A DNA stretch of 64,000 bases from positions 434,001 through 498,000 of the forward strand of contig JAFCMP010000101.1 of the NCBI GenBank assembly GCA_017506865.1. The letters are read 5' to 3'. The notes beneath the pieces were generated by a model. It ran no database searches, had not been told where the DNA came from, and saw nothing but the letters and a program-made list of their open reading frames with translations. Positions within the stretch are counted from its first letter, which is position 1. Every line of letters begins with the position of its first letter. The stretch comes from Tribonema minus. Taxonomy: Eukaryota > Sar > Xanthophyceae > Tribonematales > Tribonemataceae. Below, one piece after another: positions 1-64,000 of this stretch. Made by a program: the position numbers and the translations under genes.

Positions 1-17
1 ATCGAAAGGTCACATAT

Positions 18-97
18 GTGGTGGAAGGCATTCAATTTGACGGCTAGTCACACCTTGTCAGCTAGGGCTCCACGATCTTTTGATTCGTTCCCATTGG
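18..97 (+). repeat. Copy 1 of an unnamed ~80-bp dispersed repeat
   Basis: This stretch matches 39925-39999 (same strand) and 43461-43533 (opposite strand), with a shorter piece at 36546-36574. Shared blocks in order are GGTGGAAGGCA, then GGCTA, then CCTTGTCA, then AG(A/G)GCTC, then ACGATCTTTTGATTCGTT. No coding potential is visible. The last block faintly resembles a pol III B box, so a SINE-like element is possible, but neither an A-rich tail nor target-site duplications are evident. Confidence 0.55.
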
Positions 98-349
98 TGA
101 TGCGAGTGTATTAGTGATGAGAGTGTGTTGGTGATGACGTATGCGCGGCGGCGTGTCCGGAGGCAAGCGCTAGCGCCGCGTAGCCCTACCAGGGCCCGTG
201 TCGCAGTGCTCAGCGCAGTCGACAAGGCAGCATAGGCATAGTCCATCACATATTTTGGAAGCACAGTGTGACATCAGGGCATCACTCGCCGGGCGCACCT
301 GCGCTGTGCGGCACAACACACCATTTGACGCCAATATACATACCCTGCC

Positions 350-779
350 CCTATGACTTTGAGGTTGACAACTTCAGCCGGCCACGCACCTGCTCCGTGC
401 TTTCAAGCGCCGCATGGAAACAGGATGGCCGCCGTGCACGGCGCACCACATGTCGTTGACATGGAAGTGTGAACAACTTCAGCCGGTGACGCACCAGCCC
501 CGTGCACCACCTGTGCACAGCGCACCACATACTGTATGACTAAAAAGAAGTTTGACTAACTTCAGCCGGTGACACACCTGCTCCATGCGCTCGAGCACCG
601 CCTGCACACAGGCCGGTGGCGCACCAATACATACCGTATGACATGACATGGAAAGTTGACAACTTCAGTCGGTGATGCACCTGCTCCGTGCGCTCGAGCA
701 CCGTGAGCATACAGGACGGCGGCGCGCCACATACGTATCGTATGACATGAAGTTTGATTGACTTCAACTGGTGACGCAC
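350..779 (-). repeat. Tandem donor-side splice-junction array (TPR-gene exon 780-898)
   Basis: About four degenerate units of roughly 100 bp lie just downstream (minus sense) of the exon at 780-898. Each holds the last residues of that exon (variants of VLERT-Q), a GTGCGTCACC-like donor, and the start of the intron with a TTGAAGTTG-type motif. Unit starts lie near 370, 473, 554 and 659 on the plus strand. The copies lack an acceptor of their own, so they should act as decoy donors rather than exons. Confidence 0.75.
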
Positions 780-3700
780 CTGCTGTGTGCGCTCGAGCAC
801 TGCCTGGAACAGGTCCGCGCCCCCCTGGAGTCTGCCGCTGTGCAAGTTGCACCACCCGAGCTCGGTGTCGATGTCCTCAGCTGTCACTGGGGGCACCCCT
901 GCGGCGCAGCAGCGCAGTGCCACGTGCTGTGAGCTTCATCACGCTGGCTGTTACATACTGCTGACTAAACATACGCAAGCAGTCGGTTTCTCATCGTATC
1001 TGGTCGTCCGCAAATATCGTGCTGCGATGCATCTGGCTGGCAACCACACTGGCGGGCTTTGGACTGCTGCAGCAAGTGCGAGCTCAAAGATGTCAGCAGC
1101 GCTTTTACTGTGTGGCCAGCAACAAGCATACGATCACAAACAGCTGCTCATCACTATCATCACTTGTGTGTGTTGTGTGCGGTGACTATGACGTGTCTCT
1201 CGCTGGAAAACATACCTGCCGCTGGGCTGCTGCCGCGGCAGCGCTCGACCCTCCTGCGCGCCTCCGCTGCCTGGGTCATTTGTAACTGTCTGCCAGCACT
1301 TACCGCGTGGTCGGCAACATCCAAACACCCGCAAAACAGTTGCCTATGCACATCATCATTCTGCTACGTGCGTTGACAATGATTGTAACACAATGAAAAC
1401 AAACCTGGCGCAGGGCTGCTGCCGCGGCAGCGCTCGACCCTGGCGCGCGCCTCCGTCAGGGCGGCCTGCGCCTCCTCCGTGTCCTTCAACTTCAAGTGCA
1501 GACGCGCCATGGCGAGCCAGTCGTGCGCGGTGCCGCCGGCCGCATCCGCTGCTGCCGCACGCTGTTGAAGTGTGTGCAAACAGCAACGCGATTGTGGTCA
1601 GCGCCTGCTGCTGCATGCGCTTTACAAGCAATCAGGCGTGCGGCTGCTTGACAGGGCTACGTATGCTTCAGGAGAAGTACTTCAAGGTGCAGAGAGGCGA
1701 TGGGTTATGGCATCTGCTGCTGCCGCACGCTGGTGGATTGCGTTCGGGCAGCAGCGCGATTGTGGTCAGCGCTTGCTGCTGAATGATGTTCGGCTGGGGT
1801 AGTACAGGTATGCGAGGTTCCTGCAACACCAGGCAGGCCAGCGACCCCCACCTAAATAGGCATGTACGTATGTATGTAGATAGCTACCTACTTCTATTCA
1901 TTCAGCTATCACCTTATGAAGCCTGCACACATTCCACGTCTGCCTGCACAACACCACTTGACAGACTATGCATGGCCACGGCAGAGGGGTCTTCTGTATG
2001 CACATTTCAATTAGGCATGCGCGACAGGCATGGAAGACAGGCACCAGACATCCTCTCTCAATGTATCCACACAAAAAATTCCTGCATTCACCACTGGCTC
2101 TCCATCAGATATGCTCCGTCATGCGCCTCATTGTAACACAACCCCCCCCCCTGCATTCACCACCGTCTCTCCACCACCAAAGTTGCTCCGCAATGTAACC
2201 ACAAAGCGGGATTTACTGGTACAAGGAGGCACATTACAGACGGGGGGGGTCGTGGTACTAGGAGCTGATATTACGGAGCCAGTTTGGCAGTGGAGAGTCA
2301 GTGGTGAATGCAAGGGGGGTTTTGTGTTGCAAGGAGGTACATCCTTTGTGCCGAAAAAACACCCATGCATTCACCACTGACTCTCCACTGCCAAAATTGC
2401 TCCGTAATATCAGCTCCTTGTACCACACACACCCCGTCATCTGTAATGTGCCTCCTTGTACCACAAAACCCCCCTTGCATTCACCACTGGCTGCCAAAGA
2501 TGCTCCGTCATGTCAGCTCCTCCTGCGATAATACCCTGCCTCTGCGTTTGCGCATCAAAGCTTCAATTTTAACACAAACTTCGATTTTGACTAGAAGTTA
2601 AAGATCGCTCCACGCCTGCGTCGCCACGCAGCGCCATCAAACACCCCCACCCCTCAACTTCAACTTCAAGTCTACCACACACCTGGTAGAACTCGATGGC
2701 GTCGCTCCACGCGTCTGTCGCCGCCGCCGCGCGCCACGCAGCGCCATCAAACACCCCCACTTCAACTTCAAGTTCACCCTCTACTTCAACTTCAAGTGTA
2801 CCGCACACCTGGTAGAACTCGATGGCGTCGCTCCACGCGTCCGTCGCCGCCGCCGCGCGCGCGCGCCCGCGCAGCGCCCTCACACAGCGCGGATCCAGCT
2901 CGAGAACTGCGGCCCAGATGTCTGTGGCACGCCTCAGCCGCCGCTCCGCCTCGTGCGCATCCGCTGCTGCCAGCGATGTCTGTATCGACTGGGGGTGCGC
3001 GGGGGCGGGGGGGGGGGGGGGGTCATGGAGCAGAATCAGTACATTGACAACTGTAATGCGTAGCTGGCGGAAACATGGGCGACATGACTGCATCAAAGGT
3101 GGCGCCCTCGCGCAGCGCGGATCCAGCTCGAGGACGGCAGTCCAGATGTCTGTGGCATGCCTCAGCCGCCGCTCCGCCTCGTGTGCGTCGGCCGCCGCCA
3201 GCGACGTCTGTATCGACTGCCGCGCGTGGGGGCGCAGGAGGAAGGGGGGGGGGGGGGGGGAGATCAGCGATAACTTTATTGACTGGAGATGCACAAGGAG
3301 GAGGAGAGGGGGGGGGGGGGAGGAGGCAAGATCAGTGATGACTTCACCCACTAAGGATGCAAAGGGAGGAAGGGAGGGGTGGGGGTTGGGGGCAAGATCA
3401 GCGATGATGGCCTGATCGGCTGGAGATGCGCAGGGAGAGGGGGTGGAGGGGGTGGGGGGATGGACCAAGATCATTACACTGGCTGCTGTAATGCATAACC
3501 AAGGCTTATGAAACAGGACGTCACAGAGCAATGGTTCTGAGCATGCTCGCCAGCTGCCTGCAGTGGTGACGGTATTGCTAGCGCCATGTGCGAGGGGTGT
3601 GAACAAGACATTACAGCACTGTACGATGGCACTTCACAGATGCTGGAGGCACGCACTGCCGCGGCGCAGACAGTATGATTCGGCGGCAGTACCTCGTGCT

Positions 3701-5420
3701 CAGCAGCAGCAGAAAGACGCGCCGAGCGCGCGCTGGTCCAAGATGAGTTACAAACAATGACGGCTGCAGCGTGCAGCGGGCAGGGCACGGAGAGGGAGGG
3801 CACAATGTGCGCAGAAGTGGACCCTAGTGCTGACTACAGCCCTTAGGGTTAGGGTTAGGGTCAGAAAGTCAGTCTGACCAGCGTACGGCGCGCAGGGGGG
3901 GCAGGGGACTGCTGAATCAAGTTTGGCACTTGGTCAGTTCATTTGAATAAAGTATTTCAAAAGTGGCTTGACAGGTTACCCTGACGAGCCCCGCAAGTGG
4001 GGCGTAAACATCATTCAGAAGCCAGCTCGAGATGATCAGACGCTGGTGGCAGCAAGGTTCTGCCTTAGACACCCTTCACCATGATGATTCAGCGCTCCGC
4101 AGCCGCGCAGCACGCGAGTTGCTGAGCAATGTCATCACCACAGCAGCGCTCACCTTCTGCACTTGCTCCGCCGCCGCGCCCGCCAGCGGCGCCCCCGCAG
4201 CAGCGCCGCGCACACGCCCCCCCCCGCCGCCGCCTGCTGCCGCCATCGCAGCAGCAGCAGCACCAGACCCGTTTTGCGCAATTGGCTTTGGCGCTGCCGT
4301 CGCCTTTGCCGTCAACGCCGCCTTTGCAGCTGGCGCTGCTGGCGCCGCTGCTGCCGGTCTCGGTCGCCTCTCACAGTCCGTGATGGCGATGTCGTCGCCA
4401 CTGGCTACAGTTACGGCGGTTTCGTCCGCCGGGCCGCTGGCCAGTTGAAGCGGGGTCCCGTCATCAGCGTTCAGCGTCAGCGCGTCCGCATCAAGCGCCG
4501 CGCCGCCGTGTTTCGCAGCGTGATCCGCCACAAAGGCCTGTGTAGTCAATGGGGCGTGGTGGCGGTTACATCAAGTGTGACACATGTGAAATGGCAATGT
4601 GGCAGTGTCAACTGCGACTGCCCATGCACAGTGATCGCAATTGAGCCTGGCGACTGCAACTTCATATCATCTCGAGCATGCGGCCACACATTGACACTTG
4701 AAACTGCGTAATTTGAGATAGCTGGTACTGTACAAGCTGCAGATAAAAAAAATCAATCATTAGCCGCGCTCTGTGCCAGCACGTGTGCCTGGGAACTGGG
4801 CCATGCGTCTCCCAGGGCAAGCCAGCTGCTGCTGCCACACTGTCACTTATGTCAGCGCAATCACGCGGGGCCCTGTGCGTGCTAAATATCATCACCATAC
4901 GTGATCAAGGGTGGACCACATGCTGAGGACAACGAAGCGGTATTGGTCAGCCCTGTCCCTCTGCTCTCCGGATGGCATCAGCTCACCAGGGCTTTGACAG
5001 CAATGAGCGCTGCAGCACATTCATGAGAGGCCTCAAGCCCGATTCCTGTTATGATCTGAACTAGACTGCCTGACCCCGGTGCTTCTCGAGGGGCTTTGCC
5101 AGTGTAAGCACCCCTGCGTAAACAGCCTGATGTTTGCGAGTGACCGCCAAGCCAGGCCAGTCAAGTATCTGCTTGCTGGTTCCCGAGCTGTCGTCGCCTT
5201 TGCAATAGATATATGCTGACTCCTGCGCGCACTGCTAGATCAGCACCAGAGGCACAATCATCAACGAACACACACACACCTCAAGGATACTGCGCCATGT
5301 TTGCTCTTCTGTAGGCTGGTCCGGGGTGCGCCACACGAAAGTATGATGGCTCGCCTTGTCGCCCTCGTAATGCAAGTAGATCTTGAACATCGCTTTTGCG
5401 CTTGCAACAGGATCTTTCAT
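780..5420 (-). CDS. Ubiquitin-like plus TPR-like repeat protein (3' end beyond window)
   Basis: Five exons join in phase on the minus strand: 5420-5280, 4537-4154, 2988-2809, 1561-1405 and 898-780, giving 327 residues so far. The start at 5420 (MKDPVASAK) is the first ATG in the open first exon. A short upstream coding exon near 5477 is possible. Residues about 11-100 (FKIYLHYEGDK, then ALTLNADDGTPLQ) look like a ubiquitin-like fold split by an intron. An Ala/Gly-rich linker follows. The next exons hold helical repeats of TPR type (AHEAERRLRRATDIWAAVLE; WLAMARLHLKLKDTEEAQAA; LGWCNLHSGRLQGGADLFQA). The likely role is a cytosolic protein-interaction scaffold; no enzyme motif is seen. All splice phases agree. 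Further exons probably lie left of the window. Family membership is inferred from pattern only. Confidence 0.68.
1215..1790 (-). repeat. Junction copies around TPR exon 1405-1561
   Basis: A partial donor-side copy of the exon (AEARRRVERCRGSSPA followed by a GTATG donor) lies at about 1215-1272. An acceptor-side copy of about 75 bp lies at 1710-1785, closely matching 1549-1620 including its flanking intron. The real exon sits between them. Confidence 0.65.
2595..3217 (-). repeat. Junction copies around TPR exon 2809-2988
   Basis: Donor-side copies of the exon end (TDAWSDAIEFYQ plus a GTGTGTGG donor) lie at about 2686-2745, and a shorter one at 2600-2640. An acceptor-side copy (SIQTSLAAADAHEAERRLR through LELDPRC) lies at about 3107-3217, with its own poly(C)-preceded acceptor but no donor. 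Each copy is followed by TTGAAGTTGAAG-type intron sequence. Confidence 0.75.
3561..3844 (+). pseudogene. Possible nested plus-strand coding fragment with in-frame TGA
   Basis: Inside an intron of the minus-strand TPR gene, a plus-strand frame reads MCEGCEQDITALYDGTSQML from 3582 and runs to an in-frame TGA near 3681. The same frame then stays open (ERRAERALVQDELQTMT) to a TAG at 3842. An AATAAA hexamer lies at about 3947. It could be a decayed exon, an exon pair with an unrecognised intron, or chance. No family is recognised. Confidence 0.25.
3843..3862 (+). repeat. Interstitial telomere-type repeat (TTAGGG)
   Basis: Three near-perfect TTAGGG units lie in an intron of the TPR gene, far from any chromosome end. 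Confidence 0.9.
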
Positions 5421-5674
5421 CTGGTACTTCAAATGCTACTTGAAGTGTGTGTAACAGACACGGTTGACAGCGGCCATGACCTGGGTTGAGGGCTAGAGTG
5501 CAGGTAGAAAATCTGCCTGCAGCTCTCTAGACTGTCATGTGCGCCCGCGCCATTATCATTGCAGCTTGGACGCTGCACGAGAGTTCACCATCATTGGAGC
5601 AGAACATCAACAACCCCGTGGTGTGTGCTCTGTGAGCCAAACAGACCACAACCGCACCACAACGAGCGCCAACC
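5421..5674. promoter_or_regulatory. Bidirectional intergenic promoter region
   Basis: This 254-bp gap separates the first ATG of the minus-strand TPR gene from the ATG of the plus-strand C2/ankyrin gene, so the two start regions face away from each other. It must hold both promoters and 5' leaders, unless further upstream exons exist. No TATA box is evident. A short exon of the TPR gene (ATG near 5477) may lie inside. Confidence 0.5.
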
Positions 5675-6946
5675 ATGGTGACGACGAAGGAGCAGGCGCA
5701 ATGGCTTCACATTCACGTTTGGGATGCCATCGGAGTGCCCGTAGAGGCGCCCTGCTATCTATCCCTGCGGCTGTTGCCGCCTCCCTCACACGGCGCAGCT
5801 GCAGTTGCGGAGGCGCTCATCTCGATAACGCAAAGGCGGCAACGAAGCCTGACGACGCGTCCAGCAGTGCCAGCAGGCACAGCAGGACTGCTGGTGTGGA
5901 ATGAACGCATGCCGCCGTTGCCACTGCAGCTGCGCGGCGGCGGCGGCGCTGGCGGCAGCAGCGCAACTGACGACGCCATCGGGGCGTGGTCTGCAGAGCT
6001 GTTGCTGGTCAACACGCGTGAAGCGGATCGCAACAAGCGCGTCATTGCAGCAGCAAGCGTACCCCTCTTTCAGCTGATCGCCGCGCGAACTGACCGCGAT
6101 GCGCCGGCTCAGCCCACGGTTCTAGCCCTGGCTCTGCACAGCAACGGAGAATCCACACGGAAAGGAAAGGCTTTGGCTGACGCTGGAGGGCCAGGGACTT
6201 CAAGCGATCTGGACAGGGCGGTGCAGCTGCGGATCACAGCTGTCGTAGGCGCAGAAGGCGCGCCAGCAGACAGCATTGTCATTGACATCCCTGCTGCGCT
6301 GGAGGCGTTCACTGCTGCCGTGGCTGCCCTATCGCCAGCGCCAGTGCCAGCGGCATTGGCTCCGCCAGCAGCAGCAGCAGTGGTAGCAGCAGCACCAGCA
6401 GCACCAGTACGAGCAGCAGCGGCATCAGCAGCTCGCACAGCAGTGCACATGGCGGCGCTGGCGCCGGTTGTTCATGCCACACCAGCAACTGTTGCAACCG
6501 CTGAGCAGGCTGCACCGGAAACGCCTCCATCGCCGCAGCGTCCAAGCCGCCCCCCTGCTGCCATCCTGGACGATGCAGCAGCGCTCAGAGACGACTGCGC
6601 GCAGCGCCTCGCAGCGCTGCACCACATTCTGGGACCGACTGACGGTGACGACGACGACGCAGCAGCGGCAAAAGCCGCAGCGGCGGCGGCAGCGGCAGCG
6701 AGCAACCCGTTCGGCTTCTGCTGTGCGGCCGCGCGCGCGGTGCGGCAGCGCGCAGCGCCGGAGTGGGCCCGCGACACCGCGGCGTGGCGCGCGCACGCCG
6801 CCGCCGCCGCCGCGGACGCGCGAGCGCTGGCGTACGCCGTGTCCGAAGCTGAGCGTTGCAGCAGTGTTGAGAACCGCTGTGACGGCGGCAGCCTCAGCGG
6901 CAATGGCGGCAGCGGCGGCGGCTGTGTGCTGGAGGCACAGGCGGCA

Positions 6947-6992
<46 letters not shown>

Positions 6993-7099
6993 GCATGAGG
7001 GTGCTGCGTGCGCATGCCACGGGCCTGGTGGCGGCGCTCGAGGAGGTGCGCGAGGCACTGCGCCGCGCCGGCGACGCGCTGTTCACCTTCAACTCACAC

Positions 7100-7161
<62 letters not shown>

Positions 7162-9182
7162 GTGCGCAGGTGCTGACGCAACGGGAAGGCCTGCAGGTAC
7201 TGCCTCAGCAGCGGCGGTGCCGGCAGCGGCAGCGGCGGGAGTTGCATGGCAGCACCGCCGCGGCTGCAGCGGCGGCGACAGCTGCAGCGGCAGCAGAGGA
7301 CGGGTGCGCAGGGCGCTGCAGTGCGTGCGCGACGAGGCCGCCCTGTGCCAGGTCCTGGTGCGCTGTACCAAGGACGTCGGCGCAGCGCTGGCGCTGGCGC
7401 AGGCTCTGGAGGGCAGGTGCAAGGCACTCGTGCCGCCGCCGCCGCCGCAGCTGTGCGCTGCGCGGGCGCCCGCTTGCGGAGCCCTGTTGCTATCGGAGTA
7501 TGACGTGGCGCAGTGTGCGGCAGCGGTGGAGAAGGAGGCGGGCAGTGCGGCGGCACTGCTGCCTGCCGCCGCAGCAGCACAGCTGATTAGAGCGGCAGAA
7601 GGCACCACGCCTGCCGGGGCGAGCGGTGGCGGCAGCGCAGCGCACGGGGGTCCGCTGCCTGCAGCTACCGCTTCTTTGCCGATGAATGGCGCCGCGGACG
7701 CCGCCAGTGCCGCCGCCGCCAGTGCCGCCGCCGCCAGTGCCGCCCCCGCCAGTGCCGCCGCCGCCAGTGACGGGGCGCAGCACGTGACGCTTGCCGCCGC
7801 CGCCGCTGAAACGCAGAGCGCATGTGGACTGGGCGCAGCAGCAGCGTCATCGTCGCCGCAGGCGGTTCAAGCGTGCGCTGCGTCCGGCCGCTGCGGAGCG
7901 CTGAGGCAGTTGAACAGTGCTCAGCAGAAACGGCTCAGCGAGTTGGAGGCTGCGCTGGCGGCGGTCGGCGTGGGTATGCCCGCTGCGCTGACGGGCGCTA
8001 CTAGCATTGATGCCGCTGCGGCGGCGGCGACGGCGCCGTTGGACAGGTAGTGTGCCAAATCTTTACAACAGATTGGTTGTTTCTCTCCGACGATTGCTTC
8101 AGATGGCGTGCCGGCAGAACAGTGCTCTCGACCCTTTGAATACATTTCTGCAACCTCAGTGTGTGTTCATGCATGCACTCGACCATCGTTTATTGTACAG
8201 CAGCACGTTCAGCATGACGCTCAGTGGCGATGCAAGGCGGTGCCTAACAAGTGCGTTGCCGTGCGCACTTGCCACTGTTTTGCAAGCAGAGCACCTCTGA
8301 GCAAAGCGGCAATACAGTTAAGCACCGGTGACAGTGGTGTGCAGCAGCTCAGCTGATCTGATTGATGTCAGCAGCGCTCAACGGTGGAGACGCCATAGGC
8401 TCATTGTGCACGCCGCACCTGCTGCACATGACTCAGTTAATCATCGACTCACTCACTCATGCGCTTCGCTGCCGCTGTTTACCGTGCCAACGCCGCAGCT
8501 TCGGGCTCCGGGTCTTCTGCCATGGCGAGGATGGTGACGATGACACCTTTCCCGCTGCCACAATGCTGGCGCCTGGCACAGATGGGGAAGGTAGCAATGG
8601 CAGCAGCAGCAGCAGCAGCAGCATCAGCAGCAGCTCACATCCACAAAGCTCAGCAGAGGTCGTGCTACTGCTGTCCTACGCTCTGCATGGCGGCACTGGC
8701 GGCAGCAGCAGCGCGAACGTTGGCAGCAGCGATGGCACCGGCAGCGTCATGAGCCGCGTCGGTGGCAGGTGCAGAACCGGCAGCAGCAGTAGCAGTGATG
8801 GCAGCGCGGCAGTGACTGCAACGCAGGTGGTCAAAGCTATAGCCCTTCGCCGCGCCAGAACTTCAAGATCAACCTCAAGTGTTGTGACCAGCACTGGCAC
8901 CGCCGCCTCCACCACGAGCGGCGATGCAGCCAGCGCTGCCGCTGCCTGCGCTGCGCCAGGACCTATGCGGAGCGCTGCTGATGCGGATGCCGGCAGTGAC
9001 GTGCCAGCGTGCGTCTTCATTGCAGGCGCGACCAGGTCAGCACACGCTGACACGCAGCGCACTCCCCGCTCCGCAGCCACCCCCGACTGCCACGCGGCGA
9101 CGCCCCACACGTCCAACTTCAACTCCGACACTCCTCCGCACACCCCCGCAGCACTTCCTCACGAACGCCCCGCCTCCGCCGC

Positions 9183-9223
<41 letters not shown>

Positions 9224-12200
9224 AGCTCCCCGAGCACGTTCCGCAGAGAGTTCCGCGGGAGCTGCGCGCGCTGCTGCGCGCTGGCCTCGCCCTTGACCGC
9301 GCCGCGGACGAACCGGCAGCAGCAGCGGCGGCGGCGGCGGCGGCGGCGCTGCTGGACGCTGACGGCGCCCTGGAGCGCGCGGCATACGGCGCCGACGGCG
9401 GCACCGCGCTGCATGCGGCGGCGCGCTGCGGCGCGGCGCGGCTGGTGGCGCTGCTGCTGGCGCGCGGCGCGCCCGCGCACCGCCGCGTGAGTGGCGCGCC
9501 GTTTTGGTGTCGTGCTGTGCTGTGCATGTGTTGAGGCGGCGGCGCGGGTGGGGTGCGCAGCTTCAAGTTGAAGTGAGACAACGAGGCTATGCGCATCGTG
9601 GCTGTGCTCATGATGCAGTGCGCTGCTTTCGGTGGCCATTAATGTGGCGTCGCTCGTCCGGTCCGTGGCGCGTCTGTAAATGGCGCTGTGTGAGCCTTCA
9701 AGCCCGGGGCCTGGGGTTCTCCGCCCCCGGCAGACGCGCCGCCGCGCTGACGAATTTATTGGATGCATGCAGTTGGGGCAGGGCACAGTTGCTACCGCTG
9801 ACGCTGACATGCCACGCTATGCGCGCCCCGCCGAGCACACACACTAACACAAAACTTGCCTGGTGCTTGCTCTGACACGTCACCCCGTGCCCCGTTAACT
9901 TCAACGCATGCAGGACTTCAAGGGCAGGCTGCCGAGCGACGTCGCCGCAAACATGCGCTGCGCGCGCGCACTCGGTGCGCTGCGGTCGAGCGCTACCACG
10001 CAGACAGCAGCGCTCCGCACGGGCGCCGCGCGCCTGCCGCGTCTGCTGCACGCCGTGAAGTTCGCGGTGAGGGTGCCGCCGCCGCCGCAGCACTGCGGCG
10101 CGAAACGACTGCGCCCTGGCGGCGGCGACAGCGGCGGAGGCGGCGGCGGCGGCGGCGGCGGTGACGGCGGCAGCGGTGGCGGCGGCGGCGGCGGCAATGG
10201 CGGCGGCGGTCACAACAGGGGCGGCGGCGGTGGCGACGCCATCATCAGTGGAGATGAGAGTAGTGGCATTGACTGCGAGCGTCACGGAAGTTATAAAGGC
10301 AGCAACGGCGGCAGCGCGCGGATGGTGGATGCCGTCGCGGTGCAGTACGACATGAGCCATAGGACGCTGCTGGTCGAGACGGCTGTGGCAGGAGGGTGTC
10401 TGAGCACTGTTGCGCTGAGCGATACGGAGCTGGTGGCGTGCCTCAGCGCGCACGCGGCGCCGCTGTTCGCGCACCTGCTGGCGCTGCAGCGGCGGGAGCG
10501 CGATGGAGGGCGCGGCGCTGCGGAGGCTGCTCTGCAGCAGCGGCAGCGGCACCAGCAGCAGCAGCAGCAGCAGCGGCAGCAGCAGCATGACTCAGCAGAC
10601 GGAGAGTATTCAACCATTGAGCAGGGCGTCCAGGGGTCCGTTGACAGACAGGAAAGGGAGCAGGGGGAGGGCGCCAGCGGCAGCGACGGCGATAGTGAGG
10701 CAGACAATGCATGTGACAGCTCGCAGGGCACTGAGGCGGCTGAAGCGGCAGCTGCAGCAGCGTCACGCACCGCTGAGACGCCAGCAAAAACTAGCCCTGA
10801 GCAGAGTGCAAGCGCGCAGGCGGCGGCGGAGCCCCGTGCTGCTGCGCCGCTGCAGCTGTCAACGGCCGTTGCCCCGCTCAGCTTCACCTGCGCTGTGGAC
10901 ATAACGCGACAGCCCTGCGGCGCGGCGGCAGCAGCAGCGCCGCAGCACACGCGCGCAGCAGGTGCCGCAGCGGCCGCCGCGCCCGTCACCGCGCAATTCA
11001 CGTGTGCGTGCGGCGCCGCCGCCGCGACGGCGACGTCGAGTGCGCAGCCGCCGCGGCCGCTGCTGCCGCCGCCGCGCATCACGGCGGAGCAGCTGGAGTA
11101 CGGCGACGACGCGCTAGCGGACGCCGTTGCCGCCTACGGCGCGCCAATGGATGCAGTGCTGCGCTACGTCGACGCGACGGTCGACCTCGACGATCCCGAG
11201 GCAGTGCTCAGCCAGATTGCCGCCGCCGTGTGCAGCGCACACACGGCAGCAGCGGCAGCGGCGGCAGCTGCGGCGAGCGGCGCGCCGTCGCCCGCTGTGC
11301 TGGATGCGGCGCAGGTCCGCAGGGACCTGGTGCGCGCTGTGCGCAGCGCGTGCGACGACGGCGGCGGCGGCAGCAGCAGCAGCAGCGAAGTTGCCGCTGC
11401 AGCCTGGTCAAGCATCACCGTAACAGCAGCGCCAGGCGGCGGCGTCTGTCACGTCGAAGTGTGTGGGCTGAGTGGTGCTCAAGGCGGCGGTGCCACCACG
11501 TTTGAAGTGCCGTGCGGCGAGAGCGGCTTTGATGCACTACGGCAGCAGTGCTCTGCGGCGCTGCCGCCGGACGCGTTGCGCGTGGCGGAGGCGCTCGCGG
11601 CGGCGTCCAGCATTGCCACGGCGCTGAGCGCGCCACCGTCTCCGCACGATGCGGAGCGCCGCTGCGGCCGTGCGGAGCGCTGCCATCCGCACTTTGAAGT
11701 GACCTCCGTCACCACCGCAGCCGCTGCTGCCGACGACACAGTCACCTCTTTCGAACATTGCGAGCGCGTCAACGGCTCAGGAGCTCAGCGCTGGCGCATC
11801 ACGGCGACCGACGTCTGCGGCCTTTGCACCTCAAACCTCGCGCCTGCGGCGCGCAGGGCGCTGGCGCCGTCGCTTGCGCCCGCCGCCGCCGCAGAAGCTG
11901 CGCGCTCGGTGCCTCTCAGCGCTGCTGCTGTGTCGGCGCGCGCTTCGCCGGATGGTGCGCAAGCGCGCGTCGGCGACGACGAGAGCAGCGACTCAGACTC
12001 AATGACAGCGAGTATCGGTTTCAGTGCTCGACGCGATGGCAGCGGTGGCAGCGAGCACGCGAGTGGCGACGACGCGAGGCAGGGAACCCCTGCAAGCGCC
12101 AGCAGTGGTCTGACGTCTTTGGCGTCACGACACATGCCTGTGACTCTGCAACCTGTGGTGGCTGCTGCTGCGCTGGGGGTGAGCGCTGCTGCTGGTGCTG

Positions 12201-12819
12201 GTGTTGGTGGTGGTGCTGCTGCTGCTGGATGCAGCGTTGCTGACAATGCTGTGGGCAGGGGCAGCTGCACTGTCAGTGCTGCTGCTGCGGCGGCAGCAGA
12301 TCCATCAATGCCCAGCACTGCTGCCGGTTACGCCTTCCCTCTGAGGGGCAGCGCGCACGCCACCATCACAGCCGCGAACACCATCTCCCAGGGCGATGCC
12401 CCCGACACCACCGAGCCTCACAACCTGCGCCTGCCGCTGCGCTGCGCCGTGCGCTGGGGCGACAGCGGCGGCGGCGGCGGCACCGCTTACGTGCTGAGCG
12501 CCGTCGACGTGCTCGCGCAGCCGCCGCCGGACCTGGAGAGCGACGCCGCGCAGGCGCGCCTCGACGCCGCACTTCAACTTGAATTTGGCCTGAGCGTCAC
12601 CGACGCCGTCGCCGCGCTCGCCGATCTCCCGGATGATGATGATGGCGTCGACGTAGAGACGCCGGAGGGCATGGTGGCAGCGCTCGCGCGCGCCGTGGCG
12701 GCGCTCTGCCCCGGCGGCGCCGACGCCGTCAGCGCCGCGGCGACGGTGCGGCGCGCGCTGTGCGGACCACCAGAGTGGACGCAGATGGAGGTGGTGACCA
12801 CGAGCGCTGCGTCTGCCGC

Positions 12820-12916
<97 letters not shown>

Positions 12917-13701
12917 AGCGGCAGCAGCGGCGGCGGCAGCAGCGGCGGCAGTGGTGGCGGCGGCGCCAGCGACGGCGGCAGCGGCCGCAGGGGCGGCGGT
13001 GGCGGCAGCAGCAGCGGCAGCGGCAGCAGCATCTCATTGATTACCGTGCGAGGCCTCGCAGGGCGCGACGGTGATGTGGTCGTCGGCAACTTGGCTGGAG
13101 TGTCACCAGTTGAACTGCTGGCGCTGCTCAGCGAACAGGGGCTACCGCCGTCGGTGGCGCACGTGCTCAAGGCCATGGGCGCCATGCCGCCAGTGGCAGT
13201 GGTCGACGTGCTGCGAGTGGTGAGCGCTGCTGCAGCTGCCGCTGCTGCTCAAGCTTCAGCAGCGGCTGGTCGCACAACAGCATTGGCAGCACCAGCGGGA
13301 GCAGCTGCAGGATCGACAGCCAGCGCAATTGGCAAAACTGCAGCGAGTGGCTGCGTTCATTTACCATTGGCGGAAGACATTGTTTGTTCCAGTGATTGGA
13401 GCGCTGCTGCCGAGACGCGCAGCTCGCAGTCAATGCCTGCTGAGCACTGGGTGGTGAGGATGCAGCCGGGCGGCAGCAGCAGTGGCAGTAGAGAAGAGGA
13501 CCAGCTGACCGTGCGCGTGCTGGGTGGGCCAACAGGGACGGCGATGTTTACACTTGTGCTGACGGCAAGTGCTACCACAGGCTTTTCAGGGGCACATGGA
13601 GCCGCCCTGAGCAATGCCTCAGCAACGGCCATCGCAGCAGCATCGCCTGCGCCCTCTGTTGCCACCGCCGCAACCGCTCGCACAACTGACAAGGTCGCAA
13701 T

Positions 13702-13748
<47 letters not shown>

Positions 13749-14712
13749 CAGTGACACCTTTCAGCGCCGCCGCGAAGACGTCAGCGCCGCCAGCACAGCA
13801 GCGCTCAGCACTGCGGCATCCTCAACGGTGACGCTCCACTCCAACGCCTGCTCCAGCAGCACGGCGGGCGGCGGCGGCGGCGGCGACGGCGCGGCAGCGG
13901 CGCTGGCCCCCGGCACGGCCGTCGAGGCGCGGTTCGGAGCGCTGCCGCGGTGGTACCCCGCCACCGTCACAGCGCTCAACGCGGACGGCAGTTACGCCCT
14001 CGCGTACGCAGACGGCGATACCGAGCGCTGCGCGCTGCGGTTCAGGGTGAGGCTGGCGGGGCAGAAGCAGGCGCGCGCGCTCGCGCCCGGCGCGGCGGTC
14101 GACGTGCGCGTCGGCAAGGTGAGACAGAGCCGTTTCGGCGCGCGTAACTGTCGCGGCGCTGACGTCCGTTCGATAGGCTTCGGTGTGCGAATGTTGCGCG
14201 CTGCTGGATTGTGGCCATACTCTCAGTCAGCAAGCCGACACTGTCGTCTCGTCGCATGCGGAAATGCCTGCTGTCCGACCATCAGAGCAGAGCAGTGAAG
14301 TGTGCGCGCGAGCGTGTGCAGGGTCGAGTGCCGCCACTGGAGCCGCCGCATTTCGCGATTGGTCGCTGCTGCAATGGTGCTGCCGTTTGCGTGAAGGCAT
14401 GCGGAATTGTGCTGCGTGCTACGACTGGGACTAGACGGTGCCAGACAGAGTTCGATTTCGCCTTAAATTACACTTTGCCACTTTATGTTGCACTTGCGCA
14501 TACATGGTCGCGTGGGCTAAATCTCCCCCCCCCCCCCATGATGCACCTTGTGACAGGGATGTCAGTTAGGGGAGATCGTCCGCGCATGCGGCGGCGACAA
14601 GTACGATGTTCAACTGGACGGCGGCGGAGAACTGCTAGTTGAAGTACCGCGTACCGACCTCCTGGCATTGCACAGCTGGCCGCCAGGGGCAAGACCTGCC
14701 AGTGGGGTATAG
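5675..14712 (+). CDS. Giant C2-like / ankyrin / duplicated-module / Tudor-like protein
   Basis: The model joins 5675-8046, 8499-9486, 9914-13827, 13857-14118 and 14566-14712, about 2,560 residues. The ATG at 5675 is in good context (AACCATGG). Residues 8-190 resemble a C2 domain (LHIHVWDAIGVP; LVWNE; AELLLVN; SVPLF). Poly-Ala and a poly-Gln tract (7103-7162) follow. Exon 2 ends in an ankyrin repeat (GTALHAAARCGAARLVALLL) that continues across the intron into DFKGRLPSDVAANM. Exon 3 carries two copies of an unrecognised module of about 200 residues. Exons 4-5 encode two Tudor/agenet-like strands (VEARFGALPRWYPATVTALN; GDKYDVQLDGGGELLVEVP). The donor at 8047 (CAG|GTAGTG) overlaps what would otherwise be a stop, so two separate genes remain possible. 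The exon 3-4 join needs either a 29-nt intron or a frameshift in the CAG tract. The likely role is a chromatin- or membrane-linked scaffold; no catalytic motif is seen. Confidence 0.65.
6948..6993 (+). repeat. GCG trinucleotide tract encoding poly-Ala
   Basis: A (GCG)n run lies inside exon 1 of the giant gene and encodes about 16 alanines. It is in frame with the surrounding coding sequence. Confidence 0.9.
7103..7162 (+). repeat. CAG tract encoding poly-Gln
   Basis: About 20 CAG/CAA codons encode an uninterrupted glutamine tract in exon 1 of the giant gene. One CAA near 7150 interrupts the pure repeat. Confidence 0.95.
11078..13240 (+). other. Two-copy internal module in the giant protein
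   Basis: Module copy 1 (about 11078-11630) starts AEQLEYGDDALADAVAAYGA and runs through VEVCGLSGA and ALPPDALRVAEALAAASSIA. Copy 2 (about 12545-13240) starts DAALQLEFGLSVTDAVAAL and runs through ITVRGLAGRDGD and LPPSVAHVLKAMGAMPP. In both, a helical Asp/Glu-rich part (DPEAV / ETPEGM) is followed by a beta-rich part. In copy 2 they are separated by a very long glycine run. No known family is recognised. Confidence 0.55.
12818..12916 (+). repeat. GGC tract encoding about 33 consecutive glycines
   Basis: A nearly pure (GGC)n array of about 33 units lies inside exon 3 of the giant gene, flanked by Gly/Ser codons. It would be expected to be length-polymorphic. Confidence 0.95.
13703..13750 (+). 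repeat. CAG microsatellite at a reading-frame switch
   Basis: The tract reads as poly-Ala in the frame arriving from upstream and as poly-Ser in the frame that leads into the Tudor-like exon. The upstream frame stops at 13831. The downstream frame is open from about 13690 onward. A one-base length change here would join the two frames. Confidence 0.6.
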
Positions 14713-16320
14713 CCTGGCCGTATGTGCTGGCGTATTAATTAATGCTGATCATATCCTCAAAGAAACTATGCATGTATGTAGCTGTGCACAACATCATGCC
14801 CTGACTGTATGGCTGTCAGCCTATTGCATGACCCAGGATGACGCAACGCATCCGCTTTCAATTTTTGTCATTGTTGTGGATAGTCACAGAGACTTTCACT
14901 TGCGCCACATGGCACAGGAGTTGTCCTCGTCACAGCTGCTTTAAAAAGGGCTGCTGTAGCAAGCTACAGTGATGGTCTGAGCGACGCGGATAGCATCTTG
15001 CGTGCTGTGGCGACTACACTGTGGCATTTGCACTGCATGCGGAGTGGCTGCACACATCTGAAGTTGAGTTGACGCAGCAACTTGGCAGCAACCATGCTGA
15101 CGTTGGCGACATCACCAAATGGCACTCTGTGATGGGGCTCTAGCTCACCCGTGTTTGCTACACCCATGCCTACATGAATGCGTATGACCCAAAGTCAAAT
15201 GCTGCGGCAATACTCTGCTTGAACGTGAGCGTTTGACATCCTGAAGCTTGAGACCATGCAGCGTGCAAATAGTCGTCTGCTCTCATACTCCGTGATCGCC
15301 AGTGAGCGCTTCAGTGCAGGGCCAGCAATGCAGGAAAAAAAGAAGTCACGCAACGCCCCCGCAGCATTGTGAACAAAACACCCATTACGTCACTGCTGCC
15401 TTACAACAGCACTGGCGGTAAACACCGCTTCTGTGCACTGTCAACGTCGCTACCAGTGCCTATCGCATCCTCGCACCAAAGCTGCGGCAAATTGTGATCG
15501 CACGCGTGGAAACGCGCTTGAGCTGTAGATCTTGCCGCGAGGCGCAGTCTGCCGCCACTGCGATCTCGTGATTGATAACTGCCATTACGTGAGAATTGCG
15601 TGGGAAAACGTCAACATACCACCGCTTAGTGGTACAGTAGCGGCCCTTACGCCCTAAGACAGATAACATCAGCTCACACAACAGCGGCCCTTCCATGCGG
15701 ACCATTACCGTCACACTCTCTACTACTAGTGTCAACGCCCCCCCGTATTACTCCGCCTACGCTACGTAATCAATTGTGCTGTGGATACAGCTTCAAAACC
15801 AAGCAAGCGCAGCGCTGCTTCAAAGCGCACAGCTGCCGCCATCGCCGCGCGCATGCGCGAACTGCAGAGCTTCCACGTCACAGCCAGAGGCACTAGCCAC
15901 CCCCTACAGCGCAGTCAGCTCGGGCAATCGAGGTAAGACCTCATGGCCGCGAAACAGGGGTATAGATTACGCGCCGGCGCTGGCGTGTCTGCAAGCTTGC
16001 TGACCGCCCGCCAGAGCAGTTGTGCGTACTCCTGATGGCAACTGCAAGACGTGACGTGCCACTGGCGCAGCGGCAGGCGCGAGGCTCCGGTCCTCAGCGA
16101 AACCCTAGCTAGGGTCAACCCGATGCTGAGCGCTGACTCATGGCACTGCAGTGCGTCGCACCGCTGTTGATCGGGGTGCGACCACGCGCCACTGGCACGT
16201 CACCGCTTGCAGCGCCAAGGTTGAACCAGTTGATGTTGCCAATGAGCGAGGGTGCGGCAATGTGCGTGCGCTGCCACCGGTGACGTGCCATTGTCGTGTC
16301 CATGCCCTGGGCTGCGACGC
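14713..16320. other. Convergent intergenic region
   Basis: About 1.6 kb lies between the stop of the giant plus-strand gene and the stop of the minus-strand LRR-RGS gene. It presumably holds both 3' UTRs and terminators. No exon with sensible phase, no RNA gene and no recognisable mobile element was seen. Confidence 0.5.
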
Positions 16321-19300
16321 TCACGCCGTCGTGTCTGTCGCCGTCGCCACCGTCTGTGGCGACACGTCGCTGCCGTCCGCATGAGGCTTGGCGATGTCCG
16401 GATCAGCCTCCGCCGCCGCCGCTGCCGCCGCCGCCGCTGCAACCTCGTCTTGCATCGCCTGAGGACGTTCGACGCGGCAGCGCTCCGCGTCAGCATGCGC
16501 ATATCTCCTGATGATGATACAAAATGTCATCAGTGCCTCACAGCTCTTCATGGGTAATGAAATGCAGCCCACAAACGAGGTTTGCATTGATTTCGGCGCC
16601 GGCGCGCACTAAATTCGACTGTGCTCATATGAAAAACTTCAAGTTATGAAGTGCCAGTAAGTTCAAGTGTCGAACCGCAGACCGCGCCTGCCTGCCCGAA
16701 GACACGTGCCCGCTGCCGCGCGCCAACGTGAGCAGACAGCACGGGCTCAGCCACCCCACCAGCCCAGCACCTTCAGGATCTACTTCAACAAATACTTCGA
16801 GTGGTGATGACTCACCGCGGGCGCGCCCGACGACGACGGCTGCCCCGAAATGTGTGTCCCCGCGGCGGGGCGTCTACGAGAGAAGACGGCACCAGCTCAC
16901 CTCAATGAGCAGCAACTTCAACTTGTAATATGAATATTACTTCAAGTGGATGACGCACCAGCGGGGCGCCCGACGACGGCTGCCCCGAGATGTGCGTCCC
17001 CGCAGCGGCGTACTCGGCAAACTCGGGCGCCGCGATCACCTCCTGCCACCACTTGGCGATGCCGCCGCCGGCCGCCTTGCGCGGCGGCGAGCGGCCGCGG
17101 CGGCGGTGCGTGCGGCGGCGGCGCTTCTTGAGGAGGCGCGCGCGCGCCGCCGCCTGCGCCTCCGCAGAGGGCTTCGCAGGGGGGTCCTCGTGGTACGAGA
17201 CGACGGCGCGGACGAGCTGAGGCGCGGGGGGGAGGGGGGGGGGGGGGGGGGGGGGGGAAGGGGGGGGGGGTCACTGATCATCAGCGGAAGAGGGGGGGAG
17301 GGGGGGGGGCTTCGTCAAAAGAGACGACGGCGCGGACGAGCTGTGGCGCGCCGTGAAGGGGGGGGGGGGGGGGAGGGATGGGGGGGTCAGCTTGGCAGCG
17401 CTCGTTGATAATCAGCTGGGGGAGGGGAGGGGGCTTCGTGGTACGAGGCGGCGGCGCGGACGAGCTGAGGCGTGACATGAAGAAGGAGGGTGCGAGGGGG
17501 TGAGGTGGGGGGGGGGGTTCAGCGTGGCAGATCATCAGCGGGGGAGAGGGAGACTGGGGGGGGGGGGGGGGGTCCGCATGGCAGCGCTCGTTGGTTGTCA
17601 GCGGGGTGAGGGGGGACCTGGAGGTACGACTGCGGGGGGTAGAGGTGGGGAGGGGGGGAGGGCTGCTAGTGCTCATCGGTCATCGAGTCGAACTGTACTC
17701 GACGCCTACTACCACGCGAGAGGAGTGCGTGCGGTGATAAAGGACAAGGCGCACGCAGCAGGAGCATCTGCGGGCGGATGCCGTTGTGCGCCCCGTGCGA
17801 CCGCCGGCAAGTCGTGCGGCGCTAGTTTGAGCACTGCCACACAGGACGCTGCACGAAGTTGCATGCACTTTGCGGCGCTGCTCAGTTCACATGTGACGAT
17901 GCACAATCCACACAATACTGCAAACTGCAGAACATAGCCAGCGGCCTCGGTCGAAACTTGAACTGGTGCACTGCCGTACCTCAAGTTCATCGCTGCGCAG
18001 CGCGCGGCCGTCGATGAGGTCCTCAAGCTCAAGGTTGAGCGCCGCAACAAATCGCGGGTACGCGTCCAGGCGCAGGAGGTCCAGGACCTGGGACTCCGCC
18101 GCCGAAAATGCGCGCCGCAGCTCGTTGCAGATGCGCTGGCGGAGCAAGTAGGGTTAGGGCGAGGGTTAGGGTTAGCTCGTTGCAAATGCGCTGGTGCATG
18201 GAGTGGGGTGAAATTTGGACAAGGGCTACGCCAGATGGGCAGGGCCGGGGTTTGGCTACGACAGGTGAGTTGAGCGCACAAGAGCCCTCGAGTGTTAGGG
18301 CGACAGATGCAGACACAAGCACTACACGTGGGAATTGGAGAACTCACGCCGCAGCTCATTGCGGATGCGCTGGCGAGCTAGGGGTAGGGCTAGGGTTGCG
18401 ACATTGCGAGATGTGGCGCTGGAGTGCCATCAGCTCAACAGAGTCAGCAGGAGTACACACGCATGAGTTACTGCAGAGGCATGGGCGCTCATCAATGCGT
18501 AGCGAGGCTGCGCTCTGGCGTGCTGTGCAAAAAGAGCGGGGAACGAGTGCGCTCTGCTGAAGCGGGCATCAAGGCCGCGCATGGGCACGACTGTGCCCAA
18601 CCCTAGCCCTAACCCCCTAACCCTAATCTAACCCTAAGCTTACCCCTACTGGTGCAGGCACCGCATCAGCGTGTGCGGGCCAGTTGACTGCAAATATCAT
18701 CTACCAAACTTGTGGGACCTCCCTTTCGACACAACATGCACCTGCGCCAAATCAGGTGCACGTTGCCGTCCCGTGGCATCTGCATCTGTGGAGAGGGCAG
18801 AGCCAATGTGGCGCCGCACTCCAGCCCCAAGTGGATGCCGCCGCGCAGCACGAGAGGCGGGTGCTACACAACACCTCGATGGCACACAACATGGCCAACG
18901 ATCATGTCGCAACACCTCTGCAGCTCAAAAAATGGCCAGAAAAATGTCACGCAAAAAATGGCGACGAATCAAGAAGGAACCCATCGGCTTCAAACTGATC
19001 GTGACACGTCAACAGCACAGGAAACGCGGCGAACCACTCATGAAAACAGGCTCAAAATGCCATAAACAAAGCGGCCTTTTCACCTGGTATTCTTCGTCAC
19101 CCGCGGCGAGCCCGGGGTCCATGCCGCCGTTGCGCAGCATGGAGGCCATGGAGTAGTCGGCGCCGGAGTCGGCGCCTGAGCCGTGCTGCTCGCTGGCGCC
19201 GAGCGCTGCCGCGCGCGCGTGCAGCGCCTCGAGGAGCGCTGTCACACGCGCCAACGTCTCCGCGCGCGTCGTGGAGCTCAGGTTGACCTGTTGTTGCGGG

Positions 19301-22300
19301 GGTTGACATGGTGAGCGTCATCACGTGATGATTGGTGATGGCGTAAGCACTGCCTCAAGGAGCGCTGTCACGCGCGCCAGCGTCTCTGCGCGCGTCGTCG
19401 AGCTCAGGTTGACCTGTATCACGACGGTGAGAATAATTCTGAGTTATAAAGGAGAGCAGGAGGCAATAGAGTGTTGTGTGGAGGGGCTGATGGGGTAGGC
19501 TGCGATGGTGTGGAGAGCGCTGCAATGATGAGCGCTGTCACGCGCGCCAGCGTCTCCGCACGCGTGGTCGAGCTCAGGTTCACCTGTTTTTACGGGGGTC
19601 ACAATGGTGAGAGGCGATTGGATGTTTGCATGCGGGAGGTGGCGGCGGGGCAGTGATGCTGCGAGCACTGCCTCGAGAGGAGCGCTGTCACTAGCCACAG
19701 CGTCTCCGCGCATGTCGTCGAGCTTAGGTTGGCCTGCCGCCGTGGGGAGTACGAATGGTAGACGTTACAGAGAGAGACAGAGATGGTATATGATGTTCGT
19801 TCGCCAGGGCAGTATTGATGCTGCCAAATAGTCTGCCGTGGACGCAGCAATTCAATGCGTGCTTACCGTAATCCTGACCCTAACCCTACCCCTCACCTGA
19901 CCCTAACCTACCCTATCGGCCCGCCTCCGTTGATGGTACCTTGGGCTGGATCTTGGGCTGGATCAACCTCAGCGTTTTTCTTGGCATGTAGAGGTTTCAT
20001 TTTGCACGTACTGCCATTCCACAGCTTGACCTCGTGGCTGCGCTGCGTACGCCTGGCGTGCGTCGGCGCTGCTGTGTCACACTCTGTTCAACATGCATTT
20101 CTTAACACACTTCAACATTGAAGTAATGTACGTGAAACGCTCGTGTCACACATACCTCCATGTCGGCCCCCGGGCGCACGAACATGTCCAGTATATGCTT
20201 GGCGTCCGACGCCAGCTCCCAGTCGTTGGCGGTTCGGAACGACTGCGTGAATAGGAAGGGTTGGCGGCAAGAGGAGCGTCACAAGTTGCTTCTTCCAAGA
20301 AGCACTCAGGAGCGTTAACGAACGTCTCTTGATGGAAGATGCACACGATACAGCAGCCATTTGACAGAGAGTTATCAGCATTGACGTTGTGATGAGGTAC
20401 AGCCCTGCGCTGCCTCCATGGACAAAGCAGTACTTCAAGTTGCAGTAGACGGAGCACAGTCACCATATAGATTATCCTCTGGTACTTCAGCAGGGTTACA
20501 AGAGTCTCACCCCACACATTGTAGTAGAAGTTGAGGTTCTCATCGAGCAGGTTGTTGGAGGCCTACGAGCGGACCCTTCCAAGCGCAAAATACCCACTTC
20601 AAGTCGTACCTAATATATGTTACGCTAAAGATTACCCACTGGTACTCAAAAAGCAAATGTTGCAAAGATCTTCCCACCCCAGCATCGTAGTAAAAGTCGA
20701 GGTTCTCGTCGAGCAGGTTGTTGGAGGCCCACGCGCGGAACCTTCCCAGCTCAATAAACAAACTTCAAGTTGAGTGTAAAGGCCACAATAAACAACAATC
20801 TGCTTGTCACCACTTGTACGTGAGATTCAACACTCACCCCAACGTCGTAGTAGAAGTCGAGGTTCTCGTCGAGCAGGTTGTTGGAGGCCCACGCGCGGAA
20901 CCTTCCCAGCGCGTACGGCGTAGGCGCCAGGTCCACCAGCACGTCCAGAACGTCGGGCGGCACGGCGCCGCCCTTGATGAACTCGCGCACGATGGCGACC
21001 TCGCGCGCGGCGGGCGCCTGATTGAAGTTGAAGTTGGATGTGCATTGTGATGGATTGGAGGGTGAGCAGAGGGAGGTGAGTGCGGAGGAATGCGATTGTG
21101 TGTGTGCACAGTTGCATAGCTGACGAACTCGCGCACGAGGGCGCCTGCTTGAAGTCGGAGTTGGGATGTGAAGTCTGATCGGCAAGGGCAGGTGCGCGCA
21201 GAGGGACGGACTACGTGCGCAGGCGCGATGGCTTGACGAACTCGCGCACGATGGCGACCCTCGCGCGGTGTGGGCGCCTGATTGAAGTTGAAGTTGGACG
21301 TGAAGTGCGAGTGGGGGGGGGGGGGGGGGGGGGTGAGCGCAGAAAAAGGATACCCAACGTGCACAGGCGTTGCTCCGCTCTCGGTGAACTCGTGCACAAC
21401 GGCGACTCGTCTCTGAGGCCGGCCTTGTTGATCGATTCTGATCGGCTGGCGGCCGCCGCTTATACTTCAACGTTACACTTGGCAGCACAGAGCCGTGGTC
21501 TCGTTGCAAAATCACGCAATGCTCAAGCACCTGCACGCAAACACACGCACACACACACACACCTTCTCGCCCAGCTCCGCTCTGAAGCCGGCCTCGTTGA
21601 GCGACGCTGACCGGCTGGGTGTGCGCCTCATATAGAACATAGCGCTCGCCACACCCCATGTTTTGTTGCAAAGTTACACAGTGCTCCATCACTAAACGAT
21701 AAAAAAATATGGTTTCTAAGCGCACCTTGTCGCCCAGCTCCGCTCTGAAGCCGGCCTCGTTGAGCGACGCTGCTCGGCTGGGCGTGCGCCCCATGGCCGC
21801 CAGCGTGCGCTCCAGCGAGATGGCCATTCTGCTGAGCTTAGCCTTGCGCTGCGCGCTCCTGCATCAGCAGCGCTCAGAAGAGAGGACGCGTCGGCGAAAT
21901 GTCGCTGCAGCTGGAGGAGGGCGTGCAGGGCGTGGGGCGGGCGCGCCCCCATGCTTTGTGCATCTTGAATGGTGATATTTAAATGTTCAAATTTGAGGTT
22001 TTGAGCCGCGTCGCGCGGGCGGCGCCCGCTGCGTCTACCGGCGCTGGAGCGTGGAGCTGCTGCGACGCGTGCATACCAGCACCGAGCTGCAGGCGATGGA
22101 TGCGCTTCCGCGCGCGCACGCTCATCCACAGCGGTGACGTCGCAGCTACGCGCAAATTCACAGCAATCAATTCACATGTTTGAATTCTGATCCACGCCCA
22201 CCTCGCGCCTTTGTGCGTCTCGTCAAAGGCCGCGTTCGCCGCTGCGGCGAGGTTGGCGGGCAGCGTCTTGACCACAGCGGTGAATGAAAATTCACTACAT

Positions 22301-25300
22301 TCACACATGTGAATAAAGGGTGAATTCACACGAATTCAACCCCCACCTTGCGCCCTTGCGCGTCCCGTCGAACGCCTCGTCCGCCGCGGTGAATGCGGAT
22401 TTACACATGCAAAAACAGCAGTGAGTTAACATAATTCCAAGTACTTCTATGTGGATTTCAAAGGTTTCACACACCCACCTCGCGCCCTTGCGCGTCTCGT
22501 CAAAGGCGTCGTCCGCCGCGGCGGCGAGGTTGGCGGGCAGCGTCTTGACGCGTCCGCAGCGCTGGCACATTCACACATGTGAATTCACACACATGTGCAT
22601 ACAGCGGTGATTTCACAAGCGTGAAGTTTTCACTTCACACGCATCTGGCGCCCTTGCGCGTCTCGTCGAACGCCTCGTCCGCTGCAGCAGCGAGGTTGGC
22701 GGGCATCGTCTTGACGCGGCCGCGGTGCTTGCACATTCACACATGTGAATCACAAGTGCATACAGCAGTGAATTCACATATGTGAATTTCACTCCCACCT
22801 TGCGCCCTTGCGCGTCTCGTCGAACGTCTCGTCCGCCGCTGCGGCCAGGTTGGCGGGTAGCGTCTTGACGCGGCCGCGGCGCTTGCGCGCGCCCTCGCCG
22901 TCCGTGTGGTACGCGCCGCCCTGGCCGCGCGTGTGGCTGCTCGCGCCGAGGCTCACGCCGCTGGCGACGCTCCTGCCACCGACCGTCTGTAGCATGATGC
23001 GGCAGTCAAGGCGGCGGTGATTTACAAGATCGACGAGACCAGCTTTGACCTGCATTTGTGAGGCATCGTATACGCGAATGAAAGTTGATCTTATGGCTCG
23101 TGCCGCTGGCGACGCTCCTGCCGCCAACCGTCTGCACAGTAGCATAAAGCGGCAGTTGCAGAGCGCAGCCAGGGAGATGAGCCGCTCGAGGTGCAGCATA
23201 CCGGCTCTGAACTCTGGATGACCTTGGAGCAGAGATGGCGCGTTGACTTGTTGCACCGGTACGAGTTCAAGTTTTTGTGCCGGTTGCGCATGTGGCTGCT
23301 CGCGCCGAGGCTCGAGCCGCTGGCGACGCTCCTGCCGCCGATAGTCTGTAGCGTGATGCGGCAGTCAAGGCGGCGGTGATTTACAAGAACGACAAGACCA
23401 GCGTTGACCCGCATTTGTGAGGCATCGTGTAAGCGAATGGAAGTGAAAGTTGATGTTATGGCTCGTGCCGCTGGCGACGCTCCTGCCGCCGAAAGTCTGT
23501 AGCGTGAAGCGGCAGTCAAGGCGGTGGTGAATTTACGAACTCGGCACGGCCAGCTTTCACCTACGTTCGATAGGTGTCGCGTAATTGAATGTAGGGTTGA
23601 TGTTATGGCTCATGCCACTGGCTATGTTCCTGCCGCCAATCGTCTGTACAGTAGCATAAAGCGGCAGTTGCGAGGGCAGCGCACAGCCAGCCAGATGAGC
23701 CCTCGATATGCAGCATAGTGTTTGTTGACGCATACTGTTCGTCGTCCTTCGGCTCAAGCGGAAACTGTTCTTCAATAAGTGCATGGATGGATGAGACTCC
23801 ACAACTTCAGTTTAAATGAAGTTCAAGCTTGCAGTATGAAATTGAAGTTACACACCTGGTCGTCCTCGTCGTCCTCCGGCCGCCGCCGCCCCAGCGCCGC
23901 GCGCAGCTTCCTCTGGAACTGCAGCCGCGCCACCGCGCCAATGCTGCCGCGGCGCCCGCGGCTCGCGACGCTGGCCTCGCCCTCCGACTTGAAACCGGGC
24001 TCCTAAGGTTACAGAGCACGATGTTGAAGTAAGCAACTTACTAAGTATACATATTTCATAGTATAACTCCGATGCTGCCGCGACGCCTGCGGCGCGCGAC
24101 GCTGGCCTCGCCCTCTGACTTGAAGCCGGGTTCCTAAGGTTACAGAGCACAGCGTTGAAGTAAGCGATATGTATATACTTCAAAGTATAACTCCAGTGCT
24201 GCCATGCCACGGCGCCCGCGGCTCGCAACGCTGGCCTCGCCCTCCGACCTGAAGCCGGGTTCCTGAGGCGATGGAGCACAGTGTTGAACTAAGCAACAAA
24301 ATTTCCTCTGCACAAACAAAGGCTACCCCCTACCCTCGGGACGCAGGCCTCCCCTTCAGACTTGAAGCCGGGTTCCTGATGCGAGCACAAGTGTTGAAGT
24401 GAGCCATGGAATTGCAGGCGGCAGCAGCAACAGTTCCTCTGCGCATATCGCATGAGACGCTGGCAGTCGAAGAAGAGGGGCGCGCCAACACTTCAAGTTG
24501 AAGTAACTACCAGCGCTTGGCGGTCACCATGTGTCATCAGTCACCCCTGCGCCGCGTCGTGAATGCGAGAAGTGGCGAGCCGCCCCACAACTGCAGCAGC
24601 ACGCGAGAGCGCCTCCCGCAGCCGCCACAGCACCGCAGACGCGAAGTGCGCCCGAGGGCGCGGCTGCACGAGACACCAAAGCTTCAACTTGTGGTAACCA
24701 GCAGCGCTCAGCGCGGCGATACGCGGCGCGCGCACCGCCGCTTCAACCAGCAGTAAACCAGCAGCAGTGCTCTACGCGGCGATGCGCGCGACGCGCGAGC
24801 GAACCGCACGTGCGCGCGCACCGACACTTCAACTTGCAGTAAACCTGCAGCAGCGCTCAGCGCGCACCTGAGCGGCCGCCGCGGGCACCGGCGGCTCCGG
24901 CAGCTGCAGCTCCCAGCCGACGCTGTCGGGCGACGCTCCGAGTGAAGGTGACGCTCCGCGTGAGGGCGTCAGCGCGCCGTCGTCCGAGCCCGCAAAGCTG
25001 AAGTTGTTGGCGCGCGGCGCGGCGTGCGGCGTGGGCTGCCGCCCGCGGGACCTGAAGTTGCGTCACAGCAGCGACGCGGTGAGGACGGTGGCTGATGAGC
25101 AGAAAACCGTTGCGCATTGTTGGAATTCGTGTTGTATCGCGCGCCATCAATGCGCACCACTGTGGCGCTTCTCAGCGAGCTGTTGTACACGTGGTCGCAG
25201 AGCGCTCGACGCGTGGCGCAGCTGCTGGCGCGCGGTGGCAGCGCTCCAACGAGAGCGTCGAGCGCCGCTTTCGCCTGCGCGCGACACAGCTACCGCGCCA

Positions 25301-27360
25301 ATGACCGGCGCGTGCGCTGGCGAATAGCACAAGCCCTACACAGCTCACAAGCCCTAGCTCAAACCCTACTTGGTACGCACCTTCGCCGCTGGTGCCCCGG
25401 CGCTGGCGCCTCCGCCGCGCTGCCGCCGTTGGCCTGCGCCTCAAGCTGCCGCACGCGCCGCCGGCTCCGCTCCAGTGCTACTGCCAGTCGCACCACCTGC
25501 GCGCGATGTGCGGAACGCAAGGCAGCGTGAGCGGTGCCCACAGCTGACCTCATGTCACATGGAGTGTATACATGTGTATTTTACTTTCATGAATGTGCAT
25601 GAATCCGCTCCAGCGCCACCGCCAGCCGCACCACCTGCACGCGATGCGCGGAGCGCAAGGCAGCGTGAGTGGTGCCCACGGCTGACCTTTGTAATGTACA
25701 CGTCGAGGTATATATACATGTGTGTACTACTTGATGGATACGGATGTATGGTCATATTTTACTTGGGATGGGCGGAGCGTAGGGCAGCTTGAGTGGTGCC
25801 CCCAGCTGACCCTTATGTGTGTATATGTGTGTGCGTGTGTGTGTGTGTGTGTCTGGGCAGGCCCAACGGCGAAGTCGCATGCTTCACTGACCGTGACACA
25901 CATGTGAACGTGCGCTGTGTGTACGCGTCGGCTGTGTGGACCGGACATGATGCGAGTGCCATACAGAGCACATGATAGATATTTGAGTTTATACACTTCA
26001 AGTAAGTGACTTAAAGTATATATATTTGAGGTATGTGGTCTTGCTCTACCAGAGGCGGCGCTGTGTTCAGCATCACTCAGTACTACAGGCAATTGATCAG
26101 CAACCTCATCAGACCCCTACTCTGATAAACTCCGGTCTGTCAAACCCTGGCTCGACTTGCAGGTGCACTGTTGATGTTGAAGTGCGTAAACCATAGTACC
26201 TACTGTACACTTGTTGAAGTACATGCTTGACACATGCTGTGGTGGTCAGGCACTCGAGCCAAATACGTGTGCTCTCGTTTTGTTGGCATGCATACCTCCA
26301 CAGTGTCGAGAACATGCTCAACACTCATTGTATGTTGAAGTTGAAGTATGTACACTTGTTGAAGTACGTGCTCGACACTCAGTATGTACATGCGCACATA
26401 CGCACCTCCTACCACAGACACTCAAATAGCGTCAGTTGGAGTCTGGCTCAATCAGTGGGTGCACCGCAGTTGCTGAAGTGCGCACAACGATGAAGACGTC
26501 CTCAACACTTGTTGAACTATGTACTTCTACACGCATACATACATACCTCCTCCTCCTTGGTGCGCTGCAGCTCCTTCAGTTTAAGCTCCAGCCCCACCGT
26601 GTGCACGGCCAGCAGCTTGTGCAGCCACGCCTGCGCCGCGCGGCAGCAGCACGCGCACACGCATACGCAAACGGACAACATACTTTACGTCAGCGCCGCA
26701 GCAGCACGCGCACACACATACACAAACGGACAACATGCGTTTATGTCGGCGGTTGGCTTTCTCGCAAGCGCAGCATGCGCCACTGTGGGGCGCGGTGCCC
26801 TGAGGGTGCTGCAGATGTGACTGCACCAGCTTGCGCAGCCACGCCTGCGCCGCGTCGCAGCAGCACGCGCACACGCATTCGCAACGAGAAAGTACACACT
26901 CGCGTCAGCGGCAAAACGGCGAATCGTTGCCCCAGCGCGTGATGCACTGTGGCGTAAAGCGCGCACGTATACAAGGAGAAAAGGCAAGTTGTGTCCCCAG
27001 CGCATGATGCATGCCACGCCTGCTTCACGCCGCAGCAGCGCGCGCACACACGCACGCAAATGGACAACATGCGCTCACGTCACCGCCGCCGCACCACACG
27101 CACACGCATACGCAAACGGACAACATGTGTTTACGTCAGCAATGAGGTGTCTTGCGGCAGCACTACGCACTGTGGGGTGCGGTGGCCTGAGACGCGCAGT
27201 GCCGCATGTTGCACACGCGATCGCAGCAGTGCTCAGGATGCATGTCAATACCCTACCTACCCCTGACTTGCACACCGGCTGGAGTGCGCTGACAACTGCG
27301 TTCGGCGCCTGAGTCAGGGATAGGGTTAGATGCCAAACCAAACTCTCCACGAGTATGCAC

Positions 27361-27391
<31 letters not shown>

Positions 27392-30300
27392 GAACGCAAG
27401 CTCTGCGGCCGTGATGTGACAAAAACGCGTGCGAGCTCTAACTTTAGCCCCGGCCATTGCATTGTGAACGCATCCATACCAACATGCATGCATGCATACT
27501 GACCGCTTCTGCGACCACATCACAGAAGTACACACTCCTGCTGGCGCTGTCTCACGCGCACCTGTAAGACGGGCCCGGAGTCGGCCGAAGGCAGCGGCGT
27601 CAGCCGCCGTTTGCCCTCCAACCTCAGCAGGTTCAACAACAACAGCGCCCCGAGCTGTACTTCAAAGTACATGATACTCGTGCTGGTGCTCTTTCTCACC
27701 TGTAAGACGGGCCCCGAGTCTGCCACGGGCAGTGGCGTCAGCAGCCGGTTGCCCTCCAACCTGAGCAGGTTCAACGACAGCAGCGCTCCGAGCTGCTCCG
27801 GCACCACGCCCTCCAGCTTGTTGTTGCTCAAGTCCAGTGCCACAAGGCTCGCCATGCGGCTGAGCGGTGACACACACGCGCGTTTCGCAGCAGCAGCTGA
27901 GGTAAGAATGTGCGCGTGGCTGTGATATCACTGCTGGTTTGAGGGTGAGACGACAGAGTTTACGCTCGAAGTTGGAGCTCTTGTCAAGAGCGGCTCACTT
28001 GGGGTACGCGTGTACAGGGTCCAGCGCCACAACGCTCGCCAAGGGACTGAGCGGTGACACACACGTATTTGCAGCAGCAGCTGAGGCGAGGGTGCGTAGT
28101 TGTGACACCACTGCTCGCAATGACGCGCATTGAGCAATGACAAGCACGCGTGTTTCGCAGCAGCTGAGGCAAGGGCGCGCGCGGTCATGAGATCGAAATC
28201 ACTGCTCGCAATGACACGCGCACAATCGCAGCGGCTGAGGCGCCGCACCGCATAGACTTGCGATTGCTACTTCAACTCCAACACATTAAACTGCATCGTT
28301 ACTATAAGCATATGCGCACGGCCACTTGCCTGAATGACGCAGGAATGCTCCCGTCGAGCTCGTTCGAGCTCACGTGCAGCTCCTGCAGCTTGGTCAGACT
28401 GCCCCAGGACGTCGGCAGCCCGCCCGATAGCCTGCGCAATGCGCCAACGGATGAGAATGTCGCACTTCAAGTACTTGAAGTACATGCTAAGCGCGCTTGT
28501 GCGTCTGTCACCGGACAGAGACAGTTGCAGCATGCCGCGAGCGGTGTGATGATCGTCCTGACCGTTCGGACAGCCTGCGAGCAAAATGTACATGATGAAG
28601 CGGCCATCATCAAAGCACATCGCAACACTTTAAAGTGTTTACGAGATGCACATAGGTTCCGATAGCGAGCTCGACACCCACATTCTGGGCTTGTTCGTGC
28701 CCTGAGCGAGAGTGTACGTATGAAGCAAGCACATGATGGAAGGCAGTTACAAAGCGGTTACAGGAAAGGGGACGACCAAGGCAAGGGGGGGCGCGATGAC
28801 AGCAGTGCTCTGCGCAGCATACCAGCGCCAGCGCACGCAGGCGCACGGGCAGCACCGTGCGCAGCCGCAAGCGGGCCTGGCGCGCCGCGGCAACTGTGGG
28901 TGGGGAACCGCGCCCCCCCTATGCAGCGCGTCAGCACTCGACCACAGTCAGGTGGTGTGTACATGCATAGGTGCTTGCTGCGACGCGCGTACGCGCGCCG
29001 CGCTGCGCACGTTCGGCGAGACCTGCCGCGAAGTGGCGCGAGCGCAATGTAGCGTCAGCGCACTGCTATCAATGACTGGGGTGCGGCGACACATCTCATC
29101 AACAGGACGCAGCAAGAGCAAACCAGTGCCGCGCCGCCGCGCAAGTTAATCTTCAGCTTTCTCCTGTAACTTCAACTTCACCTGTTCCCGCTGAGCCTCA
29201 GCTCCTGCAGCTGCGACAAGCGCCCGAGCGACTCCGGCAGGGGCCCCTCAAAGTCACAGCCGCACAGGTTCAGGAACTGAGGGCACAGGGGTACGCGGCA
29301 CACCAGCAATGCGGCAGAAGTGAGAGACGCCCTGACCGTGCTCGTTGACGACGTGTTGCGGTTTGGTGACGTTGAAGTTGAATTATAAATGGTCACTCGT
29401 GGTGAGCGCTGCGTTATTTTCACCTCAAGTCAAGCATGGTGCCGCGGATGGAGTGATGTCAAGCTTCAAGAAATACAGTCGCGCTGCACGTCAAGCGCCG
29501 ACGGCAAAGGGGTAGGTATGCAGCGCCGTGCAGTCGTCACCCATGCGCCAGCGATCCCAAGGCCCCGCAAAGCGCAGCAAACGTCGCCTGCATGCGCAGG
29601 CCGTGCGCGCCAGCGCCAACTGGGGTTAGGGTAAGCTGCGCAACAGCAGGCCTGCGTGCCTGCGCGCGGAGTCTATCTTTCCACATCACTGCACCCCGCT
29701 CGCTGCGCATGACCTCTGTGCCGCCTGCTTGGGCAGCACTGGGGGGCCCGAGAAGACTGCACTGGGGACACCTGTGACGCTGCGGAGCACGTCAGCCCCG
29801 CCGCCTTGCAATCCTGCCTACAGACCTGCGCCTGATAGCGCTCAACACACCCTTGCTACGCCCCACAGCCAGCGCCCTCTCGCAAATGACTGCGACAGCT
29901 GCCTGAGGCATCTTCCTCGCACCCCTCCCCTTCTCCACCTCATCCCCCTTCCCAGCGCGGCTAAGGTAGTACGGGCCAGGGCGCCACACCACGGCAGCAG
30001 CGCTCCGCGCATACCGTCCTCTTGCGATCTGAGCGCACAGCCGCAAGGCGACCGCGACATCCGCACCGCCGCACACCGCACGCCGCCGCCACAGCAACGC
30101 ACGACCGCACTGCATGGTGCTTGCACAAAGTAGCGCATTGCCCAGCTAGCCAGCGTCACCAGGCGAAGGCCTTGCATCCTTCACCGAGTCAGCTGTCAGA
30201 CGCGCGTGACCTCACCCTCACCCGCCACCCCTGCCCAGCACGGCACAGCCACCGCACCAGCAGCAGCATGGGCACGGCATCGAGCCTCGAACAGCAACGC

Positions 30301-33300
30301 CCCACGCAGACCATTCTCCTGCGAGAGCCACGAGGCGCCCGCGACTACCCCCACCGCCGCACGCCGCCGCTGCCGCTGCTGCTGCCGCCGCTGCCGCTGC
30401 TGCTGCCGCCGCCGCAGCAACGCGGGCGCACGCCCGACCACACTGCATGGTGCTAGTACAAACCAGCGAAGGCCTCGCATTCACCGAAGTCAGTTAGCTG
30501 TCAGCCGCGAGCGACCGCACCCTCACCCGCAGCTGCGCCAACGCTCCTAGGCACGCCGGCAGCTCCCCGCCGAGCCGCCGGTTGTAGCTCAGGTCCAGCA
30601 GCACGAGCGTGGGCAGGTTGCCGAGGCTCGGCGGCAGCGCTCCGCGGAGGCCGTTCTTGGGCAGGCGCAGCGCCGTGAGCGCGCCGCGCTCGACGCCCGC
30701 GCCGTACCACAGCCGCACCTCGCTGCCGGGGGCGAGCCACCAGTGCGCGCGCTTCCAGCGCGGCCCGCCCGTCGCCGCGTACACGTCCTGCGCATCAAGT
30801 TCAAGTTGAAGTTGAATTTTGCAGGAAGATGTTTGCATGTAGTTGAGAGATGGAAACATCACCAGTGCGCGTGCTTCCAGCGCGGGCCGCCGGTCGCCGC
30901 GTAGACGTCCTGCGCGTCAATTTCAAGCAAGTTGAAGTTGAAGTTTGGGATATACACCTGTGTGGTTTGAACTTAAATGTAGAGAGCCACCGGTGCGCGC
31001 ACTTCCAGCGCGGCCCGCCCATCGCCGTGTACACGTCCTGCGCGTCAAATTCAAGTTCAAGTTGAAGTTATGCTAGGTATTCGTCGCCCGTGTTTCACCT
31101 GAAACTGAAACAGCTTAAGAACCACAATCGACCTGTGGGCTTCCGGCTCGAGATCAAAATACACACTGTAGTCTGAAATTGCAGTGGAGAGAGCCACCAG
31201 CGCGCGCGCTTCCAGCGCGCCCCGCCCGTTGCCGTGCACATGTCCTGCAGCATGGCGGCCGGCGGCGGGTCAAGTTGAAGTGATGCAGGACATGGTCGCC
31301 TGTGTGTAGTTGAGACTGACAATTTCCATAAGTACAAGCGGCCCGCGCGCCGCGGTGGTGGCCGGCGTCGAGTTCAAGCTAAGTTTCAGGACACTGTCGC
31401 AAGTTTTTGTATGGAGTTGAGATCGAAAGATCCCCAAAACCACAAGCGGCCCGTGGTGTTCCAGTCTCAGATCAGGGCACTGTACTTTGAATACAAAGTA
31501 GCTGGTACAGTTAAAGTATTGTGAGTTGAAGTACGACATGCGCCAGGGGGGACGGCAGCCTGCCGCTGTGAGTCTGTTGCAACATCGATCATACTTCTAT
31601 TCAGACGACATGACGCCAGTCATGACACAACTCCTACACACAACCGACCCTACGGGGTCCTTTTTGTTCTGTGCGTGCAGGCTCCAATACGGCTACAGCA
31701 TTTTGCACTACATCAATTTCAGTACTTACGATGTGAAGAAGGCACAACCTGCATTCTTACGTCAAGAAAATGCTCTCGGGCAGCGGTGGGAGTCAACCTT
31801 GAGTCTGAGTCCTTGCATACTGGTGCTGAGCGCTGCATTCTCACACTTAGGTTTAGGCTAGGGTTTGGGTTATGTCACAGAGCGCAGGTCGCCGCGAAAT
31901 TCTCACACAACCCTGAACCCCCTTTGAGCGTCATACTCTTCAATCCCTTCAGCCGCATGAAATGCGACGCTACCGATGGGACAGCCCCCAAGTACATGTC
32001 CCAATCAGGCGCAGTGTGTCATGCAGGCGTGTAGGCATGGCACAAAGTCAGGAGAGCGCCGTTGAATCGCCATGCGAGCAGTGATTTCGCGTCGATGTGG
32101 ACTAAGAGGCTCAAAATGGCTGACTGCACACACATGCAAGATCAATCGCGGCTGAAATTGAGTAGGGGCCTCAGGGTCAAGTATGTATGTATGTACGAGG
32201 CGTGAGCAGCGCACATACTTGGTCTCAGCATTGCTCAAGCAGTGTCCGTCCTTGCGTTTGTGGCTCTATATCATCCGCATATAGTGCACCAGAGCTGGTT
32301 TTTGATACGTGGCTTCAGTGCCACAAACAGAAGTGTTGTAGAGTGCATTGCAGCGCCGCATGCGGTCGTCATGTCGGAATTTTCAGACCAGCCACCATGG
32401 TACTTCTATATGACGGTGTGTGCAACGGCTCCTGCCACAACGTACTTAGCCACGCGGACCCAGCGGAGCACGCAATTTCAGCGGTGTTTGAACGACCAAA
32501 GCTTTTTACGGCTCTGCAATGTATATAGCAACTCGGCAATGTATGCATCAACGACCTCGACACACTGCCAAGCACACAAACTTCAAGTTGTACAGCACTG
32601 TTGCAGTGCTCACGTGCACCGCCACGTTGGCTAGCTGCCAATGCATCAGCGATCACTACGCACAGTGAACTATACCAATTTAGGATCAAGTTCAGGAGCT
32701 CAATGGTGCGGTGCTCACTTGCAGCGCGATGACCACTACACACTGTGAAGACACAAATTTCAGGTTAAGTGTAGAAGCTCAATGTTGCAGTGCTCACCTG
32801 CAGCGCCGCGCTGGCCAGCTGCCGCGCGTGCGCCGCCTCGCGGTCGCGGCCATCAACGCCCGCCATATACATTGATGTGCACCATGTTCGCATTGGCATC
32901 ACTGCAGCTACAAGTCAATGATAATGAAGTCACGGTGCTCACCTGCAGCGCCGCATTCGCCAGCTGTCGCGCGTGCGCAGCCTCGCGGTCGCGCCGCGCG
33001 CGCGCCGCCGACGCCGTCTCGTCCCCGCCCACCGAACCCCCCCCTCCCCCCCTCTCCCCCCGCGACCGCCGCCGCACTTTCCCCCCAGCACTCGTCAGCA
33101 GCGGCTCCCCCGCCGCCGTTTCGCCTGCCGCAAAGCTGCTGCGCGGGTGCCGCTGCTGCCGCCGCGCGCCGCCGCTGGCCGTGGAGCCGCCCAGACTGTC
33201 GCTGCCGCTGCCGCTGCTGCTGCCGCCGCCGCGGTCGCTGGGCGTCGCGGGGCGCGCGCTGCGCGAGGTGGCCGGCGCCGCCGCCGCCGCCGCCGCGCCT

Positions 33301-33680
33301 CCGCTGTTGAGAGCTGTGGCGTCGTTGAGGGACAGCGCCGTCTTCCTGTGGGAGCTGCGCCGCGCGCTCTGCTGCTGGCGGCTGGAGCTGCTGCCGCCGC
33401 GGCCCCGATGCGGGCTCGGCGACGTCTCCTCGTCGCCGCTGGACAGCAGGTGGGGCCTGCCGGGGGAGGGTTTCGGGCTGCTGCGCCTGGAGGAAATGTG
33501 TGATGATGTGCGTGATGCAGAGGACAGGCTGCGCCTGTGCTCTCCAGCACCATGCCCGTTGGTGCCAATGATCAACTCAGAAGGACCTCCATCATCCTTC
33601 TCCTCCAGCCAGGAGTCTGCAGCGCCCGGCTTCGGCGGCGGCGAGCCGCCGCCGCTTCTCGTTGACGGCAGGCTGTCCAT
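16321..33680 (-). CDS. LRR / coiled-coil / RGS fusion protein, 17 exons
   Basis: Minus-strand exons: 33680-32943, 30787-30527, 29276-29182, 28431-28330, 27859-27700, 26630-26547, 25496-25381, 25051-24868, 24002-23856, 22986-22799, 21858-21726, 21017-20838, 20242-20156, 19287-19084, 18135-17980, 17216-16959 and 16458-16321. All phases agree and the product is 1,076 residues. Residues 1-246 are Ser/Gly-rich and contain no signal peptide. An N-terminal cap (ATGGPRWKRAHWW) leads into about seven plant-type LRRs (278-440). A coiled coil (453-505) and a Ser/Pro linker follow. Residues about 745-930 form an RGS domain: ENLDFY (787-792), GADMEVNLS (821-829) and DAYPRFV (917-923), including the two Asn (788, 827) that contact G-alpha in animal RGS proteins. 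About 50 residues are inserted after helix 5. The C-terminus is basic (KKRRRRTHRRRGR), then Ala-rich. Likely a cytosolic G-alpha GTPase activator with an LRR sensor; function is inferred. Exon 4 ends in a GC donor. Confidence 0.86.
17217..17480 (-). repeat. Acceptor-side junction array with poly(C) tracts (exon 16)
   Basis: Upstream of the real acceptor at 17217, the exon start (QLVRAVVS) is repeated at about 17327-17345 and 17445-17470. Each copy has its own CAG acceptor and a long C-run on the minus strand. One C-run (17226-17269) is almost uninterrupted. Confidence 0.75.
18136..18400 (-). repeat. Acceptor copies with embedded TTAGGG repeats (exon 15)
   Basis: The start of exon 15 (CCAG then RICNEL) recurs at about 18175-18205 and 18345-18375. 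Telomere-type TTAGGG units at 18149-18175 lie exactly between the real exon edge and the first copy. Another GGGTAGGGCTAGGG run follows the second copy. Confidence 0.75.
18598..18637 (-). repeat. Interstitial telomere-type repeat (CCCTAA)
   Basis: Several CCCTAA-like units, some imperfect, lie in the intron between exons 14 and 15 of the LRR-RGS gene. Confidence 0.85.
19340..19745 (-). repeat. Acceptor-side junction array (exon 14)
   Basis: Three copies of the start of exon 14 (VNLSSTTRAETLARVTAL and variants) lie at about 19360-19412, 19525-19587 and 19680-19738, each preceded in minus sense by its own AG. They differ by a few substitutions (for example NLSSTTCAETL), so the duplication is not all recent. 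Confidence 0.8.
19872..19915 (-). repeat. Interstitial telomere-type repeat (CCCTAA, degenerate)
   Basis: Imperfect CCCTAAC units lie in the intron between exons 13 and 14 of the LRR-RGS gene. Confidence 0.8.
20530..20837 (-). repeat. Donor-side junction array (exon 12, RGS core)
   Basis: Two further copies of the exon end encoding FRAWASNNLLDENLDFYYD plus donor lie at about 20682-20750 and 20533-20580. The first is nearly identical in codons to the real exon end at 20838. The copies carry the G-alpha-contacting ENL motif but have no acceptor. Confidence 0.8.
21018..21400 (-). repeat. Acceptor-side junction array (exon 12)
   Basis: Copies of the exon start (REVAIVREF) recur at about 21122-21155, 21235-21283 and 21380-21400, each with a TTGAAGTTGAAG-like segment. 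A G24 run (C on the minus strand) lies at 21308-21332, upstream of the second copy. Confidence 0.75.
21405..21645 (-). repeat. Donor-side junction array (exon 11)
   Basis: Copies of the exon end (SLNEAGFRAELG plus donor) lie at about 21562-21625 and, more degenerate, at 21413-21455. A GT-rich stretch (minus sense) sits between them. Confidence 0.72.
22190..22798 (-). repeat. Donor-side junction array (exon 10)
   Basis: Four further copies of VKTLPANLAAAADEAFDETR plus a GTGGG-type donor lie downstream of exon 10 (about 22660-22720, 22480-22560, 22345-22392 and 22195-22275). Each is followed by an intron piece rich in CACATGTGAATTCAC-like palindromes. Confidence 0.85.
22987..23660 (-). repeat. 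Acceptor-side junction array (exon 10)
   Basis: Four copies of the exon start (GGRSVASG-SLGASSH and variants), each with its own CAG acceptor, lie upstream of the real acceptor at about 23092-23140, 23275-23350, 23460-23510 and 23605-23650. Exon 10 is therefore flanked by arrays on both sides. Confidence 0.85.
24003..24385 (-). repeat. Acceptor-side junction array (exon 9)
   Basis: Three copies of the exon start (EPGFKSEGEASVA) lie at about 24078-24137, 24200-24267 and 24340-24380, each with a CAG or TAG acceptor. Confidence 0.8.
25556..25815 (-). repeat. Acceptor-side junction array (exon 7)
   Basis: Two copies of the sequence around the exon 7 acceptor (AHAALRSAHR-QVVRLAVALER and variants) lie at about 25605-25687 and 25768-25812. 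Confidence 0.7.
26640..27130 (-). repeat. Acceptor-side junction array (exon 6)
   Basis: At least three copies of the exon start (AQAWL-KL and variants) with the preceding CGCACACGCATACGCAA-like intron piece lie at about 26688-26725, 26825-26890 and 27010-27120. Confidence 0.7.
27361..27389 (-). repeat. 29-bp homopolymer (C on the coding strand)
   Basis: An uninterrupted G29 on the plus strand reads as C29 in the sense direction of the LRR-RGS gene, inside the intron between exons 5 and 6. Confidence 0.95.
27549..28185 (-). repeat. Junction copies on both sides of LRR exon 5
   Basis: A donor-side copy of about 110 bp (LLNLLRLEGKRRLTPLPSAD plus GTGCGTG donor) lies at about 27550-27660. Acceptor-side copies (SLVALD and flanking intron GTGTGTCACCGCTCAG) lie at about 28015-28085 and 28130-28180. 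Confidence 0.78.
30788..31265 (-). repeat. Acceptor-side junction array (exon 2, LRR cap)
   Basis: Three copies of the exon start (DVYTAMGGPRWKCAHRW and variants) with CAG acceptors lie at about 30860-30917, 30985-31045 and 31195-31255, separated by TTCAACTTGAA-type sequence. Confidence 0.82.
32590..32862 (-). repeat. Donor-side junction array (exon 1)
   Basis: Copies of the exon 1 end (DREAAHARQLA-AALQ plus GTGAGCAC donor) lie at about 32795-32858, and shorter ones near 32712-32735 and 32605-32640. Confidence 0.75.
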
Positions 33681-35157
33681 GAGCGGACGACCTTGTGAAA
33701 GGCAGGTGCGCTTCCGTATCACCTCAAGTACTTGCGCTGCGCAGACCTGCTGTTCTCTCTACCGCCGCTGCCGCTGTAGGCTCGCCGAGGCTGTTGAAAT
33801 GTACCGCGCTTCTTTTTCAGCACTCTACAGGGTGTTGGTTCCCGTCTAGCAACAACAACAGCGCACGTATTGCATGATCCGGGAGATTATGTGAGGAGGA
33901 GCCACAGCCGGTCTTCACGATGAGACGTCTGCGATAGAGAGCCGCTTGCACAAGGGTTGGAATACCTACCGTACCCGGCGATGTAACCGAATTCAGCAAG
34001 GAAGAAGTGAGGCAAATCAAAGTGAGGAAATCTGCTCTGTCAACAGCAGTACTGAGCATTGAGCCTTTCAAACAAAAGCAAGGTCCTTCCTTTGTTTTTT
34101 TTGAAAAACTCACACAATGCCTCTTTCAAAACACACAGGTACAGAGTGTGCATATGGTAGTTTTTTCCAGACTTGTCACAGTCAGGCAATTGTAGTCTTC
34201 TTACTGAGATGCTCGGCATGTTTTCTCAGCCATGGTTTTTCAAACATTGCTCACACACACATCTCTTACGGCAGCAGATGGCTAAACCTTGCGCGTGCAA
34301 TTTGTTCAAGCGAGAACACGTGTACCATACACTCAGGTATGTGTTGCGGCACGCAATGCTTTCTGCGCACACTTGGTCGCTGTTTCCGCGTGCATTCTCC
34401 AGTAGCAAAAAACTGCAGATCACATCTCGAAGCTGTTGTACAACTCTTGAAAAACTATGGTTACAGCATGCACATCAAGAAATAGGTCACATTTGCTGCC
34501 TGAAAGCAAGGACTCTCCAGCAACACTGTGGATCCATCATGATGTGAGGTACCTACATACCAAGTGCAAACACTGCAGTGACGTGCCAAAACTGATCACA
34601 ACGGATGGCGCAGACCGTGAAAGCAGAACATAAGACAAAAACACGCAGCTGGCAGGATGGCCAAATCACAGTGGATGGATGCATATACACAAGACACTTA
34701 CTGCTGCGCGTGTTGCCGTCCGCAGACGCTCTTTTCTCTGCACATGGCCGCACTACGCATGCACCTACCCCCCCCCCCTATGGGGGTGCGCGTGTGCAGC
34801 AGATGCTCAGCCGGAAAGGCCTGCGCAAAGCGCCAGAACACTCCCCCAAGAGAAGCGTGCCACACCACACACACACATACCCCCCTAACTCGCTGCAACG
34901 CGCAGTGAGCGTTGCTGCTTGCTGGGCGCTGGCGCAAGCACTGTCTGCGCGGCGGCCGCACACACACTGTCCCCGGAGAGCAGTGTCCATTCTGCGCATT
35001 GCTGCGCGCGGGCGGGGGCCACAACGGCGACCACCACCCCAACCGCAGCACGCGTGGACCTAAGTCTAGGACGACACTCCGAGCTTGGGATGGGACTTCA
35101 AGTTTAGCCAAACTTCAACTTCAGGTCTGACCGAACGGAGAGGCGTTGTCGCACGGC
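33681..35157. other. Intergenic region between LRR-RGS and PDI genes
   Basis: About 1.5 kb lies upstream of the LRR-RGS ATG and downstream of the PDI stop. It should contain the PDI 3' UTR and the LRR-RGS promoter. The stretch 33850-34560 is notably AT-richer than its surroundings. No exon in a sensible phase was found. Confidence 0.5.
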
Positions 35158-38100
35158 TCAGAGCTCGTCCTTGGCATCCTCGTCCTCCTCCCCATCTTCC
35201 TCCTCGTCCCCCTCCTCGTCATCCCCCTCGTCCTCCTCCCCCTCCCCCTCCTCCTCCCCCTTGAGCTCAAACTTGGTGGTCGCCTCCTTCTGAACGAAGG
35301 CCAGGAGGTCCGCGACCTCGCGCGCGCCCTGGTACGGCACCGCCTTGCTCTTGTCGTTGCCGGGGAAGAAGAGCAGCGTGGGGAAGCCCTGCACCTCCAC
35401 GCCGGGGAAGTCGACCTCGTTGGCGGTGTAGTCCATCTTGCCGATCACGACGGAGTCGACGCCGGACAGCTTCTCCGCGAGCTCGTCCCACTGCGTAGAG
35501 GGGTTGGGGGTTCAAGTTAGAGGGAAGCATAATGTAGGGGGGGCGCGTGTGACGCATGCCGAGAGGGATTGAGAGCAGCAGTTGGATGCGCAGACTATTA
35601 CACGTGTCGTCAATATAGTCGACCTCGTTGGCCGTGTAGTCCATCTTTGCCAATCACGACCGAGTCGACGCCGGACAGCTTCTCGGCGAGCTCGTCCCAC
35701 TGCGGAGTAGGGTTAGGGTTAGAAGGGGGTTGAGGTAGGGGAAAGGGGGCGAGTGAAGCACCACGGCATGTGTCACGTGCTGAGGGATGTGCAACAAGCT
35801 AATCCTAACCCTAACCCTGACAGATCACAACCGAGTCGACGCCGGACAGCTTCCCGGCGAGCTTGTCCCACTGCAGAGGGGGGTTAGGGTTTGAAAGGGG
35901 TCAGTTCAAGGTTAGGGGGCGAGCGAAGCACCCTGGAGGGGGGACGTGTGACGCGTACTGACAGAATTTGAGAGCAGCAGCTGGATGCACAACAAGCCTG
36001 CTGCGCATGCCGTCAATAAAAGAACGGCAGGCGGTGAACGCGTTACCTGCCTTGTACTTCAGATTGAGGTATCATCGCAAACTTGACCTGACCCGCACCT
36101 TGCATGGTGTACGGAGCTTCACAAGCAGGACGTACTCATGCGATCAATCCTCACAGATTTACTCAGCAATCCTGCGTATAAGAAAATGCACAGTTACTTG
36201 TTGCATACCTTGGGGGTGAGCGCCTTGCAGAAAATGCACAGTATATTACAGAATACATACATACATACCACTTTCTGCGGGTATACTGCAGTATACATAC
36301 ATACCTTGGGGGTGAGCGCCTCGCAGTGGCCGCACCACGGCGCACAAGACATATTCATGAACCATGCGATTGATCCTCACAGACCCACTCAGCAATCCTG
36401 TCTGTAGTGAAATCCGCAGCATACATGCGTACCTTGGGGGTGAGCGCCTTGCAGTGGCCGCACCACGGCGCGCCAGACATATTCATTGACGCATGCAATC
36501 GACACATTCATGACTCATGTGATTGATCGTCACATAAACCTGCTTACCTCTACGATCTTTTGGCTCGTTTTCATCCCTAAGAAACGCGCAGCGTACCATA
36601 CATGATGCATACCTTGGGGGTGAGCGCCTTGCAGTGGCCGCACCACGGCGCGTAGAACTCCATGAGCACGTCCTTGTCGTTGTCGACGACGATGGACTGG
36701 AACGACTTGCCCTTGACCACCTTTACGGGGGCGGCAAGGTCCTCGTCCACGGGCTCCTCCGACTTCAAGAAGGGCTTGAGGTTGCCGGCGAGGTAGTCCT
36801 TCTCAAACTTGAGGATGGAGTCCTTGGTGAGCGCGCCGCCGTCGTACAGGAACTTCTTCACGCCGCCCTATTATGACAGTTCAAACATTTGTGCAGTCAT
36901 GGTGAGCGCGCAGCAGGCAAAGAGGCAGCCCCCTTGGGAAAGCAACAGGTCATGAGGCAGACGTTTCAGCAACAGGTGCCTGTAGAATGCACGCCATGTT
37001 TCGGGTGCAGCCTTGCACAACAGCAGTGGTCTGGCCGTAATAGGTGGGCTCGTGGCAGGTGCCAAAAGGACGCGTTGACTGCAGGAGCGTACTTCAACAA
37101 TCACGGCAAGCGGACTACATACTAGTAGCAGAGCGGCCTTGGCAGGCGAGAAGACAGTACACGCGCCACACAGCACATGACGCACGCATACGTGCATACG
37201 CGCACAGTACTCGCACAAGCATGAGGATTGGTTGAATGGAGGCATGGTTGGCAGCACCAAATGGCCGCAGATCAGACGCAACGACTTTGGCACAATCTAA
37301 ACAGCTGTGTACATGGCTGGGCAGGCATGTACATGGCTGGGCAGGCATGTATGTATGCGCTGCAACGTGTACTTACCCCCTTCATCTCTGCGATGACAAT
37401 GGTGGGGAAGGCGTCCTCCTGGATGCCAAAGTAGTCCAGGATGCGCTTCTCGCTGGGAGGGATGTGCACCTGCAGAGGCGGGGGCGGGGGGGGGGGGGGG
37501 GCATGCGCAGACACATCAGCATGCAGGATGGGGTGTACGTGCGCGCGTAGGAACACTTGCGCATGGTGGCAAACATGTCCAGAGCAGGCGACTTGCTATG
37601 CGCTACGCCTGACGTTGGTGGCCGACCTCTGAGAAAGAGTTGACCGAGGCAGCTGCTGCTGCAGTGCCGTGGTGTGGACGCACCAACTTCAAGCAGAGGG
37701 ACGCACCTGCAGCATGGTGTGGCGGTTGGCCTCGCCGGTGACGGTCGCCCGCCATCTCCAAGATCCCCCAAACGTCAACTACAAATCACCAACTTCAAGC
37801 TAGTGACGCACCAAGGTGTTGCGGTTGGCCTCGGCGGCGGCGGTGACGGCGGCCTCCAGGTCCCCCGCCATCTCCTTGGCGAAGAAGAGCGCGTGCACGT
37901 CGAACGCGCCGCCGAAGATGAGGCGCGACGTCTCCGCGGAGAGCGTCGTGATGAGGCCGTCTTCAACTCACAACTTCAAAAAACCAACTTCAACAAGTGA
38001 CGCACCTGCAGCATGGTGTTGCGGTTGGCCTCCGCGGCGGCGGTGACGGCGGCCTCGAGGTCGCCCGCCATCTCCTTGGCGAAGAAGAGCGCGTGCACGT

Positions 38101-41100
38101 CGAACGCGCCGCCGAAGATCAGGCGCGACGTCTCCGCGGAAAACGTCGTGATGAGGCGCATAGAGTACACATTGACGTGCTTGGTGATGTCGTCCGCGGT
38201 CGTCTTCTTGCCGACGTCGAGCACTGACTTCTTCTCGTCGAACTTCTTGAGGACGGCGACGGTGCTGTCCTTGGCGCCCGCCGCCTTGATGGCGGACTTG
38301 TCCGAGACGATGCCAAAGTTGAAGTTGTCCATTGCGGACGCAACCTGAGAGGAGGGGGTGGAGTGGGGGGGGGGCATCCGTAAGCTTTCGCACAAGATTC
38401 TGTGAAGCTTTCGTCACAAGAGCGGTAGCATACAGGGGCTTCGCTTGTCCGTTACTCGAGTGTACAACCACGGTACGGTCCGTACGGTGTGCCGTCTTGC
38501 GCCTCTCGAGCCTCAACTACCAACAAGCGCCAACTTCAAGTTGTGCATTGCGGACACCAAGCTGGCTGGCAGCCAACGGACTTGGCATCGCTGAAGACAC
38601 TGACTCATAGAGTAACTAAGTCCCCACTTCAGTGACTTCAACAGCCACTTCAACGCTTATTGTTGCATCAACCACAGTATTGGAATACGCACGTCATGCA
38701 CCTCGAGGGAGGCGGCGATGCCAGCTTGGCGTCCGTAAAAGAACATGCTGTTACCCCATGCCCCACTTCAGTGACTTCAACCGCCACTGTGACGTCTACT
38801 GATGCACCAACCACACTATTGAAGTATGTACATAACGTACACCACGCACCTCGAGGAAGGCGGCGGCGCCAGCGGACTTGGAATCGGTGAAGAAACTGAC
38901 CACCACCACGTCCTTCTCGATGGCGTCCTTACAACTGTGTATGCCAATCAGTGCATCGTGCACACTATTGAAGTACGTAGGCACATCGCTAGACCACGCA
39001 CCTCGAGGAAGGCGACGGCGCCAGCGAACTTGACGTCGGTGAAGAAACCGACCACCACCACGTCCTTCTCGACAGCGTCCTTACAACTGTGTATGCCAAT
39101 CAGTGCATCGCGCACACTATTGAAGTACGTATGCACATCGCTAGACCACGCACCTCGAGGAAGGCGGCGGCGCCAGCGGACTTGGCGTCGGTGAAGTAAC
39201 CGACCACCGCCACATCCGCCTTCTCCGCAAACTTCTCGACGGCGTCCTTGCAACTATGTCAACCGTTACATCGTCCGTACTATGAAAAATCGATGTACTA
39301 TTGGAAAATCAATGTACATCGCTAGAGCACGCACCTCGAGGAAGGCGGTGGCGCCAGCGGACTTGGCGTCGGTGAAGTAACCGACCACCACCACATCCGC
39401 CTGCTCCGCAAACTTCTCAACGGCGTCCTTGCTGTCCAGAGGCACGGCTGCGGGGCCGCTCTTCTTGACCACGTACTTGACTATGTCAGGCGCCGTCCGG
39501 CCGCCGTTGTAGTCCAGCGCCTTGCCGCCCTGTTGTGGCGCGCACGCGGGGGGGGCGTAGAGGTGACGTCCAGCAAGCATTTGCATTTTGTCGCGCTGTT
39601 ACCGCACATGTGTTTGGGATTGATTGATGTACAATGTCTGGCGCCGTACGATGATATTTACAGTGCAACGCAGCCTTGTGAACACCTTACATTGCCATAC
39701 TGTGGTACACGCACAAGGCACACAAAAAAAACATTTAAGCTGCTGAACCTCTGTGTTGGGCTGCCGGCTGGAGCTGGCCTACCGAACACGTGAGACCTGT
39801 CCATACTGAACACCCTTGCCTCGAACGCAAAAAAGCTTGCACACAAAAGTCTTTCTTTGACTGGTGGTTATGGTGGCACTGTTTGACTCGTGGCCAATGA
39901 CTGCAGCAGCGGCGACCACGGTTATTGGTGGAAGGCACTTGCGGCTAACCATCCCTTGTCACTTAGAGCTTAACGATCTTTTTGATTCGTTTTTCATTTA
40001 ACACAGTAGCATTGACAGCGAGTTTGTCGGTTTGTCGTCTTCGAATGGAATCCACGAATGCAGTACCAGTAACAGTGAAACAACCATCGCAGCGTACCTT
40101 GAGGATGTACTTCAGCGTTGGGTATCCCTTGACCTGCAGAGGCACAGTGGATGGACGCAGCGGAAAGTTGTGAGTGAAGCAGACCAATCAAACACAAGAA
40201 CATGTAGCGTGCGTGATTTTTGTAAACACAAGCAGTCGGCCGCAACAGCTCATGACGCATGGCGCTTGGGGAAAAACGGGCGACCGAAGTGATCAGTTGG
40301 CATTTTTTCCTTGCTTTTGATGAGAGAAAGTTTTCGTTGACAAGAGTGAATGGCAAATTTGTAGGGCACATGTGATGACTGCAGTATTTTGCAGGTGATG
40401 CAAGCTTTGCTTTGGTGGAATACAGGATTTCCAAACTTGCATGTTTTACAGGCGATTGCTCTGGCAGTTGTGAAATCATCACAATTGAACTACCCAGTCT
40501 GAAGTCAATACACAGGAATCCCACCAATTATTATTATTAATAAGCGTCGCTGCACCTCATAAACACACAATGTCAAGGCAGGCTGCACATGTAAAAGCAA
40601 CTGTATTGCACCTAGCCTACCAGCATGATCTACGTGAAACAAGGTATACAGAATTTAGCTGCTGCAACGGCCATGCACAGCTCAACCTGACTTTACTCGG
40701 TCTATTCATTCGCACCGTGTAAAATCAAAACTGCCAATGCGGTATTGGTTAAAAACTCACCTCGTACTTTCCAGCAGAGGTCTTGTGCTCAGTGGCATCC
40801 AGCTTGGCGATAGAGAGGCCCTTCCCCTCTAGCTCCTTGGCGGCCTTTTCGAACTGCGCACGGAAAAAGAAAAGGGTACGCCACGTCAGACTGGTGAGTT
40901 TGCATGCAAACAAGGTCAACAGCAAAACCCAGGCAGGCCAGATCAGACTGGTGAGTTTTCATGCAGCGACGCTGACGCGCATTTGACTCTTGGCTGCCAC
41001 ATTTGGGTAAATTTTGTGTAGTGAGGTGATGTTACAGGCAGACACGCAGATGCAGGCCCTGACACAACCACATAATTTGACTGCTAAATTTCACGAGTGT

Positions 41101-42172
41101 CGGGAATAATGGCAGGGGAGTCATGGGCCTGCGTCAGAGGATATGCGCATACCTGCACGCAGATGAAGTCGATCAACACAAATTAGTTAGAATCTATAGG
41201 CATCGAACGCACACCCTCAAAGCTGTTCACACAACCAATCCTGGCAGCTGTTTTTACACAATCAGGTGAGCTCACACGGCATGCTCACCTCAGGCGCCAG
41301 CTTCTTGCAGTGGCCGCACCCTGCGAGCGCCCATAGAAGCGACAGGCAGCGATATTAAAAAAATTGACAGGTAACGATCTTCAGACATTGATGGAAATTA
41401 CGTCCACGATTCCACGGAGGACAGCAGTCATGGGCGGGCTACTTCATAAACAAAACAAAACAGGACACCAGACAGTAGGTCAATAGGCTCAAAAGAAGCC
41501 AAGTCGCACAAAACTGTGCGAGCCAGGCATTGTGCCATGCAAGATACAAAGAGATCTTTTGACGCTTGGATCATTGTGAGCACCAGGCGAAACGGCTACT
41601 CACATGGCGCGTACATCTCAACCAGCAGGCCATCCGGGTTTGCCGCGATGGCTTCGTCAAAGTTGTCATCGGTGAGGACAAGAACCCCGTTGTCCTTCGT
41701 GATCTGCAGAGCAACGATCCCAAGATGCGGCGAATCAGCTCGACATGCTTGAGAAGTGCAGCACAACGAGTAATGCTGATGCTACGACTTGCTTCAACAT
41801 GCTGACTTCAGTAAATAGCGCAACAGCTATGTCCAACGATATCAGCCGCTGTCGTGCAGGCAGCAGTTGCCGAAGTCTGCAGAGAGGTGCTTGAGAGGGG
41901 TCATCTGATGAGAACGCGCTGTCACACGCACCTGACCGCATAAAGTCTAGCAGCAGCATCAGCAGCAGATATCTACCCATGGGCCCTATAGCAGCCGCAG
42001 TCATGGTGCGTGTGCGTGGTGCTGGGAGGGCTTCACCAGAAAGAAACGGGTGAGCAAACGAATTCCTGTATAAAAAAGATCTGAATGAGTTGGAAGAGCT
42101 CACCTCTGCGAAGACAGCGACTGCCAGCAGCAACGCTGCCGCCACGGCCACCAATAATCGTTGTACCGCCAT
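35158..42172 (-). CDS. Protein disulfide isomerase, ER-resident (KDEL)
   Basis: Ten in-phase minus-strand exons: 42172-42104, 41703-41604, 41320-41289, 40853-40761, 40133-40098, 39529-39335, 38344-38006, 37469-37377, 36867-36613 and 35490-35158. The product is 514 residues, the normal length for PDI. Residues 1-23 are a signal peptide (LLVAVAAALLLAVAVFA). Domains a (24-130) and a' (about 365-475) each have a WCGHC active site (Cys58/61 and Cys395/398), with redox-inactive b and b' between. The acidic C-terminal tail ends in KDEL. It catalyses disulfide formation and shuffling in secretory proteins in the ER lumen. The first active site is encoded by a 32-nt exon split from its Trp codon. Every splice phase matches and the family identity is certain; only exon borders are hand-drawn. 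Confidence 0.95.
35600..35885 (-). repeat. Acceptor-side copies of the last PDI exon, with TTAGGG units
   Basis: Two partial copies of the exon start (QWDELAEKLSGVDSVVIG and variants) lie at about 35615-35702 and 35822-35877. The first continues into a damaged MDYTANEVD segment. TTAGGG or CCCTAA runs at 35708-35722 and 35803-35818 abut both copies. Confidence 0.8.
36200..36612 (-). repeat. Donor-side array of PDI exon 9
   Basis: Three further copies of the exon end encoding CGHCKALTPK plus a GTATGC donor lie at about 36205-36232, 36297-36345 and 36428-36482. Two of them include the second active-site CGHC motif. Confidence 0.8.
37690..38005 (-). repeat. Donor-side array of PDI exon 7
   Basis: A copy of about 145 bp, nearly identical to the exon 7 end (ETSRLIFGGAFDVHALFFAK through AEANRNT), lies at 37818-37965 with its own GTGCGTCAC donor. 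A shorter copy lies at 37703-37732. Confidence 0.85.
38690..39334 (-). repeat. Donor-side array of PDI exon 6
   Basis: Four copies of the exon end (KDAVEK, DVVVVG-FTD-KSAGA-AFLE plus GTGCGTG donor) lie at about 39153-39252, 39000-39090, 38847-38937 and 38698-38745. Units are about 150 bp. The middle copies share a deletion of the FAEQA codons, so they descend from one another. Confidence 0.87.
39925..39999 (+). repeat. Copy 2 of the dispersed repeat
   Basis: Matches the repeat at 18-97 in order and orientation, with about 75% identity by eye. It lies in a PDI intron. Confidence 0.55.
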
Positions 42173-42493
42173 GGTGATTCGTGCCAGTGTGAAGCAGCGA
42201 AGTGAGGCCCCACTGGGCGGATTTTGAACAGTCGCACGCGCGGTGCTCCGTTGGGTTGCCACGTGGACTTGAAGTTCACAAACCAAAACCGGTTTGAAGT
42301 TGCGTCAACCGGTTGAAGTTGTGGTCGTCGTTGACCGTCGTTGACCTTGACAGGGGCTCTGGAGCGGCTGGCTGTTCCTGATTGTGCTGCTACGATGGTT
42401 GCCGCCGATGCGATTTAGCCCTACGTCGTCAGCAGCGGCAACAGCAGCCGCCCGTGAACTGCGCATCCTCAGGCTGCAGCGTAGTGCTCAAAC
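42173..42493. promoter_or_regulatory. Bidirectional promoter region, PDI and MscS-like genes
   Basis: A 321-bp gap separates the ATG of PDI (minus) from the ATG of the MscS-like gene (plus). It contains repeated AACCGGTT-like and TTGAAGTTG elements (42284-42325) and a direct repeat CGTCGTTGACC (about 42328-42350). No TATA box is evident. Confidence 0.5.
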
Positions 42494-45400
42494 ATGCTGC
42501 CTAGAGCGTTTGCACTAGCAGCTGTCAGCCTGTGTACCGGAGCCGCTGGCTTCCTTATTCAACCATCAGCAGCAGCTCGTGTATTTATGATCCGTGGAGG
42601 CGCTGGACCTCCCAGCAGTGACAAGGGTGAGGATCCTTTGCGGTGTTCTGTGTTTTGAGAGTGCGACATAATGTAGGCACCGCCGTGCTCATTGTACGCC
42701 AACTTTGAGTCAGGCCCAGTGCCATCATCTGAGGCTCGAATCGGCACTCATCTCCGCACCATATGCTCTCAATTTGATAAAACTCACTACAGCCTGTTTG
42801 GTGCCCATCTGAACACGCTTACAGTACCATCGCTCATCAGAGGCAAACCACTGAAAGAGCACTCTGCATCTCCTCAAAAACTCCTCAAACACATGACAGG
42901 AACGCTGGTGCTGATAGCACATAGGGCCGTGCTACATTGCACGCGAACACTGCGTACAGCGGCAGCACACCAAAACTGCAGCTTGCAACTCATGCAAACA
43001 CCAACAAGTCCTCATGCCCCCCTGTGCTATCCATCCTCCCACCCAGCAGCAGCGGCTGCTGCGCCTTTTTCTGGCACCGGCACTCCGCCGCTCGCAGCAA
43101 CAGCAGCGTCAGCGGGCGATGACCCCACGCGGCCGGCGGCGCCAACTTCAACATCTCTCCCCTACGACCCCCCCCCGCGTGCGGATGCCGCTGCGGAGGC
43201 GCCGCCGGCAGCAGCTGCGCAGCAGCAGGCGCAGGCGCAGGCGCAGTCGGGCGGAGTGCTGCCGCCGTCGTCGTCCGCGACGGCGTTCACGCAGGAGGAG
43301 GCGTCGTCGCGGCCGTCTTCCGCGCAGAGCAGCCGCAGCTTCGTCTCGTGCTTCTTCTCGCCCGTCAGCATGGTCACGTGAGCGGCGATTGGGAACGCAA
43401 CGAAGGATCAATGAAGCAGTATGTTGAGTATGTTTGCTTGCCTTTTGAGCACATATATTTATATGGAAACGATTCAACAGATCGTAGAGCTCTAGGTGAC
43501 AAGGTGTATTTAGCCACCAGTGCCTTCCACCATTAAATGTGTATATCGTGAGGCCATGATATAGGCATTCAATTGCCCTCGCCTCGCACCTCGTGCCATG
43601 ACTGATGTTCTCTGTGCTCGTCCACCGCCCCTGCCCCATGCACTCTTGACTACTTAGATACCCCTGAGTACAGTGGTAACGATGTGCGATTGCCTGCCCA
43701 TTCACGACTGCAGGGGGAGGCCGATGCCAACGCTGGGGCCGGTGGAGATGCGCGGCATGGAAGAGGACCGCAGCAAGCAGACCATTGGCAAGAAAGTACT
43801 GCGCCTCATTAAGGTAAGCAGGATTTTGTTGTTTGACATCCTCTGGCTTGAAGAAAGTGCTCCGCCTTTTTAAAACTTTCGCGCTTTTCGCCGATATTTG
43901 TTATTTGACATCGTCTGGCTTGAAGAAAGTGCTCCGCCTCATCAAGTTGCGCGCGGACTTGTGTTATTTGACATCCTCCCCCTCGAAGAAAGTGCTCGGC
44001 CTCACCAAGGTGCACGCCAACTATGTCGTCTGCTATGACTCTGAGACGGATGGTACCTGGCTTGCACACAATGAGATTTCTATTTGATCGATTCTGGCTT
44101 ATAGCAATGCTCCGACGCCCTGCCAGGGCGCTGCGCTTGCGCGAGCCGCGCCGCTGCAGATGCCTGTGCGTTGGAGCAGCAACACACCAATGCTACTGGC
44201 GCTTCCGGCGGCGCGCTGCCAGTGTATTTAATGAAGCTTCAGTCGGGTTACTTGCCGTAAACCGGGTCGGCGCGAGTACTCTGGCCGTGCCCTGCTTTTC
44301 GGGCAACTGCGGCGCTGCACCCTAAGGTTAAGGTTAGGGTCAGCGTAAGCCAGGCTTGCGCAGCCCATCGCCCACAGTGCTCAGCACTTCATGACTGAGC
44401 CGTGAGTGCGTATGTGGGGCCAAGGCGCAGGAGCGTGGGGTTATGTACATTACGTCGCACGTGATCGGCCCCAGCCGCTCGATCGCATCGCTCGATCACA
44501 TCAATCACCTGGTTTACTTTGTAGCAGCACTATGCTCTAAAGGATGCAACCAATGAGCGCAGCCAAGTACAAGAGGCAAACTTGAGCTTTGCGACCACGT
44601 TCCGCACATGGGCATGTGACACTATGGGTTTGCAACTGTTTAAAATCAGCCGCGCCAGTCATGACTTCAACAATTCCTCAATGAGGTGGGATCCCCAGTG
44701 GCAGGTCCGATGTCCATTACGAGCTGCTTGACTTATTACTTCAACATTGCTATCAAGGAGTTGGCCCCAGTGGCCGGTCTCATGTCCATTCACCACTCAC
44801 TGGAACCACTCACTGGAATCACCATTTATTTGCAGACACTGGGCCCTCAGTGTTGCGTTATCTATATAAGTATGCGCTGATCATTGGACCCATATTTCAA
44901 CACTGAGTAGATGTGTGAGCGCTGCCTGCATTCGTGGCACGCCTCAGCTCCACGACCCCATCCTGCGCATCCTGGTGGCGCTGGGCGTGTCCACGGACAC
45001 TTTTTGTTGCCGTCAAAGTATGCAAGTCTATATATATGTATGAGCACTGCCTGTTGTGTGTGTGGCACGCCTCAGCTCCACGACCCCATCCTGCGCATCC
45101 TGGTGGCGCTGGGCGTGTCGACGGACGTGGACCTCCTGCGGAGCGTCTCCGCCTTCACCGCGACAGTGCTCCACATCATCCTCGTCGTCAGCTTCCTGGG
45201 CACGATAGGCCTGGACATCCGCCCCCTGGTGACCACGCTCGGGCTCTCCGGATTCGTGATTGGGTGAGCCTATACGCATGCATGCATGCATGCATGACTG
45301 GTGAAAGAATGAACGGACTATGTGTGCTTGAGTGTATGTGTTGTGACCGTGACCCTCCTGGTGACCACGCTCGGGCTCTCCAGATTCGTGATAGGGTGAG

Positions 45401-47468
45401 CCTGTAGGCATTCATGCATGACTGATGAATGCATGAATTGATGAATGAATTGATTATGTGTGCCTGAGAGTATGTGTTGCGACCCCTTGGTGACCACGCT
45501 GGTCTCCGGATTCGTGATAGGGTGAGTCTATACGCATGCATGCATGACTGGTGGATGAATGAATGGATACTGATGATTTTATTATTAATGAACAAATAGA
45601 TTATGTGTGCCAGTGCCCAGGCAGCAAGTATGTCGGTGTACTCACTCTCTTGTTGGCGCTGTGTGTGCTACGCTGTTTGTGGTGCAGTTTTGCCCTCAAG
45701 GAGATATGTCAGGTGAGCCATGCATAGAGTACTCAGCAATTTGCATTCTCTAAGGCACGTAGGTATCGCTTGTAGCGTTAGTTGGTCTGTGAGCACCCGT
45801 GTGTATGTTGTGTACGGCAGGGCACTGGCGTTCTACCTAGGGTTAGGGCTAGGCAGCATCACGCCACGCCCTTTGCTGCTCTGCGCTGCATCTGAATGTC
45901 AGCAGCAGAGGCCACTACGGACCACGTGTTGATACATCACCGTGTGTCAGCGTGACAGCACCTGCTTTTAACCAGCCCTGCAGTGGTGGCTGCCGCCCGT
46001 GTTGTGAGTATAGCAGGTCGAGCACTGCTGCGCTAGCGTGGTAGGGTTCTCCTCGTCACTTGTCGTTGCCGCCGTGCGCTCGGCACCACTGGCATGCATA
46101 ATCGCCCGATGCCAATCTGAGCGAATGCCACAAACCATTGACACTTTCAATGAATTCATGCACTTCCATGTCGATTGGCCCAGGAGTAGCTACATGGTCG
46201 CTGCACACTCAATCATCCATGAATGCCAGTGCCGCCGCATGAAGCTGACATGCGCTGTTATGAGATGGCCAGGAGCTGCTGAGCGGCAACTGCACACGGC
46301 ACTTGCTGGACGGTTGCTGTATGATTTGCGCCTGTGTCGCTGACGGAGGCACCCCTCTTTGCTTCGCACTTGGCTGTGCTGTGGGCGCGCCACAACACAT
46401 CACATCATTGAGCGTGCTCTACCCGTCGCCTCTTGCTGCTCAGTTGGCCGTGCTGTGCGCGCAAGACAACACATTACATCAACGAGCCTGCCCCTCCCCG
46501 TCGCCTCTTCCGCAGAACATGCTCAGCGGGCGAACCACAACACATCACACCAACAGGCATACTCTTCCCTTTGCCCATTCCACAAAACATGCATGCTGTG
46601 GGGTGCACCACAACACATCACATCGATGACACTGTCCCCTCTACCGTTGCCCGTTCCGCAGAACATGCTCAGCGGAGCGCTGCTGGTGGTGCAGCGCCCC
46701 TTCCGCGTCGGCTGGACGATCAAGGTCGGCGCCTACATGGGCAAGGTGTCCGCCATCGACAGCCGCTACGTGTACCTGACGAACGAGGACGGCTGCTGCG
46801 TGCTCATACCCAGCTACAAGGTGCGCGCGCGCACGAGTTCCGCACTGCACAGCTGGTGGTCATTTCGCTGGTGATGCCTCTCTCTGAGTGGATGTGGTGG
46901 TGCGCTGAAGGATTCATGAACACTGTGCCGAGCATGCAGCTGAAATTGCTGCAGCGTCACCTCAGCTCATCTGCGGTGCGTGCGATGTCACATCACCGGC
47001 AGGGCGCGCGCATTGCCGTGCTTCTCCTGCGGTGACCCCAGATAAACTCTGTTGCGACGCCGACATCATCGATGGTGCTGACATGGTGTGCGCGGGTGTA
47101 TGTCAGGCACGGATGCAAGGAGCAGAGGCACATGCTCATTTTTCAACAGATCATGGGCATCAACTGCTGGCGAGCGTGGCGTGCTCACATGGCACGTCAA
47201 CGGCGCAGCAATGAGAGAGTTTCATGTACTTCAAGTACTTGCCAATATGAAGTACGTCAACGTCATATCAAGTCAGTCAGCATGTATGGTAGATGCAAGG
47301 CATTGCTCAGGCATTGACTGTCTTGGCAACTTAATCACTGTGTGACTTCTTGCAGCGTGCTGTGACGCTGTGGCTTATAGAATCTGTTTCGCACGTATGC
47401 GCATTTTTCAGGTGTACAGCTCGGAGATCATCATCCTGTCCACGAGCAGCAAGCCGAAGACGTCCTGA
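42494..47468 (+). CDS. Short MscS-type mechanosensitive channel, probably organelle-targeted
   Basis: Seven in-phase exons: 42494-42626, 43047-43377, 43714-43813, 45076-45263, 45688-45712, 46662-46820 and 47412-47468, giving 330 residues. Residues 1-44 (ALAAVSLCTGAAGFLIQPSA) look like a signal peptide followed by a transit-like segment with Phe near the cleavage site, as in secondary plastids. A Pro/Ala/Gln-rich stretch follows. Residues 215-260 give two membrane helices (ATVLHIILVVSFLGTIGL; TTLGLSGFVIGFALKEI); the second matches the MscS pore helix. Residues 260-312 are the MscS beta domain (NMLSGALLVVQRPFRVGWTI; DGCCVLIPSYK). The protein ends 18 residues later, so the usual C-terminal alpha/beta vestibule is missing. 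Expected role: release of ions and osmolytes under membrane tension. The second exon's acceptor is the least certain. Confidence 0.86.
43461..43533 (-). repeat. Copy 3 of the dispersed repeat (inverted)
   Basis: The reverse complement matches 18-97 and 39925-39999 over GGTGGAAGGCAC, CCTTGTCACCTAGAGCTC and ACGATCTGTTGAATCGTTT. It lies in an intron of the MscS-like gene. Confidence 0.6.
43840..44020 (+). repeat. Donor-side array of MscS exon 3
   Basis: Three copies of KKVLRLIK and variants, each with flanking intron TTATTTGACATC-CT-GCT, lie at about 43852-43875, 43922-43950 and 43984-44012. Only some retain a usable GT after the exon end. Confidence 0.75.
44935..45535 (+). repeat. Junction copies on both sides of MscS exon 4
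   Basis: An acceptor-side copy (LHDPILRILVALGVST) of about 60 bp lies at 44938-45000. Donor-side copies (LVTTLGLSRFVIG and variants plus GTGAGCCTA and the GCATGCATGCATGACTG intron) lie at 45355-45425 and 45486-45550. Confidence 0.85.
46330..46661 (+). repeat. Acceptor-side array of MscS exon 6
   Basis: About four units of roughly 85 bp contain CACAACACATCACATC, a pyrimidine tract and, in the better copies, CCGCAG then AACATGCTCAGCGG. The real acceptor is the last, at 46661. Confidence 0.78.
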
Positions 47469-48384
47469 GTGCGCATTGGATAGTTGCGCGTGCATACCAG
47501 ACAGGGCACCAGACACTCATGTGCATACTTGTGCAAGGGCAGCGAACATACCAGAGGGGCACTGTGCATAGCATGCGGCAGGCCAGCGATGTAAATACAA
47601 GTTCAGATTGCAATTGGCACTGCTCCCTGCCATCGTCCTGCTGCTGGTGTATCATAAGCGTCTTAGGCGCGTTGGCGTCGCTATATTGCGGAGACCCCCC
47701 GCAATGATAAACACAAAGTATGAGAATGAGCGCATGACACATTTGACATTGCATATGTCACATAATGCACAGCCCACCGCAGCTTTGAATGGGCGCGGGT
47801 CATGCTGGATTTGCAATGCGGTGACAGAAGGAAGATGTCTCAGTTGTGCCATTTCAGCAAATTGTCATATGGCGGCGCTGAATGCATGAAGAATGCGAAA
47901 CAGCAGGGGCGCACTCAGTTATCAAGTGCCATCGCGAAAAGTACCGACACCGACTACGTTTTCGGCAGGTCGGCAGGATCGGCTAGCAGGCAGCCTAAAC
48001 AGCCAAAGGCGACTCTGCTGCACCAAGGACGTGATTGACACAGGGAGAAGCGGCGCGTGGCAAGGGTGGGCTGCGTGGGTGCCGCGACCTGCCGGCTGGC
48101 TGAAAGCCCGCTCCAAGCACGCACAGGGAGACAGGAACGTGCATGGTGAGTCGAGAAAACAGTATGATTTGCATTTTGGGGAGAAGATCTAGTTCAGCTG
48201 CTGTCGCTTGTGCCTGGCACGCCGTACTGAGATGATCTGAGGCTCGAAAAACGTGCGCGCTTCACTGCGCACTCGCGCCTAGCTGGATGATTGTCATGGG
48301 CACCCTCACTGCCAGGCTCTTGCTGCTGCGACGCCACAAGGCACCGACCATTCCTCGCCTTCCCTCGGGGCCCACGCACATCTA
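47469..48384. other. Intergenic region upstream of the LARP-like gene
   Basis: About 0.9 kb lies between the MscS-like stop and the chosen LARP start. It holds a 3' UTR and a promoter. No conserved exon, RNA gene or repeat array was recognised. Confidence 0.45.
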
Positions 48385-51300
48385 ATGGGAGACGCTCATG
48401 CCAATACAATGACTGATTGCCTCTTGCCCCCCCTACCATGCACCTGCGCCCGCCCTTTAGGCTTAACACCCGCTGACAAAGACTTTGGATTGCGGGAGCG
48501 CGGCTTCAGCGCCTCCAGGTTTTCCAAGCTGGCACCTCATTTGGCCGGCACCCCGCTGGTGCCCATGAGCTCAGGCAGCGCGGCCATTGGCGCAGCGCCT
48601 GACCAGCAACCGCTGGGTGCGCCGCCTAAGGAAGGCGAGGGCGGCAATGCCGCCCCTAAGCGGGAAGGGGGCAGCAGTGGGGACGGCGGTGTGAGAGGGG
48701 CAAGGCTGGAGGGAAAGGAGCTCGTGGATGCGCTGCGGCAGCAGGTGGAGTTCTACTTCAGCAAGGCGAATCTGCAGAGCGATGGCTTTCTGGTGAGTGG
48801 CACGGCGTCTTACCGCGGCATACCCTCTCGCCTTCCTGTATGCGTCCAGATTGAAGTTCAGCTTGGTGTGCCTTTCCAGCCGCAAATGCGGCCATCCAGC
48901 GTGCATAGGTGTCGCTGGCGCATGTGCGGCTTCGATGCCTGTCCGCTGAGTGCATGCGCAAGCACGTCTGCCTCTCATAGGCACTCTTCATGCGTTCTCG
49001 ACAGCGATATGAAGGGATCCGCTGCGGACGAACTCTGCTCGAGGCGCGCACCGCGATGTGAAGCGGACCTTGACAGCTTGTGTGTGGCAGCTAGCCATTA
49101 CAATTCAACCTTTTGGCAGAGCTTTCGTGACTAGTATACATGCAGCTGGCGTTTGGCACACGTTCACTTTCATGTCGCTTTTGCATGTATCGCATCTTGG
49201 CGACCTTCCCGTAGTCGGCTTTGACCACATCGCTGCAGACACCACAAAATGTTGGTAAGATCTCCATACGACAATGTCTCATTGCAGTTTCAGGGATCAT
49301 ACATGCAGTTTGAGTGGGATTTTCAGATGTTGGCCTGCTGCAGGTGGCCATAGATCCTCTAAGCCACTCTTTCATTACATGATTCCCGATTGTGTCTCCA
49401 AGGTTCAAGCCTGCTGGGGACCAGTACAGCCCCTCACAGATTCCACCTCTTACTGCACGCATGTGAGCCTTCGTGCCGTCAAACACCTGAGCCTGAGGCT
49501 GCCAAACGTAGTCAGCCCTGTTGTTCGAGTATACTTGGACTCTCTGCAGTAGCAGTCCCCAAGCCTCCCGTAACCGCTTCTTGTGTGCAGAGTACACCAA
49601 CGCACTGCTGGTTTCTTGCAGAGTACACAGGCGCACTGCTTTGCATGCCCCTCATGCACAATTCAATGATGAATAGGTGGTTTTTGAAGTAATGAGTATG
49701 CCAGTAACGTTTCATGGCACCAGTTGCCTTGGTGTGCTGATGGCGTCAGAAACAGTTTCGAGCTGACAGTGATGACGTGCAAGGTTTGGCAGGTGCCTGG
49801 TGTCGCACCTGACTCTATGGCTCAGGCTCTGAGGCCTGTAGAGCATGGCCGCGCTGCAGTACGCGCTTTGCCGAATGGTCGCCAGTGGTTCCTCATGGCC
49901 CGTTCATCACACAAATCTCGCTCAATGCTGGCCAGATCATCCCCTTGCGGCCGCCCACTGAACACTGCAGGTGCCTGGAATGGACAAGACTGGGTTGTTT
50001 GAGCATCATAGCTCTTACCTGTGAAGCGCTGCCTCCAGATGCGAGGGCTGCGAAATGCTACTGTACTCCTTCTTCCAGGCAACATAAATACACGCTGCAC
50101 TGTCGTGGCCTCCGTGCCACGCACCCGCAGGCGTTGCGCATACACGCGTACGGCTGCATGTCCATCAGCGTCATCGTGCAGTTCGCCCCCATATTACCTG
50201 ACATACCGCTATAGCCAAGCGCTGACATTGCCTCCGTGTTGAGCGACCGGCAGATATCACGCATGGACACGAGCGCCAGCGTGTCACTGCTCCGTTCACC
50301 CCAGATTACCTACGTACCTCAATTGTTGAGCGCTGACGCATCCTCTGTTAAGCCAGCGTGTCACTGCTCAGTTCACCCTGTGGTACCTACGTACCTCGAT
50401 GGCTGAGCGCTGACATCGCCTCTGTTGCGCAAGCGTGTCATTGCTCAGTTCAACCGAGATTCCCTCCGTACCTCGATGGCTGAGCGCTGATGTACCCTCT
50501 GTTGCGCGCGCCCGCAGGGTCTCACGGATGGGGCGCCAGCGGCTGCGTTTCATTGCTCAGATCACCTCCTGTTACCTACATACCTTGATGGCTGAGCGCT
50601 GCCTGTCTTGCAGGTGACGCGCATGGACGCGAGCTCCAGCGTGTGTCACTGCTCAGTCACCCCAGATTACTTACATACCTAACCCTATGGCTGAGCGATC
50701 ATCTGCGCGTGCCCCGCAGGTCTCGCGCATGGACGCGAGCGGCTGCGTGCCCATCATTGCTCAGTTCACCCCATGATACCTACGTACCACAATAGCTGAG
50801 CGCTAACATTGGCTCTGTTGCGCGCGACCCGCAGGTCTCGCGCATGGATGCCAGCGGCTGCGTGCCCATCAGCGTCATTGCGCAGTTCGCCAAGGTGCGC
50901 GCGCTCACGACGGACGAGGGCGCCATCGCCGCCGCCGTCGCCAACTCGTCGGTGTGCACCGTGACGCCGCAGGGCATACGGCCGAACCTCAAGGCGGAGA
51001 GGCACACCATCATCCTGCGCGAAATACCCAGCGACACGCCGCCCGCTAAGGCAAGTTGCTGTTGCACATGTGTACCTTTCAGTCAACTTGAAGTAGCCAG
51101 TCATGTGCCTTTCGCAAGGGCAAGGCGCTGCGCGTACGTTTCTTGTTTCAAGGCGTGGAGTTTGGCGCATGTGACAAAGGTTGGTACACGTTTTCCAGTA
51201 GTGACAGCGCAAAGTGTCACGTAAACCCTAAATCTAACCCTAATGTATGGCGAGGGACAGGCTCGCGACGTATGTGGCGGCCAGGGTCAGCATCAGAGGC

Positions 51301-54300
51301 TAGTGCTTACAGCTAAGTGCACGTCATTAGGTCATGGCGAATTGTGACAGCCTGGGCAGTGCAGCGCGTGGCCATAGGCCTGAAGCAGGCGTTTTCAAGG
51401 CACTGTAAGCAGCCACTGTGCGCTTTCGTCATTGCTAGTGGGGGGCAGGTTATTAACCGGGGGGTCTGCAAGTGCAGGCATAACACCACGTAGAACAAGG
51501 TGTGGTGTGGTATGGTCCATGAGCCCGTACAATGTCAGCAGAGGCTTTGTACCCCCTCACAACCCTCATGGAAGCGGCTTCGCTGCCCCATCCTGAAGTG
51601 TCACCGCAGCTGCTGTGAGCTGCTACGCATCATTATCACCATTGCCACCAAGCTTATTCAGGCCACATGTCAGTGACATGGCTTCTCTCACTGTGTGGTG
51701 AGCTGTTATATACGCGACGCGAGTATACACAGTGAACACTGCTGCTGAATTCAAGTGTGAATCCTTTCATATGGTTACCGTCTGACCGTGAAGCTGGCAG
51801 ATGAACTCTGGTATCAGCACATGCAACAGCCCACACCAACCTTCTGATACCGTGCAACGTATATGTGGGTGCGCTACTTGCGGGGACATGGGAGGCGACC
51901 TATTATTGAACCTAACCCTAACTTGAAGCTCGCCATGCTAGCTACGATCTCAGAGTTAATCACACACCCGCTCAACATTGTTGACTAGATTCCAGGTATT
52001 GCGCAGAGGGCAGATCATGTCCAACGGAGCAATGACCATAGTGGCTTTGATCGGCAGGCGTTTGTCTCGCGCTCTGTTGTACATGCACACTGCGGTACAA
52101 CAAACTTCACTTTTGAAGTTGTTGGAGCCGTGCTGAGAGCGAGGACGTGGCTCAATCGACGGATATTTGCACTTCGACTAGACATGGTTGCTGCAGCCTG
52201 CGTGCTAGATCTATGCAAGTCTCACCCTGCACCCTATACATACAGCAGGTCCCAGTGTGCACCCTCTACGTACTTGGCCTTGGTTTCGAATCAGCGTTAT
52301 AGTACATCTGTGGATGTAGTTTGTGTGCACGAGGTCACCATTCTTTGCAAGCAGCTACATGGTGAAGACAAGGATGGCAGTGGCAAATTCATCGGGGAGC
52401 GCTGGTGCTGATACGGGGGGTGTTCAGTGCTTGTGTGCTGGTGAGGCACAATGTGTCAAGGCCCTATCACCTAGTTTGAGATCATGCGTGGCCGATGCCC
52501 CCCTAAGTACCCCTCGCGGACTCTCTATCCAGCAGGCGCACGAGCTTTCTGATGGGGAGTGCGCCATTGACATGTGGATCGATCTTGGGGGCCAGGGGTA
52601 GGGTTGGCCTTCACACATGCACGCACACGCGCGCACAGCTGTTGTTGTCGCATGTGCTTCTGCGAGGCATGCCCACGCGCAGTGACGCGACTGTCTGAGC
52701 GAATGCGCGCGGAGCCATGCCACCTCTTTAGCAAGCGCGCAGCGCTCATACGCAGCAGCAGCGCAGGCGACCATGGTGTATGACCCCTGCCGCAAGATGA
52801 CGGCACTCTGTCACTAACCCCTAACTCACACACACCACGAGACACCACCCTCTCGCGCCTTGTGCCGACTGCGTCACTCTCACATTGTCTCTACAGTAGA
52901 TTCCCCTTTCTCATTATCCGATGCTGCTGCCGCATGGTCCCCCCCCCCCCCTTCCCCCCCCCCCCCCCCCCCGTTTTTCTCATGATTCGGTGACTTCTGA
53001 CGCACGTCTACCCCCCCCCCCCCACCCCCATCCCCCCCCCCCCGCGCGCGGCGCCCAGGTGCGCGAGCTGTTTGCGGGCGAGGGGATGGCGCCGATAAGG
53101 GGGGTGCGCAGCGACGTCGGGGCCACGTGGTTTGTCACCTGCGCCAGCGAGGCGGACGCGATGGCCACCATACTGGCGCTGCGCAGCCGGACGTTCGAGG
53201 GGAAGCCCGTCAAGGCGCGCCTCAAGGGCGAGAACCTGCTGCGCTCGTTCTTCCCGGTGAGAGCATTGGCAGTTTGTTTCGCGCACTGCTCTGCAAAGGC
53301 GTTGCATGCGAGGTGATGAGTGTATGGTCAGGGCAAGGGGGTTACGTTTGAATCGAAGTTAGAGGGGAAGCCCATCAAGGCGCGCCTGAAGGGCGAGAAC
53401 CTGCTGCGGTCGTTCTTCCCGGTGACACCGGCTTTCGTGGGCTATTTATAACGCAGCGTTGTGCAGTGATCACTTGAAGATATAGATCAGGGTCAGCGAT
53501 GCAACTTGATTTAGGGTGGGCAATTCAACTTGAAGTTCAAGGGGAAGCCCGTCGCGCCTCAAGGGCGAGAACTTGCTGCGGTCGTTCTTGGTGAGAGCAT
53601 TGTCAATATTTTCATCGCGGACTCTTCTACAGCAGCGGTGCAGTAATCACTTTAGCGATGCAACTCGATTTAGGGTTAGCGATGCAACTTGATCTGGGTT
53701 AGCGATCTACAGTGAAGTTTGAGAGGAAGCCCATCAGGGCGCGCCTCAAGGGCGAGAACCTGATGCGATCGTTCTTTGTGGTGAGAGCGTTTTCCTCAAT
53801 CGTGTACAGAAATGCCCCAGGTGCAGTGATCACTCTAGGATATGTATCAGGGTTGGCGATTCAACTTGAATTTTGGGGCAAGCCCATCAGCAAGTGCGAG
53901 AACCCGCTGCGGTCGTTCTTCCCAGTGAGAGACCATTGTCATTTTTTTCGCGGCAAGGCGCCGCGTGCGAGGTGATGAGTTGGGGTAAAGCAAGGGTTGC
54001 GGATTGAATGCTCAGGATGTGGGGGAAAGGCCATCAACGTGCGCCTCAAAAGCGAGAACCTTTGCGCACCCGCCCACACCGCGCACGCGCCGCCTCTAAC
54101 CCCTGCTCAATCCCCCCCCCGCGCTGCGCAGGGCAACAACGCTCAGGAACCGCCGCAGCTCCCCCCCTACCCCCAGCCCGGCCCCCCCGGGTCCATGCCC
54201 GTGATGCCCATGGTCAACGGGCCATTCGGGCCCATGGGGATGGGCAGCATGAGCCCCGGGATGAGCCCGGGGGGCATGAACGGCGGTTTCATGCCGCCCC

Positions 54301-57300
54301 CCTACGGCTTCCCCGTGGGGAACGGCGCCATGTTCCCGGGGCGCGGCGGCCTGCCGCCGCACATGGGCATGGTGGGCGTGCCGCCGCTGCCGGGCATGCT
54401 GCCGCCGGGCGCGCGCTACCCGATGCAGATGCCGCCGCCGCCGCGCGTGCCGCTGCACCCGCACGCGCGCAGCAACGGCGGCGGCGGCGGCGGCGCGTAC
54501 GCGCGGCAGCAGCAGCCGCACCACATGGCGCATCAGCAGCAGCAGCACGCGCCGCAGCAGCAGCAGCGGCGCGGGCCGCCGCACAGGGACGCGGGGGGTG
54601 CTCCGGCGGGCGGCGCCGCCGCCTCCGCCAATGCGCGCGGCTCGGCGGCCAACGGCGGCAGCGGCAGCGCCGGTGCCCGCGCCGGCGGCGGCGCCAGCGG
54701 CGGCAGAGAAAACTGGTCGCCGCGGCACGACAGCAGCAGCGCCACGAGCACCAACGGCGGCAGCACGATCAGTGTCGGCAGCAGCGGCGGCAGCGGCGGC
54801 GGCGGCGGCGGGGGGGACAAGGGCGGCGTCAGGGCGGGCGCCGCGGGGGGGGGGGGAAGGGGCGGCGGGCGGGGGAACGGCAGGAGGGGGCGGCGCAAAG
54901 CTCAGGGCCCTCGTCGTCGTCTATGCCGGCGGAAGGGGGCAGGGGGGCGCCGCGGCACGGCAGCAGCAGCAGCGCGGCAGGGGCGCGCAAGGTGCAGTCG
55001 CCGCCGCCGACGCCGCCGCAAGTGGCGCCACCGGCCGCAGACGCGGCGGCGGCAGCGGCGGCGGAGGAGGCGCAGCAGCAGCGCGACCTGCTGAGCGCTG
55101 CCAATTTTCCGCCACTGTCCAAGTCCCCCAAGGAAGGGGACGCGGCTGCCGCCGCCGCTGCCGCCGCGGCGGCGCCCACGTGGGGGTACGCGGGGTCATT
55201 CACCAAGTACAAGCCTGATGAGGTGCGTGCTGCGGAGCGATGTGGCATACCGCTTTGCCTGAATTATGCAAAGAAGCGGCAGTTTCACGCCCATGAAACC
55301 GCTGTCACGTTGCCAGCGGCTAGCCCGTCTCTGTCATCCACTGCATGGATCTGCCTGGTCTAGGGCACGTACAATCAGGCGCAATACACGCTCCGTGGCC
55401 ATCACCTGCATCGCTTGCGACATCGCAAGCTTCAGGTTTGGCAGCAGCAGCGGCTGAAACGATGAATCAAAACCGAGAAGGTCTGTTTGAGAGCAATTCC
55501 CACCTACGATGCATGTTCTGGCACTCAGCCAGCGCCTCACACACTGTGCACCCGCGGAAACCAAGTTCAAGTAAAAGTTGAGGTTCCAAAAAGAGCCGAG
55601 ACCACAACCCTACACACGCCTATGCCCAGAGACCGCTTGTGTAAGCATTCCAAATTGTCGGTCACCCCTGCAACTGGCTGTCCCAAATGCGCGGTCACCC
55701 CCCCCTTTTACTCCCGTGCCGCAAATGCTGGACAGTGTCCATTTTATCGGATAAGACGGTATACCTTGAAGCTCACTTGAAGTTGGGTCAAAGCGGTTCA
55801 TAGGGCGTCCTACTGCAAGCTAGGAGGCGTGTCAAGGACGCAGTCCAGGTGTGGCTGACGCAACAGTGTCGTGTTGTATCGTTGTCGTTTGCATTGTTTC
55901 TTGGACATCAGATCCTGCGCATTGTGCGCGGCCTCAGCTCGGAGGACGTGGCAGAGGCCGGCAGCGGCGTCGATCCGGCACAGCATCCGCAGGTGACACT
56001 CCTACTTCAATTTGTTGAGCCCTAGTCTTGATGCTCAGAACAGATTGACTGTTCCTGGTTCCACGGCGGTTGAAGCTGCTGACCTCTTGCATAACCCTTG
56101 CAATGCAGATATTCGCATCAAAGTTCAGTTCTGGAAGCGCCCTGAGCCAAAAATGCTGCAGCCAGCGATTACCGCACGTGGCTCGTCCCGGCCTACTCAA
56201 CACCGTGTGTTGCCGCTTCTGGCGTATCCGATGCTGTGTGTGTGCATTGGCACACTGTGAGTATACTTTGCCACGCCTGCAGAGAATGCGTCGCCAAGAC
56301 CAAACTTGTGAAGGATGCATTTGAAAGCACACCATGAAGTTGCACAATCTGGGCGGCTGCTATGTCTGTATGTATCTAGCTTGGGTCACTCACGCTTTGC
56401 GCTGTTGCAGGGTTGCTCCTGCCCGCTGTTGCGGCAGCTGTCCCTGCCCCTTTGCAAGGACTCAAGAATGCCTGTGAGAGACCCCTGCAACTGCAAACGA
56501 AGCCCCGCTTTGCAAACGACACCCTTAACTCCGCAACAGCCATCCCTACGGCCAGGCCATGTTTGAAATCAAATGCGCTCAATGCACTCGAGGCAACGAC
56601 AGTATCACCAGCGCGTCTTTCCTCAAGCACGACTTGACTCACGCGCGCTGCTCCCCCATGCCGCCGCCGCCGCTGCCGCCGCCGCTGCCGCCGCCGCTGC
56701 CGCCTGCGCTTTTGAGCTTTTGCAGGCGATGGCGCCCGACGCGGATGACGGCCTGCTGCAGCGGCAGCGCTCCGTGTCCATCGACGAGGTGCGGGAGCAG
56801 CTAAGGCAGGGCAAGCCGGTGCACCGCGAGGCGACGGTGGCAGCGGGCGCGCAGGACTACTGCACGCTCATGTTCGGCGATCACCACGGCGGCAGCGGCG
56901 GCGGCGGAAGTGGCGCGGCAGGGGCGGGGGCAGGGGCGGCGGCGACGGCGGCGGCGGCGGCGCCAGGTGTGTGCACATCACTTCTACGCAGGAGTTTGTG
57001 GTGCACAGTGATCAGCGTGCCAGTTTTTGGTGCACGGTGATCAGCGCGAATGCAAAGCTCCAGCGTTGGCGGCAGCGAGGGTGACCGCGGTATGTCCGGG
57101 AGAGTGCGTGCACAAAGGCGCGGTGGAATTGGAGGCGTGCTGCAGGCATGGCTGGCGCGCAGTCGTCGGAGGAGCTCAATATGCGACGACGACGCAACGC
57201 GCGTTGGCTGCGGCGGCGTGTGGCAGTGCAGCTGACGTGTTCTGTGCCCGCGTAGCACTGGGTTGTCTGCCTGAAGAAGTGCTGCCGATGTCAGGTAGAA

Positions 57301-60300
57301 CATTGTTACAGTTCTTGCAACCTCTTAAACTGACGCCATGCTGCACCAAGTATGGCCACTCCTCTGTTTCAACCTGCACGTGAGCAGGCGTCTTGCACAA
57401 ACACCTTATGATGTGCGCCAGCGGCAAGCACCTGTTGGGCCCCCCTAGTAGTATGTGTCGTTGACTTTCTTTCATCGCATCACTTCGCACGGATGCCAAG
57501 AGCGCGACCGGCCACTCACCACATCGCCTGTGACTCCCCTGCTCGGTCGCGCAGCAGCCGCGCCAACGGCCGCCCCCCCTGCGGCAGCAGCGCCGGCAGC
57601 GGCAGCGGCACCGGCGCCGGCAGCGGCGCCGCCGCAGACGCAGCCCTCCCCGGCGCGCGCCTCCCGAGAACGCTCCCCAGCGAAGAAGGCACCATCGCGG
57701 CACGCATCGCGGTCTCCACGGAGAGAGCCGGTTGTCGCTAAGGCGCCACCCGTGCCGTCGGTGTGGGGCGGCGGCTCGGAGCCCGTGAAGCAGCACGCCT
57801 CAGCGGCAGCAGCGTGGGGCGGCGGCGGCGCGGCGGCCAAGCAGGCGATCGCATCGCCGCCGCCGGCCGGCAAGGCGCCCAGCGGCGGCAGCAAGGCGCA
57901 CGCGGAGGGCTCGGCGGGCGCGGCGCCAGCGCCAGCGGCGTCAGCGGCGGCGGCGGCGGCGGCGGATGGCGGCAGCGGCGGCGGCGGCAGTGGCGGCGGC
58001 GGCAGCAGCGGCAGCTCGGCGCCCGCTGCTGCTGCGGAGCCGGCGGCAGCGGCAGCGGCCGCGCCAGCACCGGCGCCGGTCGCTAAGGCGCCCATGGGCG
58101 CGTATGCCGCAGCGCTCCTCAAGACCCCTCCAAACCCTGCGGCGGCGGCGGCGGCGCGGCCACCGCCCGCGCACACACCCAAGGTAGGTGCTGCTGCTGC
58201 TCGTGATCGCCTTGCGCTTGTGCTTAAGCAGGCAGTCACCGGCCATGGATTGATGATGGTTGAGATCTCATCAGAAGCGCCAGTATGAGCGTGAAAGCAG
58301 TCACCTGGGGCAATGACAGCTTCGAGGTTCGTACAGAAGGCAAAAGCTCCAATGTTACGCAGAGGACGTGCGGATTAGCGTGCCTGCGTGCAGATGCGCT
58401 GGCTAAAAGCAGCAATGCCATCGCGCGCTGCACTCGCTCGCCTGCGCACAGTCTGTGGAGCTCGTCTCTTGCGAGAGTGTTATTGCAGTACATTGACGCC
58501 ACCAGACGGCCTGCAAATACCTCAGACAAGCATCATCTAGCATCAGTCACTGAATAGCCCGTTGCAGTCATTGCCAGTGCTTCCATCAACACAACCGGAT
58601 GAATGTTCAAGGCTGAATGGCAATTGCATGTCTGCATCCAGTGAGTGACTGGCTCAGCGCATTGCCGATGCACACACTTAAATAACGCTTCCGGGGCAGC
58701 TGATTTTGCTGGTTGCACGGCTATAATTGCACAGTGTTACAATCTCTAAACTGATCCGTTCCTGGCCTCTTTGATGGTTGCAGGCCTTGCGCGCTGCACA
58801 GTTGTACATACACAGCTGCTGATGTAGCAACAACGCACCGAATGGCACTGTACGACTACGCAGACGCAGCTCTTGCAGCAACAGTTCACCAAGTGGCGCT
58901 GCGACACTCTTGCACGACACTCCACATTGACGCACACGTTCATGACCCGTCTCAAGCCACCGCAGGCGGCGGCCGCAAGGGACGCGCACGCCAAGCCTGA
59001 CCGCGCGACGGATGCCAGGCCCGACTTCCGGCCGCCGCAGCAGCCGCACGGCAGCAGCGCTCAGCAGCAGCACGGCTCAGCTGCTGCGGCGGCGAGGAGA
59101 GGCGCTTCGGAGCAGCAGAGGGCGGCGGGCGCGGAGGCGGACGCTCAGCAGCAGCAGCAGCCGGCGGCGCTGGCGCCGCCCGCGCCAAGGCCGGTGCGCG
59201 GCTGGGAGAAGCCCTCTGTGAAGGTACACACACCATAATATGCAACTGTCTGGCAGTCATGTGCTGAGTTCAAATGTTCTCTGGCCGAGCAAAGAGTTGG
59301 ATGCTGCCTGCGCCGAGGCCGGTGCTTGGCTGGCAGAAGTCCTCTGTCAAGGCAGACACACTATAACATGTACTTCGCGGTATGCAACTGTCTGGCAGCT
59401 GCGTGCTCAGCTCAAACGTTCGCTGGCCGAGTGAAGGGTTCGATGACAGTGCAGCACAGGCTGTTGTGGTTATGGTGTCCACAACGACCAAGCAGGCAGC
59501 CTCCTGCCACCTTGTGGGATGCATTGCGCATGAGGCATACCTGGCAATGCAGATACATTTAGTTGATGGTCCTTCGCTAGTCGAAGTTTCCTCCAATTGT
59601 ACCTTGATCAACAGACTGTCTTGACATGCTTCAAAGCATGGTTCGAGAAGGTTAGCATGCACCTGGCAACGCTGGCGGCGGCATGGCACTCATTAGTGCC
59701 GAGCAGTGCCTTCCCTTAGGCATCCGCGCGCAACTGCTCGATGACATCTCTCTCAGCAGGCAATACTGGCAGCAAGCCAGCATCATGGCTCTCAATCGCA
59801 GCAGTGCCGAAGCTGACATCACACTCATCCCGCATCTGCTGCGCTGTTTGCGCACACGCAGCCCATCATCGTGGCGCCGCCGCCAGACCCGGTCCAAGCC
59901 CCGCCCGCCGCCGCCGTCGCCACCACCCCACCATCCAAACCTGCCAGCAAGGCCGCCAGCGCAGCCACCCTGTCGCCCACACCGGAGGCGCCCGCCAAGC
60001 CGCAGCCGGCGTTCCCGCCGTCTCCGCTCGCGGCGGACGCGCCGCGCGCCGCGGCGGCAGGCGGCGGCGGCGGCGCCGCTGCTGCCGCTGCGCCCGCGGC
60101 GCCGGCGGGAGCGTGGGGCGGGCGGCGTTCGTTTCTGGACGCGCTGCGGTCGCCGCCTGCTGCCGCCGCCGCTGCTGGTGCTGCCGGCGGCAGCGCCGGC
60201 GGCAGCGTGACGGGGCCGCCCGCCAAGAGCCTGCTATCGGACGGACCCCTGAGGCCGGCGCGCATGAATGGCAAGGTCGGCGGGAGGGGCGACCACCGCG

Positions 60301-60305
60301 CGTAG
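48385..60305 (+). CDS. La-related protein, LARP4-like (La motif, RRM, low-complexity tail)
   Basis: Nine exons: 48385-48792, 50835-51050, 53059-53256, 54132-55222, 55912-55992, 56726-56966, 57555-58183, 58966-59223 and 59862-60305, about 1,188 residues if one base is restored in exon 4. The start could also be the in-frame ATG at 48565. Residues about 115-200 form the La motif (QVEFYFSKANLQSDGFLVSR; MDASGCVPISVIAQFAKV). It is followed directly by a LARP4-type RRM (REIPSDTPPAKVRELFAGE; TWFVTCASEADAMATI; GKPVKARLKGENLLRSFF). A Met/Pro/Gly region, then SAANFPPL and RSVSIDEVREQLRQGK, precede long Ala/Pro/Gln-rich exons. Expected role: cytoplasmic binding of mRNA poly(A) or 3' ends, acting in stability and translation. 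The exon 2 donor is GC. In exon 4 the frame changes in a G12 run near 54845-54857. The other phases agree. Confidence 0.83.
50095..50834 (+). repeat. Acceptor-side array of LARP exon 2 (La motif)
   Basis: About seven units of roughly 75-115 bp precede the true acceptor at 50834. The fullest (50505-50550, 50612-50650, 50718-50770) repeat CGCAGGTCTCGCGCATGGA then codons for DASGCV-I; older units keep only CAGCGTGTCACTGCTCAGTTC. All share the spacer TACCTACGTACCTCGATGGC then TGAGCGCTGA. Confidence 0.85.
52929..53043 (+). repeat. Poly(C) tracts before the LARP exon 3 acceptor
   Basis: Several C-runs of 7 to 17 bases lie in the 130 bp before the acceptor at 53058. They probably serve as the polypyrimidine tract. 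Confidence 0.85.
53340..54065 (+). repeat. Donor-side array of LARP exon 3 (RRM end)
   Basis: Five further copies of GKPIKARLKGENLLRSFFP and variants lie at about 53365-53425, 53540-53592, 53720-53782, 53870-53930 and 54025-54062. Units are about 150-180 bp. Most keep a GTGAGAGC-like donor; later units lose codons. GATTTAGGGTTAGCGATGC-like telomere-type pieces lie between them. Confidence 0.87.
59285..59365 (+). repeat. Donor-side copy of LARP exon 8
   Basis: A single degenerate copy of the exon end (RP-WQKSSVK) and the following ACACACTATAA intron start lies downstream of the donor at 59224. A second copy of the intron part alone follows at about 59375-59430. Confidence 0.65.
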
Positions 60306-61709
60306 CGCCATTGCGCGCGCGCGCACGCACATCCCGCGGCGGGGGGGGGAGGGCAGAGGGGTGGGGGATTTTCCCTCTCTCTCCAAGGGAGGGCAAATGT
60401 GAGGGAGGGTGTGCGCTGAGATCGTGGGGACCCTGCTCACTACTTGGCCTCTCTGGGGTGAGCGGCGGCGAGTGATGGGGGGCGGGGGGGGGCTGGGGGA
60501 GGCACGTGCGGCCGTGTGCGACGCTGGTTTTGTGGGCTGCAGCATCGTCGGCAGCATGCGCGGTGCGGGCAGGGGGCGGGCGCGTGGCGCCGCAGGCTCA
60601 ACGCCAACCCAGCGGTTTCAGGGAGGGGGGAGGGGGGGGGGGAGGGCAGGGAGCGCGAGGGCGCGATCTGGGGGGGCAGTGGTGCATTGCAGGCGGGTGC
60701 GCGGGTGCGTAAGAAAAGGCCCCGAATGGGGACACGCACAATTCCGGCAGTGGCTCCATATGGACGTGCGTGTGTGTGGGGGGTGTCTGACCGGCTGAAA
60801 CGGCTGCCGCGGCGAGCTCAGGCAAGCGCGCGCTGCGTGCCGGGGCGAAGGAAAACCCCCTATCTGTGCGGTTGTGTGCCGGTGCCCCTCGCATATGGCG
60901 CCGGTCCCAGTGCGTGTGGGGCTGTGTCGTGTAGCGGGGGCGGCAGCACCCTCTCTGATGTCCACTGCTTGCAATGCTTCATTTGGCTTTCGCGCCTGCC
61001 CGCCTCCGCCCGCCTCACCTCAGAATGGAGACACATCACTTGCCTGCTAGCCACGTGGCGCGTCGTCTGTTTCTGTATGCACGTTGTTGTGTCTGTTCGC
61101 CGCTGCTGATGGAATGCGCACCTTGCTTGTGGCGGAGCACTGCTGCAGCTACAATATACCCTGAGCATTATGTTTGCAAGTGAGTGAGCAGCGCCGCCGC
61201 CGCCGGTGTCATTGCTCAGCAATCTTCATTCTGCAGCTTACACAGCGGAATTGTACTTTCTATTACGTGTTCTCGTTCAGGGCGCAGAAACTCAGACGCT
61301 TTCATGAGTGTCGTATGCTGGCTGCGTAGTGCTCACTGGCACCACGATGTCTTCCAACGGCTTTTCATCTTTGTAAACTTCAACAGGCCAAGTATTTTAT
61401 ATCCATGCTTGGCATGCAATCGCTCTGTCCACAAATATGGATGCGTGAGTCTAGTTTGCACATGAACTTGTGTACAGCGATGGGCAACATTGGTCAAGCA
61501 CGACAGGACAACATGCACGCAATGCAGCGCAGAGAATGCTGATTGATGCCTCTCGCAAGATGGTTCGCTGAGCGCGGCTTGTAATTTTCAAGACCGTAAT
61601 GCTGATCTCAGATCTCTAGAGCTGTACAGCCAAGCCCAAGAATTGTGTGCACAAGCGTGCGCAGCAGAGCCCATAGCAGCAAGTGCGTACTTCAACAACT
61701 ATCTTCAAC
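60306..61709. other. Convergent intergenic region
   Basis: About 1.4 kb lies between the LARP stop and the HAD-hydrolase stop. Poly-G runs near 60342, 60480 and 60625 and a long GC-rich stretch suggest UTR or spacer. No exon in sensible phase was found. Confidence 0.45.
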
Positions 61710-63125
61710 TCATAATGCGCTGCTGCCGCCGCTTGCCAGCGCCGCCGCTTCCGCATTCCACCGGTCTACCAGACCAATGAGCTCTTCAAACGAGCCAAGT
61801 TCGCAATCGACGCAAGACTCTCCCTGCTCTGCTGCGACCGCGGCGGCGGGGCCGGCTGTGATGTGCACATCGGAAGCGACCGTTGTGGCACCGGGGGGAG
61901 CAGCAGGGGCCCAGTGGGGGGGGCGGATGAGCACTGTGCGCATGCCCACGCGGCGCGCCCCCTCGCAGTCGGTGATGACGTCGTCGCCTGGGGGAAAGCG
62001 GGGGAAGGGGGGGGGGCTTTGAGACTGTTACTTCAAGTATGACAGAGAGGTGGCAGTGAAGTGGCGTTGGAGCATTTGACGCGTTTTGGTCGTTCCTGTG
62101 CCCTGTACTTTCTGTTCACCCTCGCTTGCGGCACAACAAAGCTCACTTCAAGCATCTGCAGAAAAGTGCGTGTGCAAAGCACAGGTCTTGCTGCACCAGC
62201 GGCACAAATCGAGGGCGGACAATGGCTGCTACTTCTGCAGAAGCGTCTGCGCATTTGCCAGGGTGACGGCGCAGCGCTACCACACGTGCTCGTGCTGCTG
62301 CCTGCATTTGAGGAAGAGCTGCGACGTGCGAGCACGCACTAACTAGGGTTGGGGTCAGAGAACTGATCCCTAACCCTAACCCTAATTTAGGGTTAGGGCT
62401 AGGAAAACCAAACCCTAATCCTCAGCTCCTGAAGACGCCAACGCCGGCACGCACCGAGCAGTGAGCACGGCCACTCACCTACGTGCACCCACTCCGGGCA
62501 GCCGTCAACAGCAGCGCTCTCGGGGTACCGAGCTCGTGCGTATGCGTCCAGGAACGGTCCTGGATCAGGCTTACGCGCGCCCACCTGTCGCGTGGCAACG
62601 ACAGAGCGCATGCACGCAGGGGTTGAGGTTGGGGACGTGAAGTTTGTGCGGCAGGAAGCGGTAGGTATACCAGTGGCGGCAACATACGCCTGGATCATGG
62701 GTGCCCCACAATGGTGAGCCGCGTACTGTGCCAGGCGCAAGCCATTGCCGATTCTATGCTATGTTGTCTCCCACGCAAGTAGAGCATGCACGCAATCAAT
62801 GACATTGAAGAGTGGAACAGTTGCGGTGGGCTGGACAGAGCGTCTCTATTGAATACGAAGTGCCAAAAGCAGCTCAACAAAGTGTTTGCCACTGTTACCC
62901 CCCTGTGTTGCGGACACCGCCGATCACATGACGAATTACGCGCAACATGTGCTGCAGCCGAGCGGTTACGTCAGTTGCGTCAGTTGCGCCGTCGCAGACG
63001 CGCGCACCTGCTCCGCCGTCGTGCAGAACTCAAACGCCTCCGCGAGGCACGGTATCGTGGCGGTGTCGGCGTTGCCGTTGGTGATGGCGCAGAGCCGCAC
63101 GCCACGCGTCTTCAGCGCCGCCAAC
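61710..63125 (-). CDS. HAD-superfamily hydrolase, C-terminal part (5' end not resolved)
   Basis: Three in-phase minus-strand exons are clear: 63125-63008, 62584-62479 and 61987-61710 (stop at 61710-61712). They encode HAD motif II (LCAITNGNADT), the motif III lysine (VGARKPDP) and motif IV (WVHVGDDVITDCEGARRVGM), followed by MRTVLIRPPHW. The order and spacing match HAD subfamily IA phosphatases of the YigB/PGP type. The N-terminal DxDxT nucleophile motif and the cap must lie upstream, right of 63125. A possible preceding exon lies near 63372-63420 (PTPAVRCWK in the matching phase), but this is weak. The substrate cannot be told. A C-terminal extension of about 60 residues is rich in Ala and Glu. 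Confidence 0.82.
62368..62402. repeat. Inverted pair of telomere-type repeats
   Basis: Three CCCTAA units run directly into TTAGGG units, forming a near-perfect palindrome of about 35 bp in an intron of the HAD gene. More TTAGGG- and CCCTAA-like pieces flank it at 62343-62356 and 62410-62419. Confidence 0.9.
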
Positions 63126-64000
63126 CTGCAAACATCAAGTTGAAGTTGAAGTTTATGCGGAGCATGTGTTGGGAGCGCGATGTGCTGCGCGCACCGCACT
63201 CAGAGCGCATCGCTCGCGCTCGCGTGTGCGCGCGGGGAAGCGCACGCTGTCATTGGCCGCCAATGCGCGTGTTGCGCAGCGCCGACGCGCAAGGCTCTCT
63301 ACACAGGCGCATATGGCATCTACATGCTCATTCGCACGCTTGACGATCACCACACTTACTGGATGAATGATACTTCCTCACTTCCAGCAGCGCACGGCTG
63401 GCGTCGGTCTCCTGTTGCATTGGCCACCTCGATGTCTACCTCTGGCGGTATACAGCAACACGTTAGCAAGCACCAGCTCTCTGCGTTGCATCGCACAGTC
63501 CGCCTCTCAGTCAGTGCGAAGACTCTGCTCATGGAGACTGCAAGAGGATGAGATGGCCTTCATTCGCAGAGCGCGAAACACACCAGGCAGTGATACTGAG
63601 CACTAACAATACTTGCAGAATTCGTTTGTCTGGTGCCCTGATCATGCTCACAGGGAACCCAAGGCGCATTGTCGCTGTGCTCGCAGAACATGTGTGACCC
63701 CGTGCTTACCACTGTTATTGCGCGCACAAAGCGCGCACCACTGAAGTTTGACATAGAGAAACGAGTTGACATAGAGAGACAGGTTGACATATCATGAATC
63801 AATTGAGCTGCACCCAGCCCACGCCCGCGCGCTGCACCAGAAGTCACGCAGTGTCGCACGACGCAACGGCGATGGACACACATACGACGCACGCCGTGAT
63901 CAGCCATAACTGAACTTGGCCGACGTCACAGTTGGCGCGCTTGTGCAAGTGCAGCGCATACCCTAATCCCCAACCCCCGACAGCGAGCGGCGCATCAACA
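63126..64000. other. Right-edge region, probably further 5' part of the HAD gene
   Basis: No exon could be placed with confidence. The AGTTGACATAGAGA motif is repeated at 63752-63790. The last bases carry one CCCTAA-like unit. Confidence 0.3.

Follow-up and report, generated by a model that had tools for sequence, protein, structure and literature searches.

About a fifth of the exons that we sampled from this algal genome (44 of 222 by a strict count) are bordered by tandem copies of their own edge. The unit runs head to tail and comprises one exon edge together with the adjacent intron, that is, the duplication crosses the exon-intron boundary. We consider it probable that introns grow here because short tandem duplications are frequent, the events that spare one exon edge survive, and the copies then decay neutrally. 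Such rows of decaying exon-edge copies look like growing introns more than like a decoy system, and copies that straddle an exon edge appear to survive harmlessly within the intron.

The sample covers 344 kb of the 158 Mb nuclear genome, namely one continuous 64-kb stretch, hereafter the window, and 28 other loci of 10 kb. Thirteen of these loci were picked by kinase matches, seven are neighbors of the window on contig C101, and eight lie at round-number positions on contigs already met earlier and were not chosen by content. No match to a nuclear RuBisCO small subunit was found in this genome, and one light-harvesting exon has fucoxanthin chlorophyll a/c proteins as its nearest relatives; the two results together indicate that the alga belongs to the red plastid lineage and speak against Haematococcus, an early candidate for the source. 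Exons were called with our own gene finder, seeded with kinase matches from the same genome, and the set was reduced to 222 by removing calls below 40 bp, calls with a low coding score and 22 copy-derived calls. A complexity filter kept 264 of 328 repeat pairs. Applied to edge arrays, the low-complexity filter left 30 of 37 donor edges and 30 of 46 acceptor edges, and an extension score then kept 118 of 126 copies, at 55 edges.

A preliminary description of the window had reported arrays of 2 to 7 repeats flanking most exons in six of seven genes. The arrays are real and exceed chance, while their frequency, divergence and copy numbers needed correction. "Most exons" was an overstatement: the strict count gives 16 of 51 window exons, equal to 16 of 43 outside the large-exon gene, with one of the 16 (22635-22736) being itself a miscalled copy; by a looser count, copies occur at 14 edges of each kind, donor and acceptor, among these 51 exons. 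Elsewhere the strict count was 9 of 30 exons in the eight loci not picked by content, and it fell to 4 of 91 in the kinase-picked loci. Copies number 1 to 4 at 54 of the 55 edges and 8 at the remaining one. As first described, donor copies lie downstream and acceptor copies upstream, as direct tandem units of exon end, splice site and intron. Their presence in nearly every gene also stands, for all window gene regions have them (Table 1) except the very-large-exon gene and the short last gene (61710-63125), where self-comparison of the window found no edge array. The lack of arrays in the large-exon gene, pointed out from the start, is not significant alone: its introns total roughly 2.75 kb, for which we calculate about two expected clusters, given an average of 87 clusters in 119 kb of gene sequence outside exons.

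Table 1. Exons with edge copies in the 64-kb window, with the very-large-exon gene for comparison.
Feature	Positions	Strand	Details
TPR-like gene (Pfam support weak), exon 2802-2988	2651..3249	(-)	one donor-edge and one acceptor-edge copy
Very-large-exon gene	5675..14394	(+)	edge arrays not found
Exon 16959-17216	16706..17613	(-)	one donor-edge and two acceptor-edge copies
Exon 19084-19287	19084..19747	(-)	three acceptor-edge copies
RGS-domain gene, exon 20838-21017	20459..21017	(-)	two donor-edge copies
RGS-domain gene, exon 21726-21858	21406..21858	(-)	donor-edge copy ending at ~21563
RGS-domain gene region, exon 22789-22986	22103..22986	(-)	four donor-edge copies, one being called exon 22635-22736
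RGS-domain gene region, exon 23856-23999	23856..24413	(-)	three acceptor-edge copies, transcript-upstream
LRR region, exon 27700-27859	27526..27859	(-)	donor-edge copy
PDI gene, exon 35158-35490	35409..35932	(-)	acceptor-edge array, two copies; called exon 35658-35699 inside one copy
PDI gene, exon 36613-36855	36209..36652	(-)	donor-edge array, three copies
PDI gene, exon 38006-38344	37682..38157	(-)	donor-edge array, two copies; outside strict count
PDI gene, exon 39335-39529	38622..39529	(-)	donor-edge array; copy ends ~39154, 39002, 38850; weaker one near 38702
MscS-like channel region, exon 45076-45228	44908..45228	(+)	acceptor-edge copy
Exon 50835-51050	50097..51050	(+)	two acceptor-edge copies
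La-motif gene, exon 53059-53256	53059..54061	(+)	four donor-edge copies
La-motif gene, exon 58966-59223	58966..59445	(+)	donor-edge copy

In the PDI gene, the final 40 bases of exon 36613-36855 are identical in the nearest copy. At exon 38006-38344, the first copy, earlier taken as nearly undiverged (37818-37965), is 90.4% identical over 188 columns. Across the sample, 171 of 178 nearest-neighbor pairs are below 95% identity. The median period of these pairs is 165 bases and the fullest bin 120-139; 84 pairs fall at 100-199 bases, 32 are shorter and 62 longer.

Placement of the repeats is strongly skewed toward exon edges. Pairs that span exactly one edge number 69 of 178 (35 donor, 34 acceptor) against 17.6 ± 3.7 expected from 200 uniform shifts, whereas pairs with both copies exonic occur once against 29.1 expected. 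Pairs with an exon-interior copy (6 observed, 12.0 expected), with a whole-exon copy (1 and 1.7) or touching no called exon (101 and 113.1) make up the other classes. At the level of clusters within gene spans, 54 of 87 touch an exon edge compared with 16.2 ± 3.4 expected, and the observed number was reached in 0 of 300 shifts. The window alone contributes 24 of 30 gene-span clusters at edges; outside gene spans, 10 of 32 clusters touch one.

This pattern could arise without any preference of the mutation itself. Short segments, commonly 100-200 bp, would frequently duplicate in tandem across the genome, and a duplication within an exon would alter the protein and be removed by selection. Duplication from exon into intron, in either order, would leave the exon whole, its own splice site at the outer end, and trap a partial edge within the intron. 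Should the spliceosome keep to the outer site, the mRNA would stay the same and the intron would be one unit longer. The trapped copy could then decay freely, and repeated rounds would give arrays. Edge events might form a large share of those seen because many introns have lengths of the same order as the unit and because the conserved true exon keeps the pair recognizable. The units themselves would likely originate when staggered nicks or breaks are repaired by fill-in, or else from replication misprocessing.

What counts against this reading is that the edge excess surpasses simple nulls, the rigid shift predicting only 16 of 87 clusters at edges where 62% were observed. Duplication directed at splice junctions, with an edge excess that is partly mutational and goes beyond survivorship, is a possibility that we hold to be real but doubtful; candidate directing causes are transcription- or splicing-linked breaks, the edges of nucleosomes at the GC step between exon and intron, and a TTGAAGT/ACTTCAA motif close to splice sites. 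Intron lengths alone, whether array-collapsed or array-free, already lift the share of surviving placements at edges to 26-37%, and simulated detection bias adds only about 1.3-fold, giving 32-44%; after both, the odds remain 2.1- to 3.5-fold too high, part of which may come from exons missed in our gene models. Pairs at least 90% identical in gene spans are enriched at edges too (10 of 25 against 3.8 expected), and the length of a nucleosome or an Okazaki fragment is close to the duplication unit size, which would suit targeting. The 7-mer TTGAAGT lies near donors and its complement near acceptors: it occurs 32 times within the first 50 bp past the 222 donors and 3 to 7 times per 50 bp deeper in, and motif density is 4.6 per kb in the 45 bp junction flanks against 1.6 elsewhere in the same stretches (P 0.002). 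As a predictor of arrays, however, the motif was not significant: with the 13 kinase loci excluded, arrays accompany 9 of 31 donor edges with the motif and 19 of 100 without it (P 0.31), and 4 of 15 acceptor edges with it and 18 of 116 without it (P 0.28). A junction-preferring process that lengthens introns by copying the edges of the exons next to them is a tentative candidate; it may be linked to transcription, to splicing, to nucleosome edges or to telomere-type break filler. If true, it would be a hitherto unrecognized genome-wide way of growing introns.

Comparison of homologous contigs suggests that arrays are gained over time. In three places in total, a repeat on one homologous contig is missing from the other. 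Two LHC genes on contig C1 have acceptor-edge copies, with none in the homologous C79. The copy in gene 2 is 94% identical to its own exon and 86% to the C79 exon, the exons being 84% identical mutually; the copies in gene 1 are about as close to the C79 exon (0.83, 0.87) as to their own (0.80, 0.86). The third place is a 320 bp tandem duplication on C179, 99.4% identical and single in the homologous C90, which is an ordinary tandem duplication and not an edge array. Loci L013 and L014 align over 6.4 kb at 93.4% with zero indels of at least 8 bases; L013 is without a repeat pair and L014 has one, and the comparison says little. A PDI alignment crosses the array-bearing exon junctions free of repeats, but the copies were excluded from the query, so it only shows a homolog without insertions at these junctions. 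The assembly does contain homologous contig pairs, which would be one ground for regarding the arrays as an assembly artefact; we give this next to no credence, as assembly duplication creates neither the divergence of 171 of 178 pairs nor changes spread across copies, and all three further locus groups that were counted have edge arrays, as the window does. The suggestion of a mutational mechanism in the preliminary description is supported by this presence and absence between homologous contigs, by the concentration at exon edges, and by repeats elsewhere, with at least one pair in each of 25 of the 28 other loci.

The copies look neither like exons nor like maintained decoys. Their exon part measures 33-96 bp (10th-90th percentile), and a whole exon is included in 2 of 118. 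Changes unique to the copies fall evenly over codon positions (88/85/96; chi-square P 0.70, 112 copies entering the test), whereas those unique to the true exons concentrate at the third (8/6/36; P 5e-8). Of the 76 gaps within the exon-derived part of copies, 60 are 1 or 2 nt long. The same description had offered, as its other explanation, a system affecting splice choice. Decoy splice sites maintained for such regulation would account for GT or GC lying within one base of the expected place in 64 of 74 donor copies and AG in 34 of 44 acceptor copies, figures biased upward because the copy search queries contained the splice-site bases, and for 34 of 62 donor and 11 of 34 acceptor copies scoring at least as high as the true site. 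Yet the dinucleotides are retained about as well as neighboring exon bases and not better (in 64 donor copies, GT matches at 0.91 and the exon bases from -20 to -1 at 0.89; in 36 acceptor copies, AG matches at 0.90 and the exon at 0.89), and copies score somewhat below the true edge in paired tests (P 0.03 and 0.006). With the evenly spread codon changes, the 1 and 2 nt gaps and the missing arrays on one of two homologous contigs, this makes a decoy function very improbable.

Divergence within the copies depends on how they were found. Those recovered by their exon part (79, against 36 by the intron side) match the exon at 0.89 for donors and 0.86 for acceptors and the intron-derived part at 0.55 and 0.62, so their intron part is more diverged than simple neutral decay predicts, which counts against the survival-and-decay account. 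In copies found by their intron part, the contrast is reversed (intron 0.83 and 0.77, exon 0.60 and 0.70), and we therefore take much of it to be ascertainment, although more copies are found from the exon side; the idea that exon-derived parts are specially conserved is weakened accordingly.

Copies might also serve as alternative or mutually exclusive mini-exons. An AG stands within 3 nt of the 5' boundary in 36 of 74 donor copies against 42 of 148 controls (P 0.004), and 11 of these 36 would keep the frame and be open, with an intact donor, two of them being 63-base mini-exons in PDI. The idea was found wanting, however: lengths modulo 3 among the 36 are chance-like (12/13/11 for 0/1/2), the median score of their AGs is -0.2, compared with 5.7 in 214 predicted acceptors, and acceptor copies show no GT excess (13/44 against 15/44 and 8/44). 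The copies lack the combination of both splice sites and coding constraint that marks tandem or mutually exclusive exons. We judge this explanation very improbable, and the original remark that each copy has one usable splice site and is not an exon is upheld; the chance-like frames and weak upstream AGs speak equally against a splice-choice system. For annotation, the copies are a trap: the gene finder mistakes them for exons, as at 22635-22736, and exon 35658-35699 also lies inside one.

Intron growth is usually inferred from erased traces, and here intermediate steps can be read at about a fifth of sampled exons. A true exon, its copies of varied age and homologous genes free of arrays make the rate, size and placement of duplication and the splicing filter measurable, and the arrays let one ask how the spliceosome chooses the outermost among near-identical sites.

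Several known systems invite comparison. In the potato RdRp gene, a tandem duplication crosses an intron-exon boundary (Ma et al. 2016, PMC4974935). As described there, its unit, like those in the alga, lies over one intron-exon boundary with diverged copies, and the case is missing from the other Solanaceae compared; it differs in being a lone example, where one gene acquired a new intron with RNA-seq support, whereas the algal arrays sit at 44 of 222 exons and apparently lengthen existing introns. The AGGT model of intron gain through tandem duplication (Rogers; Hellsten et al.), in the description given in PMC4974935, likewise reshapes exon-intron structure with the protein unaltered, but there a duplicated exonic AGGT segment supplies both sites of the new intron; the algal unit has one existing splice site and intron sequence, and the 3' boundaries of acceptor copies have no GT excess. 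Human segmental-duplication genes have internal tandem repeats at exon-intron boundaries that are variable and change introns, as in the alga (PMC2812944); by that account the unit averages 30 bp and expands as a minisatellite in recently duplicated genes, while in the alga periods of 100-200 bp are common and each unit includes one splice site. A possible repair route is illustrated by end joining of breaks with protruding ends, which gives tandem duplications, including several rounds, in the system described (EMBO J 2017, PMC5730883), although that system uses paired Cas9 nickase breaks in mouse embryonic stem cells.

Introners, as presented in PMC9860276, resemble the alga in causing lineage-specific, large-scale intron change, some families having terminal inverted repeats, but they are elements that insert their own copies into many genes, whereas each algal array consists of copies made locally from the edge of its own exon. 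Of two array queries, one of 401 bp hit, apart from itself, a single 96 bp stretch at 81%; the other, of 1401 bp from locus L029, gave 68 matches, those within the array being 50-90 bp pieces of a telomere-like TTAGGG spacer and the longer ones falling past the last copy. Distant matches inside the window consist of triplet repeats plus an inverted pair of 76 bp, and cross-locus megablast gave few matches above 150 bp. Single boundary-crossing duplications are already known, as in potato RdRp; it is the density of arrays in this alga that is unusual.

Self-comparison of the window revealed numerous direct repeats at short spacing. Reading of the genes for protein disulfide isomerase (PDI) and an RGS-domain protein bore out the preliminary description, which had claimed copies of exon edge, splice site and intron beside the exons: in these donor-edge arrays, the exon end, its donor and the next intron recur downstream, one to four times. 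Elsewhere, acceptor-edge arrays repeat the acceptor and the exon's first bases upstream. The alignment with a solved PDI chain passes through the exon junctions that bear arrays and shows no repeat, the query having excluded the copies. In a sample of 344 kb, comprising the window and 28 further 10 kb stretches, filtering left 264 repeat pairs, of which 178 are nearest neighbours with a median period of 165 (fullest bin 120-139; 84/178 at 100-199) and a median identity of 81%. Repeat coverage ranged from 0 to 40% between loci. By a strict count, an edge array is present at 44 of the 222 sampled exons: 16/51 in the window, 15/50 in its neighbours on contig C101, 9/30 in eight loci selected without regard to content and 4/91 in loci chosen for kinases.

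We compared this placement with chance. Pairs spanning one exon edge numbered 69 (35 donor, 34 acceptor), against 17.6 ± 3.7 expected under uniform shifts, and a single pair had both copies exonic, against 29 expected under the same shifts; this scarcity is a mark of purifying selection. We propose that a duplication straddling one exon edge would be harmless provided that the outer splice site remains used, and that one within an exon would be harmful and filtered out. Together with introns of unit-like length and lasting conservation of the true exon, such a filter would produce the observed geometry and much of the frequency. Alternatively, duplication might be directed to splice junctions rather than merely surviving there. 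Within gene spans, 54 of 87 clusters touch an edge, against 16.2 ± 3.4 expected when shifted placements that disrupt exons are rejected. The expected edge share reaches 26-37% with array-free or array-collapsed intron lengths from our own gene models, because such introns are shorter, and pairs holding a conserved exon stay detectable longer, a bias of about 1.3-fold in simulation. With both corrections the expected share is 32-44% against 62% observed, and exons missed by the gene models would shift both values. The residual excess, 2.1- to 3.5-fold in odds, is the main support for a possible direction of duplication to junctions.

Several properties bear on whether the copies function. Changes unique to one copy fall evenly on codon positions 1/2/3 (88/85/96, P 0.70), against 8/6/36 for changes unique to the true exon (P 5e-8), and 60 of 76 gaps within the exon part of copies are of 1 or 2 bases. 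Donor GT (0.91) and acceptor AG (0.90) are retained in copies at rates like those of exon bases (0.89 in each set); copies score below true splice sites in paired tests, with 34 of 62 donor copies scoring at least as high as the true site. An AG near the 5' boundary is more frequent in donor copies (36/74) than at control positions (42/148), these AGs score far under predicted acceptors, and the mini-exons that would result have lengths even modulo 3. The copies therefore look like decaying by-products.

Homologous contigs, which represent haplotypes that have diverged or else ancient segmental duplications, bear on the age of the duplications. On contig C1, two light-harvesting genes carry acceptor-edge arrays that are absent from their counterparts on C79. 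The copy at the second gene is 94% identical to its own exon and 86% to the C79 exon (exon against exon, 84%); because it is closer to its own exon, this duplication postdates the C1/C79 split. Similarly, a 320 bp tandem duplication on C179 (99.4% identity) is single on C90. The pairs C179/C90, C1/C79 and C223/C144 are roughly 84-94% identical. Identity is below 95% in 171 of the 178 nearest-neighbour pairs, and this divergence speaks against assembly error.

As to a possible origin, in mouse cells breaks that leave protruding ends are described as giving rise to tandem duplications through end joining, over several rounds (PMC5730883). At sampled locus L029, the spacers between exon copies are largely TTAGGG-like repeats, which in two spacers reach the next copy or nearly so; this sequence could be filler at repaired breaks. 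Telomere-type hexamers number 10 in 4.4 kb of copy-junction flanks and 11 in 10.0 kb of the rest. The 7-mer TTGAAGT and its complement ACTTCAA occur 20 times in the 4.4 kb of 45 bp flanks against 16 in the 10.0 kb rest (P 0.002). Donors have this motif within the 50 bp that follow them, and acceptors are preceded by its ACTTCAA form; it may act as a splicing signal in introns, form stems or be filler left by repair. It is found at 299 places in the sample and at 100 in the window, on both strands, more than 20 times commoner there than the 4.25 expected under a dinucleotide model.

Repeat features located by coordinates in the window and sampled loci
Feature	Positions	Identity	Remark
Dispersed repeat, about 230 bp	window 39737-39997; L003 2570-2794; L009 7715-8325; L024 3361-3578	87-98% between places	Two consecutive units in L009; may be a small mobile element
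Stretch beyond last exon copy	L029 6454-6700	73-86%	Matches at least 14 other contigs; may be a repeat family or a shared domain
Interstitial TTAGGG/CCCTAA telomere-type repeats within introns	L029 5605-6320; window (13 places); L027; L003; L004		
Long in-frame CAG, GGC and GCC runs	window 5675-14394; 54132-60305		Encode poly-Gln, poly-Gly and poly-Ala

The eukaryotic nuclear genome comprises 158 Mb in 554 contigs, and the window occupies bases 434001-498000 of contig C101. Predicted exons came from a small purpose-written gene finder, which placed in the window a TPR-like gene, one whose exons are very large, RGS and LRR regions, the genes for PDI, an MscS-like channel and a La-motif protein, and a short last gene. 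For RGS, LRR, thioredoxin, MscS and La there is Pfam support, whereas that for TPR is below cut-off. GC replaces GT at some predicted donors across the sample, and at 7 of 76 donor copies. The chlorophyll-binding family has at least 92 matches across the genome, and the one compared with the PDB is nearest to fucoxanthin chlorophyll a/c-binding proteins; because of this match and the lack of any genomic match to the RuBisCO small subunit, we infer a plastid of the red lineage.

Among the matches listed from the open-licence literature (titles and abstract openings), none describes genome-wide exon-edge arrays in an alga. Related cases are reported in potato, where one tandem duplication crossing an intron-exon boundary formed a new intron (PMC4974935), and in human duplicated genes, with variable repeats averaging 30 bp at exon-intron boundaries (PMC2812944).
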